Assembly (NCBI GenBank): GCA_001586195.1
Contig: CP014609.1
Coordinates: forward strand, 1,400,001 to 1,464,000
Direction: 5' to 3'
Length of the DNA: 64,000 nt
DNA from: Solibacillus silvestris
GTDB lineage: Bacteria > Bacillota > Bacilli > Bacillales_A > Planococcaceae
In this document: positions 1-64,000 of the stretch, one piece after another
Layout: each line of letters starts with the position of its first letter
Numbering within the stretch: the stretch's first letter is position 1
Notes under the pieces: model-generated
Databases searched by the model: none
What the model was told of the DNA's origin: nothing
What the model saw: only the letters and a program-made list of their open reading frames with translations
Made by a program: the position numbers and the translations under genes

Positions 1-693
1 GGGGAAGATGTGCTCACTATTTATGGGCCAGCCGGTTTACAACAATGGATTGAACAAACATTACAATTATCTAAAACCCATTTAACATATCCGATTGAAT
101 TTGTCGAAGTAAAAGATGGCATCGTATTTGAAGATGAGAAGTTTACGGTACGTGCACTGTCGCTTCAGCATGTTGTCCCATGTTTCGGCTACCGGATTGA
201 ACAAAAGCCGATGCAGGGCGAGCTGCTGATTGACAAGGCTTTAGCATTAGGTGTACCAAAAGGTCCGTTATTAGGGCAGTTAAAAGCAGGTCATTCTGTA
301 AAATTGGAAGATGGAACAGTTGTGGAAAGCAGCGATGTAACGTCACCACCACAGCCAGGGTTCACTGTTGCAATTTTAGGGGATACAAAGTATTGCGAAA
401 ACAGTATCCGTTTAGCACAAAATGCAGATGTTGTCGTACACGAAGCAACCTTTGACCATTCCACAATTGAACTTGCGGGCAAGTACGGACATGCGACAAA
501 TACAGAAGCAGCTAAAATTGCAAAAGAGGCACAAGCGAGACATTTGCTGTTGAATCATATAAGCGCCCGTTTTTTGAAGCATGATCTGATTCCGTTTTTG
601 GAAGAAGCAAAAGCGATCTTCGAAAACAGTTATTTAGCAAATGATTTCAGCCAATATGAGTGGCGAAAAAACGAATTGCTGGAAATTGAATAG
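1..693 (+). CDS. rnz: Ribonuclease Z, C-terminal part (5' end outside window)
   Basis: Metallo-beta-lactamase-fold endonuclease that trims the 3' trailer of tRNA precursors. The reading frame is open from base 1, so the gene is cut by the window edge and the N-terminal HxHxDH zinc motif is not visible. What remains (about 230 residues) shows the later family motifs: GDT (third-ligand region), HEATF and the HISARF histidine near the C-terminus. Length and order match the C-terminal two thirds of Bacillus RNase Z (about 307 residues). It lies upstream of proC and an MBL gene, as yqjK does near proI-yqjP in B. subtilis, although here about 14 kb of accessory DNA separates them. Confidence 0.93.
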   Translation, partial: GEDVLTIYGPAGLQQWIEQTLQLSKTHLTYPIEFVEVKDGIVFEDEKFTVRALSLQHVVPCFGYRIEQKPMQGELLIDKALALGVPKGPLLGQLKAGHSVKLEDGTVVESSDVTSPPQPGFTVAILGDTKYCENSIRLAQNADVVVHEATFDHSTIELAGKYGHATNTEAAKIAKEAQARHLLLNHISARFLKHDLIPFLEEAKAIFENSYLANDFSQYEWRKNELLEIE

Positions 694-817
694 ATGAATT
701 TAATCGAGGTGTATAGTAAACGGGGTGAATGTTTACTATATGCTTCTTTACTTTTTTAAGAGAATTTTGTCCAATAACAGAAAGTTTCCGCTATAATGGA
801 GAAAAGGGGGATGAATG

Positions 818-1048
818 ATGCAGCAACCGACAATTTCACCGAAAGTATTACGATTGCTAGTTATTTTTCCAAATGTCATGAGCTATATTCTGTTATTTGG
901 AGTCGTTGTGTACATACGAACAAACTTGGAAATGCTGAAAGCGACAGACGGCTTAACGATGTGGCTGATCATTGCGGCGGTATTAGGCCCGATTTCACTC
1001 TATACGACATTCAGTATTGTGAAGCGGATTAAGAATGGAACATTGTAA
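818..1048 (+). CDS. Small two-TM membrane protein
   Basis: Unrecognised 76-residue protein with two hydrophobic segments (roughly residues 12-32 and 43-63) and a basic C-terminus (VKRIKNG), so probably a hairpin membrane protein. Tandem ATGs occur at 815 and 818. The AGGGGG at 805-810 sits 7 nt before the second, which is preferred. A strong intrinsic terminator follows at 1104-1137, making this a monocistronic unit. No function can be assigned. Confidence 0.6.
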   Translation: MQQPTISPKVLRLLVIFPNVMSYILLFGVVVYIRTNLEMLKATDGLTMWLIIAAVLGPISLYTTFSIVKRIKNGTL

Positions 1049-1103
1049 AGGGTTCCGGTTCGCGTAAGGGTAAAAATATTAATTGAATTGATTACATGCC
1101 AAA

Positions 1104-1137
1104 ACACTCAGTATTTTTTGAACTGAGTGTTTTTTAT
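1104..1137 (+). terminator. Intrinsic terminator
   Basis: Perfect 9-bp stem (ACACTCAGT / ACTGAGTGT) followed by TTTTTATT. It ends the transcript of the small membrane protein gene at 818-1048. Confidence 0.85.
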
Positions 1138-1266
1138 TATCTACTCTCTAATAACTCGAAGTAACTGCAATCCATCAGATGGATTTCCACTATATCCCGA
1201 TATCCAACGAGGGTAGGGACTGAAATATGATAATATAGGCCTAACCTTGTATTAAGGAGGATTATT

Positions 1267-1599
1267 TTGAATAAGTTCGGCAGAGGGATAGTAGCATTAT
1301 TAGGAATTTTGCTTACTATAATTTCAAGTATTATATCAAGTGTGAATTTCTTTGATTTGAGTGGTGGTAAAGGCTTAAATACAGAAAAGATAGAAAAGAA
1401 TATAGAAAAATTAAAAGGCTATTCTTGGTTTAATGAAGTATATAAAATGGAGGAGCATCAGCGTTCATTCTATGTAAGCTTAAAAATTAGAAAGTACTTA
1501 CAAAGTTCTATGCGTGTAAATAGATTAATTCGTTGTGAAAAAGAGCGAGTAAAGTTTATTTTAATGTTAGAAGAAGTGGCCCGACTACGTAATAAATGA
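1267..1599 (+). CDS. Small single-TM protein of unknown function
   Basis: 110 residues starting at TTG 1267, with AAGGAGG at 1254-1260 fixing the start. One N-terminal hydrophobic segment (about residues 8-28, rich in Ile/Leu/Ser) is followed by a charged Lys/Arg/Glu-rich domain of about 80 residues. It is predicted to be an inner-membrane anchored cytoplasmic domain or an uncleaved exported protein. It is followed by a second small membrane-anchored gene and a peptidase gene in the same direction. I do not recognise the family. Confidence 0.6.
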   Translation: MNKFGRGIVALLGILLTIISSIISSVNFFDLSGGKGLNTEKIEKNIEKLKGYSWFNEVYKMEEHQRSFYVSLKIRKYLQSSMRVNRLIRCEKERVKFILMLEEVARLRNK

Positions 1600-1660
1600 T
1601 TATTTAAATTTACCTTGTGAACTGGTTGTTAAAGAATAAATTTAGACGGAGGAAAGGCAC

Positions 1661-1990
1661 ATGAAAAAAATAATTCTCTTTAATCTATTATTTTGTATAG
1701 TTGCTGTTTTTGTTGCTTTCAATTATTTTAATATTAAATCTCGAAGCGCGGTTGTATTCAATTATGTGGAAGGCTATATGGAGACTAACTATGGGATTGA
1801 TGGGGAAAATATAATTTTAGTAGAAAACAATTTCCGAAGAGGAATGGGGTTGTTTGAAATAGAAGTTAAGGATAAAGTTACGAATACCTATTACTTTTTT
1901 GAAGTCGATATTAGAGATGACTATTCATTAATATATATTAGAGATCTTTCAGAGTTACATCGTAAAAATCAGGCTGATAATAAAAGGTGA
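1661..1990 (+). CDS. Small membrane-anchored protein (DUF3139-like?)
   Basis: 109 residues with a clear GGAGGAAAGG ribosome site before ATG 1661. The N-terminal hydrophobic helix (residues 3-21) is followed by a polar domain of about 85 residues containing the block YMETNYGIDGENIILVE. Small Firmicutes proteins of the DUF3139 type share this layout (TM plus a YGI.GE.I motif), but I would not insist on the assignment. The next gene begins about 18 nt downstream, so the two are probably co-transcribed. Confidence 0.6.
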   Translation: MKKIILFNLLFCIVAVFVAFNYFNIKSRSAVVFNYVEGYMETNYGIDGENIILVENNFRRGMGLFEIEVKDKVTNTYYFFEVDIRDDYSLIYIRDLSELHRKNQADNKR

Positions 1991-2007
1991 TAGTGGGGGG
2001 AAGAGAA

Positions 2008-2775
2008 GTGATCAAACAAATTTATGCTTTTGAAAGCATACAGGATTTTGAAAACTATAAAGACGAAATTCAATTATTAAATAACAATTTGAATATGTAT
2101 AAAGAATTGTTAATTAACCAATTTGAGCTCATAGAGTTACCTAAAACAATTGTTTGGACGAGCAGTAAGAATGCTACTACCGTATTTTCGCAAGTTCCTG
2201 TGCCTGCCTATACTAATCGGGAAACAATTTATATGTCGCCAAGTGTTAGCGAATGGAAGGCGTTTTACCTTTCGCTATTCGATGGTGAGGAATTAGAGAA
2301 AAGTGATGAAATTCAGTACATAAAAAATTATTTCCAATCACTGACGATCGATGACGTTTTTTGTATTTTAGCACATGAATTAACACATCATATTGAACTC
2401 TTTCCTGATGAGTTTGAAGATGAGCGCAATAACAGTATTTGGTTTGAAGAAGGGATGTGTGAATATCTCTCTCAAAGAATGACATTATCGGAACAGCGAT
2501 ATAATGAATTAAGGAAAAATGAAAACTTATTGATTAAACTATTTAAGCCAAAGTATGGCGGCTTTTCATTAGACGATTTTGGAGCAGGTAGTTATCATCA
2601 AACATCGTTAGCTTCAATTATGCTCAATTATTGGAGAAGCACCGTTGCAATTCATTTTTTAGTAGAATGTCGCTATGAAGGCGACGTAAAAAAGGTATTT
2701 AGCAAATATGAAGAATGGCATGAAAAAGGGCGACAGCAACCTTTAACTGAATATTTTGGTGTGGAGAAATTTTAA
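2008..2775 (+). CDS. Gluzincin-type HExxH metallopeptidase
   Basis: 255 residues from GTG 2008, chosen because a G-rich ribosome site (1994-2002) precedes it. In-frame GTGs at 1987 and 1993 overlap the upstream stop and lack a site. The motif HELTHH, followed about 20 residues later by WFEEGMCEY, is the two-histidine plus downstream glutamate zinc signature of gluzincins (peptidase MA-like). There is no signal peptide or TM, so it should act in the cytoplasm. Substrate unknown. A terminator-like hairpin follows at 2786-2820. Confidence 0.7.
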   Translation: MIKQIYAFESIQDFENYKDEIQLLNNNLNMYKELLINQFELIELPKTIVWTSSKNATTVFSQVPVPAYTNRETIYMSPSVSEWKAFYLSLFDGEELEKSDEIQYIKNYFQSLTIDDVFCILAHELTHHIELFPDEFEDERNNSIWFEEGMCEYLSQRMTLSEQRYNELRKNENLLIKLFKPKYGGFSLDDFGAGSYHQTSLASIMLNYWRSTVAIHFLVECRYEGDVKKVFSKYEEWHEKGRQQPLTEYFGVEKF

Positions 2776-2785
2776 AACCAACTAT

Positions 2786-2820
2786 CGGTGGAATTCATGA
2801 TGATGAATTTCGCCTTTTTA
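2786..2820 (+). terminator. Intrinsic terminator
   Basis: Imperfect stem between GGTGGAATTCA and TGAATTTCGCC followed by TTTTTA, just downstream of the HExxH peptidase gene. Confidence 0.65.
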
Positions 2821-2909
2821 CTTAATAAAGTGAAGGTGTGTCCGTTTCACTAAATAAATAATCTGTTTGTGCTAATATATTCAATAAGTCTTTGCTTTAG
2901 GAGGTTCAC

Positions 2910-3191
2910 ATGAATTTGATCGCGCAACATCCTTATATTAAAGTAGAAAGAACCGTGACAAGTACTGAACAGTTTGAAATTGTACATGACCGGATCATTT
3001 ATTTATACAATGATAAAGTCGTTACACAAAATAGAGTGTTTCCGATTAAAATTGTAATGGATTTTTCGTACCGGGAAATTGCAAAGCAGGGAGGGATCCT
3101 TTATTTACATACGCTACAAGGTGTATATACGTATATCGTGAAATCCTCACCTGAAGCTTTCATCAATGCATATAGAGAATATTTTAAGTAA
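2910..3191 (+). CDS. Conserved small cytoplasmic protein, unknown
   Basis: 93 residues with AGGAGG 2899-2904 before ATG 2910. There is no TM or signal. The predicted structure is mostly beta: short alternating hydrophobic strands, ending in a helix EAFINAYREYF. This strand-strand-helix ending is reminiscent of PH-like or YokE-type folds, but that is only a shape impression. It lies just upstream of the TagO-like membrane gene. Confidence 0.6.
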   Translation: MNLIAQHPYIKVERTVTSTEQFEIVHDRIIYLYNDKVVTQNRVFPIKIVMDFSYREIAKQGGILYLHTLQGVYTYIVKSSPEAFINAYREYFK

Positions 3192-3218
3192 ATGCAGTAT
3201 TTGAAGAATTAGTTTTTT

Positions 3219-3995
3219 GTGGTAGGATATAGGCGGTGGCCGATTATATTAGACTTATTTGGATTTACTATTCCAGTGCATAATGAGGTGGTGGGAAGTT
3301 TGTTATATTTAACGCTGTTAGTAGGCTTGGTTTTGATCGTAATGACAACGAAGCTTACTCAGAAATTTAATCTTTCAGGCTTTTGGTTAATTGTTGGGCA
3401 AATTAGCGCATCATTGATCATTGTTTTGTTTGGTGATCTTGAAGTTAGTTATATTAATCAAATTGAATTAGGATTATTAGCGATTCCATTTTCTTTATTA
3501 TTCCTAGTAGGGTTTTCTAATGTGATGAATATCGAAAAAGAGCAACAACCATTAATCTTGCTGTTGCCATGTATTTCATTACTTTGTCTTTCCATAGCGG
3601 CTTTGTTGATGGGTTATACATTTGCTTCAATTTCCGGACTATTTGCTGTGTTAACTATTATGTTGTGTGCTTCTATTTCAGGAAAAAAAACTTTAGGAAG
3701 AACCTTTACTACATCTATAGGTTTTGTAATTGCAGTACTGTCGTTGTCTTTACTTAAGCTTTCTTTTATCACAATTTACATTCCAATTTTTACTTTGGCA
3801 TTACCGTTAGTAATTTATCTTTTCTTACAAAATAGATTAACTAGCGCACAGTCAATGATCATTAGCGCTTCAGTAGCTGTTTTGTTTGGTTTACTGATGT
3901 TTGTAATTCCCTTTAATATAATTTGGGATTTGGTAGTTGGGGCAACTGTTATTTTGGCTATTTCCCAATTCTCCCGTAAGTATCGATTTATTTAA
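3219..3995 (+). CDS. Polytopic membrane protein, degenerate WecA/TagO/MraY-like
   Basis: 258 residues and about nine hydrophobic segments. The stretch reading VGQISASLIIVLFGDLEV, then IELGLLAIPFSLLFLVGFSN, lines up by eye with the TagO/WecA block FLGQILAA...LEIEFINLPFGG.IEFGFLSIPLT..WIVGITNAINL. However, the catalytic DD pair expected just before it is replaced by TTKLTQKF, and the NLIDGLDGLA motif reads NVMNIEKEQQ. It therefore looks like a truncated, catalytically dead paralogue of polyprenyl-phosphate GlcNAc-1-phosphate transferases. The start is uncertain: GTG 3219 is the first codon after an in-frame stop and has no strong ribosome site. It could be a relic or an accessory membrane protein. 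Confidence 0.55.
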   Translation: MVGYRRWPIILDLFGFTIPVHNEVVGSLLYLTLLVGLVLIVMTTKLTQKFNLSGFWLIVGQISASLIIVLFGDLEVSYINQIELGLLAIPFSLLFLVGFSNVMNIEKEQQPLILLLPCISLLCLSIAALLMGYTFASISGLFAVLTIMLCASISGKKTLGRTFTTSIGFVIAVLSLSLLKLSFITIYIPIFTLALPLVIYLFLQNRLTSAQSMIISASVAVLFGLLMFVIPFNIIWDLVVGATVILAISQFSRKYRFI

Positions 3996-4002
3996 AATTC
4001 AT

Positions 4003-4052
4003 TTGGCGCGATTCTGTAATTGGAATCAGCGCTTATTTATTTTCTAGGGTGA
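4003..4052 (+). repeat. Family A repeat, divergent 5' part
   Basis: GGCGCGATTC, a loop, then GAATCAGCGC, followed by a T-rich stretch. The inner hairpin is conserved by pairing but its sequence differs from the canonical copies. The right outer arm is not recognisable. It begins 8 nt after the stop of the preceding gene. Confidence 0.6.
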
Positions 4053-4123
4053 AAATTTTGTACAAATAATCCTATGTAATTTTAAAGAATATAAAACTAA
4101 AGAAAAAAGAAAGAAGGTAACTG

Positions 4124-4267
4124 ATGGGTATACTATTCGCTATATTGTTTTTCGTTGGTCTCTTTGCTATATATGATTTGATTAGAAGAATGAACAATAA
4201 TATTCTGGAACAGACGGAAGAAATAAAGAAATTAAGAGAAGAAATAAATCAAAGAGATTATAAATAA
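4124..4267 (+). CDS. 47-residue membrane peptide
   Basis: Short ORF preceded by GAAGGT at about 4113-4118. It encodes one hydrophobic helix (residues 2-20), a basic RR, and then a charged amphipathic helix rich in Glu/Lys (EQTEEIKKLREEINQRD). This layout (TM plus coiled-coil tail) is common among small Bacillales membrane peptides. It follows a family A repeat directly. Function unknown. Confidence 0.5.
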   Translation: MGILFAILFFVGLFAIYDLIRRMNNNILEQTEEIKKLREEINQRDYK

Positions 4268-4333
4268 TCTAAAGCACTCTTGGACAATGTTTTATCAAAA
4301 TAAAAAATATAAATTCTTGTAGGGGGTTCTATC

Positions 4334-4669
4334 TTGCAACTATTAAATTTTACGAAAGATAAAGCGAAACCAGTTTTGAATTATAATTCAATTTTCACTA
4401 CCTATAATAAAATTATAAAAACTGAAACGCCCACAAATTTTGGATTTATTTATGTCGAAGCTAACGGTTTAGTAGGTCGTCATGAAGCACCTGTTCCACA
4501 ATTGTTTATCGTGATTGAGGGAGAAGGTTGGGTTCAGGGGAAAAGCGACGAGAAGGTAAAATTGCAAATGGGTGAAGCTGTCTTATGGGAAAAAGGAGAA
4601 AGTCACGTTTGTGGTAGTCAAAAAGGTTTCACTGCTATTGTTATACAATCAGTAGAGTTACAAATATAG
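4334..4669 (+). CDS. Cupin-domain protein
   Basis: 111 residues from TTG 4334, with AGGGGGT at 4320-4326. The sequence carries the two cupin strands pairs: GRHEAPVPQLFIVIEGEGWV (motif 1 region with His and Glu) and LQMGEAVLWEKGESHVCG (motif 2, with terminal His). It is a single-domain cytoplasmic beta-barrel. The metal ligands appear partly conserved (H, E, H). The reaction cannot be named. It is followed 27 nt later by a small membrane gene. Confidence 0.8.
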   Translation: MQLLNFTKDKAKPVLNYNSIFTTYNKIIKTETPTNFGFIYVEANGLVGRHEAPVPQLFIVIEGEGWVQGKSDEKVKLQMGEAVLWEKGESHVCGSQKGFTAIVIQSVELQI

Positions 4670-4696
4670 TATGGCCATAATTTTAGGAGGTAAAGA

Positions 4697-4861
4697 GTGA
4701 AAAATATACTGGGTTTAATAATGGGGTCTATAGCAGGTTGGTTAATATGGGGATATTTTACAGATGATTTTTCAGTAGAAAGGTTTTTCATGTTTTTAAT
4801 GGGAATCATTATAGGGTATTTATTCGGTAGAAGTAAACCAAAAGGCGAAAGGACGATTTAG
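4697..4861 (+). CDS. 54-residue two-TM peptide
   Basis: GTG start at 4697 with an excellent TAGGAGG at 4684-4690. It has two hydrophobic helices (about residues 4-20 and 30-46) joined by the acidic turn FTDDFSVE, and ends in a basic tail GRSKPKGER. It probably inserts as a membrane hairpin. It is co-directional with the cupin and SUKH genes. Function unknown. Confidence 0.55.
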   Translation: MKNILGLIMGSIAGWLIWGYFTDDFSVERFFMFLMGIIIGYLFGRSKPKGERTI

Positions 4862-4910
4862 GAACTTCATTCCAGGATTAGGGGGTATGTATTCAATGGA
4901 GGAATTAACA

Positions 4911-5393
4911 ATGAAAAGTATTTGGCAAGAGGAAAACGACTATTATAAATTAGGGCGGTTAAAAGATGAGATGGTAAAAAAAGCAGAAGAATTATTAAAC
5001 ATAAAGCTGCCTAATTCCTACATAAATATTTTGAAACAACAAAATGGAGGTTATATAAAATTTAATGCATACCCAACTAATATACCGAACTCTTGGGCAG
5101 AAGATCATGTTAATGTTGAGCACATAATTGGGATTGGATTGGGTATGGATAAAGGGATATTGCAAAGTGAGTATTTGATCCAAGAATGGGAACTACCTAA
5201 TAATGTTGTATTGATTTCTGGGGACGGCCACTCATGGATAGCTTTGGATTATAGAATTAAAATGACAGAACCTCCTGTAATTTTTATTGATACTGAAGAA
5301 GAAAAGATTATTGAACTTGCTCCTAATTTTGAAGCGTTTTTAAATGGGTTAACAGTAGGGAATAATAAAAGCTTAATTTCACACCAAGAATAG
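4911..5393 (+). CDS. SMI1/KNR4 (SUKH) family protein
   Basis: 160 residues. ATG 4911 is preferred because TGGAGG at 4898-4903 precedes it. The upstream ATG at 4887 is only 1 nt from its G-run. The SUKH signature is clear: LGRLKDEMVKKAEELLNIKLP, then SYINILKQQNGGY (the LP.SY...L..QNGG block), ISGDGHSWIALDYR and a late FIDTE. SUKH proteins commonly act as immunity proteins to contact-dependent or secreted toxins. No toxin gene is adjacent, so this looks like an orphan immunity gene. Confidence 0.85.
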   Translation: MKSIWQEENDYYKLGRLKDEMVKKAEELLNIKLPNSYINILKQQNGGYIKFNAYPTNIPNSWAEDHVNVEHIIGIGLGMDKGILQSEYLIQEWELPNNVVLISGDGHSWIALDYRIKMTEPPVIFIDTEEEKIIELAPNFEAFLNGLTVGNNKSLISHQE

Positions 5394-5430
5394 AAATGGT
5401 TTTAGGTGTATAAATATAAGTGAGGTGCAA

Positions 5431-5796
5431 ATGAAAAATCTGATTTTATTTCTCTTTATTCTTTCTTTAAGTTTTATCGTTCTAGGGTGCATTAATGAAA
5501 AACAGGTAGATCCAGTAGATTCTTTAAGTGAATTAGAGAAAGTATATATGGAAATGCGGGAAATTGCTTGGGCAAGTTTGAGCGATACGGATAAAGAAAC
5601 CGTGATGGGGAATTGGAAAGATGCGAAAGTAACTGAGGAACAGCTCAGCGTTAATGGTGAAGTACTCCCAGATAATAATCCAATGAAAGTCATGAAAGTA
5701 ATATTTAATACATCTCGAGACAGATTTCTGGGACCGATTGGCATCTATATAAATTCCGATACTAATAAAATAATTAGTAAAGACATAAGAATGTAA
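5431..5796 (+). CDS. Small lipoprotein, unknown
   Basis: 121 residues from ATG 5431, with GAGGTG at 5422-5427. The lipoprotein signal peptide ends in FIVLGC (lipobox, Cys about residue 16). The mature part of about 105 residues is acidic and contains a SDTDKETVMGNWKDAKV block and a C-terminal IGIYINSDTNKII strand. It should be anchored on the outer face of the membrane. Function unknown. Confidence 0.7.
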   Translation: MKNLILFLFILSLSFIVLGCINEKQVDPVDSLSELEKVYMEMREIAWASLSDTDKETVMGNWKDAKVTEEQLSVNGEVLPDNNPMKVMKVIFNTSRDRFLGPIGIYINSDTNKIISKDIRM

Positions 5797-5887
5797 ATAC
5801 CTCTAAAACAACCCTCAGGATAAAGCTTATCCGTTTATCAGAAAAATAATTCAGGAGTGCTTTACTTTAAGAAGCATTTTCATCAAT

Positions 5888-5936
5888 TGGGCGAGATTCT
5901 TAAACAAGAATTAGCGCTCAATTTTCATTTATGGGT
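5888..5936 (+). repeat. Family A repeat, divergent
   Basis: GGGCGAGATTCTT, loop AAACA, AGAATTAGCGCTC, then a T-rich stretch and ATGGGT. The inner hairpin is re-paired with different bases from the canonical copies. The outer arms are eroded. Confidence 0.6.
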
Positions 5937-5967
5937 ACAAAATGTAGGAGAAATGTTATGAAGTGCA

Positions 5968-6072
5968 TTGAATTTAAGAGAGGATAAAGTAGCGGATTAC
6001 AAAATCCCTATTGACTATGTATATTTCATATCTAACAATAACCTTTATGCAGAAGCTGATTCGTCAGACTAG
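5968..6072 (+). pseudogene. Possible C-terminal gene remnant
   Basis: A 34-codon open stretch after an in-frame TGA, reading ALNLREDKVADYKIPIDY then VYFISNNNLYAEADSSD and a stop. It has no ribosome site or credible start. Its codon use looks protein-like, so it may be the tail of a deleted gene. This is weak evidence. Confidence 0.25.
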
Positions 6073-6087
6073 AAGGTGGAATAAAAC

Positions 6088-8193
6088 GTGAGAAGAACGG
6101 AAAGAAGACAGCAACAAAAATTAACCGGGAAGATATGGAGTATGGTTAAAGATAAAAAAATAATGGTGAAGCTTATAGCAGTGGGTTCAGTATTTTTATT
6201 ATGCTGTTTCCTCATATTTAATATTTTTGTTTGGGCAAGCGATGTCAGTAAACTAGAAGAACCCACTCCGCAGCCAACGATTATTTATGATCAAAATGGA
6301 GAGGTAGCTAGTAAAGTTACCGGTTCCAAAATAGATGGAGTCAATATTGAACAGATTCCGGAAAATCTTATTCATGCTGTGATTGCAACGGAAGACCAGA
6401 AGTTTTACAAGCATGGTGGAATTAATATGATAGGGATTGTTCGGGCATTGACTCAAAACATGATGAGTGGAGAAATTGTGGCGGGAGGAAGTACGATTAC
6501 ACAGCAGTTAGCTAAAAATGTCTTTCTAACACAAGAACGTACATATACGAGAAAGCTAAAAGAACTCATATTGACGAAGAAAATTGAGCGAACATACGAT
6601 AAAGACGAAATAATGGAACGGTACTTAAACCAGATTTACTTTGGTGAAGGCGCATGGGGCATACAGCGTGCTTCCGAAACGTACTTCGGCAAAGATGTTA
6701 GTGAATTAACATTAGGTGAGTCGGCTATGCTTGCGGGGTTGATTAAAGCGCCGTCAGTTTTGTCACCATTAAAAGATATGAATAAATCAGTTCAACGGAG
6801 AGACCTTGTTCTAGCATTAATGGAAAAGGAAGGTTACATAACTCAAAACGATGCGAAAAAAGCAAAAGAACAACCTATTGTATTAGAGGGTAAAAAGATG
6901 GATGATTATAAGGGGAAATATCCTTATTATGTAGACCATATTATTGAAGAAGCGATCGAACAATACGGGCTTACAGAAAATGAGGTACTTTCGGGAGGAC
7001 TTCATATTTATACAGAACTTAATCCTGCAATACAAAATGCAGTTGAACAGGTATATAAAGATAATGAAATGTTTCCTGAAGGGCAATCGGACCAGTTAAT
7101 CCAAAGTGGAGCAATCTTCATCAATCCCTCAACCGGAGGAATCACTGCACTAATTGGAGGTAGAGGGGAACATACTTTTAGAGGATTTAATCGAGCTACT
7201 CAATTAAAACGTCAGCCTGCGTCAACTATGAAACCATTGGCGGCGTATACTCCTGCTTTGGAGCAAGGATATGAAATCTATGATAAGTTACAAGATTCAC
7301 CTATTAATATTGACGGGTATCAACCTATGAACTATGACAAACGATTCCATGGTGAAGTAACGATGTATGAAGCATTGGTGAATTCATACAACATCCCACC
7401 GGTATGGTTATTAAATAAAATGGGACTGAAATACGGTATAAATGCTGTTGAGCGTTTTGGTATTAAACTAAAAGAAGAGGATCATAATTTAGGTTTAGCA
7501 CTTGGTGGTATGAGTGAAGGCATATCTCCTTTATCTATGGCTCAGGCATATTCCACATTTCCTAATGATGGTGTAATGGTAGAAGCACACTCTATACAAA
7601 AAATTGAAGATGCAGATGGCGAGGTCATTGCTAAGTGGCATTATAATGAGACGAGCGTTACGAAGCCCCTAGTCGCTCAAGAAATAACATATATGCTTAA
7701 GGGCGTTGTTGAAGAAGGTTCAGCAAAGAATGCTCAAGTGGAAGGATGGGAAGTAGCCGGTAAAACGGGCACGACCGAGCTTCCTTTTGCGAATTCAGGG
7801 GGCGCGAAGGATCATTGGTTTGTAGGATATACGCCAGAAATTGTTGGGGCAGTTTGGATGGGATATGATCAAACAGATGAAAATCATTATTTGTTAGGAA
7901 CTGGCGGATCTACTGTCACAAAGATTTTCAAAGCCGTTTTGGCTGAATCTATGACGGAATTTAACCAAAAAGAATTTAACTTACCTCTACTAGGCAAACA
8001 GCTAAAAGAACAGGAAAAGAAAGAGGAAGAGCAGAGGAAGAAAGAAAAAGAGATAGAGAAAAAAGAGAAGAAGGAGAAAGAAAAAGAGAAGGATAAGGAG
8101 AAGAAAGAGAAAGAAAAAGAGAAGAAAGAGATGGATAAAGAGAAGAAAGACAAGGAAAAGGAGAAGGAGAACAAAAAGGAGGAAAAAGAGTAA
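6088..8193 (+). CDS. Class A penicillin-binding protein (bifunctional transglycosylase/transpeptidase)
   Basis: 701 residues from GTG 6088, with AAGGTGG at 6073-6079. It polymerises lipid II and cross-links peptidoglycan outside the membrane. Order: basic N-terminus, TM 27-50, GT51 domain with [10 protein letters not shown] (catalytic E102) and [12 protein letters not shown] (134-145), then a transpeptidase domain with S379-T-M-K382, S433-Y-N435 and K559-T-G561. All catalytic residues are present. The C-terminal 60 residues (from about 640) are almost pure Lys/Glu, an unusual polyampholyte tail. There is no partner gene next to it, and its flanks are accessory DNA. Confidence 0.93.
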
Positions 8194-8370
8194 TTTGAAA
8201 TAATCGAGGTTTATTATGAGGGAAATCCTACTTTTCTAGATAGAATCTGTTTGCTGACTTTTATAGCCATTTTTTCTTAGCAATTATTCATTTAGCCGAA
8301 GAGAGGGGTTCCATACCATCTTTATTGAAAAAAGGTTGAGTTTTAAAATTTTTTTAATCTAAAGTGAAGA

Positions 8371-8395
8371 AGCCCGTGAAAAAATCTCACAGGCT
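8371..8395 (-). terminator. Hairpin between convergent genes
   Basis: AGCCCGTGA and TCACAGGCT form a near-perfect stem downstream of the repeat-protein gene. There is no long U-run on either strand, so it is a weak terminator at best. The rest of 8194-8426 shows nothing else. Confidence 0.4.
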
Positions 8396-8426
8396 TTGCT
8401 AATAAATTTATCAAGACTTAGGTATT

Positions 8427-8924
8427 CTACTTATCAAAATTCGTACCATTATCATGCTTAAATGTTTTGTCTTTAGTAGGGAGGAATTCCTTTGCAATCT
8501 CTTCTAGGCTCTTCTGTTGTGATTTCATCGGAGCAAACGCATTGGACATTCGATTTGTTTGATCGTTTGCAGGGAGGAATTCCTTTGCAATCTCTTCTAG
8601 GCTCTTCTGTTGTGATTTCATCGGAGCAAACGCATTGGACATCCGATTTGTTTGATCATTTGTAGGGAGGAATTCTTTCGCAATTTCTTCCTGGCTTTTC
8701 GGTTGTGATTTTTTTGAAGCAACCGCATTGGACATTCGGTTAGCTTGATCATTTGCAGGGAGGAACTCTTTTGCAATTTCTTCGATTTTGGATTTAGCAT
8801 CGGTTGAAAGAATGGGTGAAAATTCTTTCGCGATTTCGTAAAAAGTATCTAGCTTCGATTGATCATTACTGGTCTGATTGCTTTTTTTATTTTTCTTATC
8901 ATCAAATTTTGACAATGTCATCAT
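8427..8924 (-). CDS. Tandem 31-residue repeat protein
   Basis: 165 residues, hydrophilic, without signal or TM. After a Lys/Asn/Ser-rich head, the unit EEIAKEFLPxNDQxNRMSNA plus about 11 residues (KSQxKS core) recurs three times, with partial units at both ends, giving five copies of the EIAKEF motif. The repeats correspond to 93-bp DNA units. The two units covering 8488-8673 are nearly identical in DNA, implying recent duplication. The start is uncertain: two tandem ATGs lie right after a GAGGAG. It is convergent with the PBP gene. Function unknown. Confidence 0.65.
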   Translation of the reverse strand: MMTLSKFDDKKNKKSNQTSNDQSKLDTFYEIAKEFSPILSTDAKSKIEEIAKEFLPANDQANRMSNAVASKKSQPKSQEEIAKEFLPTNDQTNRMSNAFAPMKSQQKSLEEIAKEFLPANDQTNRMSNAFAPMKSQQKSLEEIAKEFLPTKDKTFKHDNGTNFDK

Positions 8925-9050
8925 CTCCTCGCTCCTTAATATGAGAGAAGGTGAATGGAATTATATCAAGAAATGATTGACAAAATTTTTAGTGATATTT
9001 TTGTTTTTTAGATAGGTGAACGTCATGAAAAGAATAAAAATAAAATTGAT

Positions 9051-9095
9051 CATCGGGCTCGATTCTATCAAAAGGATCAGCGCTCGTATCGATAT
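9051..9095 (+). repeat. Family A repeat, divergent
   Basis: CATCGGGCTCGATTC followed by a short loop, GGATCAGCGCTCG and a T-rich tail. The inner stem is retained with altered bases. The right arm is lost. Confidence 0.55.
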
Positions 9096-9181
9096 GACGC
9101 TTGTATGTAGCTTAGTTGTTTTGCTATTGGTATGTTCAGATTACTTACGGATTCTTTTTTTGAAGGCCGCCAAATGACGCT

Positions 9182-9736
9182 TTATTCCGAATCAATTTTT
9201 AATGTATTCCAAATAGAACCCCAATTTTTACTTTGTAATCGATTTGAATAAATAGGATGTAATTTGGAGTCTTGATTAAATAGAGGCGTAGGTCTAACTA
9301 GACCTACAAATAAATCATTTAAACCATAAGGAGCTAAGATTTCTATTTGATTGTTATTTAAACGAACGGCTACTGCTGTAGGTGTTTCAGGAAAATGAGC
9401 AACACCTTCAAATGATGATGAATAGGGAGGGAATCTGTTTTTAAAATGCATTCTGGCCTGGTTTTTTACAGACCAGGGTAGATGAGGCATACTCTTTTGC
9501 AACTTGGATTCTAATGCTTTTTCAGACTCGATTGAACTATTCAACTCGTCAAAATATATTACATCAATATCATTTATTTCTGTTTGTACATTATGTAAGT
9601 AATCCCAAACTTTATTTCGAATAACACCAGCTGCGACCCAGCAATCATTTAATTGTAATTCTTGCACGGTTTTTAAAATTGACATCAAAAGTTGGTCTGT
9701 TTTTATAATGTTCGTTAACTCTAATTCGTAATCCAA
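9182..9736 (-). CDS. Nucleotidyltransferase family protein (DUF925/COG3575-like)
   Basis: 184 residues from TTG 9736, preceded on the minus strand by AAAAGGAG about 10 nt upstream. The motif CWVAAGVIRNKVWD and the downstream INDIDVIYFD (DxD metal pair) are hallmarks of the NTP_transf_6 group, a minimal nucleotidyltransferase fold. The C-terminal block YSNRLQSKNWGSIWN is also typical. The substrate is unknown. It is monocistronic and divergent from a small membrane gene. Confidence 0.82.
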   Translation of the reverse strand: MDYELELTNIIKTDQLLMSILKTVQELQLNDCWVAAGVIRNKVWDYLHNVQTEINDIDVIYFDELNSSIESEKALESKLQKSMPHLPWSVKNQARMHFKNRFPPYSSSFEGVAHFPETPTAVAVRLNNNQIEILAPYGLNDLFVGLVRPTPLFNQDSKLHPIYSNRLQSKNWGSIWNTLKIDSE

Positions 9737-9933
9737 AAGTAATCATCTCCTTTTTTACTGCTATTATATCCTTTGTATTTTGAACTTGCTATTCCTCATA
9801 GAAGTTTATACAAACTTAATGCTTAGAATATTTTGCCTTAGAGAAGCACTAGAATTCAGATTGATTTCATTATGGGAAATTCTTAACAAGTTTTCAGTTA
9901 AACTGGTAAAGTATGTATATGGAGGGGAGTTTA

Positions 9934-10221
9934 ATGGGTAATTATTTCATCATACTAATGATTTTTTTAATCATTATTGCAAATGTTATTGGATTTATAG
10001 TCTTCAAAAAAGAGAAAAATCTGTACTCTGCTGCATTAATAATATTACTGCTGGCAGGTGTATTTGGCGGACTAGGAATTGCATTAACATTATTTATTAA
10101 TGATGCCTTTGCTATATTCTACGGGTTAAATCTTGCCGGCTATTTACTAATAAATAGCCTTATTGTATTTCTTCTTGCTATTTTAGTTACTATAATTAAA
10201 AAGTTATCCAGTATTTTTTAA
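9934..10221 (+). CDS. Three-TM small membrane protein
   Basis: 95 residues. ATG 9934 is chosen because GGAGGGGAG (9920-9928) precedes it. An upstream in-frame ATG at 9913 would place the ribosome site inside the gene. There are three hydrophobic helices (about residues 4-24, 32-58 and 66-88) with a short basic loop KKEKN. The family is not recognised. Confidence 0.6.
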   Translation: MGNYFIILMIFLIIIANVIGFIVFKKEKNLYSAALIILLLAGVFGGLGIALTLFINDAFAIFYGLNLAGYLLINSLIVFLLAILVTIIKKLSSIF

Positions 10222-10249
10222 TCTGAATACAGAAATAGTTACTGTTTAT

Positions 10250-10284
10250 TATAAAGGCAATCCTCATAAGATGAAGATTGCCTC
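10250..10284 (-). terminator. Terminator of the paired-transporter operon
   Basis: AGGCAATC / GATTGCCT stem. Read on the minus strand it is followed by TTTATAAT, so it ends transcription of the DMT gene pair. Confidence 0.6.
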
Positions 10285-10331
10285 AAATTGGTTATTTACT
10301 TTAACTATTTTCTAGAGAAGATTTCGCTCTC

Positions 10332-10796
10332 TTATGCAATAGTATTATCGTTAGTGCGTTTATTACCTTTATAGATAAAATATAGGGAAATATACATAAA
10401 GAGTAAGGCGAATATTCGTTTTATATCTAATTCTATGACTAAACTATTGAACCACCCAAAATGATCAATAATCACTCCAATTACTAGTTGCCCAGCTATA
10501 CCAGCAATACTGGTTGCGATCACTCCAATTCGTGGTACTGCCATAACTGTCAAAAGTAAATACATAGTACCTAAAAATGCCGCACTTAATTGCCATTTTG
10601 GTGCCTCTAAAATTCCAAGTAGATTCCCGCTACCAAAAAATAAAATAAATATGGTCAAAAACATTGTCCCAGTGAGAAATGTTAAAAATGTTGTTTCAAT
10701 TGTTCCGGCTTTTCGACTAAATGTACCATTGATAGATGATTGTGCGCTTAATGTGATACCGCCAATCAATGTGAATAGAATCATAAATAATCCCAT
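10332..10796 (-). CDS. Small DMT transporter subunit (YdcZ/DUF606), second of a pair
   Basis: 154 residues with five hydrophobic helices. It shows the DUF606 pattern: an N-terminal GGITLSAQSSINGTF block, EAPKWQLSAAFLGTMYLL in the middle and GQLVIGVIIDHFGWF near the C-terminus. A good AGGAGG precedes ATG 10796. It sits 11 nt after its paralogue. Such half-size DMT proteins usually work as antiparallel pairs, so the two genes probably encode one heteromeric transporter. Substrate unknown. Confidence 0.85.
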   Translation of the reverse strand: MGLFMILFTLIGGITLSAQSSINGTFSRKAGTIETTFLTFLTGTMFLTIFILFFGSGNLLGILEAPKWQLSAAFLGTMYLLLTVMAVPRIGVIATSIAGIAGQLVIGVIIDHFGWFNSLVIELDIKRIFALLFMYISLYFIYKGNKRTNDNTIA

Positions 10797-10807
10797 GGAA
10801 ATACCTC

Positions 10808-11236
10808 CTAATTTATTAATATAAGTGCGATGATCATTGAAATAACTGCAAAGAGTTTTTCTTTATTAATCTTATTTTTCTTACTACCTAACCATCCGAA
10901 ATGTTCGATCGTCATGCTCATCACTAATTGCCCGATGATGACAGCAACCATTGTTATACCAACACCGACGAATGGAACACTTACAACGATGGAAGTTAAA
11001 TAAACAACACCCAGGACACCTCCAAGTAATGCCCATTTAGGTGCCTCCAAAGTATAGGAAATCCTGCCTTTTCCAAAAAAGAGCCACAATAGCCCCATGA
11101 TAATCGAGCCCATAAAGAAGTTATAAAAGCTTGTTTCTATTTGTCCAATTGTTTTTCCTAGTTCAGCATAGATTGCGCCTTCAAAGCTAAGTGCTGCCCC
11201 AGCTAAAAAAGCAAATATATAAAATATAAAGCGCAT
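10808..11236 (-). CDS. Small DMT transporter subunit (YdcZ/DUF606), first of a pair
   Basis: 142 residues with five helices. It shares with its downstream neighbour the motifs EAPKWALLGGVLGVVYL and GQLVMSMTIEHFGWLG. It is the first gene of a two-gene operon on the minus strand. The 11254-11286 palindromic cluster just upstream, also found upstream of the neighbouring arsR-type gene, suggests control by that regulator. Confidence 0.85.
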   Translation of the reverse strand: MRFIFYIFAFLAGAALSFEGAIYAELGKTIGQIETSFYNFFMGSIIMGLLWLFFGKGRISYTLEAPKWALLGGVLGVVYLTSIVVSVPFVGVGITMVAVIIGQLVMSMTIEHFGWLGSKKNKINKEKLFAVISMIIALILIN

Positions 11237-11253
11237 AGTTGAAATCCTCTTTT

Positions 11254-11286
11254 CGATATAATTGTATATCTAGATAAACCGATATA
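11254..11286. promoter_or_regulatory. Putative ArsR-type operator before the DMT pair
   Basis: CGATATA, then TATATCTAGATA (contains the perfect palindrome TATCTAGATA), then CGATATA. A closely related block (TATATCTAGA followed by CGATAT) lies at 11643-11664 upstream of the regulator gene. Repetition at both promoters is the evidence. Confidence 0.55.
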
Positions 11287-11317
11287 ACTGTTGATAAAAA
11301 AACAGAAATCAATAATA

Positions 11318-11632
11318 TTAGATATCTGTTTTAAAGTATTCAGCTAACTGTTGAATAAATTCTTCATTACGTCTGTAGTATGTCCATTGTCCATGGCGAA
11401 TCGACTCAAGAAGCCCAGCTTTTTGCATCATATTTAAGTAGCTAGAAACCGTAGATTGAGAAATTTTGGCCTTTTCCTGAATATCCCCAACACATACTCC
11501 ACCCTTGTAACTTACCTCCTTTGGTAGGTGAGCGCCTTGTTTTGGGAAATGTTTCTCGGGTTCCTTTAACCACTCTAGGATATTGAGTCTTGTTTCATTC
11601 GATAATGCTTTGAATACATCAATAGGTTCCAT
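11318..11632 (-). CDS. ArsR/SmtB-family transcriptional regulator
   Basis: 104 residues with a winged-helix fold: FKALSNETRLNILEWL (helices 1-2), then VGDIQEKAKISQSTVSSYLNMM (HTH) and the wing RHGQWTYYRRN. The single Cys in the GGVCVGDIQ segment, just before the recognition helix, is at the usual alpha3 position of metal sensors, but without a second visible thiol ligand a non-metal signal is equally possible. Its gene lies just upstream of the DMT pair on the same strand, and both share operator-like sequences. Confidence 0.88.
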   Translation of the reverse strand: MEPIDVFKALSNETRLNILEWLKEPEKHFPKQGAHLPKEVSYKGGVCVGDIQEKAKISQSTVSSYLNMMQKAGLLESIRHGQWTYYRRNEEFIQQLAEYFKTDI

Positions 11633-11642
11633 ACGTGTAATT

Positions 11643-11664
11643 ATATATCTAGAATTTTCGATAT
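11643..11664. promoter_or_regulatory. Putative autoregulatory operator of the ArsR gene
   Basis: TATATCTAGA, about six bases, then CGATAT. Same half-sites and spacing as the block at 11265-11286 before the DMT pair. It lies directly upstream of the arsR-type start. Confidence 0.5.
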
Positions 11665-11843
11665 GTCAAGGTGAGATATTGAAGTATTTCCCAGGAAAAG
11701 GTACCCACTAGTTTAACTTATCTAGGGTTAAATATTTATAATAAAACTATAAAAAAAAGTACTACATTTTTAATGATGTAAATGTGTTTGGTTTGAAAGA
11801 TCATTTTAATAAATATTAAGATTCGAAAGAGATATATCCTATA

Positions 11844-11896
11844 CTATTCAACAATAAGGCGCGACGCGTTTTTCAAGGTCATTTTCTGGAATAATG
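11844..11896 (+). repeat. Family A repeat, internally deleted
   Basis: TATTCAACAATAAGGCGCGA, then CGCGTTTTTC, then AAGGTCATTTTC and TGGAATAA. The hairpin loop and one stem strand are missing. It lies in the 359-bp gap 11633-11991 upstream of the DUF3885 gene. A ATTTATGTTAAAATTCAAT block follows, as also seen after the copy at 54537. Confidence 0.6.
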
Positions 11897-11991
11897 TTTA
11901 AATAGTAAGTTTGATATTTATGTTAAAATTCAATGATAATTAATTTATTTAAATTCAACAAAAATAGTAATGGAGCTGAAAATGGATATTT

Positions 11992-12642
11992 ATGAAACTA
12001 CAAGAAATTATGGAAAAACATTTTAATGGCCTTTCTATAACACCAGATTTTTATCATCAATGGAATATCGGTATACATCTAGAATTAGGAAATGACATTT
12101 ATCAGTTTGGTGACAATAACCGCCTTAACATGAAAAGGTTTAATACGATTTATGAACAGGTATCTGCAATTGTTCCAATACTTTTCAAGAAAATGGATGA
12201 CGTCTTAGTGGTGGTAAATTCATACCCCCATGAAACAAACAAAGTAGTTTATCCTAACTTTTTCAAACGATATGTAAAAGAACAAAAATTAAAGTATTTC
12301 TTGCACTTACATGAGTTCCAATGGAAGTTCGATGAAGATAATTTACTTATTCAGCAAATGACATTGTTCTGTAAAGCTTCTGATTTGAAGATAGAACAGC
12401 TTTTGAAAACATTAATTCATGAGAATTTCCATCCTCTACAACCTCGGTTAAGAAAAGCACATAGCTATTATGCACCTGATGTTTTTTTAATAAATGTTAA
12501 TACTAATTGTATTTTTCATTTATACGATGATAGAGGGTGTGAAATAATAAGCGCAGATAAAGAACTACATGAAAAATTCCTTGAAACATTTAGTGGGTGG
12601 GAATTGCAGGAAAAATCTTTATCTTTTCGTTTAACTACTTAA
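11992..12642 (+). CDS. DUF3885 domain-containing protein
   Basis: 216 residues, cytoplasmic. Features of DUF3885: an early IGIHLELGNDIYQF block, then FNTIYEQVSAIVPILF, VVVNSYPHE and the C-terminal IFHLYDDRGCEIIS. The ATG at 11992 lacks a well-placed ribosome site (GGAG is about 17 nt upstream), so the start may differ. DUF3885 genes are frequent orphan accessory genes in Bacilli. The function is not established. A family A repeat begins 6 nt after the stop. Confidence 0.75.
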   Translation: MKLQEIMEKHFNGLSITPDFYHQWNIGIHLELGNDIYQFGDNNRLNMKRFNTIYEQVSAIVPILFKKMDDVLVVVNSYPHETNKVVYPNFFKRYVKEQKLKYFLHLHEFQWKFDEDNLLIQQMTLFCKASDLKIEQLLKTLIHENFHPLQPRLRKAHSYYAPDVFLINVNTNCIFHLYDDRGCEIISADKELHEKFLETFSGWELQEKSLSFRLTT

Positions 12643-12647
12643 TATTC

Positions 12648-12718
12648 TTATTCCATAATATGGAGCGATTCTTCAATAAGAAGATCGCGTTTTTCCGTTA
12701 TAGAGCAAGACTGTTAAG
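12648..12718 (+). repeat. Family A repeat, long form
   Basis: TTATTCCATAATATGGAGCG, then GATTCTTC-AATAA-GAAGATC and GCGTTTTTCCGTTATAG. The inner hairpin is canonical. The right outer arm is eroded to GAGCAAGACTGTTAAG. Confidence 0.8.
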
Positions 12719-12805
12719 GAAGGCTCTTAAGTATTCATGTAGAATAGTATTGTATAGACGTACACTTTAACTGTAAGAATTGTACAGAAGAAGGATGGGT
12801 AAATA

Positions 12806-13009
12806 TTGAACTGGATTAAATTTCTATTATATTTTATAGCTGTATTACTTTTCCTCATAGTTTTATTAACAAACATTCGGCTAGGTAAAATAATAAAGAT
12901 AGAACAAAATGAAGAAATGATAAGTAATAAAGTGAGAAATAGCACAAGTGTAATGATTGTGGTAATCATAATTGCAATAATTCTTTATTCAATTGCTGTT
13001 TTCATATAA
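12806..13009 (+). CDS. Two-TM small membrane protein
   Basis: 67 residues from TTG 12806 with AAGGATGGG at 12791-12799. Two hydrophobic helices (residues 3-23 and 47-66) flank a charged loop containing KIIKIEQNEEMISNK. Both ends are likely outside or both inside. Unknown family. Short intergenic repeats lie on each side. Confidence 0.55.
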   Translation: MNWIKFLLYFIAVLLFLIVLLTNIRLGKIIKIEQNEEMISNKVRNSTSVMIVVIIIAIILYSIAVFI

Positions 13010-13136
13010 ATATAAAATATGAGTATTTTCCTTATTAACTAACGAGGTGCTTTAGTTTTTTGTTTAGTAAACGAGCATTTTCTTCTTACGTCTCTAGAAA
13101 TAAGTAAACCATTCGTTTTTGAAAGGGGAGCTACAT

Positions 13137-13511
13137 ATGAATTTTGGAAAAGTTGGTTTTTTGGTTATCTTGCTCGGTATTTCTCTTCTATCTGCTTGTG
13201 GACAGAAAACCGTTATATTTTCTGGGGAAGGTGAAAACTGGAGAGTTCAAATTGAATATGAACATAGGGGTGAAGATATTAAAAAAACTGGTTACATTAA
13301 ATATATTGGTACAGAACCAATTCCAAAAGAAATTGAATATTCGTTCACTGTTGTTTCTTCTTCTGGAAAAGGAGCAATAGGTTCAGATGGGGTCATGTCA
13401 TTGGGAATAAGTGAGTGCAGTCCTTGTACCTCTCCAAGTGAGGATTCGGAAATTGTAGGATTAATAAAATGGAACAATCAATCAGAAACAGTTACTATAA
13501 CAGGAGAGTAA
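13137..13511 (+). CDS. Small lipoprotein, unknown
   Basis: 124 residues. ATG 13137 is chosen over an upstream TTG because GGGGAG (13124-13129) precedes it. The signal peptide ends in LLSAC (lipobox). The mature domain is beta-rich: WRVQIEYEHRG, TGYIKYIGTEPIPKEIEYSF and a final ETVTITGE, resembling an immunoglobulin-like sandwich. A CSPC pair occurs late in the domain. It is predicted to be surface-anchored. Function unknown. Confidence 0.7.
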   Translation: MNFGKVGFLVILLGISLLSACGQKTVIFSGEGENWRVQIEYEHRGEDIKKTGYIKYIGTEPIPKEIEYSFTVVSSSGKGAIGSDGVMSLGISECSPCTSPSEDSEIVGLIKWNNQSETVTITGE

Positions 13512-13548
13512 TTCGAACAGCTATTTTAGTAGTAATCAATTCTTGATC

Positions 13549-13620
13549 TTTAACAATCGGGCGCGATTCTTCAATAAGAAGATCGTGTTTTTCCGTTATA
13601 GGGCCATATTGTTGAACAAT
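13549..13620 (+). repeat. Family A repeat, long form
   Basis: CTTTAACAATCGGGCGCGAT, hairpin CTTC-AATAA-GAAG, GATCGTGTTTTTCCGTTATA, then GGGCCATATTGTTGAACAAT. Nearly canonical. It lies 38 nt after the lipoprotein stop. Confidence 0.85.
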
Positions 13621-13690
13621 GTCTCTAAAGAAATTAAGATTAGCTGTCATCTTAAAGACTGGATTATAATAACAAAAAGAGGTGACTTGA

Positions 13691-14074
13691 ATGAGAAAGA
13701 TTTCTATTGCAAAGATGCTATTTGCCCCGATAATAGTAGCATTAGTTACCACATTAAGTATCGTATTTATCGAAGGAGTATTCCGATCCGAAATAATGCC
13801 TCCTTCGACAGCTGAGAAAATACAGCTTGCTGTACTGCTCTATTTAGGAATCTATTTATTTACTATTATCTTTGTAGTCCCTATTGATATTTATTTAACT
13901 AATAGAATAAAAAACAAAATACTTTTTTTTGTTCTAACAAATGTTATTGGTTTAATTTTGGTGTGGTGCATTGATCTTTGGTTCTTTACTCTTGGTTGTT
14001 TTATGTCTATATATTTGATTTTCCCATTGTTCTCAATTTTAACGTTAATACGATTCAATTCTGATGCGAAATAA
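13691..14074 (+). CDS. Four-TM membrane protein, unknown
   Basis: 127 residues with AGAGGTGA at 13679-13686 before ATG 13691. Four hydrophobic helices (about residues 11-29, 46-67, 75-95 and 98-118), connected by short loops containing EIMPPSTAEK and NRIKNK. Probably an integral membrane protein of an accessory family. I do not recognise it. Confidence 0.6.
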   Translation: MRKISIAKMLFAPIIVALVTTLSIVFIEGVFRSEIMPPSTAEKIQLAVLLYLGIYLFTIIFVVPIDIYLTNRIKNKILFFVLTNVIGLILVWCIDLWFFTLGCFMSIYLIFPLFSILTLIRFNSDAK

Positions 14075-14119
14075 AATATATAGAGAAGGATGAGTGAAGG
14101 TTGGTTATCATTCTTTCAA

Positions 14120-14191
14120 TATTCAACCATCGGGTGTAATTCTTGAAAAGACTTATGCCTTCTTCAGCTAAAGAGCCATATTGTTGAATAA
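14120..14191 (+). repeat. Family A repeat, degenerate long form
   Basis: TATTCAACCATCGGGTGTAA at the left and AGAGCCATATTGTTGAATAA at the right. The inner hairpin (TTCTTGAAAAG...CTTCTTCAGC) has diverged, but both outer arms are intact. Confidence 0.75.
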
Positions 14192-14317
14192 CATTCTTTT
14201 AAGAAGGTTCCCAAACGCCGCTTTTGGAACGATTATGTTATATTTGCTTGGAATTATCGAAACTTTTTGAACTCTAATCCGTAAATGTAATAATAGTTTC
14301 GAAGGAGGTGAAAAATT

Positions 14318-14560
14318 TTGAAGAAGTTTTCTGTATTTATAATTAGTTTCATAATATTATTTCTAGCATTTCAAATATTATCGGGTTTGATCCTTACTGC
14401 TTTTCACACTCCAAATCTCCCTTCAATTGCAAATGATTTAAATCGAGAAATATCATTTGGAAGTGCCTCAAATCCATTACTATTGGCATTGTTAACAGCC
14501 ACAGTTGCTTATTCTCTATCTCAAAAGATATTTAGAGTATCAAACACTCAAACCAACTAA
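14318..14560 (+). CDS. Small two-TM protein
   Basis: 80 residues from TTG 14318, with AAGGAGGTG at 14301-14309. An N-terminal hydrophobic helix (about 5-27), a polar middle stretch (HTPNLPSIANDLNREISF) and a second weaker helix (NPLLLALLTATVAYSL). Unknown function. Confidence 0.55.
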   Translation: MKKFSVFIISFIILFLAFQILSGLILTAFHTPNLPSIANDLNREISFGSASNPLLLALLTATVAYSLSQKIFRVSNTQTN

Positions 14561-14637
14561 CTTGTGCTTATATTCCACAAGGGTGTATAAAGTTTTTAAA
14601 TATTTTCCCAAATAAAAGTTTGGAAACACAGAAAACG

Positions 14638-14671
14638 ATATTCAACAATCGCGCACGAATATTGAATAATG
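14638..14671 (+). repeat. Family A repeat, short form
   Basis: ATATTCAACAAT, a CGCGCACGA spacer, then ATATTGAATAAT. Only the outer arms remain, without the inner module. The remainder of the gap 14561-14896 contains just the terminator at 14743-14786. Confidence 0.6.
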
Positions 14672-14742
14672 ACATTTTTCTTTTTTTCATAGCCACAATC
14701 TTTGAGAAAAGTGAATTAAGTAAAGTAAAGACCAAAATTTTA

Positions 14743-14786
14743 AAAAACATCCATTATCTCAATAAAGATTTAATGGATGTTTTTTA
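14743..14786. terminator. Bidirectional terminator
   Basis: ACATCCATTA / TAATGGATGT stem with A-rich 5' and TTTTTTAG 3' flanks, placed between the accessory region and the convergent proC gene. Confidence 0.7.
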
Positions 14787-14896
14787 GTTTTATTAAAATT
14801 TGTTATATACAACAAAACTTAAATCCCCTAAATATAAGTACTGTTTTCTTTTATTATACTTTTCACCCTATATTCGAATTATTAGTAGGTGTTTTT

Positions 14897-15703
14897 TTAT
14901 TCCTCACGCGCCAGTTCTCTTGAACGGTTTTCGGCACTTCGAACACAGTTCACAATCGCTTCGTTAAAGGACATCGATTCAAGTGCTTTGATCCCGGCTT
15001 CAGTCGTTCCTCCTGGACTTGTTACTTTTTTGCGCAGTAGGGAAGGTTCCAAATTACCGGATTTCAGCATTTCCGCGGAACCAGCAATCGTCTGTACCAT
15101 CAGTTCCCGTACAATTTCCTTTGATAGACCGAACTCAGCACCAGCCTGTTCAAATGCTTCAACCAAATAGTATAAATAGGCAGGACCACTTCCAGAGAGC
15201 GCTGTAACTGCATGAAGCTTTTCTTCCTCCACTTCGATGACAATGCCAATCGCTTCTAACATTTGAATATAAAGCGCACGCTTCACGTCTGTTACATGGT
15301 TATTGAATGCAATGCCGGATGCAGACATGCCGATTGTTGCAGAGGTGTTCGGCATTACACGAGCGATTGGGCGACTGCCGAGATGCTGTTCAATCGTATC
15401 AATGCTGACACCAGCCAGTACCGATAAAATTGCGGTATCAGCACTTAGATGAGGTGCGATGACTTCCATAGCAGCACGCGCATCTTTCGGTTTCATTGCT
15501 AAAATAACGAGGTCTGCATCCCGCAAGTGTGTATGGTCCTCCAATAGGTTGACATCATAGCTTTCCACCAGTTCGTTTAGACGTTCTTTATTCGACCGAT
15601 TGGATATAAACAGGGCATGCGGGTTGATGACATTCTTTTTAATCCATCCATGAATGAGTGCTTCTGCCATCGAGCCTGCGCCAATAAAAATAATTTTTTG
15701 CAT
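14897..15703 (-). CDS. proC: Pyrroline-5-carboxylate reductase
   Basis: 268 residues. It catalyses the last step of proline synthesis, the NAD(P)H-dependent reduction of 1-pyrroline-5-carboxylate. The N-terminal Rossmann motif is FIGAGSMAEAL. The P5CR signature is ALSGSGPAYLYYLVEAFEQAG, here across the central dimerisation helix, followed by VTSPGGTTEAGIKAL. Length is normal for the family (about 270). It is preceded by a T-box leader with a proline specifier and a consensus sigma-A promoter. The position next to the MBL gene matches B. subtilis proI (yqjO). Confidence 0.96.
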   Translation of the reverse strand: MQKIIFIGAGSMAEALIHGWIKKNVINPHALFISNRSNKERLNELVESYDVNLLEDHTHLRDADLVILAMKPKDARAAMEVIAPHLSADTAILSVLAGVSIDTIEQHLGSRPIARVMPNTSATIGMSASGIAFNNHVTDVKRALYIQMLEAIGIVIEVEEEKLHAVTALSGSGPAYLYYLVEAFEQAGAEFGLSKEIVRELMVQTIAGSAEMLKSGNLEPSLLRKKVTSPGGTTEAGIKALESMSFNEAIVNCVRSAENRSRELAREE

Positions 15704-15746
15704 AAAGTATCCCTCCGATTTTTAAATCCGATCCTTTAAGGAACAT

Positions 15747-15996
15747 AAAAAAGCATTTCCATCCCTACAAACAAGTAAGGACGAAAATGCATTGATTTCC
15801 GCGGTACCACCTTTATTCACACATAAAGTGTGCAGCTTCAGCCTTTTTATCGCAAAGGGTACGGTTATGTTGTCATAACGGCTCAAAAGGAGGTTCAATT
15901 ATTCCAGCGGGTTATGCCGATTTCAGCAAAGACGGCACTCTCTAAAACCTTAAAATAATTTACTTGGCTTTATCATTGCCTGTAAATTTTGAATTA
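15747..15996 (-). promoter_or_regulatory. T-box leader (tRNA-Pro sensing) of proC
   Basis: On the minus strand the leader holds the T-box core AAGGTGGTACCGCGG (15799-15813). After it comes the terminator GCATTTTCGTCC / GGGATGGAAATGC with TTTTTT (15747-15790). The 5' stem I shows AGAGAGTGCC and, in the specifier loop, GAACCTCC followed by TTTTGAGCC. The most plausible specifier is CCT (CCU, proline), which agrees with the downstream gene. Uncharged tRNA-Pro would stabilise the antiterminator and raise proC expression. Confidence 0.92.
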
Positions 15997-16002
15997 TCCA
16001 AA

Positions 16003-16031
16003 ATTATAGTGCTGTATTGAAAAACTGTCAA
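16003..16031 (-). promoter_or_regulatory. Sigma-A promoter of the proC T-box transcript
   Basis: Read on the minus strand: TTGACA (16026-16031), a 17-bp spacer, TATAAT (16003-16008). Perfect consensus. The start of transcription is predicted near 15996. Confidence 0.9.
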
Positions 16032-16067
16032 CCTTTGACGTGACGAATGAAGGAAAAAGAGTTAAAA

Positions 16068-16085
16068 TAAATGAATAGTCATTCA
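16068..16085. promoter_or_regulatory. FadR-like operator
   Basis: TAAATGA-ATAG-TCATTCA. Compared with the Bacillus FadR consensus TGAATGA-NTAN-TCATTCA, one base differs in the left half and the right half is perfect. It is placed 28 nt upstream of the MBL gene start. Confidence 0.55.
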
Positions 16086-16113
16086 TTACGAGCAATTCAA
16101 AGGGGATTAATAT

Positions 16114-17055
16114 ATGGAAGTACATAAAATTGTTATACCTACACCATATGCAGTGGGGGATGTAAATGCTTTTCTAGTAAAGGGAGATGCACTGACGTTA
16201 TTTGATGCAGGGCCGAAAACCGAAGAAGCGTATGAAGCGATCAAATGGGGTTTACGCGCTGCAGGCTATGATATGAAAGACGTGGAACAAGTTGTACTGA
16301 CACATCATCATCCGGACCATGCCGGTTGGATCGACGCATTTCCCGGCGCGGAACTGTTAGGGCATCAATATGTTGATTACTGGATGAAAAAAGAGCCGGA
16401 ATTTCTGCAGTATCATGAGCGGTTTTTCAAAAAGCTTTTAATCGAGCAAGGAGTACCGGAAAAATACGTAAACCGGATTTTACATGTAAAAGGGGAAATC
16501 GAGCTATTCGGTACGATTCCGCTGACTGGGTATTTAAAAGAGGGCGATGAAGTGCCAGGTCATCCTGGATTGAAAGTATATGAAACACCCGGACATGCAC
16601 AAAGCCATCTGATTTTTGTCGACGAGACTACTCGGGAATGTATCGGTGGAGATTTACTGCTGGAACGCACATCATCGAATCCATTAGTAGAGCCACCGCT
16701 TAATTTATCGATGGAACGTCCTAAATCATTGCTGCAGTATAATGAATCACTCAAGCGCCTGAAAAATTTAGAGATTTCAAAAGTGTACACGGGGCACGGT
16801 GGGGAACTGATAAATATCGAACCACTCATTGATGAACGGTTGGAAAAACAAAGACAACGTGCATTAAAAGTATACGGTCTGCTTCAAACACCGCAGACAA
16901 ACTTTGAAATGACTACTCATTTATTTGAACGGATTTACCAGCAGCAATTAGGACTGACACTATCGGAAACGTTAGGGCAGTTTGATTACTTGGTCGATCA
17001 AGGGATGGTCGAGATTGAAGTGCGGGATGGGATTCATTATTATAGGAAATGCTGA
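16114..17055 (+). CDS. MBL-fold metallohydrolase, YqjP-like
   Basis: 313 residues from ATG 16114. The metallo-beta-lactamase core carries THHHPDHAG (zinc site), ETPGHAQSHLI, GGDLLL and VYTGHGG. The last 80 residues form a winged-helix-like domain, as in LACTB2/YqjP proteins. Position between proC and a short-chain dehydrogenase gene (the latter now 22 kb away) resembles B. subtilis yqjP. The reaction is unknown; thioester or lactone hydrolysis is plausible. The FadR-like site upstream suggests a link to fatty-acid metabolism. Confidence 0.88.
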   Translation: MEVHKIVIPTPYAVGDVNAFLVKGDALTLFDAGPKTEEAYEAIKWGLRAAGYDMKDVEQVVLTHHHPDHAGWIDAFPGAELLGHQYVDYWMKKEPEFLQYHERFFKKLLIEQGVPEKYVNRILHVKGEIELFGTIPLTGYLKEGDEVPGHPGLKVYETPGHAQSHLIFVDETTRECIGGDLLLERTSSNPLVEPPLNLSMERPKSLLQYNESLKRLKNLEISKVYTGHGGELINIEPLIDERLEKQRQRALKVYGLLQTPQTNFEMTTHLFERIYQQQLGLTLSETLGQFDYLVDQGMVEIEVRDGIHYYRKC

Positions 17056-17216
17056 GTGCGATAGAGAAGGATTTTGACACTTTTTTTATTTCAATAAGTC
17101 CAACGATTTTTATTTTTTTCTGATCGTTTTCATGGATGCCGGAAAAGCAAAAAATAGCCACTGGTCATTGCATGGAAGACGAAGACGAACTGTATTAATA
17201 AGAATCCATAAGAAAA

Positions 17217-17253
17217 GGGAGTGTCCGAGAATTATTTCTGGGACACTCCCTTT
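17217..17253 (+). terminator. Intrinsic terminator of the MBL gene
   Basis: GGGAGTGTCC / GGGACACTCCC, 10-bp stem with a 13-nt loop, then TTT. The short U-run makes it moderate. Confidence 0.6.
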
Positions 17254-17331
17254 GCGCCGAAGATGGTAAGAATTTGTTCCAACTACCGCAGAAGCACCGT
17301 CTAAAGCGGACATTACTACACGAGGCTTGCA

Positions 17332-17361
17332 CTGTCCAAAAAGTTTCGACTTTTTGGACAG
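17332..17361. terminator. UUCG-capped hairpin between convergent genes
   Basis: CTGTCCAAAAAGT-TTCG-ACTTTTTGGACAG, a perfect 13-bp stem with an exceptionally stable tetraloop. It serves as a terminator-like element for the YitT gene (minus) and perhaps both directions. Confidence 0.6.
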
Positions 17362-17414
17362 CCCCTACTTTGGTTTATATTTGCAATTAGGCGGGGACCA
17401 ATAACCTTATCGTA

Positions 17415-18254
17415 TTAAGACTTGGATAGCTCAATAAAGCCTTCTCCAAACACATCCCGTACATCATGGACTGCAATAAAGGCATCCGAATCTGCTTCTT
17501 TTACGATATTTTTTAGCTTAATCACTTCTTGTCTGCTAATAACGATATAGAGGATTTCCTTTTGTTCCTTCGTATAATAGCCGTGCCCGGAAAGAACTGT
17601 TATACCACGGTTCATTTTATAGCTTACTTGATCTGCGATGGCATTCGGATTTTTCGAAATGATTGTCACCGCTTTTTGAGGATTCACCCCTTCAATTACA
17701 AATTCCATCACCTTTGTACCGATGTAAAGCATCAAAATCGTGAGCATAAGTGCTTCTGCGCCGATAATGAAATAAGATGAGAATGCGACGATTAAATCGA
17801 AAAAGAGTAGCGCGTAGCTAATATTCCAGCCTAGGAATTTATTTGCTATTCTCGCTAGGATGGTTGTGCCGGCAGTAGTACCACCGACGCGGATAATTAA
17901 GCCAATCCCAATACCAACAAAAACCCCACCAAAAATGGCATTAATTATAATTTCATCTGATTGAATAGACCAAGATTCAGTTAAATATAAGAAAATTGAA
18001 TTGAAGATTATGGCGATAATCGTATAAATGGTTGTTTGCCTATTGAGAAATCGATAGCCGATTATTAAAAGGACAGCATTGATAGCAAAGCTGACAAGAC
18101 TAGGAGACCATCCCATTACATAATAAAGAATAATCGTGACACCTGTTACACCGCCTTCACCTAAATCGTTTGGAATAACGAATAAGTTGATAGCAAGTGC
18201 AAAAAGAAATGCCCCAACCATTATTATAATAAAATCAGTTGTAAATTTTTTCAT
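17415..18254 (-). CDS. YitT family membrane protein (DUF2179)
   Basis: 279 residues: five or six TM helices in the first 190 residues (with the family motif FVIPNDLGEGGVTG and RVGGTTAGTTILA), then a cytoplasmic DUF2179 domain (KAVTIISKNPNAIAD, GVTVLSGHGYYTKE-like, ILYIVISRQEVIKLKNIV). Full-length for the family. Physiological role unclear; family members are common in Bacilli in several copies. Monocistronic. Confidence 0.92.
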   Translation of the reverse strand: MKKFTTDFIIIMVGAFLFALAINLFVIPNDLGEGGVTGVTIILYYVMGWSPSLVSFAINAVLLIIGYRFLNRQTTIYTIIAIIFNSIFLYLTESWSIQSDEIIINAIFGGVFVGIGIGLIIRVGGTTAGTTILARIANKFLGWNISYALLFFDLIVAFSSYFIIGAEALMLTILMLYIGTKVMEFVIEGVNPQKAVTIISKNPNAIADQVSYKMNRGITVLSGHGYYTKEQKEILYIVISRQEVIKLKNIVKEADSDAFIAVHDVRDVFGEGFIELSKS

Positions 18255-18407
18255 ATTTCACTCCACCGTTTGTAACTAAAATTTGCCATAGTCGATATTG
18301 TTTCAAAGAGGAACCATTTTATCGAGTGCCTATGGAGTTGGATAACGCCAACAGCTATTTGGTATTTTAATGTGCCTGCAATATTATAACTTGCAAGGAG
18401 CCATTAC

Positions 18408-19106
18408 TCAATCATTTGTATAAATTAATTGGAGCAGTAAAAACGCATAGTTGTTTTCTCGAATAATTTCAAGCGGCCTAAAGGAGATCGGCTGTTTAAA
18501 AATGGGTCCATCAATAACAGTTGTATGAAACTCGCCACCCTCACCACAAGGATCAATGCCCCGAGATTTTAGTTCCTGCACATATTCATAAGTTAATACT
18601 TTCCCTAAATCATCTTCACACATACCGAGTGTTAAGTTAACCGTAGTAATGATTGTTTTAAAACCTAAATTAATGAAGCGTTCCACAATTTCTGTATGAT
18701 CCGCTTGCCATAAAGGCATTCCGAGCGTTAAGTTTGCAATGTTTGTCACTTTTTCATGCCAGCAGCCATGCTCTGGCATATCGAGATCGCCTGTAACAAG
18801 TGCTTCTGCTCCTAATGTTTTCATTTTGTGCAGCATATCAATAAACGTTGCTTCATAGTTTTCCCAGCTTGCTGCTGCTAAATAAATTGGTAAGCCAATA
18901 GACGCTGCTTGTGCTTTTATGAAATCGACGGTCATTCCATGAGAGTGAGATCGTGTCCCATATTCTTCGAGTACGATAATTAAACCTACAGCTTTCCCGG
19001 TCTTCATGGCCTCGTATAAAGCGAGTGTACTATCTTTCCCTCCGCTAAAGGAAACAACAAACTTTTGACCATCTGCACCGGTTTTCCAATCTTGTGAAAT
19101 TCCCAT
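18408..19106 (-). CDS. Diphthine-ammonia ligase-like PP-loop ATPase
   Basis: 232 residues. PP-loop motif FSGGKDSTLALYEA near the N-terminus, then the family blocks HSHGMTVDFIKAQA, LGAEALVTGDLD, MPLWQ and CGEGGEFHTTVIDGP. This is the Dph6/MJ0570-related ATP-binding family. Bacteria lack diphthamide, so the real substrate is unknown; adenylation of a carboxyl or amide formation is the likely chemistry. An AAAGGAG ribosome site precedes ATG 19106. The N-terminal 10 residues are an extension before the PP-loop strand. Confidence 0.88.
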   Translation of the reverse strand: MGISQDWKTGADGQKFVVSFSGGKDSTLALYEAMKTGKAVGLIIVLEEYGTRSHSHGMTVDFIKAQAASIGLPIYLAAASWENYEATFIDMLHKMKTLGAEALVTGDLDMPEHGCWHEKVTNIANLTLGMPLWQADHTEIVERFINLGFKTIITTVNLTLGMCEDDLGKVLTYEYVQELKSRGIDPCGEGGEFHTTVIDGPIFKQPISFRPLEIIRENNYAFLLLQLIYTND

Positions 19107-19412
19107 CCTATGTATCTCCTTTTATATAATGAATGAACAATCTAACTGCTTCGATTATTCTGTCTAACTTAGTGTAGCGTATCCATCGCTCGTTTTCATT
19201 GAAAAACATTTTAATCGAAAAAATGGAATGGTAGTAGCTACTGCAAGTACGAAACAACTGTCATTGGTTCGTTTCGACCACCCCCCGGAACCTACAATAT
19301 TTTACTATGTTTCCCGTACTATTTTTAGCATTTCCTATCTGCAGCTAGACTTCCATAAGCAAGATTTTATATGCTAATCTCAACAAGATTTGTTTGCAAA
19401 GGATGGGATACA
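19107..19412. other. Intergenic region between divergent units
   Basis: 306 bp separating the PP-loop gene (minus) from the pectin locus (plus). No confident promoter, cre site or hairpin terminator could be picked out by eye. AT-rich near 19365, where a promoter for GH28 would be expected. Confidence 0.4.
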
Positions 19413-20759
19413 ATGCAGCATAGTTCGGCGGTTTATAATATTGAACAGTTTGGTGCGGTAGGTGATGGCTGGGCCAATAACACATCTGCGATTAAGCGTG
19501 CGGTAGAGGCTTGTTCACAGGGAGGGGGCGGGACGGTTTATGTGCCTGCCGGTGTGTTTGTGACGGGTGCGATTGAACTGAAAAGTAATATGCATTTGCA
19601 TTTGGAGGCGGGTTCCGAGCTTTTGTTTTCAAATGATCGGGAGGATTATCCGGTCATTTCCTCTCGCTGGGAAGGGGCAAGTCGAGATGTATATATGTCC
19701 TGTATTTATGCCTGTCATGCAAAAAATATTGCGATTACAGGCTTTGGCACACTCAATGGCCAGGGTGCTTACTGGTGGAAACTTTTTAAAGAGGATGCCC
19801 TCGCATATCCTCGCCCTAATTTAGTGAGCTTTGACCATTGTGAGCGGGTGCATGTTGAGCAGGTGAAAATGATTGATTCACCGAGCTGGACGGTACATCC
19901 GAACGATTGTGACAATGTGACGATTTCGGCTGTGTCGATTGTTAATCCGGCGAATTCCCCGAATACGGACGGCATTAATCCGGAATCGTGCCGCAACGTG
20001 AGAATTTCCGATTGTTCGATTGACGTCGGGGATGACTGTATTGCGATAAAATCGGGTACTGAGGATGCGGAGCGTGTGATTCCTTGTGAGAATATAACGA
20101 TTACGAACTGTACGATGCTCCACGGTCATGGCGGGGTCGTCTTCGGCAGTGAGATGAGCGGAGATATTCGCAATGTCGTTGTGTCGAACTGTATTTTTGA
20201 AGGCACAGACCGCGGCATTCGCTTTAAGTCACGGCGAGGAAGAGGCGGTACGATTGAAAATATCCGTGTAAACAATATTGTGATGAATAATATCATTTGT
20301 CCGTTTATACTAAACTTATATTATTATCACGGTCCACGAGGTATGGAGCCGTATGTTTCGGATAAGGAGGTGCAGCCTGTTACAGCGCTGACACCGAAGT
20401 TCAGACATATTCATTTTTCGAATATAACCGCGACGGACGTGACGGCGGCTGCCGGCTTTATGTATGGCTTACCGGAGATGCCGGTTGAGGATATTACATT
20501 CAGCCATATTCGTATTGCGATGAAACCGGATGCAGAGCCAGATTTACCGGCAATGATGGTGGATCTGGAACCGATGAAACAACGTGGTTTTTTCTGTTCC
20601 AATGCGGAAGATGTGTTGTTTGAGCATGTGACGGTCCAACAGCATGAAGGACCGGCATTTGAAATAACGAATAGTAAAAATGTCGTGATGGAACACTGTC
20701 GTTCCAAAGATACGGTAAAGGATGAAATGCTTGTCCAAATGTCGAATGTGAGAAGCTAG
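19413..20759 (+). CDS. GH28 polygalacturonase-family glycosidase
   Basis: 448 residues from ATG 19413, chosen because AAAGGATGGG precedes it. It hydrolyses alpha-1,4-galacturonosyl bonds, probably exo-wise on imported oligomers because there is no signal peptide. It has a right-handed beta-helix with the GH28 motifs NTDG (catalytic Asp), DDC (catalytic pair), GHGG and RFK (RIK equivalent). An N-terminal GAVGDG pectate-lyase-3-like coil is present. It is followed 22 bp later by a solute-binding lipoprotein gene, so it opens the pectin locus. Confidence 0.92.
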   Translation: MQHSSAVYNIEQFGAVGDGWANNTSAIKRAVEACSQGGGGTVYVPAGVFVTGAIELKSNMHLHLEAGSELLFSNDREDYPVISSRWEGASRDVYMSCIYACHAKNIAITGFGTLNGQGAYWWKLFKEDALAYPRPNLVSFDHCERVHVEQVKMIDSPSWTVHPNDCDNVTISAVSIVNPANSPNTDGINPESCRNVRISDCSIDVGDDCIAIKSGTEDAERVIPCENITITNCTMLHGHGGVVFGSEMSGDIRNVVVSNCIFEGTDRGIRFKSRRGRGGTIENIRVNNIVMNNIICPFILNLYYYHGPRGMEPYVSDKEVQPVTALTPKFRHIHFSNITATDVTAAAGFMYGLPEMPVEDITFSHIRIAMKPDAEPDLPAMMVDLEPMKQRGFFCSNAEDVLFEHVTVQQHEGPAFEITNSKNVVMEHCRSKDTVKDEMLVQMSNVRS

Positions 20760-20781
20760 CTAACGTTAAGGGGGAATCTCA

Positions 20782-22122
20782 TTGAGCAGCTTACGAAAAA
20801 CCTATATGTTATATGTCTTCCCCATTTGTTTACTGTTTATGTTGGCGGGTTGTTCAAGTGAGGAAGCAGAAAAGGTGGATGGCTCGCCAAAAAAAGACGT
20901 GACCTTAACGTTTTGGTTTGATGATGCCGGTCCGTTACGAACGGCCATTTGGAAAGAACTGATCGCGACCTTTGAAGATGAGTATCCCCATATTCATATT
21001 GAATACGAAGGCTTCGTGAAGGATATCGCGAAACCGAAATTCAATTCGGCACTCGCAATGCAGGCATTGCCGGATGTTGGCAGCATTTATACGAGCTGGT
21101 TACCAGAATATACATATCGTGAAGCATTGGTGCCACTGGATGCCTATTTTGAAAAGTGGGAAGAAGGAGACAAGATTGCGGAGTCTCTCATCAGTTACAA
21201 TCGAAATATATCACAGGATCATCAATTGTACGGATTGCCTTACACTCGAAATATGGATGTCCTCTGGGTACGAAAGGATTGGCTCTCCAACTATGAGCTG
21301 GATACGATAGATACATGGGATGACTTTTTTCATACGGTGAAAACCTTTACGGATAAGGAGCAGCAACAGTATGGATACAGCATCCGCGGCGGGGAAGGGT
21401 CGTCACTTCAGCTGCAGCGGATGATGTATGCCTATTCGGGTATTTCGACGTATATCAAAAATGGAGAGAGTACGATTGATGACCCGCTCCATGTGGAGTT
21501 TCTGGAAAAATATTTGTCGCTCTATGACGTGCATACATCGAGAAATGATATTGTGAAAGATTATAAAGGCATGCTTGACGATTTTGAGCATGGCGCTGTC
21601 GGTTTAATCCAGCATAATATCGGCTCTTATGCAGAGCATCAAAAAGTGCTGTCGCCGGATCAGTTTCAGGCATTGCCATTGCCGAAATCAGTCAATGGGC
21701 ATTACACTGTCGAGGCAGGCAATACGATGGATATGGTAATGTTCGAGGGCACCGATCATCCGGAAGAGGCATGGACATTTATTTCCTTTATCGCGTCGCA
21801 AAAGGGACAAAGCCATTGGAACAAACGAGTCGGTCAATTGCCGACACATGAGGATGTGCTGGAGGAGGGCTGGGTGCAAAATTCGCCGCATCTGCAAACA
21901 GCGCTTTCTGTCTATCAAGATCCGAACACGAAAATGTACGAGCCGCCGTTCTATTTAATTGCGTATAATTCCATCCGGTTTACGATTGTCGAACCTGGGC
22001 TTCAGGAAGTGCTGAGCGGTACGAAAACAATCGAGCAGTTCTTGAAAGAGTGGAGCGTGGCCATTGAAAATGAATATGCACTATATGAAAAATATCATGC
22101 CCAAACGGGAAGCGCTGAGTAG
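20782..22122 (+). CDS. ABC sugar-binding lipoprotein 1 (family 1 extracellular SBP)
   Basis: 446 residues from TTG 20782, with AAGGGGG at 20768-20774. Signal peptide with lipobox LAGC. The mature part has the MalE-type pattern: TLTFWFDDAGPLRT, IATFEDEYPHIHIEY, a PDVG..YTSWLPEY block and YGLPYTRNMDVLWVRKDWL. It should capture oligogalacturonides for the permeases encoded downstream. It is a close paralogue of the lipoprotein at 24076-25413. A terminator overlapping the stop separates it from the permease operon. Confidence 0.9.
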   Translation: MSSLRKTYMLYVFPICLLFMLAGCSSEEAEKVDGSPKKDVTLTFWFDDAGPLRTAIWKELIATFEDEYPHIHIEYEGFVKDIAKPKFNSALAMQALPDVGSIYTSWLPEYTYREALVPLDAYFEKWEEGDKIAESLISYNRNISQDHQLYGLPYTRNMDVLWVRKDWLSNYELDTIDTWDDFFHTVKTFTDKEQQQYGYSIRGGEGSSLQLQRMMYAYSGISTYIKNGESTIDDPLHVEFLEKYLSLYDVHTSRNDIVKDYKGMLDDFEHGAVGLIQHNIGSYAEHQKVLSPDQFQALPLPKSVNGHYTVEAGNTMDMVMFEGTDHPEEAWTFISFIASQKGQSHWNKRVGQLPTHEDVLEEGWVQNSPHLQTALSVYQDPNTKMYEPPFYLIAYNSIRFTIVEPGLQEVLSGTKTIEQFLKEWSVAIENEYALYEKYHAQTGSAE

Positions 22123-22148
22123 GTGAAAAAACTGCTCAGCGTTTTTTT
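22113..22148 (+). terminator. Intrinsic terminator
   Basis: CGCTGAG / CTCAGCG stem followed by seven T. The left arm overlaps the last codons of the lipoprotein gene. Confidence 0.85.
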
Positions 22149-22212
22149 ATGCCATCAAAATGTGAAGATTCTTAAAATTTTTATCTAACATCTTAATATT
22201 TTGAATATTTCG

Positions 22213-22227
22213 GGAAAGCGTTTTCAA
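22213..22227. promoter_or_regulatory. CcpA cre site before the permease operon
   Basis: GGAAAGCGTTTTCAA, close to the cre consensus TGWAARCGYTWNCW. Lies about 33 nt upstream of the first permease start. Confidence 0.75.
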
Positions 22228-22259
22228 TTAGAATGATTTGTAAGAAGGGAGGAAATTTA

Positions 22260-23201
22260 ATGAGTTATTCCCCAGAAGTAAATGAACCAGTATTGGAAAA
22301 AAAGAAAAGCGAAAAAGTCCGCAAATTTAATAAGGCGAAGCTGGTCCCATATCTATTCATTACGCCGGCCGTACTAATGGTTGTAAGTTTCCTTTTCTAC
22401 CCGATAGGAATGGTATTTTATTATAGCTTCCAAAACTACGATATTTCGGCACCTTACTATAATAGTTTTGCAGGGCTCGATAACTTCGTGAATATTTTTA
22501 CCAGTGATAAGCTGTTCTTCCCGAGTTTACTCAACAGTTTGAAGTGGGTTGTTACAGAAGTGGGGCTTCAATTGGTATTTGGTTTGATTTTGGCTCTGTT
22601 GCTGAACCAGACATTTAAATTCAGAGGGATTATACGTGCGGTTGCTTTTATTCCTTGGGCGATTTCAGGTGTACTGGCATCTGTTATCTGGTCACTGATG
22701 TACAACGAACATATGGGTGTACTGAATGATATCCTGATGCGTTTCGGCATTATAGATTCACCGCAAGCCTTTTTGGCAAGTACATCTACCGCATTTGGTG
22801 CAGTAGTTATTGCCGAACTGTGGAGGGGGATTCCATTCTTTGCGATTACCCTTTTGGCCGGTCTGCAAAGTATTCCGCAAGAATTGTACGAAGCAGCGCG
22901 CGTAGATGGTGCGAGCCGCTGGAAATCATTCCTGTTCGTAACATTGCCGCAGCTGAAAAATACGATTATTTTAACGACACTGCTGCGAGTGGTTTGGGAG
23001 TTTAATAACGTTGACCTGATCTTCAACTTAACAGGCGGCGGACCTGCCCATTCAACAACGACACTGACTATGTATATTGCAGAATTAGCTGTACATGGCA
23101 GTAACTTTGGATATGGCTCAGCGCTTACAGTCATTTCGTTTGGTATTCTATTAGTTTTCGCGGCGCTTTATCTGAAATTATCGCGCTATGAAAAGGAGTG
23201 A
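22260..23201 (+). CDS. Sugar ABC transporter permease 1
   Basis: 313 residues; ATG 22260 follows AGGGAGG (22247-22254 region). MalF/UgpA-like inner-membrane subunit with six TM helices. The EAA loop reads EAARVDGASRWKSFLFVTLP and contacts the ATPase. It pairs with the permease 6 bp downstream. No ATPase gene is in this operon; the MsmX-type ATPase at 33093 is the likely energiser. Confidence 0.93.
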   Translation: MSYSPEVNEPVLEKKKSEKVRKFNKAKLVPYLFITPAVLMVVSFLFYPIGMVFYYSFQNYDISAPYYNSFAGLDNFVNIFTSDKLFFPSLLNSLKWVVTEVGLQLVFGLILALLLNQTFKFRGIIRAVAFIPWAISGVLASVIWSLMYNEHMGVLNDILMRFGIIDSPQAFLASTSTAFGAVVIAELWRGIPFFAITLLAGLQSIPQELYEAARVDGASRWKSFLFVTLPQLKNTIILTTLLRVVWEFNNVDLIFNLTGGGPAHSTTTLTMYIAELAVHGSNFGYGSALTVISFGILLVFAALYLKLSRYEKE

Positions 23202-23207
23202 TAGCCT

Positions 23208-24044
23208 ATGTTTTCTAAAAATAAAAAAATAGATAAGTTATTGACACTTTATGTGCCGCTCGGTATGTTGTTAAGTTTTACCCTTTTCCCGCTCTATTGG
23301 ACGATCAATACGGCGTTCAAGCCTGAGGGAGATATTATGAAGCGTCCGCTGGAATATGCGCCGCTTAATCCGACAGTGGAAAACTTTGTGATGGCGTGGA
23401 ATAATGTCGGGTTTGCCACATTCATGAAAAACAGTTTGATCGTCGGCGTCAGTACAGTAATTGTCGTATTGATCTGTTCAACATTATCCGGCTATGCATT
23501 GGCCCGTTATCAGTTCAAGGGAAAACGCGCTTTTATGCTGATGCTGTTATGTACGCAATTTATCCCGAGATCAATGATGATTATCCCGTTATTTATCATT
23601 TTCAAAAATTTAGGGCTGATCAGCAGTCCACTCGCTCTAATTATTACGTATACGGCGATTGAGATTCCGTTTACGACCATATTGATGAGCGGGTTCATCG
23701 CAAACGTTCCGAAAGAATTAGAGGAAGCGGCGATGATTGATGGGTGTACGAAACTTCAGTCCATCCGTCATGTCGTGTTCCCGCTGCTTCTTCCAGGTAT
23801 TGTCGCAACAGGGGTGTTTACATTCATTTACACATGGAATGAATTTTTAATTGCCTTAATGCTCACGAATCGTCAGGACCGGTTCACCTTGCCGGTCGGT
23901 CTGAGTACGATGATGGGCGAATTCAATGTCAACTATGGTGCGTTGGCAGCAGGCAGTGTCATTGCCTTAATTCCGGCAGTAATTTTATTTGCATATGCAC
24001 AAAAGCATTTAGTCAATGGTATGGGTGGAGCAGTAAAAGGTTAA
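23208..24044 (+). CDS. Sugar ABC transporter permease 2
   Basis: 278 residues, MalG/UgpE-like, six TM helices. EAA loop EEAAMIDGCTKLQSIRHVVF followed by PLLLPGIVATGVF. Start ATG 23208 is 6 bp after the previous stop, indicating translational coupling. It forms the translocation pore with permease 1. Confidence 0.93.
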   Translation: MFSKNKKIDKLLTLYVPLGMLLSFTLFPLYWTINTAFKPEGDIMKRPLEYAPLNPTVENFVMAWNNVGFATFMKNSLIVGVSTVIVVLICSTLSGYALARYQFKGKRAFMLMLLCTQFIPRSMMIIPLFIIFKNLGLISSPLALIITYTAIEIPFTTILMSGFIANVPKELEEAAMIDGCTKLQSIRHVVFPLLLPGIVATGVFTFIYTWNEFLIALMLTNRQDRFTLPVGLSTMMGEFNVNYGALAAGSVIALIPAVILFAYAQKHLVNGMGGAVKG

Positions 24045-24075
24045 TTGTACATGAATTTATAAGGGGTGAAGGTTG

Positions 24076-25413
24076 ATGTTCAAAAGCAAGTTCAGAAAAT
24101 CGATAGCAGTAGGTACGATCGCAACAGCGTTATTATTGGCCGCTTGCGGGGATGATGAGTCGGCAGGTAAAAAAGAGGTATCAGCAGAAAACGGGAAGCC
24201 GGTAAAAATTACGTTCTGGGATGAAAATGCCGGACCGCAGCGAACACCGATTTGGGAGGAATTAATTTCCCGATTTGAAAAGGAAAACCCGATGATTGAT
24301 GTGGAGTATGTCGGATTACCGAAAGACTCGGCAAAATCAAAAATGGATGCGGCCATCGCAGCGGACGATACGCCGGATTTGGCATCTGTTCAAACGAGCT
24401 GGTTACCTGAATTCTCGATTCGTGAAGCATTACTGCCATTAGATGATTATTTTGCTGATTCAGAGCTGAACGGTATGATCAATGAAGGGGCACTGAATTT
24501 CAATAAGGACATCGTAGCGGATAAAAAGCTATACGGAATTCCTTATACACAAAACCTGGATATCCTTTGGGTACGCAAAGACTGGTTTGAAGAAAAAGGA
24601 GTAAAGATTCCTGAGACTTGGGATGAATTTTATGCGGCTGCAGAAGCAATGACGGATAAAGTGAATAATCGCTACGGCTATACAATCCGTGGCGGAGCAG
24701 GCGGATCATTCCAAATTCAGCGTATGATGTATGCGTACAACGGGTTTGAAAATTATTTGACGGAAGACGGCAAAGCAACGATCAATGATTCGAAAAACGT
24801 CGAGTTTATCGAAAAGTATTTATCGTTATATGAAGACTACACACCGAAAAGCGATATTACAAACGGCTATAAAGAAATGATCGCCGGTTTTGATACAGGT
24901 GTAGTGGCAATGGTACAACATAACATCGGTTCATTCGGTGAGCACAAGGAAGCATTGGAAGAAGGACAGTTCCAGGCGATTCCACTGCCTAAATCGGAAG
25001 ACGGCAATTACGTGGCGGAAGGCGGAAATACGATCGGTATTTCAATTTTCAACGGGACAGACAATCCCGATGAAGCATGGAAATTTGCAGAATTCCTGAA
25101 CTCGGCAGCTAGTCAAAGTTTCTGGAATGAGCAAGTCGGTCAGATTCCGACGAACAGTGACGTGTTAAAAGAAGACTGGATTCAAAATTCGCCTCATATT
25201 CAAACAGCATTTGAAGTGTATGATGATCCGAACACAGTTCTTTATAAGCCGCCATTCTATTTACCTGAATACCGTTCAATCCTGGATGGTACGGTCGATG
25301 CGGGAATCCAATCGGTAATGAGTGGTAAAGCGTCAGCACAGGAATTTTTAGATGAGTGGGCGGGTGCGATGGAGGCTGCGCAAGCTAAATACTCAGAGCA
25401 CTTCGGCAAATAA
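24076..25413 (+). CDS. ABC sugar-binding lipoprotein 2
   Basis: 445 residues; ATG 24076 is preferred to the TTG three bases earlier because of AAGGGGTGA at 24061-24069. Lipobox LLAAC. It is a paralogue of the protein at 20782: KITFWDENAGPQRTPIWEEL, TSWLPEFSIREALLPLDDYF, YGIPYTQNLDILWVRKDWF and YGYTIRGGAGGSFQIQRMMY all have counterparts there. It is the receptor encoded inside the permease operon, so it is probably the main one. The two may differ in oligomer length or affinity. Confidence 0.92.
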   Translation: MFKSKFRKSIAVGTIATALLLAACGDDESAGKKEVSAENGKPVKITFWDENAGPQRTPIWEELISRFEKENPMIDVEYVGLPKDSAKSKMDAAIAADDTPDLASVQTSWLPEFSIREALLPLDDYFADSELNGMINEGALNFNKDIVADKKLYGIPYTQNLDILWVRKDWFEEKGVKIPETWDEFYAAAEAMTDKVNNRYGYTIRGGAGGSFQIQRMMYAYNGFENYLTEDGKATINDSKNVEFIEKYLSLYEDYTPKSDITNGYKEMIAGFDTGVVAMVQHNIGSFGEHKEALEEGQFQAIPLPKSEDGNYVAEGGNTIGISIFNGTDNPDEAWKFAEFLNSAASQSFWNEQVGQIPTNSDVLKEDWIQNSPHIQTAFEVYDDPNTVLYKPPFYLPEYRSILDGTVDAGIQSVMSGKASAQEFLDEWAGAMEAAQAKYSEHFGK

Positions 25414-25420
25414 TACAAAA

Positions 25421-25457
25421 AAAGGGTGCGGTGCTTTAGCCACACCCTTTGTTTTTT
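25421..25457 (+). terminator. Intrinsic terminator inside the locus
   Basis: AAAGGGTG / CACACCCTTT stem followed by GTTTTTT. It lies between the lipoprotein and GH105 genes and may reduce, rather than stop, read-through. Confidence 0.75.
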
Positions 25458-25498
25458 GAAATTTACAGACGACGCTAAAGCTAAAGGAGAGGGCACAA

Positions 25499-26605
25499 AT
25501 GAGAACGACATCCGAAAATATTACGGTTAATACACCGCTTGCACTGGCGGAAAAAGCATGTAAGGCGATAATGGATTCGTATACACCGGATCAGCTGCCA
25601 CCGGCGAATTCCTTCCACTATCATCAGGGGGTATTTTTATACGGTATGCTTCGTGTATGGGAAGCGACAGGTGACCAGCAGTATTTTGCCTATATGAAAG
25701 GCTATATCGACAGCCTGATCGACGAAGAAGGTAACTTATACTTTGCACGGGATGAGCTTGATTCTGTTCAGGCAGGCATTTTACTGTTCCCTTTGTATGA
25801 ACAGACAAAAGACCGTCGTTATTTAGTTGCTGCGAAAAAACTTCGTCATTTGCTGTATTCGATTAATCAGACAACAGAGGGCGGCTTTTGGCATAAAGAT
25901 AAATATCCTTATCAAATGTGGCTGGACGGTTTGTTCATGGCGGCACCGTTTATGCTCATGTACAATGAGCATTTTGTCGAGGAAGAGCTAGTGCTGAATG
26001 TCGTTCGCCAGGAAAAACTGATACGCACACATATGAAGGATAAGAATACAGGCTTACTGTTCCATGCGTGGGATGAGAAAAAGGCGCAACCATGGGCGGA
26101 CAAAGAAACAGGGTGCTCACCGGAATTTTGGGGACGTTCTGTCGGTTGGTATGGTACTGCACTTGTCGATATTTTGGAATTGATCAACGGTTCAAGAGGG
26201 CAGGAAGAGATGGAACAATCGCTAAAAGATTTAGTGCCTGCTATTACGAAGTTTCAGGACGAAGAAACGGGCTTATGGTATCAAATTGTTGATAAAGGAG
26301 ACCTTGATGATAACTGGCTGGAATCTTCCTGCTCGTCCCTGTTTATTTACTTCATCGCAAAAGCGATTAAACTTGGCTTGGTTGATGATTCCTATCAACA
26401 AGTAGTAAATAAAGCGTATGACGGACTGATCGAGCATATGGTCGATGTGCAGGAGGATGTAGCCAATCTAAAAGGTATTTGCATTGGCACATCCGCAGGG
26501 GTGTACGATTATTATGTGGACCGCCCAACTTCCGAAAATGATTTGCATGGCATGGGCGCATTCATCCTAGCAAGCATGGCGTTGCACGACATTAAGGCAA
26601 AATAA
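25499..26605 (+). CDS. GH105 unsaturated (rhamno)galacturonyl hydrolase
   Basis: 368 residues, cytoplasmic (no signal). (alpha/alpha)6-barrel with the family motif PYQMWLDGLFMA. Asp143 falls at the position of the catalytic Asp of B. subtilis YteR. Also FHYHQGVFLYGM and SPEFWGRSVGWYGTAL. It removes the 4,5-unsaturated uronate from the non-reducing end of imported oligomers. The product rearranges to 5-keto-4-deoxyuronate, the substrate of KduI encoded downstream. Ribosome site AAAGGAGAGGG. Confidence 0.92.
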   Translation: MRTTSENITVNTPLALAEKACKAIMDSYTPDQLPPANSFHYHQGVFLYGMLRVWEATGDQQYFAYMKGYIDSLIDEEGNLYFARDELDSVQAGILLFPLYEQTKDRRYLVAAKKLRHLLYSINQTTEGGFWHKDKYPYQMWLDGLFMAAPFMLMYNEHFVEEELVLNVVRQEKLIRTHMKDKNTGLLFHAWDEKKAQPWADKETGCSPEFWGRSVGWYGTALVDILELINGSRGQEEMEQSLKDLVPAITKFQDEETGLWYQIVDKGDLDDNWLESSCSSLFIYFIAKAIKLGLVDDSYQQVVNKAYDGLIEHMVDVQEDVANLKGICIGTSAGVYDYYVDRPTSENDLHGMGAFILASMALHDIKAK

Positions 26606-26618
26606 TAATAGAAACGGA

Positions 26619-26648
26619 AAGGTACCCGGTATATAGGGTACTTTTTTC
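26619..26648 (+). terminator. Intrinsic terminator
   Basis: GTACCC / GGGTAC stem (26622-26641) with flanking A/T pairs and TTTTTT. Ends the transporter-GH105 operon. Confidence 0.8.
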
Positions 26649-26800
26649 TTGACTCCAAAAAATAAATGTAAAGTAATAACATGTTTATGTTAGAATAATT
26701 AGAAAATATAGAAAATAATTGTAGAAACTGCGTTACTCTTCTTGTATGCGCTTTATGTATGAAATATCATCTCCTTAAGAGAGAATGGAATGTTTGGTAG

Positions 26801-28600
26801 GTGGGGCATCTGGAACGACTGAGGACATTTTTGTATAAATATATTTTTCACTCTTTTAAAACAACGATGAATATGTTGTTTTTGCCGATTGTAATTTTAT
26901 GTATTTTAGTGACGGGTGGTGTATCGACTTACATCGCAACGGCACAAATTGAAGAAAATACGTATCAAAGCATGAACGATACGATTTATCAAACGAAAAA
27001 TTATTTAGACCACACCCTTTCGGATCTGTTTTCGCAGCTTGTGTCCATTTCCTATGATTCACGGCTGGTCAGTTTACTGATGAAGGAGCAGGAGCAGATT
27101 GTACCGGAAGATTACATTCCGATTGACAAAAACCTGCAGATCATTTACGGGCGGTACAGTACCATTTTGGAGTCGGCTACGATTGATCTGAACGTAGGGG
27201 AATTTTTGATTTATCAAAGTGAATTTACGAAAAAACCGGTCATTGATTATGATGATTTTTTCGTGAATTACAAACCGAACAGTGAAAATTTCAAATGGAA
27301 AAATGTGCATGAAGACGCAGCATTTCATACCGGAAATTCGGTGATGTCAATGTACAAGCTTTTGGAACTGAATGAGCTGGAGAAAAAAGGCATAGTGCTC
27401 TTTAATATTCGCGAAGAATTTTTCGGAAAGGTGCTGAGTCGATCACTCATCGGGGAGAATGGTTATTTGGCGCTTATCTCCGAAGACGGGATCTATCAGT
27501 CGAAGGAACTTGAGTCGAAATATACGCTTGATGACAAGACTTTTCAGAAATTGCATCAATTATCAAATCCAAAAGACCAAATTACATATACAAATGAAGA
27601 CAATGAAGAAATGATAGTCATATACGATACGCTAGAGTCGAACGGCTGGAAAATCGCAGCGATTGTGCCTGAAGATGATCTGTTGAACAAAGTGGAGTAT
27701 ATAAAAATATTCGCATTGTTTTTAATTATCATCATGATCGGTCTCGTTGTCTTTGTGACGAATATTTTCATTTCCTATATGTCGAAACCGTTTCAGAAAC
27801 TGGCGAAACAGATGGATCTCGTCAATGAAAACCATCTTTATTTGGAAGAAAAAATATCAGGACCGAAAGAGATGCGTGTGTTGAACCGCGGTTTTATCGA
27901 ATTGATCGACCGGATAAATGTGTTGATGGACCAAGTGATTTTGGAGCAAGAAGAAAAACGCCAACTGGAATTTGCTATTATGCATGCACAAATTAATCCG
28001 CATTTCCTCTATAATACGCTTTACTCGATTAAGGGACTCTGTGACATGGGCATGACAAAAGAAGCGAGCCAGATGGTCACGGCATTATCGAACTTTTTCC
28101 GTATCGGGATTAGTAAAGGGAAGGAAATCATCTCGGTTAAAGAAGAAATTGAGCATATCGAAAATTATTTGATTATCCAGGAGATGCGTTACGGGGATGA
28201 TTTTACGTATGAAATTGAAGTAGAGGAAAGCATTTTGGATAATGAGATTGTCAAACTTTCGTTGCAGCCGTTAATTGAAAATGCGATCTATCATGGCGTA
28301 AAGCAAAAGCGCGGCCAAGGAAAGATTGTGATTAAAGGATACCGAGACGCAGATCGTATTTACATGGAAGTAATAGATAACGGCTCAGGAATTTCAGAGG
28401 AAAGGCTTGCAGCGATTCATGCGGAGCTGCAGCTGACTTACCAAGATCAGAAACAATATATCGGAATTGGCATAAAGTCTGTCAATGACCGAATTAAAAT
28501 GCAGTACGGGGAAGCTTACGGACTCACAATCCGAAGTGTATATGGAGAAGGGACATCAATGATTATTACTATTCCGGTGACAACAGGGGGGCTTGACTAA
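26801..28600 (+). CDS. YesM-family sensor histidine kinase
   Basis: About 599 residues from GTG 26801; TTG 26831 with GAGGA upstream is an alternative start. TM1 about 24-46, a roughly 250-residue extracellular sensor domain, TM2 about 301-325, a HAMP-like linker, then the His_kinase motif AQINPHFLYNTLYSIKG (phospho-His401) and an HATPase domain with PLIENAIYHGVK, DNGSGIS and GIGIKSVNDRIK. Probably senses pectin-derived sugars or the loaded binding protein. It is followed 2 bp later by its response regulator. Confidence 0.92.
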   Translation: MGHLERLRTFLYKYIFHSFKTTMNMLFLPIVILCILVTGGVSTYIATAQIEENTYQSMNDTIYQTKNYLDHTLSDLFSQLVSISYDSRLVSLLMKEQEQIVPEDYIPIDKNLQIIYGRYSTILESATIDLNVGEFLIYQSEFTKKPVIDYDDFFVNYKPNSENFKWKNVHEDAAFHTGNSVMSMYKLLELNELEKKGIVLFNIREEFFGKVLSRSLIGENGYLALISEDGIYQSKELESKYTLDDKTFQKLHQLSNPKDQITYTNEDNEEMIVIYDTLESNGWKIAAIVPEDDLLNKVEYIKIFALFLIIIMIGLVVFVTNIFISYMSKPFQKLAKQMDLVNENHLYLEEKISGPKEMRVLNRGFIELIDRINVLMDQVILEQEEKRQLEFAIMHAQINPHFLYNTLYSIKGLCDMGMTKEASQMVTALSNFFRIGISKGKEIISVKEEIEHIENYLIIQEMRYGDDFTYEIEVEESILDNEIVKLSLQPLIENAIYHGVKQKRGQGKIVIKGYRDADRIYMEVIDNGSGISEERLAAIHAELQLTYQDQKQYIGIGIKSVNDRIKMQYGEAYGLTIRSVYGEGTSMIITIPVTTGGLD

Positions 28601-28602
28601 GG

Positions 28603-30147
28603 ATGTATAAAATAATCGTAGTAGAGGATGATCGCATTATTCGTCGAGGCATTTGCCAGACGATTCCATGGGGAGAGAATGGAATAGAAGTGGTAGGAGA
28701 AGCAAGTGACGGGGAAATGGCACTTGAACTGATTGCACAGCATCAGCCGCATCTCGTCATTTCAGATATTAATATGCCTTTTTTAAATGGGCTCGATATG
28801 GCGCGTCAATTAAAGGAAATCAGTCCGCAGACAAAATTTATATTTTTGACGGGTTATGAGGATTTTAGTTACGCACAGCAGGCGGTACAGTTAAAAGCAT
28901 TCGATTACTTATTGAAACCGGTCGATTCGGAACTGCTGCTTGAAAAGGTGAAGGAAGCACTCGCGGAATGGTCCGAAACGTTTTCGAATGAACAATTGCT
29001 GGTAGAGTCGCGTGCAATACGCCAGCAGAAATTTTTCAAACAGCTCATGACGGTTGGTGAAACGGAGACCGATATTGAAAAAGGGCTTGCTGAATTGGAT
29101 GTTCACTTGGACGGGACATTTTATTCTGCCATTATTGTGCATGACGGATGTGAAGGAAAGCTGCAATCGTCGCTTGATAAAGAAATTGTTCTGAATACAT
29201 CAACGCAGATTGATCAAGACAAATTTCATCTATTATCTGTCACGGACAATGAATGGGTGCTGCTGATCGGTCATGATGAAACGGTGGAAGCTGTTGGCCT
29301 GGCAACCTTTTTGCTTGAGCAGCTGCCGGATGTGACATTGGCGTATGGGCGTCCGTATACGAATTTGTTTGAAATTGGCCGTTCGTTTGTCGAGGCTAAA
29401 ATGGCGTTGGATTTGCGCTATATTCTGGGGACTGGCAAACTGTTTTCAATCGATGAAAAAGTGACAAGCGGCGAGCAATCAGCGGAAAGTTTAAAAGCGA
29501 TTGATACGAAACTGATTGCACAGATTAAGCAAGGGGTTCCGGAAAAAGTGGAGGAATTGCTTGAAGAATTTTATGACGCAATCATCGACTATCAATCGCT
29601 GTCTCTAGCAGATCTGAAAGTGATGACGTTGAAATATGCGACGCTGTTATCATTTGAAATCGACCGCTGGAGTAAAGACGAAGCATCGACCTATTCCGCT
29701 CATGTATATCAGGCTGTTATGGAAATGAATTCACTGCACGACATGATGCAAATTATCCGGGAGCTTATTCAACAGTGGTCGGAAATTCTTTATCAAAAAG
29801 AGGAAAGTAAGTTTAAAAGCCATGTTGATTTGGCGATCTACTATATGAATGAATATTATTCGGACAGCAACTTAACATTGCAGAAACTGGCTAAAATGAT
29901 TCATGTAAGTGCACCGTATTTAAGCAATCTGTTTAAACTCGAAAAAGGGTTTAATTTTGGCGATTATTTATTGGAATTGCGCATGAAAAAAGCGATGGAA
30001 CTGCTGCGAGAAGAAAGTTTGAAAACTTATGAAATTAGCGAGCAGGTAGGGTACAGTAATCCGCAATATTTCAGCATTTGTTTTAAAAAATACACGGGCC
30101 ATACGCCGGCCGAATTTAAAAAGAAACTGAATCCGAATGTCAGCTAG
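28603..30147 (+). CDS. YesN-family response regulator with AraC DNA-binding domain
   Basis: 514 residues. Receiver domain 1-120 with acidic pocket EDD (8-10), phosphoacceptor Asp55 in LVISDINMPF, and Lys in LLKPV. A middle linker of about 290 residues follows, then a C-terminal AraC double helix-turn-helix (YYSDSNLTLQKLAKMIHVSA, then YEISEQVGYSNPQYFSICFK). It should activate the pectin genes when phosphorylated by the adjacent YesM kinase. The stop overlaps a terminator. Confidence 0.93.
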   Translation: MYKIIVVEDDRIIRRGICQTIPWGENGIEVVGEASDGEMALELIAQHQPHLVISDINMPFLNGLDMARQLKEISPQTKFIFLTGYEDFSYAQQAVQLKAFDYLLKPVDSELLLEKVKEALAEWSETFSNEQLLVESRAIRQQKFFKQLMTVGETETDIEKGLAELDVHLDGTFYSAIIVHDGCEGKLQSSLDKEIVLNTSTQIDQDKFHLLSVTDNEWVLLIGHDETVEAVGLATFLLEQLPDVTLAYGRPYTNLFEIGRSFVEAKMALDLRYILGTGKLFSIDEKVTSGEQSAESLKAIDTKLIAQIKQGVPEKVEELLEEFYDAIIDYQSLSLADLKVMTLKYATLLSFEIDRWSKDEASTYSAHVYQAVMEMNSLHDMMQIIRELIQQWSEILYQKEESKFKSHVDLAIYYMNEYYSDSNLTLQKLAKMIHVSAPYLSNLFKLEKGFNFGDYLLELRMKKAMELLREESLKTYEISEQVGYSNPQYFSICFKKYTGHTPAEFKKKLNPNVS

Positions 30148-30175
30148 CGGTTAAAGATGCCGCTAGCTTTTTTTA
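30142..30175 (+). terminator. Intrinsic terminator of the two-component operon
   Basis: AGCTAGCGG / CCGCTAGCT stem and a run of seven T. The left arm covers the stop codon. Confidence 0.88.
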
Positions 30176-30214
30176 TAGCCCGGGCTGAAGCCGAGCTTAT
30201 GTGTACAAATATTT

Positions 30215-30230
30215 AAGAAAAGCGTTTGAT
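30215..30230. promoter_or_regulatory. Possible cre site before kduI
   Basis: AAGAAAAGCGTTTGAT. The central AAGCGTTT agrees with cre but the right side deviates. It is 149 nt upstream of the kduI start. Confidence 0.4.
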
Positions 30231-30378
30231 ATTTTAAGGACATCCTTACGTAACATTGTAAACACTTACATCGTTTTTTATAATCGGGTTGTAACAATAT
30301 TCAGAAAACAATAGCGAAACTTAGGGATCACAGACCTGAATGATTAAAACTGTTTATTAACCGGAGGAGGTAGTCAAA

Positions 30379-31209
30379 ATGGAAACACGTTATGCCAATC
30401 ATCCTGAAGAAATTAAACGCTATAATACGGACGAATTGCGTCAGCATTTTTTAGTGGAAACACTTTTTGAACTTGGAAAGGTACATTTAACATATACACA
30501 TGTCGACCGTATGATTTTTGGCGGGGTGACACCAGCTGATACGGAACTGACGATTGAACTGGATAAAGAATTGGGCGTGAGTTACTTTTTAGAACGCCGT
30601 GAACTGGGCATCATCAATATCGGTGGTGATGGGGTTGTCGTATTGGATGGTATTGAATATGACATGCAGCGCCGAGACGGTTTATATGTTAGCCGTGGTA
30701 CGAAACAAGTGCTGTTCCGATCAAACGATGCGGCAAATCCGGCGAAATTCTACATCAATTCCACACCGGCGCACCATACATATCCGACGGTGAAAATTGA
30801 CATTAACAACATCAAACCGTTAGAAGCAGGTGCACCAGGTACATTGAATGAACGGAAAATCTATCAATATATTCATCCGAATGTTTGCGAGAGCTGCCAG
30901 TTGCAGATGGGCTTGACGATGCTATCACCGGGCAGTGTATGGAATACAATGCCTGCTCATACGCATGAACGCCGTATGGAAGTGTATTTATACTTTGATA
31001 TGGAAGCGGATACACGCGTTTTCCACTTTATGGGCCAACCGGACGAAACACGTCATCTTATTTTGAAAAATGAACAGGCGGTAATTTCCCCAAGCTGGTC
31101 GATTCATACAGGCACAGCGACAAGTAACTATACATTCATTTGGGGAATGTGCGGCGAAAACATTACGTATGACGACATGGACCATGTAAAAATGGAAGAT
31201 TTACGATAA
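30379..31209 (+). CDS. kduI: 5-keto-4-deoxyuronate isomerase
   Basis: 276 residues (family about 278). Converts 5-keto-4-deoxyuronate to 2,5-diketo-3-deoxygluconate in pectin breakdown. Cupin fold; zinc ligands are visible as H194 and H196 in PAHTHERRMEVYLYF, E201, and H243 in SIHTGTATSNYTFIWGMCGEN. Start ATG 30379 follows GGAGGAGG. It is the first gene of an operon with kduD, 19 bp apart. Confidence 0.96.
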   Translation: METRYANHPEEIKRYNTDELRQHFLVETLFELGKVHLTYTHVDRMIFGGVTPADTELTIELDKELGVSYFLERRELGIINIGGDGVVVLDGIEYDMQRRDGLYVSRGTKQVLFRSNDAANPAKFYINSTPAHHTYPTVKIDINNIKPLEAGAPGTLNERKIYQYIHPNVCESCQLQMGLTMLSPGSVWNTMPAHTHERRMEVYLYFDMEADTRVFHFMGQPDETRHLILKNEQAVISPSWSIHTGTATSNYTFIWGMCGENITYDDMDHVKMEDLR

Positions 31210-31228
31210 GCGAATGGAGGAACAATAG

Positions 31229-32011
31229 ATGACACAGGATGTAGCCGGTTTTTCATTGGATTACTTTAGCTTAAAAGGGAAAATTGCGATTGTAACAGGC
31301 GGCAATAAAGGGTTAGGTCAGGCATATGCGGTCGCATTGGCAAAAGCGGGAGCAGATATTTTTGTCATCGCACGCAGCGCAGACTGGAGTGAGACAGAAC
31401 GTCTTATCAACGAAACAGGCCAAAAAGCAACATTTTTTCAAGCTGATTTAAGCGATCGTACGGTCATCAAACCAGCTGTAGAAGCTTGCCTGCAAGAGTA
31501 TGGCACAGTGGATATTTTAGTGAATAATGCCGGTACGATCCGTCGTTCGCCATTATTGGATTACGAGGAAAAAGACTGGGATGCGGTTATGGAAATTAAC
31601 TTAAACTCCCTCTATCTGTTAAGCCAGGAAGTCGCGAAAGTAATGGTAGAAAAAAAGAGCGGGAAAATTATTAATATCGCCTCAATGCTTTCATATCAGG
31701 GCGGCAAATTTGTTCCGCCATATACAGCGAGCAAACATGCCGTTGCCGGTTTGACAAAGGCATTCGCCAATGAACTGGCAGAGCATAATGTGCAGATTAA
31801 CGCGATCGCTCCAGGCTATGTGGCGACAGATAATACGGCACCAATTCGCCAGGATGAAAAGCGCAGTGCGGAAATTTTATCCCGTATTCCTGCAGGACGT
31901 TGGGCTACGACTGCAGACTTGATGGGATCGGTCGTTTACTTGGCAAGCCGTGCTTCGGATTATACGAACGGTCATATTTTAGCTGTTGATGGCGGCTGGC
32001 TGGCAAGATAA
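31229..32011 (+). CDS. kduD: 2-dehydro-3-deoxy-D-gluconate 5-dehydrogenase
   Basis: 260 residues, classical SDR: TGGNKGLGQAYA cofactor motif, NNAG, catalytic Ser in NIASMLSYQG and YTASKH (Tyr/Lys). Reduces 2,5-diketo-3-deoxygluconate to 2-keto-3-deoxygluconate (KDG). AATGGAGGAACA ribosome site. Follows kduI directly. Confidence 0.94.
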   Translation: MTQDVAGFSLDYFSLKGKIAIVTGGNKGLGQAYAVALAKAGADIFVIARSADWSETERLINETGQKATFFQADLSDRTVIKPAVEACLQEYGTVDILVNNAGTIRRSPLLDYEEKDWDAVMEINLNSLYLLSQEVAKVMVEKKSGKIINIASMLSYQGGKFVPPYTASKHAVAGLTKAFANELAEHNVQINAIAPGYVATDNTAPIRQDEKRSAEILSRIPAGRWATTADLMGSVVYLASRASDYTNGHILAVDGGWLAR

Positions 32012-32035
32012 CGACTAAAATTAATACGAAATCAT

Positions 32036-32067
32036 AAGCCGTATCACGCCATGCTGATACGGCTTTT
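32036..32067 (+). terminator. Intrinsic terminator after kduD
   Basis: AAGCCGTATCA / TGATACGGCTTTT stem-loop. It lies immediately before the ribosome site of the next gene and so may be an attenuator. Confidence 0.75.
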
Positions 32068-32086
32068 ACTAAAGGATGTGGGGACA

Positions 32087-32941
32087 ATGAAAGTAAATTT
32101 AGGTATTCGTGCACATGATGTGGAAGCAAAAAACTTACACGAGCTTGCTGCAAACGTAGTGCAAAGAGGATTTTCTGCAGTCCAGCTTGCACTTGCAAAA
32201 TCCATTACGGAATTTTCAACAAGTACAGGTTCATTATCACCAGGGTATGGTCATTATGTAAAATCGATTTTTCAGCAGCATGATGTTCGGATCGCTGTTT
32301 TAGGCTGTTACATTAATATGATTCATCCGGATTTACCTGAAAGACAGAGGCAGCTCGATCGTTTTAAAGAGCATATCCGTTTCGCACGTGATTTCGGCTG
32401 CACTATTGTCGGAACAGAAACGGGCAGTGTTATTCCATCACTCGGTTACAGCGAAGATAATTTTACTGAGGAAGCTTATATAGAAGTGGTGAAAAGTGTG
32501 CGTGAGCTCGTAGAAGAGGCCGAAAAGTTTGGTATCATCGTCGGGGTTGAAGGCGGAATCAATCACCCGATTCATACACCGAAACGGATGAAGCGATTAC
32601 TGGAAGATGTACCGTCTCCGAACCTGCAAGTCATTTATGACCCAGCGAATTTTATGAGCTTGGATAATGTCCATGAACAGCATTCTGTCATGGAGGAAGC
32701 GTTCCAATTATTCGGTGAACGGATAGTTATTGTTCACGCAAAAGATTTCATCGTAGACAATGGAGAAATTACGATGGTACCAGTTGGGACTGGACAGCTG
32801 GATTATAAATATTTGTTGCAACGACTGAAGAAGGAGAAGCCGTTCATCAACATTCTTTTGGAAAATACACGCGACCCCCATCTTACCGACAGCATTCGTT
32901 ATATACAAGGACGGTATGAACAAGCTAAAAGAGTGCAGTAA
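32087..32941 (+). CDS. Sugar phosphate isomerase/epimerase family protein (TIM barrel)
   Basis: 284 residues from ATG 32087 with AAAGGATGTGGGG. An upstream in-frame ATG at 32051 lies inside the terminator stem and is rejected. AP_endonuc_2-type TIM barrel: FSAVQLALAKS, VLGCYINMIHPD, GTETGS, VGVEGGINHP, VIYDPANFM and VIVHAKDF carry the usual Glu/Asp/His metal ligands. The reaction is not known; its place between kduD and the ATPase gene suggests an additional uronate or aldonate isomerisation in the pectin pathway. Confidence 0.88.
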   Translation: MKVNLGIRAHDVEAKNLHELAANVVQRGFSAVQLALAKSITEFSTSTGSLSPGYGHYVKSIFQQHDVRIAVLGCYINMIHPDLPERQRQLDRFKEHIRFARDFGCTIVGTETGSVIPSLGYSEDNFTEEAYIEVVKSVRELVEEAEKFGIIVGVEGGINHPIHTPKRMKRLLEDVPSPNLQVIYDPANFMSLDNVHEQHSVMEEAFQLFGERIVIVHAKDFIVDNGEITMVPVGTGQLDYKYLLQRLKKEKPFINILLENTRDPHLTDSIRYIQGRYEQAKRVQ

Positions 32942-33014
32942 AGAACGAAATAGCACATCATACACCATATATTATAAGATTTTATACAATTATCTAAAAA
33001 TTTTAAATTATTTC

Positions 33015-33028
33015 TGAAAGCGTTTTCT
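33015..33028. promoter_or_regulatory. CcpA cre site before the ATPase gene
   Basis: TGAAAGCGTTTTCT matches the cre consensus very well. It is 65 nt upstream of the ATPase gene ribosome site. Confidence 0.8.
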
Positions 33029-33092
33029 ATTACTATTAAATTAAGAAGCACATTAGCAATGTTCACATGGAATCGATTGAGGGGGTAAGGAA

Positions 33093-34190
33093 ATGGCAGA
33101 ATTAAAATTAAATAATATTTATAAAATTTATGATAATAAAGTAACCGCTGTTGATAATTTTAACTTGCATATCGAGGATAAGGAGTTCATCGTGTTTGTA
33201 GGTCCTTCGGGTTGCGGTAAATCGACAACTTTACGGATGATGGCAGGCTTGGAGGAGATTTCAAAAGGGGATTTCTATATTGATGATAAGCGTGTCAATG
33301 ATATCGCACCAAAAGACCGTGATATCGCCATGGTATTCCAAAACTATGCGCTTTACCCGCATATGACGGTTTATGATAACATTGCGTTTGGTTTAAAATT
33401 ACGGAAGTTGCCGAAGTCGGAAATCGATGAGCGCGTGCGCAATGCGGCGAAAATTTTAGGTATTGAAAATTATTTAAATCGTAAACCGAAAGCTTTATCG
33501 GGTGGGCAAAGACAGCGTGTTGCATTGGGCCGTGCCATTGTGCGGGATGCGAAGCTGTTCTTGATGGACGAACCGCTGTCAAATCTCGATGCAAAGCTGC
33601 GTGTACAAATGCGTGCAGAAATTATTAAGCTGCACCGTCGTATCGGTACAACGACTATTTACGTAACTCATGACCAGACAGAAGCGATGACGATGGCGAG
33701 CCGTATTGTCGTAATGAAGGACGGGATTATTCATCAGGTAGGGGCACCGAAGTATATTTATGATAATCCGGAAAATGTATTTGTTGGCGGCTTTATCGGT
33801 TCACCTTCCATGAACTTTTTAGATGGTCGGGTAGAAGATGGCTATTACCAGCTGGGTGACAGAAAAATAATTATTCCGGAAGATAAAATGACGATGCTTC
33901 GTCAGCAAGGCTATGTCGGGAAGGAAGTTATTTTAGGGATCCGTCCAGAAAGCTTTTTCGTAGGGGAAGACACGGCGGAACTTGATCCTTCAGTTGTATC
34001 TCAATACGAAATAGAAGTTGCGGAGTTAACCGGCTCTGAAATTATGCTGTATTTCAAAATCGGGGACCAGGAAGTTGTCGCATTAACAGATGCCCAACAA
34101 ACAATTGAAGCAGGACAAAAAGTTAATTTTGCAGTTAATACGAATAAAATGCACTTCTTTGATAAAGAAACAGAAATACGTATTCGTTAA
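33093..34190 (+). CDS. msmX: MsmX/UgpC-type sugar ABC transporter ATPase
   Basis: 365 residues. Walker A GPSGCGKST, Q-loop VFQNYALYPH, signature LSGGQRQRVALGRA, Walker B LFLMDEPLSNLD, H-loop THD. C-terminal OB/TOBE regulatory domain (about residues 235-365). It would power the permease pair at 22260-24044, and possibly other CUT1 transporters as MsmX does in B. subtilis. It has its own cre-controlled promoter and a terminator. Confidence 0.93.
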   Translation: MAELKLNNIYKIYDNKVTAVDNFNLHIEDKEFIVFVGPSGCGKSTTLRMMAGLEEISKGDFYIDDKRVNDIAPKDRDIAMVFQNYALYPHMTVYDNIAFGLKLRKLPKSEIDERVRNAAKILGIENYLNRKPKALSGGQRQRVALGRAIVRDAKLFLMDEPLSNLDAKLRVQMRAEIIKLHRRIGTTTIYVTHDQTEAMTMASRIVVMKDGIIHQVGAPKYIYDNPENVFVGGFIGSPSMNFLDGRVEDGYYQLGDRKIIIPEDKMTMLRQQGYVGKEVILGIRPESFFVGEDTAELDPSVVSQYEIEVAELTGSEIMLYFKIGDQEVVALTDAQQTIEAGQKVNFAVNTNKMHFFDKETEIRIR

Positions 34191-34235
34191 TAACGGAAGC
34201 AATAGAGAAGCTTCTAATTTAATAGAAGAAATGAG

Positions 34236-34276
34236 GCTGTCCAAAAGTCATTTACTTTTAGGACGGCCTTTCTTTC
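34236..34276 (+). terminator. Intrinsic terminator
   Basis: GGCTGTCCAAAAGT / ACTTTTAGGACGGCC stem followed by TTTCTTTC. Its core is related to the TTCG hairpin at 17332-17361. Confidence 0.8.
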
Positions 34277-34310
34277 AACAATTACTTGTATGAAAGCAGG
34301 GGGAAAGCTC

Positions 34311-35255
34311 GTGGAACGAAACTATATTTTCACTTTAGGGGATGCACTGATCACATTTAATCCGGTGGCTACAGGTCCGTTACGTTATGTTGATTCATTT
34401 GAACGCAAGTTAGGCGGGGCAGAACTGAATTTTGCCATTGGCTGTGCCAGATTAGGACTTCCCGTCAAATGGATGAGCCGATTAGGCGGGGATGAATTTT
34501 CGAAATATATTTATAATACAGTGCGCGGTGAGGGCATCAATATGGAATATGTGAAGCATGTATCCGGCTATCCGACATCACTTAATTTTAAAGAAATATT
34601 GGAAAACGGCTCTGGTAAGACGTTTTACTACCGCTATCAGTCACCGATTTTAACTATGACCGAAGAGGATATTGATGAATCAATGTTCGATGATATTGCG
34701 TATGTTCATCTGACGGGCGTGTTTTTGGCCATTGCACCGCAAAACCTGCAAATTGGACTGTCCATTTTACGAATCGCAAAAGCAAAAGGCATTCCGGTTT
34801 CTTTTGATCCGAACATCCGCTTGAAGCTTTGGACATTGGAGCAAGCAAGGGCTGCATATTTTGAGATTTTCCCGTATGTCGACATTTTATTAACCGGGCT
34901 GGACGAAATCGAGATGATTATCGATACTATGCCATTTGAACAGTTTGTTGCACAGTATAATATCTCCGAACTTGTCATAAAGGACGGCGCGAATGGTTCG
35001 AAAGCTTATGTAGATGGACACTGGCATAATGCCGAACCTTTTCTCGTCAAACCTGTCGATACGGTTGGTGCCGGAGACGGGTATGATGCGGCCTATATTT
35101 TCGGTCTAATGAACGGTTATGACGTGGCCGAGCGTCTGCGCTTTGCGAATGCTGTTGGTGCGATGGTAACAACGGTAAAGGGAGACAATGAAGGCTTGCC
35201 GGAATATACGGATGTGGAAGTATTTTTAGGACAGAAAACGTTAGTCGAAAGGTAA
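34311..35255 (+). CDS. kdgK: 2-keto-3-deoxygluconate kinase (PfkB family)
   Basis: 314 residues from GTG 34311 with AGGGGG at 34298-34303; an upstream ATG at 34290 is rejected. PfkB features: LGGAELNFAIGCARLG near the N-terminus and DTVGAGDGYDAAYIFGL (anion hole and catalytic Asp) near the C-terminus. Phosphorylates KDG to KDPG. Tyr replaces the usual Phe after GAGDG. Next gene kdgA starts 8 bp later. Confidence 0.93.
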   Translation: MERNYIFTLGDALITFNPVATGPLRYVDSFERKLGGAELNFAIGCARLGLPVKWMSRLGGDEFSKYIYNTVRGEGINMEYVKHVSGYPTSLNFKEILENGSGKTFYYRYQSPILTMTEEDIDESMFDDIAYVHLTGVFLAIAPQNLQIGLSILRIAKAKGIPVSFDPNIRLKLWTLEQARAAYFEIFPYVDILLTGLDEIEMIIDTMPFEQFVAQYNISELVIKDGANGSKAYVDGHWHNAEPFLVKPVDTVGAGDGYDAAYIFGLMNGYDVAERLRFANAVGAMVTTVKGDNEGLPEYTDVEVFLGQKTLVER

Positions 35256-35263
35256 GGGGTCCG

Positions 35264-35878
35264 ATGAAAAAATATGAAGTGATACACCAACTGAAAGAGC
35301 ATAAAATTGTAGCGGTCATTCGCGGAAACTCGGTGAACGAAGCGACAGAGATAATTCAAGGCGCTGTACAGGGCGGAATCCGCCTTATAGAACTTACATA
35401 TACAACACCGTTTGTTCAGGACGTATTTCAGGAGATCCACTCTTTAGATGCGGTCATAGGAGCTGGAACCGTTCTGGATTCGGAAACGGCACGACATGCA
35501 ATTATATGCGGAGCGAAATTTATTGTCAGCCCAAGCTTTAATGCGGACATTGCAAAATTATGCAACCGCTACGGCGTACCCTATTTACCGGGGTGTATGA
35601 CTTTAAATGAAATAATAACGGCATTGGAAGCAGGCTGTGATATCATAAAACTGTTCCCGGCGAACCATTTCTCACCCGACTTTATCCGAACGGTGAATGG
35701 ACCGTTGCCTCATGTGGAAATAATGCCGACAGGCGGGATAAACGCCAACAATATGCAGGAGTGGCTCGAGGCAGGTGCTGTTGCTGTAGGCATTGGCAGT
35801 GATTTAATGAAGGCCTATGCAAAAGGTGGATTAAATGCTGTTGTAGCTGCGAGTCAGGAGTATTGTGGGAAGCTATGA
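35264..35878 (+). CDS. kdgA: KDPG aldolase
   Basis: 204 residues. Cleaves 2-keto-3-deoxy-6-phosphogluconate to pyruvate and glyceraldehyde-3-phosphate, the final step of the locus. Class I aldolase TIM barrel: AVIRGNSVNEA, ELTYTTPF, GAGTVLD, SPSFN, then the Schiff-base lysine in CDIIKLFPANHF and MPTGGIN. Coupled to kdgK. Confidence 0.95.
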   Translation: MKKYEVIHQLKEHKIVAVIRGNSVNEATEIIQGAVQGGIRLIELTYTTPFVQDVFQEIHSLDAVIGAGTVLDSETARHAIICGAKFIVSPSFNADIAKLCNRYGVPYLPGCMTLNEIITALEAGCDIIKLFPANHFSPDFIRTVNGPLPHVEIMPTGGINANNMQEWLEAGAVAVGIGSDLMKAYAKGGLNAVVAASQEYCGKL

Positions 35879-36341
35879 TTTGGAGCTTCAATATTTAGGA
35901 GGCTACTTAAAATATAGCATATTTATATGTATGGAGGCATTTTAAGTCTTGCTGGGCTTGTGAAAGAAAAATGACTTTCTAACGGACTCCTTTTTGTTCT
36001 AAGTTTTATATATTTTAAAATCAACTGAATTTTTTCATACCTAAAATCCTTGAGATTCAAGGGTTTTTATTTTTGACCCCCTTATTGTATGTGAACTGTT
36101 GTTTTAATTAGTCATTTTCTAATCCTTACGGGTTGTAAAAAATTCATAAACTGTTTACATTTAGTCAAAAAATATTGAGATATTAAGAAAGCGATATAAT
36201 GAGTGGGAAAAGTGTCTTTTTTCACGAAGAACAAGGGCGCATTATTATTGTTTTATCAGTATAATATTTCCATATATTCGTTTGAGTGTAAGAAGTTCAC
36301 GCGATGCTAAGCAAGAACTCAAATGGAACAGGGGGAAATTT
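35879..36341. other. Intergenic region upstream of the HD-GYP gene
   Basis: 463 bp, AT-rich. Contains a CCTTGA / TCAAGG terminator followed by GTTTTTATTTTT at 36046-36075, probably for kdgA. No riboswitch or repeat was recognised in the rest. Confidence 0.55.
36046..36075 (+). terminator. Intrinsic terminator
   Basis: ATCCTTGA / TCAAGGGT stem with GTTTTTATTTTT. It is about 170 bp after kdgA. Confidence 0.65.
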
Positions 36342-37331
36342 ATGAAAACAACGCTGCAGTTACCTTTCCAGCTAAAAGGCTTTTTGGAATTGGGTGATGC
36401 TGTACTGATCACAGACAGTAACCATATTATTTTGGATGTCAATGATACATATCAAAAGGTAACCGGTTTTGAAAAAAGTAAAATAATCGGTGTGAAAGCA
36501 GGTTTTATTAAATCGAATCTTACGAATAAAGAAACATATTGTTCAATGAAAGATTCCCTTAAGCAACAGATCCCTTGGTCAGGAATTTTTGTGAATCGAA
36601 AGAAATCGGGGGAACTCTGGCATTCGTCAATTACAATCACTCCTTTCAAGATAGGGAATGAATTATATTATATTGGTATTTTTCGCGCGTTAGAGCAGTT
36701 GGAAGAAGGGTTATATATATCGGAAGACAAAAAAATTGAAGTGCAGAGAGAGCTTTTGAAAGTGCTGGCCATCTCTTGTGAAATTCGTGATCCCGGAACG
36801 GAAGAGCACTTGATAAGAGTACAGGCATTAACGGAAAAACTTTTGAAAGCATACAATGAGAAAAATAACCTTCAATTAGAACCTAATTATATGAACAATG
36901 TAATTCATTCCAGTATATTGCATGACATCGGGAAAGCGGGTATGCCAGAAGGAATTTTATATAAACCTGGAGCATTGTCCATTTACGAAAGAAAAATAAT
37001 TGAAATGCATCCGTTAACAGGTGCCGATATTTTAAATAAAATGTCGAAGGAAATTAATTATGATTTTATAAAGAGTATGGAAGTGGCAGAAAATATTATT
37101 TTGTATCACCATGAAAAATGGGATGGAACGGGCTACCCATTCCAGTTAAAAGGCGAGCAGATTCCTCTTGAGGCGAGAGTCGTATCGATTGTCGATGTAT
37201 TCGATGCATTAACGACTTGCAGACCGTATAAAGATTCCTGGTCGGAAGAAAAAGCATTGGCATTTATTGATGAAAACAAAGGGAAACATTTTGATCCGTT
37301 AATTGCGGAAACATTTATCAGCCTGTTTTAA
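36342..37331 (+). CDS. PAS / HD-GYP domain protein
   Basis: 329 residues; ATG 36342 is chosen because AGGGGGAAA precedes it. An N-terminal PAS fold of about 110 residues (AVLITDSNHIILDVNDTYQ, VTGFEKSKIIG, FVNRKKSGELWHSSITI) is followed by an HD-GYP domain: EEHLIRVQALTEKLL, HSSILHDIGKAGMP, MHPLTGADIL, YHHEKWDGTGYP and IVDVFDALTTCRPYK. HD-GYP proteins hydrolyse cyclic di-nucleotides, notably c-di-GMP. The HD and GYP residues are intact, so activity is plausible. No TM segments. Confidence 0.9.
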   Translation: MKTTLQLPFQLKGFLELGDAVLITDSNHIILDVNDTYQKVTGFEKSKIIGVKAGFIKSNLTNKETYCSMKDSLKQQIPWSGIFVNRKKSGELWHSSITITPFKIGNELYYIGIFRALEQLEEGLYISEDKKIEVQRELLKVLAISCEIRDPGTEEHLIRVQALTEKLLKAYNEKNNLQLEPNYMNNVIHSSILHDIGKAGMPEGILYKPGALSIYERKIIEMHPLTGADILNKMSKEINYDFIKSMEVAENIILYHHEKWDGTGYPFQLKGEQIPLEARVVSIVDVFDALTTCRPYKDSWSEEKALAFIDENKGKHFDPLIAETFISLF

Positions 37332-37397
37332 TTATGGGGCCGGTATTAAACCGGACTCATTACTTTTAAGATGAAATTTTTTAATAGTGTTGCTAAC

Positions 37398-37695
37398 ATA
37401 TTAGAAGTTCTCGGTAGCTTATTAGAAGATCGCACTAACTTATTAGAAAACCGGGGCACAAGATCATTAAAACTTTGTGATAGCATATCAGAAATTGTGG
37501 TCTGCAGCTTATATTAGAACTTTCCCCGATATATTAGAACATCCGACTCACATATTAGAAGTTCTCGGTAGCTTATTAGCAGACCTCAACCACTTATTTG
37601 AATATTGACGACTTATATTAGAAGATCGGTGTTTTATTAGAACTTTTTCGGGTTTATTAGAACATCGCACCAATTTATTAGAAACACAGAAACAT
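37398..37695. repeat. Degenerate tandem array, period about 21 bp
   Basis: About 14 units, each opening with WTATTAGAA (W = A/T) and a variable 11-13 bp remainder that often starts GTTC, GATCG or CATCG. Unit starts: 37398, 37419, 37440, 37464, 37485, 37511, 37531, 37552, 37573, 37594, 37615, 37634, 37654, 37675. Most spacings are 19-21 bp; two are 24 and 26. Units at 37398 and 37552 are identical over 21 bp. It sits between the convergent HD-GYP and hmp genes. Confidence 0.85.
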
Positions 37696-37723
37696 AGTAA
37701 GTAATTAGTAGTGAAAGGGGAGG

Positions 37724-37764
37724 AAAACAAAAAACCAGTCACCGGTATGGCTACCGGAAACTGG
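37724..37764 (-). terminator. Terminator of hmp
   Basis: CCAGTCACCGGT / ACCGGAAACTGG stem. Read on the minus strand it is followed by TTTTTTGTTTT. Confidence 0.8.
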
Positions 37765-37803
37765 CTGTTTCTTCTTCATACTATATAAAAGCTTTACTAT
37801 AAA

Positions 37804-38964
37804 TTAAGCTGTCTTCTTAATCTGCAACGCCATTGCTGCACCGAAAAATTCATAATGAATCTTCTCAGCTGGTACACCGAGCTCAACTAAGTATTGGATC
37901 ACCGTTTCCATGAATACTGTTGGACCACATACATAGACTTCCATACCAGGAACTAGGAATTCCTCAATTTGCGCTTTTGTAATATAGCCGTCTATATCTG
38001 AATAAACCGCTTTATACTTACCGTCTGTCGCTGCAACGTTTTCTTCGATTGTTTCTTTAAATGCCGCTACATTTTCGTTGCGAGCACATTGAATAAATGA
38101 TGCTTGGCGACCTTCCATTGTTTTCAGCATTCCTTGTAATGGCGTTACACCAACACCACCGCTGATAAATAGAACAGGGCTTTCATTTTCTACTAATGTG
38201 AACACACCTGCAGGAGCACTTACATCCACTTTAGTGCCGATTTCTGCGTTATGAAGGAAGTTGGAAACAATTCCGTTCGGTGTTACATCATCTTCACGTT
38301 TTACAGAAATGCGGAAATAATCTTCCGAACCGTCTGTTAATGTATATTGGCGGTTCATTAAGTATTGTTCGCCAGGTACTTGTGTACGTAATGTAATGAA
38401 TTGACCAGCTTTAAAGGCAGGCAGTTTTTCGCCGTTAACTGGTTTTAAGTAGAAAGATTTGACTGCTTCGCTTTCTTCCACAACTTCTGCAATTGTAAAT
38501 TCTTTGAATGCGCGCCATCCTCCAGCATTTTCTGCTGCTTTGTATAAATCTTCCTCAACTGAAATGAATACATCTGCAATGACGCCGTATGCTTTACCCC
38601 AAGCGTCGATAATTTCATCTGTTGCCGCATCTCCTAGAACTTCTTTAATCGCTTCTAATAAATATTTGCCGACAATCGGATAATGCTCCGGTAAAATACC
38701 TAAACTTACGTGTTTATGGGCAATTTGAACAACAGCTGGTACGATTGCCTCCAAGTGATCGATGTGAACTGCTGCTGCATAAACTGTGTTTGCTAAAGCT
38801 GTTTGCTGACGATCTTTCTTTTGGTTTGTATGATTAAAAATGTTCAGTAATTCCGGGTTTTCTCTGAATAGGTTTGAATAGAAAGTTTTAGTAATCGCTA
38901 ATCCGTGTACCTCCAATACAGGTACTGTTGATTTGATTGTATCAATTGTTTGTTGTGCTAACAT
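37804..38964 (-). CDS. hmp: Flavohemoprotein (nitric oxide dioxygenase)
   Basis: 386 residues from ATG 38964 (a GTG three codons earlier is less likely). Oxidises NO to nitrate with O2 and NAD(P)H. Globin domain 1-140 (proximal His in [12 protein letters not shown]), then an FAD domain ([20 protein letters not shown]) and an NAD domain ([25 protein letters not shown]). Full-length. It is divergent from nsrR, with two NsrR-like half-sites in between. Confidence 0.95.
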
Positions 38965-39045
38965 ACATTGCACGTCCCCTCAAAATTGGTTAGTTTATTT
39001 CTTGCACCATCAATATACTGCTAAAAAAAATTTAAAGCAATATCA

Positions 39046-39104
39046 AAAATACATCTTTAACAAATCTGTCACAAACATATATAGAAAATACATCTTTAAC
39101 AAAT
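39046..39104. promoter_or_regulatory. Two NsrR-like half-sites as direct repeats
   Basis: A 20-base block AAAATACATCTTTAACAAAT occurs identically at 39046-39065 and 39085-39104. Its reverse complement includes AAGATGTATTTT, matching the NsrR half-site aaGATGyaTTT. It lies between divergent hmp and nsrR. Confidence 0.75.
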
Positions 39105-39208
39105 TGGACACAAAATATTATAATGAATTCATCGACAAACATAAGCCGTTCTATTCGAACATTTTATTTAAAATGTTATACTTGAGTTGAAGAAAGATGG
39201 TGAACAGC

Positions 39209-39658
39209 GTGCGGTTAACAGTATATACAGATTATTCTTTACGTACGCTCATGTATTTAGGTGTACGGGGCAGAGAAAATTTAGTTACGATTCAGGAAAT
39301 TGCAGATGCGTATCAGATTTCCAAAAACCATTTAATGAAAGTTACGCATGATTTAGGAAAACTTGGCTATATTGAAACGATTCGCGGACGTGGTGGCGGT
39401 ATTCGTTTGGCAGTGGAACCTGAACAAATTAATATCGGTGAAGTCGTGCGCAAAACGGAAGATGACTTCCACCTAGTTGAATGTTTTAATCCGGAAGGGA
39501 ACCTTTGCAAAATATCACCCGAGTGCAGGCTGAAATTTGCTTTACAGGAAGCATTAAAAGCATATTTGGCTGTGCTTGATACCTATACATTGGCGGATGT
39601 GCTCGTATCGAAAGACATTTTAAGTGAATTATTCGGCATTACCCAAACTAGTAAATAA
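39209..39658 (+). CDS. nsrR: NsrR-type Rrf2 transcriptional regulator
   Basis: 149 residues from GTG 39209, since family members begin (M/V)RLT.YTDYSLR; the ATG at 39197 adds four residues. Winged helix with TIQEIADAYQISKNHLMKV. Three cysteines ECFNPEGNLC...PEC are in the [Fe-S] cluster pattern of NsrR. It should repress hmp until NO disrupts the cluster. A terminator follows directly. Confidence 0.93.
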   Translation: MRLTVYTDYSLRTLMYLGVRGRENLVTIQEIADAYQISKNHLMKVTHDLGKLGYIETIRGRGGGIRLAVEPEQINIGEVVRKTEDDFHLVECFNPEGNLCKISPECRLKFALQEALKAYLAVLDTYTLADVLVSKDILSELFGITQTSK

Positions 39659-39676
39659 ATATTTACTAGTTTTTAT
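39646..39676 (+). terminator. Intrinsic terminator of nsrR
   Basis: AACTAGTAAAT / ATTTACTAGTT stem followed by TTTTAT. Overlaps the last codons. Confidence 0.82.
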
Positions 39677-39709
39677 ATACATAAAAATAAGAAAATAAAG
39701 AGGGAAGCT

Positions 39710-40456
39710 ATGAAAAAGACAGTTTTTATTACAGGTGCGACAAGCGGTATTGGACGCATCATAACAGAAATGTTAGTAAAAAAAGGACACACCGTTTATG
39801 CAACTGGAAGAAATGACAGTGCCATCAACTATTTAAATGGGATCGGAGCGGTTGCCTACAAAGCGGATTTAACAATTCCATCTCAGATAGATGAAGTCGT
39901 ATCGCAATTGCCGCCACTCGATATCGCGATTTTAAATGCCGGATTAGGCTACTTTGAAAGTGCGGTTGATTTAGCGGACCGGGAAATCGATCAAATGTTA
40001 GATGTGAATGTACGTGCGCCGATTTACTTGGCAAAACGTCTCGCACCGGCAATGATTGCAAAGAAGAACGGCCACTTTATCTTCGTTGGTTCACAGGCGG
40101 GCAAGGTCGCAACGAAAAAAGCAAGTGTATATGCAGCGAGTAAACATGCAATTACCGGCTTTGTGAATGGCCTTCGACTGGAGTTGGCAGAATACAATAT
40201 ACATGTTACGGGGATTTATCCGGGACCGATCGATACACCATTTATTCAGAAAGCCGATGCAACGAACGCTTATAAGGAAGCAATCGGAAAATTTCTACTA
40301 CCGCCTGAAAAAGTAGCGAAAGAAGTTGTCGATTCAATCGAGAAGCGTCCTCGAGAAGTGAATCTACCTCGTATTATGAGTGTAACGAGTAAATTATATG
40401 CGGTAGCGCCAGCACTTGTAGAATTTGTAGGCAAAGGTTTCTTTAATAAGAAGTAA
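39710..40456 (+). CDS. Short-chain dehydrogenase/reductase, YqjQ-like
   Basis: 248 residues. SDR motifs: TGATSGIGR (cofactor), NAGLGYF, VGSQAG (Ser) and YAASKHA (Tyr/Lys), plus a C-terminal segment found in the DltE/YqjQ branch. Substrate unknown. In B. subtilis yqjQ follows yqjP; here they are separated by the pectin locus and hmp/nsrR, suggesting that block was inserted into an ancestral cluster. Confidence 0.9.
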   Translation: MKKTVFITGATSGIGRIITEMLVKKGHTVYATGRNDSAINYLNGIGAVAYKADLTIPSQIDEVVSQLPPLDIAILNAGLGYFESAVDLADREIDQMLDVNVRAPIYLAKRLAPAMIAKKNGHFIFVGSQAGKVATKKASVYAASKHAITGFVNGLRLELAEYNIHVTGIYPGPIDTPFIQKADATNAYKEAIGKFLLPPEKVAKEVVDSIEKRPREVNLPRIMSVTSKLYAVAPALVEFVGKGFFNKK

Positions 40457-40460
40457 GTGT

Positions 40461-40507
40461 GAGAGCATTCGATTTTTCAGTCATAAAAATTGAATTGCTC
40501 TCTTTTG
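40461..40507 (+). terminator. Intrinsic terminator
   Basis: GAGAGCA...TGCTCTC with extended imperfect pairing through GATTTTT / AAAAATTG, then TTTTG. Confidence 0.75.
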
Positions 40508-40669
40508 TAATCTGCTGCAATTAATAGCATATTTATGCATGAACGAGAGCTTGTGAAAACTTCACGAATGAATGTTTTTAGATTGTATCAAAAAGTGAAA
40601 AAATTTATATAAATGCAGTTGCGTTTATTTTTATAACGTGTTACTATTCGTGTATAAACTATTAATTCA

Positions 40670-40685
40670 ATGTATAAACATACAT
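40670..40685. promoter_or_regulatory. Possible ARG box upstream of argG
   Basis: ATGTATAAACATACAT is a perfect 6-4-6 inverted repeat. A second GTGTATAAACTATT lies about 20 bp upstream. Resembles ArgR/AhrC operators and precedes argG by 19 nt. Confidence 0.5.
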
Positions 40686-40703
40686 CATTTGGGGGCAATT
40701 AAC

Positions 40704-41918
40704 ATGGCGAACAAGAAAGTCGTATTAGCATATTCAGGTGGTCTTGATACATCAGTAGCAATTCCGTGGTTAAAAGAACAAGGTTGGGACGTAATCGCAG
40801 TATGTCTTGATGTTGGTGAAGGTAAAGACTTGGAATTTATCCGTAATAAAGCACTTCAAGTAGGTGCTGTTGAATCATATATGATCGATGCAAAAGATGA
40901 GTTTGCAGAAGACTTTGCATTAATTTCACTACAAGGTCACACTTGGTATGAGCAAAAATATCCATTAGTTTCTGCATTATCTCGTCCATTAATTTCTAAA
41001 AAATTAGTGGAAATCGCAAATGAAACAAATGCCGATGCAGTAGCACACGGTTGTACTGGTAAAGGGAATGACCAAGTACGTTTTGAAGTATCAATTAAAG
41101 CATTAAATCCGGATCTTGAAGTATTAGCACCTGTACGTGAGTGGGGCTGGAGCCGTGACGAAGAAATCGAATACGCAGCAAAACACGGTGTTCCAATTCC
41201 GGCAACACTCGATTCACCATTCTCGATCGACCAAAACTTATGGGGCCGTGCGAACGAAGCGGGCGTAATGGAAGATCCTTGGGTTGCACCACCAGAAGAA
41301 GCATACGGTTTAACGGTTTCATTGGAAGAAGCACCGGATACACCGGAATACGTGGAAATCGAATTCGTTGAAGGTAAACCAGTTTCTATTAACGGTATTC
41401 AAATGAAACTAGCAGACTTAATTCAAGAATTAAATAAAATTGCGGGCGAACACGGTATTGGCCGTATCGACCACGTTGAAAACCGTCTAGTTGGTATTAA
41501 ATCTCGTGAAGTATACGAAATTCCAGGTGCGAAAGTGTTATTAACAGCGCATAAAGAATTAGAAGATATTACATTAGTAAAAGAATTGGCGCATTTCAAA
41601 CCAATCATTGAACAAAAACTATCTGAAATCATCTATAACGGTCTTTGGTTCAACCCAATCCGTACAGCTCTTGAAGCATTCTTAAAAGAAACGCAAAAGT
41701 ATGTAAACGGAACAGTTCGTGTAAAACTTTACAAAGGTCATGCGATTGTTGAAGGACGTAAATCTCCAAATTCTCTATACTCTGAAGAATTGGCGACATA
41801 TTCAAAACATGACCAATTCAACCACGCTTCTGCTGTAGGCTTTATCGAATTATGGGGTATGCCAACAGTTGTAGCATCAGAAGTAGCAAAAAGCACAAAA
41901 CAAACAGTAAATAAATAA
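40704..41918 (+). CDS. argG: Argininosuccinate synthase
   Basis: 404 residues from ATG 40704 with GGGGG upstream. Condenses citrulline and aspartate with ATP. P-loop [12 protein letters not shown] at the N-terminus, [11 protein letters not shown] and SIDQNLWGR in the middle. Full-length. Codon use is more biased (frequent GAA, GTA, AAA) than in the flanks, in line with high expression. Followed by argH after a hairpin. Confidence 0.97.
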
Positions 41919-41935
41919 TTAGATATACGGTTAAT

Positions 41936-41970
41936 GAAGTGAGCGATTCGGAACCCGAGTCGCTTCTTCT
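41936..41970 (+). terminator. Hairpin between argG and argH
   Basis: GCGATTCGG / CCGAGTCGC stem followed by TTCTTCT. A weak terminator or mRNA processing hairpin; argG-argH can still be one transcript. Confidence 0.55.
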
Positions 41971-42005
41971 ATTATGAGGAACATAAGTTGAGGAGTGAAA
42001 CTACT

Positions 42006-43379
42006 ATGGCAAAATTATGGGGCGGTCGTTTCCAAAAGTCTGCAGAAAGCTGGGTTGACGAGTTCGGGGCATCGATTGGCTTTGATCAGCAGTTAGTATT
42101 GGAAGATATTGAAGGATCTGTAGCGCATGTCACAATGCTTGGAGCACAAAATATTTTACCAAAAGAAGATGTCGAGAAAATTCTGGATGGTCTGGCACAA
42201 TTAAAAGTAAAAGCCGAAGCAGGTGAACTGGAGTTTTCAGTTTCAAATGAAGACATCCATTTAAATCTTGAGAAGATGCTGATTGATCTGATCGGTCCTG
42301 TTGGCGGGAAGCTGCATACTGGGCGCTCACGTAATGACCAAGTAGCAACAGATATGCACTTATTCTTAAAGAAAAGCGTACCTGAAGTGATCGGCCTAAT
42401 CGAACATTTCCAAAAAACGATTGTCGAGCAGGCGGAGCAGAATTTGGATACGATTGCTCCTGGCTACACGCATTTACAGCGTGCGCAGCCGATTAGTTTT
42501 GCCCACCATTTAATGGTGTACTTCTGGCAGCTGCAACGTGATAAAGAGCGTTTTACAGAATCGATGAAACGTATTGATATTTTACCTTTAGGTGCCGGAG
42601 CGATGGCAGGGACAACATTCCCAATCGACCGTCTGAAATCGGCTGAACTGCTTGGCTTTGCTGAAGTATATGCCAATTCAATGGATGCGGTAAGTGACCG
42701 TGATTTTATCGTCGAATTTTTATCGAATTCAGCACTATTAATGACACATTTATCACGTTTTGCGGAAGAAATCATTATTTGGTCGACAGATGAATTTAAA
42801 TTTATCGAGCTGGATGATGCGTTCTCAACGGGTTCATCCATTATGCCACAAAAGAAAAACCCGGATATGGCAGAGCTGATCCGCGGGAAAACAGGCCGTG
42901 CATACGGGAACTTAATGGGGCTGCTAACAGTTTTAAAAGGTACGCCATTAACATATAACAAAGATATGCAGGAAGACAAAGAGGGCATGTTCGACACGAT
43001 GGAAACTGTATTAGGCTCACTGAAAATCTTTGAAGGTATGGTTCGTACGATGTCGGTCAACAAAGCGCGTCTACACAGTGCTGTACATTCAGACTTTTCA
43101 AATGCGACAGAGCTTGCGGATTATTTGGCGACAAAAGGAATGCCGTTCCGTGAAGCACATGAAGTAACTGGGAAGCTTGTATTTACATGTATCCAGCAAG
43201 GAATCTACCTACTGGATCTGCCATTGGAAGAAATGCAGAAAGAATCTGTGTTAATTGAAGAAGATATTTACGCAGTACTTGCACCGGAAGCCGCTGTGAG
43301 CCGACGTAATTCATTGGGCGGAACAGGCTTTGAGCAAGTAGCACTTCAAATTCAAAATGCGAAACAACTATTAGTTTAA
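42006..43379 (+). CDS. argH: Argininosuccinate lyase
   Basis: 457 residues from ATG 42006, with GAGGAG at 41990-41995. Last step of arginine synthesis (argininosuccinate to arginine and fumarate). Fumarase/aspartase signature [12 protein letters not shown] and the [11 protein letters not shown] block. Full-length. A strong terminator follows. Confidence 0.97.
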
Positions 43380-43387
43380 CAATGGAT

Positions 43388-43418
43388 GTCCTGTAAAAAT
43401 TTTTACAGGACATTTTTG
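43388..43418 (+). terminator. Intrinsic terminator of argH
   Basis: GTCCTGTAAAAA / TTTTTACAGGAC perfect 12-bp stem followed by ATTTTTG. Confidence 0.9.
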
Positions 43419-43501
43419 TTCCTTTTTTTGGTGCTTTTTCTTTAGTCAATTTAAAAATTAGCAGTATAATAATAGGTACTTAAAAAGAAAGGTGTCTTTT
43501 T

Positions 43502-45115
43502 ATGACGAATACAAAGACTTCACAAACATGGGTGCTTACTTTATTTGCACTGGGCGTATTTATGGCGGCACTCGACAATGGGATCATCAGTGCAGCTCTC
43601 ACTACGATCAACAGCTCATTCAATGTTGAAGCAAACTGGGGAGCTTGGGGTGTCACGTTGTATACTCTTGGCTTGGCAATCAGTGTCCCGATTGTCGGGA
43701 AACTCTCGGACCGTTATGGACGTAAAAAACTGTTTATTGTTGAAATTGCGTTGTTTGGTCTTGGATCTCTGCTCGTTGCACTTAGCCCGAACTTTACGTT
43801 TTATTTAATTTCCCGCTTTATCCAGGCAATGGGCGGCGGCGGTATTTTTATTATCGGTACTTCATATGTCGTGAGTACACTGCCAGCAGAAAAGCAAGGG
43901 AAAGCACTAGGATTGCTTGGCGGGATGAACGGGGTTGCCGCAGTGTTAGGTCCGAATATCGGAAGTGTCATTTTGGATCTCACAGGCAGCTGGCATTGGC
44001 TGTTTTTAATCAATGTGCCGATCGCAATTTTTCTTGTAATCATGGGTTTTCTCAAACTGGAAGAAACGAAAGACGCAGCACCTGGCAAGCTCGATATGAC
44101 CGGTACGGTACTGCTTTCCATTGCAATTTTAGGAATTATGTACGGACTGACTAATATTGAGGGCATCAACTTTTTCAGCTCGTTGATCGAACCAACCGTA
44201 TATCCTTATTTACTAGCTGGAATTATTGTTCTTGTTATCCTTTATTTCTATGAAACTCGTCTTGAGCGTCGTGGAGGAGACCCGATTTTACCGGTAGCGT
44301 TAATGCGTCAGCCTACTTATTTACTGACATTGCTGCTAGGTCTTCTATCTGGTGCAATGCTTGCTGCGATGATTTTCATTCCGGCCTTTTCAGAACAAGT
44401 ATTGGGTATTAAATCCGAACATGCGGGTTACTGGATGACACCACTTGCACTAGCTGCAGGTATTGGGGCAGCGGTTGGCGGTATTCTAGTCGATAAACGT
44501 GGCCCGGTATTAGCTGTTCTGTTTTCCGGTCTCGTTGCTGCAATTGGCTTTTTCCTGTTCCCGACATGGATTGATGCAAAATGGCAGTTTGTCATTGCTT
44601 CCGTAATTGGCGGTGTCGGCATGGGCGTTCTTCTAGGAGCACCACTGAACATTTTGGCAACCGAAAAACTCGAAGCAAATAAAGGGACGGCATTAGCGTC
44701 ACTCTCATTAATTCGAACAATCGGGATGACGATTGCGCCGACAATTTATGCAGGATTTATCGCGCGCGGATTCAGCGAAATCCCATCACTATTTAAAAAC
44801 GATTTCCAAGGAATTTTGCAGCAAAATGTACAACAGGCAAATTTATCGGAACAGGCCACTGCAGAACTTGCTCAAGTGGGCAGTCAGTTCGCTGCGGGCG
44901 GTCAGTTTTCCGAGGAACAAATGATGACGGTCGTTCAAAATATCCAGGATCCGACGTTAAAAGAAGTCATTTTGAATTCTGTTAATGAAGTAACGGTAAT
45001 GGCAGCGCAAAACGGCTATGGCGGACTATTTTACTCGGCAGTCATAATTGCCATTTGTATTTTTGCATTAGGACTGATTTTAAAACCGATTCGAAAAAAA
45101 TCATTGGAAATATAA
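43502..45115 (+). CDS. DHA2-family MFS drug/H+ antiporter (14 TM)
   Basis: 537 residues with 14 predicted TM helices. Motif A GKLSDRYGRKKLF, motif C region GLLGGMNGVAAVLGPNIGS and an N-terminal ALDNGIISAALTTI (motif D1). An extended loop of about 90 residues precedes the last helix (residues 420-510). EmrB/QacA-like exporter of cationic drugs or lipophilic compounds. Monocistronic; ribosome site AAAGGTG. Confidence 0.92.
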   Translation: MTNTKTSQTWVLTLFALGVFMAALDNGIISAALTTINSSFNVEANWGAWGVTLYTLGLAISVPIVGKLSDRYGRKKLFIVEIALFGLGSLLVALSPNFTFYLISRFIQAMGGGGIFIIGTSYVVSTLPAEKQGKALGLLGGMNGVAAVLGPNIGSVILDLTGSWHWLFLINVPIAIFLVIMGFLKLEETKDAAPGKLDMTGTVLLSIAILGIMYGLTNIEGINFFSSLIEPTVYPYLLAGIIVLVILYFYETRLERRGGDPILPVALMRQPTYLLTLLLGLLSGAMLAAMIFIPAFSEQVLGIKSEHAGYWMTPLALAAGIGAAVGGILVDKRGPVLAVLFSGLVAAIGFFLFPTWIDAKWQFVIASVIGGVGMGVLLGAPLNILATEKLEANKGTALASLSLIRTIGMTIAPTIYAGFIARGFSEIPSLFKNDFQGILQQNVQQANLSEQATAELAQVGSQFAAGGQFSEEQMMTVVQNIQDPTLKEVILNSVNEVTVMAAQNGYGGLFYSAVIIAICIFALGLILKPIRKKSLEI

Positions 45116-45217
45116 AAAAGTGTTTTAGGTTGAACGATTTGGGGTAATTTATCATTAGACTCATGCAAAGCTTGTGTGGGTGTGAAGTCTCTCCCCCAAT
45201 AGTAGACTTACAAAAAG

Positions 45218-45247
45218 TGTCCTTTTGCGCATAAAAGGGCATTTTTT
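45218..45247 (+). terminator. Intrinsic terminator
   Basis: TGTCCTTTT / AAAAGGGCA stem with TTTTTT. It is 100 bp after the MFS gene. Confidence 0.75.
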
Positions 45248-45393
45248 GTTGTCTAAAAGCGGTGCGTTTATTTTCCGGTAGGCTCAAATTAGAATAATCA
45301 CAATGTTTTGCGTTATAATTAGCAGCAACAGCATGAAACTTTTCATGAAAATTTACGTAAATACTAGTAATACATAGAATGGGGGAATCGTAC

Positions 45394-46545
45394 ATGGCTG
45401 AAAATCCATTATTTGAAGATTTAAATAAACGTGCTGAGCAAGAGCCGGCACCAACAACTGATATGATCGAACAACCACAAAAACAACTCGTTTCGCAACA
45501 GGAGCTTTCTCAAATCCGTCAGCGTCAGGAACAGTTAAAACAACAGCCGCAAGTTCAACAGCTTGCAGAAAAAATAGACGTGAAAAATCAAATTGCCGTT
45601 CTCGAATTCGGTAAAGAAACGGCTCAGGGTATTTCAACATTTTCAGACCGTATGCTCGCAACAATTAAACAGAGCAACCTGGAAAAGTCGACAACATTAC
45701 TCAACAATCTAAATAAAATTATGGACCGTTTTGATCCTCAGGATTTCCAGGAAGAGCAGAAAAAAGGCTTCCTAAAAAAACTGTTTTCAAAAAGCAAAGA
45801 GCAGTTGGAGCGCATTTTATCCAAATACGATACGATGAATAAAGAAGTCGATGTCGTTTATAACGAAATTCAGAAGTACGAAGTGGAAATGAAACGAAAT
45901 ACCGTGCAGCTGGAACAAATGTATGATGAGAACCTCAACTACTTCCATACTTTAAGCGAGCACATTGCGGCAATCGATATTAAAGTAAACGATTTGCGTC
46001 AGCAATTGCCAGCATTATCGGCAAAAGCGGATTCCGGTGACCATGAAGCGATCATGGAGCTTGAAACGGTTACTCGCGGAATCGAGTTACTGGAGCAACG
46101 AGGTTATGATCTTGAAATGGCTCAGCAAGTATCATTCCAGTCGGCACCGCAAATTCGTTTAATGCAGCAAGGCAACAACCATTTAATCGGGAAAATTAAC
46201 TCCGCATTCGTGACGACAATTCCAATTTTCAAACAAGGTCTGATCCATGCCGTAACAATGCAGCGACAAAAGCTTGTTTCCGATTCGATGGCTGAACTGG
46301 ACCGTCGAACAAATGAAATGCTTGTACGAAACGCGGAAAATGTGCGACAAAATTCGGTGAACATTGCGCGTCAGGCAGGCAGTCCGAGCATCAAAGTCGA
46401 AACGATCGAAACAACGTGGAAAACGATAATTTCCGGCATTGAAGAAACAAAACAAATTCAGGCAGAAACAGTGCGCAATCGGGAAGAAGGACGTAAGCGT
46501 ATTGAACAATTGCAGCTTGAGTATGAGAAATTAAAAAGTATGTAA
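45394..46545 (+). CDS. Toxic anion resistance protein, TelA family
   Basis: 383 residues; ATG 45394 follows TGGGGGAA. Almost entirely alpha-helical and coiled-coil, with an N-terminal Gln-rich linker (SQIRQRQEQLKQQPQVQQ), LNNLNKIMDRFDPQDF, KYDTMNKEVDVVYNEI and a C-terminal conserved IETTWKTIISGIEETKQIQ, all hallmarks of TelA/YaaN. Linked to tellurite and cell-envelope stress resistance. The partner gene (XpaC) is not adjacent. Confidence 0.93.
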   Translation: MAENPLFEDLNKRAEQEPAPTTDMIEQPQKQLVSQQELSQIRQRQEQLKQQPQVQQLAEKIDVKNQIAVLEFGKETAQGISTFSDRMLATIKQSNLEKSTTLLNNLNKIMDRFDPQDFQEEQKKGFLKKLFSKSKEQLERILSKYDTMNKEVDVVYNEIQKYEVEMKRNTVQLEQMYDENLNYFHTLSEHIAAIDIKVNDLRQQLPALSAKADSGDHEAIMELETVTRGIELLEQRGYDLEMAQQVSFQSAPQIRLMQQGNNHLIGKINSAFVTTIPIFKQGLIHAVTMQRQKLVSDSMAELDRRTNEMLVRNAENVRQNSVNIARQAGSPSIKVETIETTWKTIISGIEETKQIQAETVRNREEGRKRIEQLQLEYEKLKSM

Positions 46546-46874
46546 TAAAATAATTCAGGCATTGAGTATCTTTTGCTCGATGCCTTTTATCATTTTTGAA
46601 ACACTGACTTGTTTTTTGAAGATGTGAATCTTTTATTATACTCAATAATAGGAGGGCTGGGGGCAGCCATCTAATGTGGTATACACCTATTATCCGATAA
46701 ATATATATTCAAAAATACGGATTAACATACAATTTAAAAGCTTGTTATATTAAGCATATAAGCCGTCTAAAATTTCTTTCTGGTGATTAATTAGGGGTGA
46801 ATTTGGTGAAATTGGGTAAATAACAATAAAAGAAGATTTACACAAGTATTGCCAAGAGGGAAAGGAAGACAACG
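46546..46874. other. Intergenic region
   Basis: 329 bp. Holds the TelA terminator (46558-46590). The remainder is AT-rich. No repeat or RNA recognised. Confidence 0.5.
46558..46590 (+). terminator. Intrinsic terminator
   Basis: GGCATTGAG / CTCGATGCC stem, then TTTTATCATTTTT. Confidence 0.8.
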
Positions 46875-47171
46875 ATGGAAAAGAACTTAATGAAAATCGA
46901 CGAATTTCTTAAAATGCCGAAAAGTGTTATACGCAGAGCAAATGAACGGGACGTATTGAGTATAAAGAATGAATTGCTTATTTTAATGAATGAAAAAAGC
47001 GATTTGTATGATAAAGCGCATATTCGAAAATTAATTAATGAAATCCAATTTTTAAATGTGTTTGTTGTAAAGGATGATTTTGATAAAACCGTATTTTCCT
47101 ACGAACCTCCAAAGTACGCATCACCCCGTGTAACGATTAAAGAAAGTGGCTGGATTGAGCTAATCAAATAA
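46875..47171 (+). CDS. Small cytoplasmic protein, unknown
   Basis: 98 residues, no TM, with GAGGGAAAGGAAG before ATG 46875. A helical N-terminal half (KMPKSVIRRANERDVLSIKNELLIL) is followed by a short beta C-terminus. It is preceded by its own long leader. Family not recognised. Confidence 0.6.
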   Translation: MEKNLMKIDEFLKMPKSVIRRANERDVLSIKNELLILMNEKSDLYDKAHIRKLINEIQFLNVFVVKDDFDKTVFSYEPPKYASPRVTIKESGWIELIK

Positions 47172-47246
47172 TAAGTACTATTTTCCCAACAATGGAATCA
47201 TGATAAAATTTTATTATGAATAGAACGTTGGAAGAAGGTAGTATTT

Positions 47247-48158
47247 GTGGAACGTCTGAAAGGCATAGCGATGATTATAGTTGGCTCGATATTTTGGGGG
47301 GCTACCGGTCCGATGATGGAATGGCTCCTGCAACAAACAGCCATGACCGCCGAATTTATGCTTGCTGTAAGGTTAATGATTGCAGGCATCTTAATACTTG
47401 GCATTGCAGCTATGCAGAAAAAATCGATATTCTCGATTTGGAAAAACCGGAACTATTCGGTACAATTACTTATTTTCAGTGTGATTGGAATGGTAGGTTT
47501 ACAATTTACGTTTGTAAAATCGATTGAAGTGAGCAATGCGATTATTGCAACACTGTTGCAGTTTTTGGCGCCAATCTTCATCGTTATCTATACATCGGTC
47601 GTTGGGAAGGTTCTTCCTCCACGCAGTCAACTGATCGGTATTTTCGGTACGCTCGTCGGGCTGTTTCTATTGCTGACAAATGGCTCTGTTTCAGGGTTGC
47701 TTGTGAGCAATGAAGCGCTTGTTTGGGGACTGCTGTTAGGATTTACGTATGCATTTTATACATTGTATCCTGCTCGGCTAATGGCTGAAGTAGGGGTCAT
47801 CATCATTATTGGCTGGGGTATGATCATAGGCGGGCTTATGTTCTCGGTAGCGGGTCAGCTTTGGAAAACAGAACAATGGCTGTTGCTGCTGGATCCGGTA
47901 AATGTATTTCTTATTATTGCTACGGGTATTTTTGGATCCTTCGCCTATATTTTATTTTTAACAAGCCTGAAATACATATCTCCAGTTGAAACGAGTATTT
48001 TATCGAGTTTCGAACCGTTGACGGCAATGGTGATTTCCGTTGTCTGGCTCGGTGCAACTTTGTATAGCTGGCAATATGTCGGTATTTTATTAATGCTTGT
48101 TTTTGTTGTCTATTTATCAATTGCCGGGAGCGAAAAAGCACTTCGAATGTCTAAGTGA
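47247..48158 (+). CDS. EamA-family (DMT) transporter
   Basis: 303 residues from GTG 47247 with GAAGAAGGT upstream. Ten TM helices in two EamA repeats: first with GSIFWGATGPMMEWLLQQ, second with LLLGFTYAFYTLYPARLM and YISPVETSILSSFEPLTAMV. YicL/RhaT-like metabolite exporter. Substrate unknown. A terminator overlaps the stop. Confidence 0.9.
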   Translation: MERLKGIAMIIVGSIFWGATGPMMEWLLQQTAMTAEFMLAVRLMIAGILILGIAAMQKKSIFSIWKNRNYSVQLLIFSVIGMVGLQFTFVKSIEVSNAIIATLLQFLAPIFIVIYTSVVGKVLPPRSQLIGIFGTLVGLFLLLTNGSVSGLLVSNEALVWGLLLGFTYAFYTLYPARLMAEVGVIIIIGWGMIIGGLMFSVAGQLWKTEQWLLLLDPVNVFLIIATGIFGSFAYILFLTSLKYISPVETSILSSFEPLTAMVISVVWLGATLYSWQYVGILLMLVFVVYLSIAGSEKALRMSK

Positions 48159-48177
48159 ATGTCACTTAGGCATTTTT
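48147..48177 (+). terminator. Intrinsic terminator
   Basis: ATGTCTAAGTG / CACTTAGGCAT stem and TTTTT, with the left arm inside the EamA gene's last codons. Confidence 0.85.
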
Positions 48178-48205
48178 GGGTATAGAAAACGAAGGAGGCG
48201 TTGTT

Positions 48206-49363
48206 ATGGAAGCATTCGATTTTTTTATATTGCATGAAAAGGATATTAAAGACGATATTAAACGCTTAGTAGTAGCTGATTCCCCATCACAGAATAAAGA
48301 GTTGCTTGATCTGTGCAAAGATGTGATCCAATCGATGTTTTATGACTATTTTCATGTGAAAGCTACGGAATATGCGATGGAGCATAACGGCAATCATCTC
48401 CGTTTTGAAATGGGCGAAGGGACCGAACAGATATTAATGATTGGTCATTATGATACCGTTTGGGATCAGGGAGCTTTGTCATACCGGGAAGAAGAAGATA
48501 AAATTTTTGGTCCTGGTATTCTGGATATGAAATCAGGTCTCGTCAGTGCTATTTGGTTTTTTAAATATGTTCAAAAAATGAATCTGCCTTTGAAGCGGCG
48601 GGTTGTTTTTTTCCTGAACAGCGATGAAGAAATTGGAAGCCCTACATCCAGAGCGCTAATCGAAGAAGAAGCAAAAAAGTCTGTGGCGGCTTTTATATTG
48701 GAGCCTGCTGTTACTGTTTCGGGTGAACTGAAAATTGCGCGGAAAGGGACATCCAGGTATTTGCTGAATATTCGAGGACTAGCATCGCATGCTGGCAATA
48801 ATCCGCGGGATGGTGTCAGTGCAATTACGGAAGCAGCAAGGCAAATCCTGAATATTGATGCACTGAACGATTACGAAAAAGGGACAACGCTGAATGTCGG
48901 TATGATCCAGGGCGGCGGTAAACTGAATGTCGTACCTGATGAAGCGCACGTAGGAGTCGATGTCCGATCGGTTACTCGCACAGAGCAGGAACGTATCGAC
49001 GATTATTTCGAAGAGCTAAAGCCATATGATCAACGTACGAAAATTGAAATTGATGGCGGAATTAACCGGCCGCCGATGGAACGTGATGAAGACAGTGAAG
49101 AACTGTTCGAAATTGCGCAGGAAGAAGCGGAGGAGCTTGGTTTTGATGTGGAAGAAGCATCAGTCGGCGGTGCAAGTGACGGCAATTTCACATCGTTATA
49201 CACGCCGACGTTGGATGGCCTTGGACTAGTAGGGGACGGCATTCATGCAGAACATGAGCATATTGTAAAAGATCATATCATTGAACGTTTCGCGCTTTTG
49301 ACGAATACATTGTTGGAAGTTGTAAATGAGATTGAGATGGAGGGAAATCAGGATGACGGCTGA
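48206..49363 (+). CDS. M20-family metallopeptidase (carboxypeptidase G2-like)
   Basis: 385 residues; ATG 48206 follows AAGGAGG. Binuclear zinc enzyme: GHYDTVW (ligand His/Asp), GPGILDMKSGL (bridging Asp), SDEEIGSP (catalytic Glu), then a dimerisation domain (GLASHAGNNPRDGVSA) and C-terminal His (HAEHEHI). Glutamate carboxypeptidase type. Its end overlaps the sirtuin gene by 11 bp, so the two are co-translated. Confidence 0.9.
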   Translation: MEAFDFFILHEKDIKDDIKRLVVADSPSQNKELLDLCKDVIQSMFYDYFHVKATEYAMEHNGNHLRFEMGEGTEQILMIGHYDTVWDQGALSYREEEDKIFGPGILDMKSGLVSAIWFFKYVQKMNLPLKRRVVFFLNSDEEIGSPTSRALIEEEAKKSVAAFILEPAVTVSGELKIARKGTSRYLLNIRGLASHAGNNPRDGVSAITEAARQILNIDALNDYEKGTTLNVGMIQGGGKLNVVPDEAHVGVDVRSVTRTEQERIDDYFEELKPYDQRTKIEIDGGINRPPMERDEDSEELFEIAQEEAEELGFDVEEASVGGASDGNFTSLYTPTLDGLGLVGDGIHAEHEHIVKDHIIERFALLTNTLLEVVNEIEMEGNQDDG

Positions 49364-50081
49364 AACACTAGCTCACTTGATGAAACAATCGAACCGTACA
49401 GTAGTGCTGACAGGTGCCGGAATGTCCACCGAATCGGGCATACCGGATTTTCGCTCGTCAACAGGCTTATGGCGAAATATCAATCCACGTATTGTTGCTT
49501 CGACAGAAAGCCTGCAAAAGAACTATGAACAATTCCGCGAGTTTTACCAGACACGAATGAATTCATTGAACAACTGCAAACCCCATGAAGGACATCTTAT
49601 TTTAGCGGACTTTGAAAAGCGTGGACTTGTTTCGCTTATTGCGACCCAAAATGTCGACCAGCTTCATCAGCAGGCCGGAAGTAAAAATGTAGCGGAACTG
49701 CATGGGAATATTGTAACAATCCGCTGCCAAAAATGCGGCAAGCCACATGCAAAAGAGCAATTTTTGAATAACAGTATTTGTACGTATTGTTCGGGAAAAT
49801 TACGCCCGAATGTGGTGCTGTTTGGAGAAACATTGCCATCCGAGGCATGGGATCGCACGTTACATGAAATACACCAGGCAGACCTTGTCATTGTGATCGG
49901 CACAAGTTTGGAAGTCTACCCTGTCAACCAGTTGCCGAGCATGTCGAAAGGAAAGCTCGTCTACATCAACCGGGAGCAAACGTCCACCAGTCTACACTAT
50001 TCGTTTGATTTAGTCTTGGAAGGATCGGCAGGGAAAATTTTAGCGGATGTTTATCAAGAGTTGGGGGATTTCGAAAAGTAA
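49353..50081 (+). CDS. NAD-dependent protein deacylase (sirtuin)
   Basis: 242 residues from ATG 49353 with GGAGGG (49339-49344). Rossmann motif TGAGMSTESGIPDFRS, TQNVDQLHQQAG, catalytic His in AELHGN, zinc cysteines C-x2-C (CQKCG) and C-x2-C (CTYC), then GETLPSEAW and GTSLEVYPVNQLP. Removes acyl groups from lysines using NAD. Complete zinc site. The M20 gene overlaps its start. Confidence 0.94.
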   Translation: MTAETLAHLMKQSNRTVVLTGAGMSTESGIPDFRSSTGLWRNINPRIVASTESLQKNYEQFREFYQTRMNSLNNCKPHEGHLILADFEKRGLVSLIATQNVDQLHQQAGSKNVAELHGNIVTIRCQKCGKPHAKEQFLNNSICTYCSGKLRPNVVLFGETLPSEAWDRTLHEIHQADLVIVIGTSLEVYPVNQLPSMSKGKLVYINREQTSTSLHYSFDLVLEGSAGKILADVYQELGDFEK

Positions 50082-50164
50082 TAACAAAGCCTGTAATGAT
50101 ACTACTATAGGCTAAATAGTATAATAAAATAAAACCAGACGAGACCTTATATTTAGAGGATTTG

Positions 50165-50195
50165 AGTTTGATTATATATAATCAAACTTTTATTT
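50165..50195 (+). terminator. Intrinsic terminator of the sirtuin operon
   Basis: Perfect palindrome AGTTTGATTATA / TATAATCAAACT followed by TTTATTT. Confidence 0.85.
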
Positions 50196-50201
50196 GAATA
50201 T

Positions 50202-50242
50202 AAAAATACATCTATTAAAGAAATAATAGATGTATTTTTTAT
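50202..50242. terminator. Second hairpin
   Basis: AAATACATCTATTA / TAATAGATGTATTT stem with TTTTATT. Probably a bidirectional back-up terminator marking the start of the accessory stretch. Confidence 0.65.
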
Positions 50243-50294
50243 TCTGGTATTTTAATAAAAATTGTTAAAAAACCTGTATGGAATGCATTTTTCT

Positions 50295-50328
50295 TATTCC
50301 ACAATCGGGCCAAATTGTGATGAAGAAT
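50295..50328 (+). repeat. Family A repeat, short form
   Basis: TTATTCCACAATCGGGCC then AAATTGTGATGAAGAAT. The outer arms are joined at a single GGGC, with the inner module absent. Confidence 0.7.
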
Positions 50329-50378
50329 ACGCAGCTCCCTTGTTATAATTTACTTATATGATTAAGGAGGGAATAGAA

Positions 50379-50468
50379 ATGGGCATAAAATTAGCAACGG
50401 AAAATTTTGATCTATCCTTTTATGTTTTATTCGTAGATGAATATCCTCCTAAATATGCCTTGGTTTAA
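50379..50468 (+). CDS. 29-residue peptide or truncated gene
   Basis: ATG 50379 is preceded by an ideal AAGGAGG (50363-50369), yet the frame closes after 29 codons (GIKLATENFDLSFYVLFVDE...). The translation looks like the start of a normal globular protein. A deletion placing it against the pseudogene at 50480 is likely. Kept as low-confidence CDS. Confidence 0.3.
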   Translation: MGIKLATENFDLSFYVLFVDEYPPKYALV

Positions 50469-50479
50469 GTTTATCTAAA

Positions 50480-50921
50480 TTAAAAATCTACATCTTGAGG
50501 TATTTTTAAAAACGTAATTTCTTCACTATTCACCCAATGGTATACTTCTATTTTGAGAATAGTACCTAGGTTTCCGTCAAATATCCTCAATACGTATAAG
50601 CTTTCCGTTCGGTTTTATAATATGGAGTTATATCTTGTTTATGCCAACCTCTATGTAAGTCGGTTAAATAGATTCTCGTCTAAACAGTTAATATCCTTAC
50701 ATGTATACCAATCAAAATCGTTTTCAGTAGCAATTTTCAGAAATCCGCTCTCAGAATTCTCTTCCTCTAAAAAACTAATAACCCCTTTTGAAGTGAGTAA
50801 CTCGAATGGTGGAGATGGATAATGCCAATAATTACTGAAAAAAAATCCAAATAAATATTAATAAAGCAATAGCTAAAAGAAGTGCTTTTCTGTCTTCAAT
50901 TATTTTTAATTTCTTTTGCAA
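50480..50921 (-). pseudogene. Frameshifted gene for a membrane-anchored protein
   Basis: Minus strand. TTG 50921 lies behind AGGAGG. Conceptual product: MQKKLKIIEDRKALLLAIAL (TM), frameshift at a T8 run, SNYWHYPSPPFELL... through TENDFDWYTCKD and ENLFNRLT, frameshift near 50655, HRGWHKQDITPYYKTERKAY, frameshift near 50590, VLRIFDGNLGTILKIEVYHW and a stop at 50480. All three frames carry protein-like sequence in a continuous order, which is why I call one decayed gene of about 145 codons. Family unknown. Confidence 0.65.
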
Positions 50922-50978
50922 TAGTGCATCCTCCTGTTCTATGTCATACCTTTTGATAAGAAATATGCTATTTAAGTT

Positions 50979-51150
50979 ATTATGCAAAAAAGCTCTGCAA
51001 GTATAAACGCAGCTACTTTAATCTATCTGCATAAAAAAATGTATAAACATAGTTACATTAAAAAAAGACAAACACTGCTACATCAACGTTTGTCTTTTAA
51101 TGGGAGATTCCAATCTTTGATATGGGAACATTCTTCGGTATAAAGTTGTA
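50979..51150 (+). repeat. Family B repeat
   Basis: TTATGCAAAA...GCAAGTATAAACGCAGCTAC, then the hairpin AGACAAAC / GTTTGTCTTTT (51066-51099) and an eroded CCAATCTTTGATATGGGAA tail. Best match to the copy at 63295. Confidence 0.65.
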
Positions 51151-51157
51151 TAACAAG

Positions 51158-51346
51158 TTAAACTGGCAAGCCCCAAATTATATCAACTGCTAAAAAACTT
51201 AAAATACCGCCAATTATAAAAGACACACTCTTTTTAATATTTTCCTTTTTGAAAGAAATTTCATTATATTCACTATAACTTAAGCAAAAATAAACAATAG
51301 CAGGTATAAATATTATTAATGCAATCCAATGCTGTTTGAACGACAT
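51158..51346 (-). CDS. Two-TM small membrane protein or remnant
   Basis: 62 residues on the minus strand with two hydrophobic helices (about 8-22 and 42-58) and a charged loop SFKKENIKKS. No ribosome site precedes ATG 51346, so it may be a truncated gene. Flanked by repeat sequences. Confidence 0.4.
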   Translation of the reverse strand: MSFKQHWIALIIFIPAIVYFCLSYSEYNEISFKKENIKKSVSFIIGGILSFLAVDIIWGLPV

Positions 51347-51449
51347 ATTATATCAAAAATGCACCCAAAGCGGGGAGTTGGGAATTTTTTTGCATCTTAT
51401 TGCTTCAAAATTGACTCATATGTACGAATCGAAACTCACTTAATTTTTT

Positions 51450-51569
51450 TGCCCGTATATAGCTTGGGAAGAAGCTAACAATATTACTGAGTTAATAAAT
51501 AATAAAAGCTTTGAATTGCTAAATCTATCAAATATCCACAAGGAAATCTTAGTAAATAAATTGAAATAG
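51450..51569 (+). pseudogene. C-terminal remnant of an unknown gene
   Basis: 39 codons without a start, reading CPYIAWEEANNITELI, NNKSFELLNLSNIHKEILV then NKLK and a stop. Protein-like composition; the upstream in-frame stop TAA at 51441 shows the 5' part is lost. Twelve bases before a family A repeat. Confidence 0.4.
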
Positions 51570-51580
51570 TCAAAGGCTAT

Positions 51581-51654
51581 TTATTCAACAAACGGGCGCG
51601 ATTCTTCAATAAGAAGATCGCGTTCTTCCGTTATAGGGCCATATTGTTGAATAA
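51581..51654 (+). repeat. Family A repeat, canonical long form
   Basis: Outer arms TTATTCAACAA and TTGTTGAATAA; GGGC at 51594-51597 and again 51636-51639; between them GCGATTCTTC-AATAA-GAAGATCGC and GTTCTTCCGTTATA. Used as reference copy: 74 bp. Confidence 0.92.
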
Positions 51655-51690
51655 GAAAAGGTACTGATTAATTCAATAAGAGACTTGCTT

Positions 51691-51890
51691 TACAAGTATT
51701 TATACAAAATAAGAACAAGCTCAGCAAGTATAAACACCGTTCCAACTAGGGTTTGCATCTTCTGTATAAAATGCTGAATTACCTAATGTTAATACAAAAG
51801 GGTACGAAACGTTGATTTAACAACGTTCGTGCCTTTTTTATGTGTCCCCAAAATTTTATTAGGAAATATTTTTTTGTATAGATTTGTATA
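51691..51890 (+). repeat. Family B repeat
   Basis: TACAAGTATTTATACAAAAT...CTCAGCAAGTATAAAC, hairpin GTACGAAACGTTG / CAACGTTCGTGCC with TTTTTTA (51811-51842), then CCCCAAAATTTTATTAGGAA and TTTGTATA. It is 37 bp after the family A copy at 51581. Confidence 0.7.
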
Positions 51891-52083
51891 AATAGTTATG
51901 CATAAAAACCTCTCTTCTACTAACTTTTACTTTAAGTTACCTTTGCAGATTATTAATAGTTAAGTCTCATGTTATTACGAGAATTAATCGCTCGATTTTA
52001 ATAATATTAAATAAAAGTTGAACTTTGTTAAAGAATAAATTAATATTAAGTTAAATTAAGTTAATAAGGAGGTTGGTTGTACA

Positions 52084-52383
52084 ATGGAAATCAAGGACAT
52101 TCCTGATTGGATTTTATCGTTGGAAAAAGATGAATTAGAGTTTATAAAAAAATTTGTTATAAATTCAGGATCATTAAAAGAAGTAGCAAAGCTTTATGAT
52201 GTTTCTTATCCAACAGTTAGGGTCAAATTAGATCGTCTCATTGAAAAAATAAAATTAAGTGTTGAAGTTGAAAATGAAGACTTTATTCAATTTGTGAAGC
52301 AGCTTGTCATTGACGATCGGATTGAATTAGAAGAAGCAAAATTAATTATTGAAAAATATAAAAAAGGAAAGGATGAACGTTAA
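52084..52383 (+). CDS. DUF2089-family HTH protein
   Basis: 99 residues; AAGGAGG (52065-52073 region) before ATG 52084. IPDWILSLEKDELEFIKKFV, then SGSLKEVAKLYDVSYPTVRVKLD is a helix-turn-helix, as in DUF2089 C-terminal parts, but the usual N-terminal zinc-ribbon is absent. Probable transcription factor. Its stop overlaps the start of a membrane gene by one base. Confidence 0.8.
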   Translation: MEIKDIPDWILSLEKDELEFIKKFVINSGSLKEVAKLYDVSYPTVRVKLDRLIEKIKLSVEVENEDFIQFVKQLVIDDRIELEEAKLIIEKYKKGKDER

Positions 52384-52670
52384 TGTTTGGATTTGGTGAT
52401 ATATATGATTTTTTAATAATAGTCGTTTTATTAGGGGTACAGTATTTTCTGGCTAGTCGAAAGAGTTTTTACTGGGGCGCACTCCTACCACTAGGTTTCT
52501 TAATTTGGAGAATTTATCTAATCGTTACTAATAATGATAATATTATTGTACAAGTAATTATTATTCTTCTTGGACTTGCTTTTCTTTCTGGCCAATGGGT
52601 TAATGGTCGAAAATCCGTTAAAGATAAACAAAAGAAAGAATTACTTAAAATCAAAGTGCGTGACATTTAA
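52383..52670 (+). CDS. Three-TM membrane protein partnered with the DUF2089 gene
   Basis: 95 residues, starting in the TAATG overlap at 52383. TM helices at about 8-24, 29-49 and 54-73, then a basic tail (NGRKSVKDKQKKELLKIK). Translational coupling with the HTH protein suggests a regulator/membrane-sensor pair, though no function is known. Confidence 0.75.
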   Translation: MFGFGDIYDFLIIVVLLGVQYFLASRKSFYWGALLPLGFLIWRIYLIVTNNDNIIVQVIIILLGLAFLSGQWVNGRKSVKDKQKKELLKIKVRDI

Positions 52671-52791
52671 TTAAGGGGCCACAGTATGAAACATCTTTAG
52701 TTACTCCTATTGTCTATATTAGTTGTAAAAATGATTCTACAACTAAAAATGGCAAGAAGAGTTCTAATGAACAACAGCTCTAAAACTCTAC

Positions 52792-52865
52792 TTATTCCAC
52801 AATCTGGCGCGATTCTTCAATAAGAAGGTCGCGTTTTTCCGTTATAGGGCCATTTAATTGAATAA
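52792..52865 (+). repeat. Family A repeat, long form
   Basis: TTATTCCACAATCTGGCGCG, ATTCTTC-AATAA-GAAGGT, CGCGTTTTTCCGTTATA, GGGCCATTTAATTGAATAA. Hairpin has one altered pair (GAAGGTCGC). Confidence 0.88.
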
Positions 52866-52910
52866 CTTCTTTAAAAAAATCGGGAGGCCTATGTTAAAAT
52901 TTGGGTTTGA

Positions 52911-52956
52911 TGTGAAGTAATGTACTTAAACTAACGGGCAGGTTAGTTAATGAAGG
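52911..52956 (+). repeat. Family C leader motif
   Basis: GTGAAGTAATGTACTTAAAC, then TAACGGGCAGGTTAGTTAAT. The second part is an inverted repeat (TTAAACTAAC / GTTAGTTAA). The first 20 bases recur at 54659. It lies in the leader of the DinB gene at 53007. Confidence 0.65.
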
Positions 52957-53006
52957 AACATTAATTTTCACAGAGAATATATGAACAGAAAGAGAGGAGA
53001 AAAAAG

Positions 53007-53522
53007 ATGAAGAGAAAAAATTTATTGATATCACCCTTACCAGATTTCGAACCAGAGATTGGTCGATGGATATGGTGTTTAGAAGACATTCGGCGAACTA
53101 TTTTAGAAAGAATATCAGGGGAAAGTCAGCCTTTTCTTGATACAAAATTTAAGGAAGGGCATTCAATAGGATCCTTGTTATATCACATCGCATTAATTGA
53201 GGCGGACTGGTTATATGAAGAAGTTCTTGGCGGTGAATGGAACCCAACGATCCGTTCTTTATTTCCTCAAGAAGATCGTAATGATGATAAAACTTTGACA
53301 TATATTGTGGGACAAGACTTAGATGAACGCTTACATCGACTAAAATCTGTGCGTGATGAATTGCTTTTCCATTTTCGTTCTATGGACTTAAAGGACTGGC
53401 GTAAACCAAGGTTACTTAATCACTACGATGTAACACCTGAGTGGGTTATCTACCATCTCATTGAACACGAATCTCATCATAGGGGACAGATTTTCCTTAT
53501 ACTTGAAAATTTAAAAAAATAA
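53007..53522 (+). CDS. DinB-family protein
   Basis: 171 residues. Four-helix DinB bundle with the three metal-binding His positions: LLYHIALIEADW (first) and HLIEHESHHRGQIF (second and third). Family members are thiol-dependent transferases or DNA-damage inducible proteins; this one's role is unknown. AGAGGAGAAAA ribosome site. Followed by a truncated methyltransferase remnant. Confidence 0.88.
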   Translation: MKRKNLLISPLPDFEPEIGRWIWCLEDIRRTILERISGESQPFLDTKFKEGHSIGSLLYHIALIEADWLYEEVLGGEWNPTIRSLFPQEDRNDDKTLTYIVGQDLDERLHRLKSVRDELLFHFRSMDLKDWRKPRLLNHYDVTPEWVIYHLIEHESHHRGQIFLILENLKK

Positions 53523-53554
53523 ATAAAAACCAATTTAAGAGGGGTAGCATAAAT

Positions 53555-53923
53555 AATCATAAAATTGGATTCGAAAATCTAATACCAGGAGGACGTGTAT
53601 TAGTTGATTTGGAATTACTAAGTAATTGGCGTACAGGACAAATTACTACTGCAACCTTTCCTCTTTCTAATGAAGAAGGCATTTCATTATCTTATTTAAA
53701 ATACGATAAATGGAGAAAAGGTAAGCTGGTAGACACAGAATTACAGAAGTTTGCAAAGAGATGGTACGGAATCGAAGAATTCAAACTTATATTAGAAAGC
53801 GTTGGTTTTTCTGATATTACATGTTCTGCCGATTATACTTTCCAAAAAGCAACCATTTGTATACGCTATAAATCACAATCTGGCGCTTTTCCTGTATTTG
53901 AAACATATAAACGTAGCAACTAA
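53555..53923 (+). pseudogene. 5'-truncated SAM methyltransferase
   Basis: Open frame of about 120 codons without a start or ribosome site. Its beginning KIGFENLIPGGRVLVDLELL is the post-motif-IV PGG strand of class I methyltransferases, and it continues with DKWRKGKLVDTELQ, FKLILESVGFSDI and ADYTFQKATICI. The whole AdoMet-binding half is missing, so it is a deletion remnant directly behind dinB. Confidence 0.7.
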
Positions 53924-53953
53924 AAAAGGTGTATCACATAAGTGATAACACCT
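53922..53953 (-). terminator. Bidirectional terminator
   Basis: AGGTGTATCAC / GTGATAACACCT stem. On the minus strand it is followed by TTTTTTAG and ends the second DinB gene. Confidence 0.8.
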
Positions 53954-53963
53954 ATTGATAAAC

Positions 53964-54434
53964 TCAATCCCAAACTCGTATTCTTGGAACATTTGCCTTT
54001 CTTAAGTAATCCAGCAATTGTCCGGTATGAACTGATTCATGATAGGCTATTCTTAACAACATGTCGCCTAAACTTCTTATGTAACCTGATTCGGAACGAT
54101 CAATTTTAATGTTTATAAGGTCTATTTCTGAAAATGACTTGATACTTTCTAAGAATTGATTTCTATATGGTTCAGCAAAATTTAATTCAGCGTTTACAGT
54201 AGTAAAGGGTTGTTGTTCGAAAGGAGAATCGAATACTTCTAGACTTCCACGATTTTGAATAGCTAGGTGGTAATAATATTCACTTTCTAGAACATGCCTA
54301 ATCATCTCTATACAAGTCATTGCTTCATCATCGGGTTTCCAATGTAATTTCTCTTGAGGAATAGAATTCCAAAGAATAATACTTCTTCTTCGTACTTCAT
54401 TGAAATTTAAAAGAATAAGTTCAATTGATTTCAT
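53964..54434 (-). CDS. DinB-superfamily protein 2
   Basis: 156 residues on the minus strand, ATG 54434 behind GGAGGGTG. DinB-like bundle: MIRHVLESEYYYHL (His 1) and IAYHESVHTGQLLDYLRK (His 2/3). Only distantly related to the DinB protein encoded at 53007. Function unknown. Its promoter side faces a family A repeat. Confidence 0.85.
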   Translation of the reverse strand: MKSIELILLNFNEVRRRSIILWNSIPQEKLHWKPDDEAMTCIEMIRHVLESEYYYHLAIQNRGSLEVFDSPFEQQPFTTVNAELNFAEPYRNQFLESIKSFSEIDLINIKIDRSESGYIRSLGDMLLRIAYHESVHTGQLLDYLRKANVPRIRVWD

Positions 54435-54536
54435 AATTCACCCTCCATTTATTGATTTATCTTTAATATACAGGAATGGATGTTCGTGGTGAACAATTAT
54501 TTTATCACATTTGCAAATCATCAGAAATTATTCGTG

Positions 54537-54610
54537 TTATTCCACAATCGGCGAGATTCTTCAATAAGAAGATCGCGTTTTTCCGTTATAGGGCCATTTT
54601 CTAGATTAAC
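54537..54610 (+). repeat. Family A repeat, long form
   Basis: TTATTCCACAATCGGCGAGA, TTCTTC-AATAA-GAAGA, TCGCGTTTTTCCGTTATA, GGGCCATTTTCTAGATTAAC. Right arm mutated, inner hairpin canonical. It lies in a divergent gene gap. Confidence 0.88.
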
Positions 54611-54658
54611 TTTTAATAAGAATCAATTGGATATTTATGTTAAAATTTAATTAGGTTC

Positions 54659-54700
54659 GTGAAGTAATGTACTTAAACTATCGCGCAGGATTGTGTAAGA
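54659..54700 (+). repeat. Family C leader motif
   Basis: GTGAAGTAATGTACTTAAAC, then TATCGCGCAGGATTGTGTAA. The first 20 bases are identical to 52912-52931. Located in the leader of the GNAT gene, after the family A copy at 54537. Confidence 0.65.
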
Positions 54701-54724
54701 AGTCAGTAAATTAGGAGAGTTATA

Positions 54725-55192
54725 ATGCGATACATTATAAGGTTTGCAAATGAAAACGACTTGTCTGGTTTATGTAGTATTAGGAATAATCGAGCTTTAT
54801 TTATTCATTATCTAAAGAAATTTATGAATAAAGAAATTTATTTGCTAATTGCTGAACAAAATTCAATTATATTAGGTTTTGGATTGCTTAAGATTAAAGG
54901 TACATTACACCCCAAATTAAGCGACCTTTATGTAAAAGAGGAATATAGGGGAAATGGTATCGGTTCAGATTTAATAAGATGCAGGGAAAATATCGCAAGG
55001 AATTTAGGTTATACGGAGATATATGTGAGTGTTGATCCAATAGAGAATCCTAAGATGGTTAAGTTAATTAAAAAGCACAGTTATGAAACTATATCAGAAC
55101 CATATATAAAGAAAACAATTTTTTATGATAGTGATGGATCTTCTTATGATAAAACTTACCAGAGAATTGATTTAAAGAAGATATTGAACTAA
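54725..55192 (+). CDS. GNAT-family N-acetyltransferase
   Basis: 155 residues with AGGAGAG before ATG 54725. Acetyl-CoA binding motif A: LYVKEEYRGNGIGSDLIRCR (R/Q-x-x-G-x-G/A loop). Preceding strand LLIAEQNSIILGFGLL and following HSYETISEPYIKK are typical. Acceptor unknown. Accessory gene behind repeats A and C. Confidence 0.88.
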   Translation: MRYIIRFANENDLSGLCSIRNNRALFIHYLKKFMNKEIYLLIAEQNSIILGFGLLKIKGTLHPKLSDLYVKEEYRGNGIGSDLIRCRENIARNLGYTEIYVSVDPIENPKMVKLIKKHSYETISEPYIKKTIFYDSDGSSYDKTYQRIDLKKILN

Positions 55193-55312
55193 CGGTGGGC
55201 TGTTGTACTCTAATATGAGAGATTACCAAACGAAGCTTTGGGGCATTTTGAAGGGTTTACATTATAAACTGTTGAAATATTATTTTATGAATGGAGAAGG
55301 GAGGTACGAGCA

Positions 55313-55528
55313 ATGCAAAAATCCATATGGTATTTTATTTTTGGTTTAATTTTAGTTTTGGTAAGCACGCCGTTAGCATATAGTGCTGTTGGAATTATTT
55401 ATGCAGAGAGAAACTTAACTGGAGAGTATGTACCAATTTTAAATGGTTTCATCCATTCGTTTATGCTAATAGGGACTTTGATATTTAGTGTAGGCTTAAT
55501 AAAATTAATTAAAATATCAAAAGCTTAA
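55313..55528 (+). CDS. Two-TM small membrane protein
   Basis: 71 residues; GGGAGG at 55299-55304 before ATG 55313. TM helices about 4-26 and 46-64, joined by AERNLTGEYVPILNG. Short basic C-terminus. Family not recognised. Confidence 0.6.
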   Translation: MQKSIWYFIFGLILVLVSTPLAYSAVGIIYAERNLTGEYVPILNGFIHSFMLIGTLIFSVGLIKLIKISKA

Positions 55529-55633
55529 AATGTTTATACATATACATACAATAAAATATAAATAATCGTTCCCAAATTAAAGGCCGATTGAGATTGATTT
55601 TGTTATTGCAGTTAAATAGGAGGGATTAACAAG

Positions 55634-56593
55634 ATGATTTCTTTAAAAGATGTGAAAGATGGCAGAGAACGAATTAGCGATATAGCGGATGTAACACCAA
55701 TTTTACAATCAAGGCAACTTTCTGAAATATGCGGGAATCAGATGTTTTTAAAATCAGAGCATTTACAAAAAACAGGGTCATTTAAAATACGAGGAGCAAG
55801 TAATAAAATTATTCATGCGATTGAAAAGGGTGCGAAGTTTGTAACAGCAGCATCATCAGGGAATCACGGTCAAGCCGTTGCTTATGTTGCAAAAAAATAC
55901 GGAGTTCCGGCAACCATTGTAGTGCCTGAAAACGTTAGTAAGTGTAAGGTTAACGCAATCCAAACTTATGGTGGTAAGGTGGAAATGTGCGGGACTACTT
56001 CTGGAGAACGTATACCAAGAGCACAGGCGATTGCAGATCAAGAAAACGGCGTATACATTCCCCCTTATGACGACCCATTGATTATGGCAGGGCAAGGAAC
56101 TATTGGATTGGAAATTTTGGAACAGGTTGATAATGTTGATGTAATCATTGTCCCGGTTGGTGGTGGTGGACTTATATCGGGAATTCTAACAGCCATTAAA
56201 GAAACTAACCCGAAAATAAAAGTAATTGGGGTAGAACCTGAACTTGCTAATGATACATATCTATCATTACAAAGTAAAAAAATCACCACAATTCCTGTTA
56301 GTCAGACCATTGCGGACGGATTAAGAACTAACCAGCCCGGTGACCTAACCTTCCCTGTACTTATGAAATATCTAGACGATATTGTCCTTGTGAGTGAAGA
56401 TGAAATTCGTCAGTCCTTTAGTTTTGTCATGGAACGTACGAAACAACTAATAGAAACATCGGCAGCCGTAACGATCGCAGCAGCTATGTTTAATAAACTA
56501 AACATTCAAGGTGAAAATATCGCAACTGTTATCTCTGGCGGAAATGTGGACCTAGACAAAGTCCATCAATTCATTGTAAGTAGTGAGAAATGA
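55634..56593 (+). CDS. Threonine/serine dehydratase-family PLP enzyme
   Basis: 319 residues with TAGGAGG upstream. Fold-type II PLP enzyme: Schiff-base lysine in TGSFKIRGASNK, ASSGNHGQAVAYVAKKYG, PVGGGGLISGI (phosphate loop) and VISGGNVD. No C-terminal ACT domain, so it resembles catabolic threonine dehydratase (TdcB-like) or serine racemase rather than IlvA. Likely deaminates threonine or serine to the 2-oxo acid. Looks like an accessory gene bordered by repeats. Confidence 0.9.
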   Translation: MISLKDVKDGRERISDIADVTPILQSRQLSEICGNQMFLKSEHLQKTGSFKIRGASNKIIHAIEKGAKFVTAASSGNHGQAVAYVAKKYGVPATIVVPENVSKCKVNAIQTYGGKVEMCGTTSGERIPRAQAIADQENGVYIPPYDDPLIMAGQGTIGLEILEQVDNVDVIIVPVGGGGLISGILTAIKETNPKIKVIGVEPELANDTYLSLQSKKITTIPVSQTIADGLRTNQPGDLTFPVLMKYLDDIVLVSEDEIRQSFSFVMERTKQLIETSAAVTIAAAMFNKLNIQGENIATVISGGNVDLDKVHQFIVSSEK

Positions 56594-56670
56594 CCCCGTA
56601 AGACTAGACTTAATTATCTTTAAGGCGAGATTGTTGAACAACATTCTTAAGATATAATTTGATAAACGCG

Positions 56671-56703
56671 TTATTAAACAATCGGGCCATATTGTGGAGC
56701 AAC
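56671..56703 (+). repeat. Family A repeat, short form
   Basis: TTATTAAACAATCGGGCC then ATATTGTGGAGCAAC. Outer arms joined at one GGGC; the 42-bp inner module present in long forms is exactly missing. Confidence 0.78.
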
Positions 56704-56760
56704 ATTTTTCTTGGGGGAGTCCTAGAGAAGATGCAGATTTATATTGATAAAAGAATGGCT

Positions 56761-56951
56761 ATACAAGTTTTTATGCAAATTAAAGATCAAGCCCAGCAAG
56801 TATAAAAGCTGCTTTAGTAACGTTTCATTGACTTGCATAAAATCACGTACAAACAATGTTCCATAAGAAAAGCGAGAAACTTTATTAAATCAACGTTTCC
56901 CGCATTTTGGTGTATTCCCAAACTTTGTTTTGGGAATGTTATTTTGTATAG
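56761..56951 (+). repeat. Family B repeat
   Basis: ATACAAGTTTTTATGCAAAT, GCCCAGCAAGTATAAAAGCT, hairpin GCGAGAAAC...GTTTCCCGC (56871-56904), then CCCAAACTTTG / TTTTGGG and TTTTGTATA. Strongly similar over its first half to the copy at 57720. Confidence 0.78.
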
Positions 56952-56969
56952 TAATGAATAAAAATTGTT

Positions 56970-57383
56970 CTATTCTTTTGCCTTGCGAATGTATTCCATT
57001 CCCTCGGAATCAACGATAATATGGTCCATAAATTTAGTGAATTCTAATGATATATCGTCATCAGCTGTAATAATATATTTATCACCTTTTACTTTAACCT
57101 TAGCATTATTCAATTCTTTATGGATATGTGGACTATCCATATCTTCGGATACCACAACCTTGTCAATAATGCTCTTTCTATCATCATTTATAAAAGTTCC
57201 ATCAATTGTGAGTCCATCTTCATGCAAGTATATAGTATACCTATCACTTTGATAAAAATGAGATTCAAAATCCTCAGCTTTCGCAACTTTATCAGAATTT
57301 TTTGATGGATTTTGTTGGTCACATCCAAATAGCATTAAAGCACAGACAATAATAAGCATTGCAAACAAAAGATTTTTTTTCAT
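56970..57383 (-). CDS. Small lipoprotein, unknown
   Basis: 137 residues on the minus strand, ATG 57383 behind GGAGGGGA. Lipobox ALMLFGC. The mature part is acidic with DRYTIYLHEDGLTIDGTF and a C-terminal MDHIIVDSEGMEYI. Predicted surface-anchored small beta protein. Function unknown. Confidence 0.7.
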   Translation of the reverse strand: MKKNLLFAMLIIVCALMLFGCDQQNPSKNSDKVAKAEDFESHFYQSDRYTIYLHEDGLTIDGTFINDDRKSIIDKVVVSEDMDSPHIHKELNNAKVKVKGDKYIITADDDISLEFTKFMDHIIVDSEGMEYIRKAKE

Positions 57384-57584
57384 AAATTCCCCTCCCTATT
57401 TTTAAATTAAATTAATCGATTTTATAGAGCTAATTACTTATACGAGAACGAATAAACAAAAGTTTCAATTTTCTGAATCCGAAACCTAAATAGCACTTTT
57501 AGAATAACGAAACATTCCCAAAGCGTGTTTGGGAATATTGTTGTTCATAAATTTGTGAACCCAGCATAAAACTAATGGCATTCG

Positions 57585-57660
57585 TTATTCAACTATCGGG
57601 CGTGATTCTTCAATAAGAAGATCGCGTTTTTCTGTTAAAGGGCCAGATTGTAGAACAACA
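57585..57660 (+). repeat. Family A repeat, long form
   Basis: TTATTCAACTATCGGGCGTG, ATTCTTC-AATAA-GAAGAT, CGCGTTTTTCTGTTAAAG, GGCCAGATTGTAGAACAAC. Confidence 0.9.
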
Positions 57661-57719
57661 TTTTTTCTCGAAGGGGAGTGTTAGAAAAGATGTAGATTTA
57701 TAATGATAAAAGAATGGCT

Positions 57720-57900
57720 ATACAAGTTTTTATGCAAATTAAAGAACCTGCCCAGCAAGTATAAAAGCTACTCTAATAATGTTTGTTTCATTTATATACA
57801 TAAAATCTCGTATAAACAATGTTTCAATAAAAAATCGGTAAACGCTGAAACAACAACGTTTTATATCTCCCAACTTTGATTTGTGAATGTTATTTGTTTT
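57720..57900 (+). repeat. Family B repeat
   Basis: ATACAAGTTTTTATGCAAAT at its start is identical to the copy at 56761. Then GCCCAGCAAGTATAAAAGCT and a weaker hairpin with AACAACGTTTTAT. Tail CCCAACTTTGATTTGTGAA. Confidence 0.78.
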
Positions 57901-57966
57901 CTTTATGTATTAAGTTATACTATATTTTTTATCTAATGTTATATTTAACAAATCGGAGGAATTACT

Positions 57967-58389
57967 TTGAGCGTTTCAACTTATATAGGGTTAAATTTCG
58001 AGGTAGCATTAAGTGAGGAAATTATAGATGATGTTATAGAGATTCATTATTGTTTTTCAGATGAGGAAAACCGTATGACTGTAAAAGAAAAACATTTTTC
58101 TACACAATTTGTTTATGAGATTATGGACAAATCCGAACCTATTTGGAATATGAATGAGTACAACCAGCAATATTCACCACATAATTTTGATAAAGCTCAA
58201 ACAACATTTATTCAGTTATGTGAATTCCTAAACGAATTGATTCCAGAAGGTGATTATTGTGAAATATATATATGTTGGTTGGGTGATGAAAACGATCCTA
58301 TAGAGTATAAGATGTCTATTGATTTAAATAACCCAATAATCAAGCCATTTGAATATTATGAGAAATGTTATATTAAGTTGTTTAAATAG
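57967..58389 (+). CDS. Hypothetical acidic protein
   Basis: 140 residues from TTG 57967 with GGAGG at 57955-57959. Acidic, no TM. Central segment EPIWNMNEYNQQYSPHNF and a C-terminal YCEIYICWLGDENDPIEYKM strand pair. The size, acidity and orphan context fit an immunity-type or regulatory protein, but no family is recognised. Confidence 0.6.
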   Translation: MSVSTYIGLNFEVALSEEIIDDVIEIHYCFSDEENRMTVKEKHFSTQFVYEIMDKSEPIWNMNEYNQQYSPHNFDKAQTTFIQLCEFLNELIPEGDYCEIYICWLGDENDPIEYKMSIDLNNPIIKPFEYYEKCYIKLFK

Positions 58390-58394
58390 CAAAA

Positions 58395-58430
58395 TGAGCC
58401 ACGTTTAAGTTAATTAAACGAGGCTTATTT
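58395..58430. terminator. Intrinsic terminator
   Basis: GAGCCACGTTTAA / TTAAACGAGGCTTA stem followed by TTT. Serves the 57967 gene. Confidence 0.65.
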
Positions 58431-58507
58431 AGTTCCCGAAGTGGGGATTGGGCACATTTCGAAATGCTTGTTCCATTAAGCACCCGTTAGTAGAAAAAGG
58501 TATAATC

Positions 58508-58870
58508 TCAATTTGTTATTCTAAGATGATTTTTAAGCACTTTAAATGGAATAGCATAAGAATCATTAAATTTCTTGATATGATTTGTTAACTCAGACCA
58601 ATTACTTTCAAGAAATGGGTGAATCTGAGTTGTATCTGCAATACTATACAGTTCAATTAAAAAGTAAAGAGCTTCCCAGATCAAATAGTCTTCGTCTAAC
58701 TTAAATAACAACTCAATGACTTTTGGTAAATAATTATATGCTTCTTCAGAAGTCATTCCTTTAGTAATTGATTCAAAAGAAATACTGAAATACCACTCGT
58801 TCTTTTCTAATTTATCTTGCCATTCTTCATAAATTTCCAGTAATCTAATATCCGATTTAATCACGTCCAA
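58508..58870 (-). CDS. Hypothetical acidic helical protein
   Basis: 120 residues on the minus strand from TTG 58870 (weak ribosome site). All-helical, acidic: LLEIYEEWQDKLEKNEWYF, YNYLPKVIELLFKLDEDYLI and a basic tail KVLKNHLRITN. Resembles small helical immunity proteins in size and character only. Function unknown. Confidence 0.5.
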   Translation of the reverse strand: MDVIKSDIRLLEIYEEWQDKLEKNEWYFSISFESITKGMTSEEAYNYLPKVIELLFKLDEDYLIWEALYFLIELYSIADTTQIHPFLESNWSELTNHIKKFNDSYAIPFKVLKNHLRITN

Positions 58871-59029
58871 TGTTAGAAATACTTTATCACTTCTTGTTCA
58901 ACTAAATTGCCTCGTTAGTTGAAGTATAACCTTCCTAAACCGTTGTTTCATACCCTTAATTAAGTCCCCAAAATTGTATTTGGGAACTTCTTTGTATGTA
59001 AGGCAGTAAACCTTACGAATAACTATCCC

Positions 59030-59062
59030 TTATTCAATAATAGGGCCATATTATTGAATAAC
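59030..59062 (+). repeat. Family A repeat, short form
   Basis: TTATTCAATAATAGGGCC then ATATTATTGAATAAC. Compensatory change: both outer arms carry AATAAT instead of AACAAT/ATTGTT, keeping the pairing. Confidence 0.78.
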
Positions 59063-59169
59063 ATTCTTTTTATGCAAGGTTCCCAACTGACGCCAATCAC
59101 CAACCATTCAATTGAATGAGGGCTGAATTTGGCTGCTTATGAACAGTAGGTTACCAAATGTGAACTTAT

Positions 59170-59201
59170 AAAACCCGTTCAAATGCTCTGAACGGGTTTT
59201 A
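59170..59201 (-). terminator. Intrinsic terminator of the sigma/anti-sigma operon
   Basis: AAACCCGTTCA / TGAACGGGTTT stem; on the minus strand it is followed by TATAAG, with extra T in the stem foot. Confidence 0.75.
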
Positions 59202-59208
59202 CTATTTG

Positions 59209-60168
59209 TTAATTTAAATCAATTGTAATAGGTTTCAATTGCTCTGTTTTAGCGCTATTTATTTTTAATACAGGTACGATTTTGATGGAAGTTGTATCTT
59301 TAGGAAGTTCTAATAAAAGAGTAGCGTTACTAATTTGATTAAAGTTTACTTTTTCACCATGAAAATTATAGGCTTCGAAAGTATAAGTTTGCCCTTCAAT
59401 TGTTGACTCAAAGTTTGCTGTATAAGAGATTCTCGCATTCGTTCGGCCAATTTGAATTTCATCAAATGTAATGCTAAGTTCTCTGTTTTTTGAAGTGACT
59501 TGTTGATTGATGATTAGCTGCTTAATCGGTAATTTTTCTACAGCTAAGTCAAATGACCATTCTCCCCTAACACCAGCCATATGCGTGAATGTAATAGGGA
59601 ATGAGATAACATCTTCTGTAACATTAGCAGGGACATCTAAAATAAGCGCACCCGTATAACCGTTTTCAGTTTTTGTTAATGACCCTAATGCGCCACCCCA
59701 AGTGGACGTGTCTTTGCCATCAAACATTTCGTAAGTAAAGCCTGCTTCCGGTGCTGTATCGCCACCGATTGTATTCGTCACTGCACCCGTTGCTTTAAAT
59801 GTTATCCCTACATATGCTGTATCATAAAAAACAGATGTTACCTCCACCTGGATATCTTGATCATTTGCAATGAGTGACATTTCAGTAAGTAGTTGTTCGT
59901 GGGCAATCTGTTCACCAATCGACATTTGATATTTTTCATAAATACCGCCTATTAAGGGAACTTGTGCTAACACATTCGAAACAGGTGTGAAAATAAACCC
60001 TGAAGCCAGAAACAGGGCTGCTGCTACAGAAGTAAAACACGTCATGCGCTTTGTCACCTTTGTACGTTTCGCTTTTATCTCAAGCTGTTGCGCTTGCTCA
60101 ATACCTAAATGAATTGCCTGGAAAACTTCATCTGTTGGCACTTCAATCTCATGTAAATCTTTGCGCAT
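59209..60168 (-). CDS. DUF4179 anti-sigma-factor-like membrane protein
   Basis: 319 residues. Short cytoplasmic head (about 44 residues), one TM (FTSVAAALFLASGFIF, about 45-62), then a large extracellular beta-rich DUF4179 domain with EKYQMSIGEQIAHEQLLTEM. Overlaps the upstream sigma gene by 20 bp, the usual arrangement for an ECF sigma and its membrane anti-sigma. Expected to hold the sigma factor inactive until an envelope signal arrives. Confidence 0.85.
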   Translation of the reverse strand: MRKDLHEIEVPTDEVFQAIHLGIEQAQQLEIKAKRTKVTKRMTCFTSVAAALFLASGFIFTPVSNVLAQVPLIGGIYEKYQMSIGEQIAHEQLLTEMSLIANDQDIQVEVTSVFYDTAYVGITFKATGAVTNTIGGDTAPEAGFTYEMFDGKDTSTWGGALGSLTKTENGYTGALILDVPANVTEDVISFPITFTHMAGVRGEWSFDLAVEKLPIKQLIINQQVTSKNRELSITFDEIQIGRTNARISYTANFESTIEGQTYTFEAYNFHGEKVNFNQISNATLLLELPKDTTSIKIVPVLKINSAKTEQLKPITIDLN

Positions 60169-60688
60169 AGTAATCGTCTCCTAACTTTTGTTTTAATTCC
60201 AATTTTGCTCGGCGTAAATACGTTTTAATCGTAGAAGAGGGTTTCCCCATCGAAGCAGCAATTGTTCGAATCGGTAAATCATAATAATAAAATAGTAAGA
60301 TGGCGTTTTTATATTCAGGTTTTAATGTAGCTAGTGATTCTGTTAAATCAAACGTAGGCTCTTCTACTTGGTTCGATTCCAAAATGTATGTAATTGTTTC
60401 TTCGGGTAAAGTAATTAATTTTTTCTTTTGTTCTAATTCCTTGTAAGCGGAACGGATTAAAATTTTGATAAGCCATGTGCTAAAGTAGGCTGGCTCCTTG
60501 AGTTGTCCGATTGCTAAATAAGCTTTGCAAGTAGCTTCTTGAAGTACATCTAATGTATCTTCTTTATTTTGCATATGGAGAAAGGCAATTTTATATAATT
60601 TCTCACCTTCACCTTTTAATAATTCCTCAAAAGCTAGCTTGTCCCCATGAATAGCTTTAAAAGCTAGATGTTCCTTTTTATTGTTCAT
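60149..60688 (-). CDS. ECF RNA polymerase sigma factor
   Basis: 179 residues with AAGGAGG before ATG 60688. Region 2: KIAFLHMQNKEDTLDVLQEATCKAY...FSTWLIKILI. Region 4: LKPEYKNAILLFYYYDLPIR, then MGKPSSTIKTYLRRAKLELKQKLG. Partner of the overlapping DUF4179 protein. No promoter of the ECF type could be fixed by eye. Confidence 0.93.
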   Translation of the reverse strand: MNNKKEHLAFKAIHGDKLAFEELLKGEGEKLYKIAFLHMQNKEDTLDVLQEATCKAYLAIGQLKEPAYFSTWLIKILIRSAYKELEQKKKLITLPEETITYILESNQVEEPTFDLTESLATLKPEYKNAILLFYYYDLPIRTIAASMGKPSSTIKTYLRRAKLELKQKLGDDYYAQRFT

Positions 60689-61080
60689 GAGCTAACCTCC
60701 TTTCACTTATTAGAGCAAATAATTCTATTATAAAGTTTCAAAATCTAAAAAGAATTTTAGGAATATGTAATCTGTGATGAATTCAACTGTAAATAGGAGG
60801 AAAGTGTAGTTTAAATGTAGTGCTTTTTAGGTAGCACAACAAGGATTTCAAAAACAACGAATTTACACACTAGTGAATAGTAGCTTCAGAAAAATGCAGT
60901 TTTATAACGGTAAGCACTTAATGTTACCAAACAAGAGTTTGAGGACACAGAAAAAGATCTTCAACAAAACCAGCTAATAGTTGTCAATAATTTTCATTAA
61001 AAATAATAAAAATATCATGTTATACTAAATTTGTGCATGCCAAATAACCGTCCAAATTCTTGATTTGGAAAGTTTAGGTT
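60689..61080. other. Intergenic region upstream of IS110
   Basis: About 390 bp. Contains a family A left-arm fragment GATCTTCAACAAAACCAGC (60957-60975) and a CCAAATTCTTGATTTGG hairpin (61061-61077) similar to family B tails. No gene seen. Confidence 0.5.
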
Positions 61081-61100
61081 TGCTTGGTTAAATTGTTAAA

Positions 61101-62337
61101 TCAAGCTATGTCTTGGAAAGAAGTTTTGTTTTTTAATAGTGCATAAATCCAATGTAAGAGTTTGTTTGCACAAGCTATTACAGCTACTCTAAATGGTTTT
61201 CCTTCTTCACGTTTTTTATCATAAAACGCCCGTAGTTTCTTATTACGAGGAAGGATTTCATCTGTAGTTTTCTGTTTTCGACAATCACGAATTTGCACAT
61301 TTAACAGCCATATACAAAGCTTGCCGTAGTCTGCTAGAGCCTCTTTTGGTTATTCGGTTGTAAGTGCCTTTGAATGTACCTGATTCAAAGATACTTGGAT
61401 CAAGACCGGCAAATGCGACTAGTTTCTTAGGGTGATTAAACCTTTCAATTTCCCCAATTTCAGATATAATCGTGGCAGCGATTTTTTCTCCGATACCAGG
61501 AATTGATTGGATAATCTTCGATTCTTCAATACTTTTGGCCAAAGCATCTATCTCATTTTCAAGTAGGGATAGGTGTTTTTTGTATTCGAAGATCATGTTA
61601 ATATACATATCTAAACTTAGGGCAAGGCTAGAATATAAAGCCTGTTGAAATGGATTTTGAGCTGCTGCAGTCATTAGCTTTTCAGCCTGTTGATTTGCCC
61701 ATTGTAGAGAACGAGAATTACAGAATTCTTTTATTTTAGTTGTTAATACTTCGTTATTGGCGCTCAATATATCTTCTGAAGTAGGATAAGTCTGTAGTAT
61801 TTTTAAAGAAACATTCGAATATAAGTCGCCAAAAACATTACTATATTCAGGGAATACTTGATCTAAGACTGCCTGGAATTGTAGTTTAGTTTGTACAAAC
61901 ATGCCTGTAATATTATCGTGTTGTCTCGTAAGATGAGGTAAGTTCGCAAGTTGGATGCCACGCTTTTTATAAGGCTCTAAATCCTCTTTATAATACAGCT
62001 CGCAGAGATGATTGGCATCAACGATATCTGTTTTTACCTTTCGTAAACTAGAACTTTTCGTCTTATAAGAGATGAGTGGATTTACGATAATGATTAAATA
62101 ACCTTTGTCTTCAAAATATTGAACAACTGGTGTGTGATAATGGCCTGTAGACTCCATAACTAGGGGAGGTCGCTCTCCTGAAATATCTTCTACTTCTTTA
62201 ATAAAATCTAATAAACTAGCTAACCCATCAAGATCATGTTTTACTTTAAAGCTTTTCTTGTAGGGCTTCTTTCTTTCTAAATAAGCTTGAACCTGACTTT
62301 CACCTTTAGCTACATCCAGGCCAATGACTGGATTCAT
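61101..62337 (-). pseudogene. IS110 transposase, frameshifted near its C-terminus
   Basis: 350 residues from ATG 62337 read normally: GLDVAKGE (DEDD Asp), MESTGHYHTP, KVKTDIVDANHL (Asp pair), PGIGEKIAATIISEIG and FAGLDPS, ending in ITKRGSSRLRQALYMAV. Then one extra A in GCAAATTCG (about 61294) shifts the frame; the remaining segment (IRDCRKQKTTDEI, FYDKKREEGKPFRVAVIACA, NKLLHWIYALLKNK) continues in the next frame to 61101. All catalytic motifs precede the shift, so partial activity cannot be excluded. Confidence 0.85.
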
Positions 62338-62340
62338 TAT

Positions 62341-62548
62341 AATTCCTCCTTCAAAATGATAATTGCCGGTAACCCCTAAATCCTCTTTGTAGTGTCATAG
62401 CTTCGCTTGTTATACGAGATCACTGTCCCAACCAGCCTCAAACATGTTTCTACAAGTAGGGGGTGAACTGTTTTGCGGACGAGGTCTTAGCCCCACGGGC
62501 GCGAACGTTCTACCTCGGCTACCGTTATCATATATCGATATAAAAAAT
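62341..62548 (-). ncRNA. Putative IS110 bridge RNA region
   Basis: Non-coding stretch between the right end and the transposase start. On the minus strand a sigma-A-like promoter TTGACC, 16 bp, TATGAT (spanning 62528-62555) precedes a structured segment with CGAGGT / ACCTCG (stem around 62485-62516), GTTGGGACAGTG and several G/C-rich loops. Location and structure fit the bridge RNA of IS110-group elements. Loop-target pairing could not be assigned. Confidence 0.55.
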
Positions 62549-62580
62549 GGTCAACCAGAAATATTTTCTGGCTGACCTAA

Positions 62581-62650
62581 TAATACGATCGGGCGCTTTT
62601 CTGATTAGAAAAGTGCTTTATTAAATTATAGGGCCAAATTGTTGAGTAAA
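62581..62650 (+). repeat. Family A repeat, long form with altered left arm
   Basis: ATACGATCGGGCGC, TTTTCT-GATT-AGAAAA, GTGCTTTATTAAATTATA, GGGCCAAATTGTTGAGTAAA. The inner stem is completely re-paired (TTTTCT/AGAAAA). The left arm lacks TTCAACA where the IS110 end abuts. Confidence 0.8.
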
Positions 62651-62764
62651 GTAAATAAAAAATTTTATGTAATGCCCTTTAACTAACGCAGCAGTTTAAT
62701 TTAGAAAAAGGAATATTTCTTGTCTTCTAGAATTTATAGATATACAACTCTAGGAGGGGAATAA

Positions 62765-63154
62765 GTGATTTTTGAAATTACTAATCAAGTCCGTGTTACT
62801 GATATCCAACAAGGGCAAAGGTGGTATGAAATTTTACTAAATAAAAAACCTGATTTTATCCCACATGAAGGATTCGCCGAATGGGAGATAATACCTGGTT
62901 ATTGGTTGCAAGTTGCTGAAGGAGTGCCTTCTGAAGGCAGTGGACCTTTACGTTTAGGGGTTACTAATATAATTGCTGAAAGAGATAGACTTGTAAAAGA
63001 GTTAGGAATTGAGAAATTTGATATATTTTCTCGTGAAGAAGTAACTGCAAAATGGGGATCTTTTACTGATCCCTGGGGGAATGAACTGGGTTTCTTTGAA
63101 TATTTGGATAAGAAAGAAGAAAACGATCGTGTTAAAACTATTTTGGGGATTTAA
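62765..63154 (+). CDS. VOC-family (glyoxalase/bleomycin resistance-like) protein
   Basis: 129 residues from GTG 62765 with TAGGAGGGG upstream. Single VOC domain: TDIQQGQRWYEILLNKKPDF at the N-terminus, EWEIIPGYWLQVAEG in the middle and WGSFTDPWGNELGFFEY (metal Glu in the last block) at the end. Cytoplasmic. Substrate unknown. Leader contains a C-like TTAACTAACGCAGCAGTTTA. Confidence 0.88.
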   Translation: MIFEITNQVRVTDIQQGQRWYEILLNKKPDFIPHEGFAEWEIIPGYWLQVAEGVPSEGSGPLRLGVTNIIAERDRLVKELGIEKFDIFSREEVTAKWGSFTDPWGNELGFFEYLDKKEENDRVKTILGI

Positions 63155-63200
63155 TCCACGTGAAAGATTTTTGACAAAAATTAATTGAACAAGGAACTAC

Positions 63201-63270
63201 AATTATTGGGATGCAATTCTGTAATTAGGATCAGCGCTTTTTTCATTAAAGGGTCATATTGTTGAATAAC
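63201..63270 (+). repeat. Family A repeat, divergent long form
   Basis: AATTATTGGGATGC, AATTCT-GTAATT-AGGATC, AGCGCTTTTTTCATTAAA, GGGTCATATTGTTGAATAAC. Same hairpin variant as the copy at 4003. The right arm is perfect, the left eroded. Confidence 0.75.
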
Positions 63271-63294
63271 ACTTCAATGAAAAGAAAGATTTTA

Positions 63295-63480
63295 AACAAG
63301 TTTTATGCAATTTATGAACAAGCTTTGTAAGGATAAGTGCAGCTACTTCAACTGTTTATGCTATCTGTATAAACAAAATTACTCTAAAAAAGAGACAAAC
63401 GCTGTTACATCAACGTTTGTCTCTTTATTTGCAATCCGAAACTTTGATTTGGAAGCGTTACATGTATGGATGTATTGTAA
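63295..63480 (+). repeat. Family B repeat
   Basis: AACAAGTTTTATGCAATTTA, GTGCAGCTAC, hairpin GAGACAAACG / CGTTTGTCTC (63392-63424) with TTTATTT, then CCGAAACTTTGATTTGG and ATGTATGGA. Confidence 0.72.
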
Positions 63481-63496
63481 ATTCATATTGTGATGT

Positions 63497-63679
63497 TTAA
63501 GCATTAATAGTTAGAGCATCTTCGATAATATCATTAATTAATTCATGGTCATTCATAATATATCTAATTTCAGAAGGTTCTACCCAAATTCTTGTCTGTA
63601 ATTCGTGTTCCCTTAAAAATGGGTGGCATTTTGTAACATCTAATCGATAAAACGCTTGAGTATTAATTGCATAGATTGT
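63497..63679 (-). pseudogene. C-terminal remnant of an unknown gene
   Basis: 61 codons on the minus strand without a start (TAG immediately upstream), reading TIYAINTQAFYRLDVTKCHP, FLREHELQTRIWVEPSEI, RYIMNDHELINDIIEDAL. Clearly protein-like; the 5' part has been lost. Confidence 0.55.
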
Positions 63680-63792
63680 CTAAGTAGAATTTATAGTATG
63701 TTAATAAAAAATAAAAAATTTCCAAAAAAGTGCAATATTTTATCTATTTGTAGTGTCTTATTATTTAAACGGAAAGTAAGGAGGGTTTTTGA

Positions 63793-64000
63793 ATGGAATT
63801 GAAGCAAAGTGAATTAGATGCCATTACATCAAATCCGCTTGAAGCAATAGTGGATATTATGGATACATATGGAACTGAAATAAAAAGGTTTGTTTATATG
63901 TATTTAAAAGATGAAGCGGATACGGAGGATGTAACCCAAGAAGTGTTTGTGGCCGTCTTTCAAAATATACATACTTTTAAAGGGAAGTCATCACTAAAAA
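63793..64000 (+). CDS. ECF RNA polymerase sigma factor, N-terminal part (runs off window)
   Basis: Starts at ATG 63793 behind AAGGAGG (63778-63784) and is still open at the window end. The visible 69 residues are sigma region 2: TYGTEIKRFVYMYLKDEADT, EDVTQEVFVAVFQNIHTF, KGKSS. No relation to the sigma factor at 60149 beyond family. Confidence 0.88.
   Translation, partial: MELKQSELDAITSNPLEAIVDIMDTYGTEIKRFVYMYLKDEADTEDVTQEVFVAVFQNIHTFKGKSSLK

Follow-up and report, generated by a model that had tools for sequence, protein, structure and literature searches.

A polarised repeat family of Solibacillus silvestris as candidate recombination sites of an integron-like gene-cassette system in Bacillales

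Introduction

What kind of element recurs between accessory genes and points one way along a stretch of DNA, whatever the strand of the gene beside it? The question is raised by 64,000 nucleotides of Solibacillus silvestris (GenBank assembly GCA_001586195.1, contig CP014609.1, positions 1,400,001 to 1,464,000; hereafter the window, whose own numbering is used unless genome positions are indicated), for which the original prediction described a nested inverted repeat and offered no mechanism. We propose that these elements are, quite probably, the recombination sites of an integron-like gene-cassette system of Bacillales.

Distribution and orientation of the repeat family

The repeat family is confirmed as real and polarised. 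A genome-wide search with a covariance model (R1) returned at least 74 copies at E<=0.01, in eight clusters each of a single orientation; 150 of 3565 first-look candidates were scored, so that weak copies were possibly missed. Of the roughly 17 copies predicted in the window, 12 were recovered at this threshold (5888, 12648, 13549, 14120, 51581, 52792, 54537, 56671, 57585, 59030, 62581 and 63201) and two more matched at lower significance (14638, E 0.014; 4003, E 0.08), while those at 9051, 11844 and 50295 had no R1 match at E<=1 among the scored candidates, 9051 being doubtful at 6.6 bits by profile. Block-shuffled sequence (200-base blocks, 874 kb) gave no profile match of 12 bits or more. 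Bcr repeats occur in B. cereus, and the curated families of Rfam, at gathering score, contained no match to the present repeat, the window yielding only a T-box at 15774-15985. The core block at 15-50 kb, described as empty, indeed had no match of 11.5 bits or more.

Genome clusters at 374-378k, 1012k, 1406-1530k and 2887-2899k lie on the + strand and those at 1629-1668k, 1865-1935k, 2014-2016k and 2961-2969k on the - strand (E<=0.01), and the idea that all copies are on + is therefore borne out for the significant copies of the window but not for the genome. Rather than equal numbers in both orientations or copies in core regions, what is found is uniformity within every cluster and an empty core block, the one examined; one-orientation copies in accessory stretches fit neither terminators nor randomly inserted MITEs, as had been argued. 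Opposite-strand R1 matches at E 0.09-1 overlie stronger matches, and the single - match of at least 11.5 bits in the window (50282-50319) is a near-palindromic short copy, the strand of which is hence not meaningful. The sign of the GC skew switches between 1.544 and 1.62 Mb, so that 68 of the 74 copies are oriented in the direction of leading-strand synthesis and the six exceptions form one cluster (replichores were assigned by skew in the fetched stretches, not from a located terminus). Orientation thus goes with the individual cassette cluster, and to a large extent with the replichore, rather than with the + strand. Upstream genes (mechanical ORFs of at least 75 aa, own stretches) share the strand of the copy in 59 cases and oppose it in 32, and 24 of the 59 have their stop codon within 50 bp of the copy. 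In 40 stretches from 19 relatives, 199 of 204 elements (at least 14 bits) share the majority orientation of their stretch; of the 34 stretches that have at least two elements, four are mixed, and the five minority copies comprise four short near-palindromes and one full long copy (L064).

Anatomy of the elements

The predicted nested inverted repeat with a second GGGC is better read as two tandem cores of 13-6-13 geometry, TTATTCAACAATC-GGGCGC-GATTCTTgAATAA followed by a weaker TTTTTCCGTTATA-GGGCCA-TATTGTTGAATAA, which look like tyrosine-recombinase core sites, and the predicted "short copies" as single cores, with inverted 13-bp arms around a 6-bp centre. In the canonical long element (51581..51654, E 3e-22), core 1 (51581-51612, TTATTCAACAAAC-GGGCGC-GATTCTTCAATAA) and core 2 (51623-51654, TTCTTCCGTTATA-GGGCCA-TATTGTTGAATAA) are separated by a spacer (51613-51622), and both strands fold well (z -7.0 and -5.1). 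Further long elements, like all copies located here on the + strand, lie at 52792..52865 (E 4e-20), 54537..54609 (E 4e-18, first centre one base short), 57585..57658 and 13546..13619 (both E 2e-21), 12648..12721 (E 2e-15) and 14119..14191 (E 2e-14, divergent hairpin type), with divergent ones at 63196..63269 (E 8e-9) and 5873..5947 (E 1e-5). The element at 62578..62649 (E 4e-13) has its left arm replaced by the end of an IS110-family insertion sequence (60968..62580, - strand, both ends approximate; transposase ORF 61285-62337, -), and such a sequence occupies the same arm position in seven anchored elements. Single cores are found at 56671..56702 (TTATTAAACAATC-GGGCCA-TATTGTGGAGCAA, E 0.002), 59030..59061 (TTATTCAATAATA-GGGCCA-TATTATTGAATAA, E 0.001, fold z -5.0) and, by eye, 50294..50325 (TTATTCCACAATC-GGGCCA-AATTGTGATGAAG, weak by profile and absent at E<=1); a partial element (14636..14681, E 0.014), a weak divergent copy (4003..4049, 8 bits, E 0.08) and a fragmentary one (11844..11898, 12.5 bits, absent at E<=1) complete the set.

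Symmetry and folding were assessed in 185 of 284 elements, the rest being without a left half or near an end. The inverted arms of core 1 match at 7.4 of 13 positions, against 4.1 in permuted columns (maximum 6.0), whereas core 2 does not exceed its permuted maximum (7.00 vs 7.03). No covariation is seen between the outer arms (7.92 observed vs 7.94 shuffled; 123 of the 185 elements), so that a required outer stem is unsupported, and this is consistent with free reassortment of left and right halves. The inner hairpin, followed in the canonical type by a T run, folds with a mean z of -2.67 vs -0.15 in control windows (mononucleotide shuffles). RNAalifold found 3 of 11 pairs changed on both sides, with a covariation term of only -0.2; as MAFFT forces different hairpin types into one register, the shuffle test is the better, though still limited, evidence.

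Exchange of units across elements

The copies divide the arrays into units of one or a few genes. In the window, cargo genes on the + strand include a DinB superfamily member (53007..53522, between the elements at 52792 and 54537), a GNAT acetyltransferase (54725..55192), a PLP-dependent (PALP) enzyme (55634..56593) and a DUF3885 gene (11992..12642) followed by the element at 12648. On comparison with relatives (501 of 514 elements), none of 355 homologous element pairs shares the neighbouring unit on both sides, sharing being one-sided only; pair counts are not independent, hence the corresponding numbers of families, 31 upstream and 36 downstream. Control anchors at gene ends, by contrast, are two-sided in 28 of 93 pairs and 23 of 64 families in the 40-stretch set (overlapping anchors excluded), and in 43 of 1051 pairs and 36 of 85 families over all stretches of the 355-pair set, where one-sided pairs are inflated by the fetched recombinase genes. 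The 40-stretch comparison itself covered 185 of 284 elements (again excluding those without a left half or near an end); two two-sided pairs, made up of neighbouring elements 46 and 140 bases apart, were dropped, and 15 of the 32 upstream-only pairs are due to an insertion sequence, leaving 17.

Homology that reaches the element mostly changes near GGGCGC. A unit with a 171-aa gene occurs in four contexts, homologous from inside the preceding element to the GGGCGC of the next, and six units match element-to-element in two contexts, four of them between genomes and one of these four between genera. That one unit recurs across contexts and genomes, and in one case across genera, suggests that units are mobile. 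Among 12 upstream-shared alignments, four end at +5 to +9 from the first G, three at +19 to +33 and five before the element; among 32 downstream-shared ones, 11 begin at -21 to 0 and 20 only at +29 or later. The exchange point, which would lie in the first centre, therefore rests on a minority of alignments.

A linked Xer-like recombinase

A 283-aa Xer-like recombinase is itself a unit in the arrays of Planococcaceae and Bacillaceae. Its relatives (best 80 of 307 kept) come from Lysinibacillus, Ureibacillus, Sporosarcina, Psychrobacillus, Peribacillus, Neobacillus, Fictibacillus, Sutcliffiella, Rossellomorea, Virgibacillus, Halobacillus and other genera; nine of the 80 have internal stops and were left out of the tree, and 70-71 of the 71 uninterrupted sequences retain the catalytic residues. 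Three homologues fail the IntI model TIGR02249 (93-102 bits; cut-off 265), IntI-family integrases being marked by a specific insertion in the catalytic domain, and the best curated model is the XerA-type NF040815, with two above its cut-off of 220 (227.8 and 225.3) and the third below (204.2). Among 13 close loci, the recombinase unit begins at GGGCGC in eight and at one-base variants in two more; it starts like other units, and no separate attI platform was recognised in these loci.

The orientation of the sites is fixed relative to the adjoining recombinase, elements being co-oriented with it 78:2 in one group and 0:30 in the other. An earlier division (at L172/L173), set after the orientations were known, gave 85:2 and 3:32 at >=16 bits, and the tree moves five sequences relative to it; the node of group B (26 members) has a support of 0.0, and a 19-member subset 0.82. 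A second arm type, B, represented in the window by a site at 52924..52955 (ACTTAAACTAACGGGCAGGTTAGTTAATGAAG) and a B-like one at 54671..54702 (ACTTAAACTATCGCGCAGGATTGTGTAAGAAG), is common beside group-B recombinases, with 62 arms in 362 kb vs 19 in 511 kb by other recombinases (orientation-based division). By these others, B-type arms are oriented 18 the same way and 1 opposite, and left arms of type A, sought by regular expression, came out at 11 in the same and 9 in the opposite orientation, a result probably explained by additional matches to core 2 in reverse.

Elements and recombinase co-occur: among 250 genomes, 47 have both, 63 elements only, 20 recombinase only and 120 neither (kinship uncorrected; recombinase cut at about E 1e-61, one distant match removed by hand), so that 63 of 110 element-bearing genomes are without a close recombinase. 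S. silvestris itself, counted in the 47, has only a truncated one (genome positions 1494181-1494687, outside the window), and its system is probably either a remnant or dependent on an enzyme supplied in trans. Another candidate for the enzyme, the tyrosine recombinases encoded at 355-360 kb of the genome, was rejected: the 10 kb preceding them and the 13 kb following them contain no element of at least 11.5 bits, and elsewhere the elements go with the other family.

Proposed mechanism and alternatives

Comparison of genomes establishes the polarised arrays, an apparent core-site anatomy, the change of homology across the element and recombinase loci flanked by sites of fixed orientation. We propose that the dedicated 283-aa Xer-type recombinase would bind the inverted 13-bp arms, with strand exchange inside GGGCGC, the 6-bp centre of core 1. 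Each unit would then run from the GGGCGC of one element, through the hairpin, second core, promoter region and gene or genes, to the left arm and GGGC of the next, and would pass through an excised circle. The centre, being non-palindromic, would allow joining in one relative orientation only, so that the copies of an array would point one way whatever the strand of the cargo gene.

If the linked recombinase were just cargo, host XerC/XerD might recombine the cores, as for dif modules in Acinetobacter. The geometry is Xer-like, as is the recombinase itself, and many element-bearing genomes are, as noted, without a close homologue of it; yet site orientation follows the recombinase and switches between its two groups, when general neighbours stand at 59:32, B-type arms are denser beside group B, and dif modules alternate in site orientation where the elements here mostly do not. 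Catalysis by the host pair is accordingly unlikely, and we infer a dedicated enzyme. RecA-dependent homologous recombination between dispersed 75-bp repeats would require none and could shuffle genes among repeats up to 97% identical to one consensus and present many times in the same genome, but units are also joined through elements that have hardly more in common than the left arm and GGGCGC, or by way of single cores 32 bp long. Some alignments, moreover, stop no more than a few bases from the 6-bp centre, and the sites are linked to a family of site-specific recombinases, all of which makes this reading more improbable still.

The elements are short, palindromic, intergenic and numerous, as would be a MITE or REP-like repeat inserting downstream of genes. 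Such a repeat would leave the flanking genes syntenic, and in none of the 355 pairs is the element alone between conserved flanks; there are two insertion-like cases, weak and with one element common to both. The clusters are moreover uniform and the core block empty, and we regard insertion as very improbable. Scarcely any probability attaches to a terminator or 3'-UTR RNA element with shuffling as a secondary effect: the strongly folding hairpin, the T run and the 24 co-oriented genes ending just upstream speak for it, whereas copies stand behind genes of either strand and are missing from the core block, single cores have no hairpin, and neighbours change across the element. The family is neither a MITE nor primarily a terminator, and terminator activity may be a second function.

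Beyond the cassette-site interpretation that we favour lies a broader one, for and against which we find the balance about even: Bacillales may have evolved the integron a second time, with an Xer-derived, self-mobile cassette recombinase of two specificities (types A and B) and double-core, partly hairpin-forming sites that maintain large exchangeable accessory-gene arrays in Planococcaceae and Bacillaceae, a gene-sharing network overlooked so far because IntI and attC searches cannot see such sites. The strongly folding top strand may recombine single-stranded, as in attC, whose sites are recombined in the form of a folded bottom strand. A literature search by title and abstract found no description of this cassette system, and of six core strings searched in full texts one matched, in four papers biomedical by title. 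A separate Bacillales system could account for some of the small-gene accessory content in these genomes, its elements giving a ready marker for unit boundaries. It would also provide a second, independent example against which to judge the requirements of an integron, be they IntI, single-stranded attC, or no more than directed cores together with a recombinase.

Comparison with known systems

In integrons, as here, small accessory units form arrays with sites mostly in one orientation (own clusters uniform, 199 of 204 elements in relatives), and many arrays are without an intact integrase or recombinase. The reaction would resemble that of integrons. Exchange here appears to fall at the centre of the first core, which would leave most of the site at the 5' end of the next unit, the mirror image of attC. 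RYYYAAC and GTTRRRY, motifs of attC, in the arms of the elements first suggested an attC-like site; they are retained as an analogy only, because the recombinase falls outside IntI and the apparent exchange point lies at another position. The attC plan likewise has two inverted-arm simple sites with overall dyad symmetry (PMC2727003), a preferred orientation relative to replication is reported for 25 of 30 sedentary integrons (PMC5371416), and IS110/IS1111-type insertion sequences target the sites of both. The recombinase here differs in being Xer/XerA-like (best IntI score 101.6 bits, cut-off 265) and in lying inside a unit, with no fixed attI platform seen of the kind that integrons have beside intI together with a cassette promoter. 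Integrons are described as extremely rare in Firmicutes, IntegronFinder 2.0 giving one complete integron (Limnochorda) and a few CALINs (PMC9024848). Xer-dependent dif (pdif) modules of Acinetobacter plasmids (PMC6449649) also have Xer-type cores flanking small accessory-gene modules, but are served by host XerC/XerD where a dedicated recombinase is linked here, and the present sites are mostly direct and the chromosomal clusters large. The IS1111-attC insertion sequences (ISKpn4, ISPst6) recall the IS110-family sequence in the arm of seven anchored elements and differ in host group and target site (PMC11187229).

Distribution and orientation of the repeat

The window covers bases 1400001-1464000 of the Solibacillus silvestris genome, a single contig of 3.99 Mb. 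That genome was searched with a profile built from 32 of its own copies of the family A repeat and with a covariance model, which together recovered 12 of the 17 window copies listed in the original prediction (E≤0.01). At the same threshold the covariance model, with 150 of 3565 candidates scored, located at least 74 copies genome-wide, grouped as eight clusters of 4 (+), 2 (+), 28 (+), 3 (-), 24 (-), 2 (-), 6 (+) and 5 (-). None of the eight clusters is mixed at E≤0.01; the claim that every copy lies on the + strand is thus borne out as one orientation within a cluster and does not extend to the genome, where four clusters are on the - strand. The reported absence from the core block (window 15-50 kb) stood, the profile search finding no element across it; GC content is 0.36-0.44 there versus 0.32-0.36 in the accessory stretches. 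The sole Rfam match in the window is a T-box leader (RF00230; 15774-15985, - strand).

GC skew in the fetched stretches is positive as far as 1.544 Mb and negative at 1.62 Mb and beyond, and therefore 68 of the 74 copies point along leading-strand synthesis. The sole cluster pointing against its replichore, six copies at 2887-2899 kb, possibly reflects an inversion or an independent insertion. Because clusters are uniform and one entire cluster opposes its replichore, orientation coherence is a property of the array, with the replichore bias added on top.

Anatomy of the element

Alignment of 185 elements on their first GGGC resolved the long copy into two tandem cores of 13-6-13 geometry, core 1 with inverted arms tTATTCAACAATC-GGGCGC-GATTCTTgAATAA (169 distinct) and core 2 with inverted arms TTTTTCCGTTATA-GGGCCA-TATTGTTGAATAA (89 distinct). 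Core 1 arms average 7.4 inverted matches of 13, where permuted columns give 4.1 with a maximum of 6.0; in core 2 the value, 7.0 against 4.4, lies below the permuted maximum of 7.03, and the second core is therefore less certain than the first. Short copies consist of one core each, and in some of them the 13-bp arms are perfect. The predicted inner hairpin is present, and is re-read as core 1's right arm folded back onto the spacer. It is retained through different base pairs in several sequence types, and its window folds beyond shuffled sequence (mean z -2.67, n=178; control -0.15); the whole-element fold of the copy at 51581 reaches -19.4 kcal/mol on the top strand and -16.6 on the bottom strand.

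An IS110-family insertion sequence (window 60968-62580; transposase 61285-62337, - strand) sits in the left arm of one element, and copies 94-99% identical to it, some partial, occupy the same position in elements at 377, 1479, 1490, 1630 and 1909 kb.

Polarised arrays in relatives and units that change neighbours

Of 250 genomes from the same family, 110 contain a match to the element (E≤0.001). Among 40 stretches from 19 relatives, elements of at least 14 bits occur in 38, two or more of them in 34, with 199 of these 204 elements oriented like the majority in their own stretch. Mixed orientations occur in four stretches (L057, L064, L110 and L121). Of the five minority copies there, four are nearly palindromic and 32-37 bases long, and the fifth, in L064, is full-length. 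Nine plasmids of Lysinibacillus, Peribacillus, Cytobacillus, Metabacillus and Pseudalkalibacillus also carry matches, three covering at least 80% of the element; plasmids may be a vehicle between genera.

Between elements lie cassette-like units of one or a few genes. One such unit, with a 171-aa gene, occurs in four contexts (own genome at 377, 1525 and 1897 kb; relative G132), conserved from inside the preceding element to the GGGCGC of the following one and flanked by unrelated sequence. In a first set of element pairs, common sequence was upstream only in 32, downstream only in 33 and two-sided in two, both overlapping neighbours. Enlarging the set to 501 elements (own stretches, the 40 stretches of relatives and 80 recombinase loci) gave 131 pairs common upstream (31 families), 224 downstream (36 families) and none on both sides. 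Control gene-end anchors away from elements were two-sided in 28 of 93 pairs (23 of 64 families) in the first-set stretches and in 43 of 1051 pairs (36 of 85 families) across all stretches of the enlarged set. Six complete element-to-element units were each found in two contexts, four of them between genomes, of which one spans genera (G132 and another relative, G137). The exchange point is less sharply defined than the neighbour switching: 7 of 12 upstream-shared alignments reach into the element, four of these stopping at +5 to +9, and 32 downstream-shared alignments start at -21 to 0 (11), +8 (one) or +29 and later (20).

The cargo consists of accessory genes. The 20 proteins of one array include four GNAT acetyltransferases, a glyoxalase-like protein, a sigma factor, a GGDEF protein and others; six have no Pfam match. 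At window 51658-51892, 56707-56944 and 57661-57896, elements are immediately followed by some 235 bases of conserved non-coding sequence, which recurs 3' of other elements in the own genome and in relatives and may represent an ORF-less unit or a structured leader.

An associated tyrosine recombinase

In array stretches of relatives, an element is preceded at a distance of 39 bases by the gene of a tyrosine recombinase of 283 aa; by its sequence this enzyme is Xer/XerA-like rather than an IntI. Its homologues (identity of about 60% and above) occur widely in the family and are frequently broken; the sole copy in the own genome is a broken one (1494181-1494687). Across the 250 genomes, 47 have both element and recombinase, 63 the element only, 20 the recombinase only and 120 neither (Fisher p 7e-7, kinship ignored). 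The conserved unit of the recombinase was compared at 13 close loci (L076-L088): it starts at GGGCGC behind variable left arms in eight, and at one-base variants of that sequence in two more; a GGCCA core 2 lies 3' of the stop codon in eight.

A tree was built from the 71 recombinases with uninterrupted coding stretches among the best 80 of 307 loci; the catalytic R, K, H, R, H and Y are retained in 70-71 of the 71. On the tree, the 26 recombinases of group B have adjoining elements of at least 16 bits in opposite orientation only (30, none co-oriented), and the other 45 have 78 co-oriented and two opposite. For a second arm type, ACTTAAACTAACGGG, all 80 loci were counted, divided into groups after orientations had been seen. 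It is opposite in 59 cases and same in three at group-B loci (362 kb); allowing up to four mismatches, 17 of 33 group-B versus 0 of 47 other loci have it no more than 160 bp from the stop codon. Arms of this type beside non-group-B recombinases number 18 same and one opposite (511 kb).

At window 52924-52955 and 54671-54702, closely 3' of family A elements, lie two sites of another type with arm ACTTAAACTAAC, an arm type frequent beside group-B recombinases. The own genome also holds four tandem tyrosine recombinase genes at 355129-359685 (L031:10129-14685). One of the four encodes a 616-aa protein whose N-terminal SAM-like domains are repeated; a related copy lies at 383239.

Proposed mechanism and relation to known systems

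Sequence comparison documents the sites, their polarised arrays, the change of neighbours across the element and the linkage to a recombinase. We propose that this enzyme would exchange strands within the 6-bp centre and that units would travel through an excised circle. The centre being non-palindromic, sites would be joinable in register only, so that copies of an array share orientation regardless of gene strand, which would account for the puzzling strand independence noted in the original prediction. Each element would then combine a left arm from one unit with a right part from another, so that the two should not covary; no covariation was detected.

The literature searched contained no description of this cassette system, the recombinase did not test as an IntI integrase and the site geometry differs; we therefore call the system integron-like and place it outside the integron family. 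IntegronFinder 2.0 made very few finds in Firmicutes (PMC9024848). With the dif modules of Acinetobacter the present system has Xer cores in common, but here a dedicated enzyme is linked to them. Its working would be comparable to that of integrons, and two further parallels come from published work: sedentary integron arrays are polarised relative to replication in 25 of 30 (PMC5371416), an orientation bias common to the arrays described here, and attC is targeted by IS1111-type elements (PMC11187229), much as the IS110-family sequence inserts at a fixed place in these sites.
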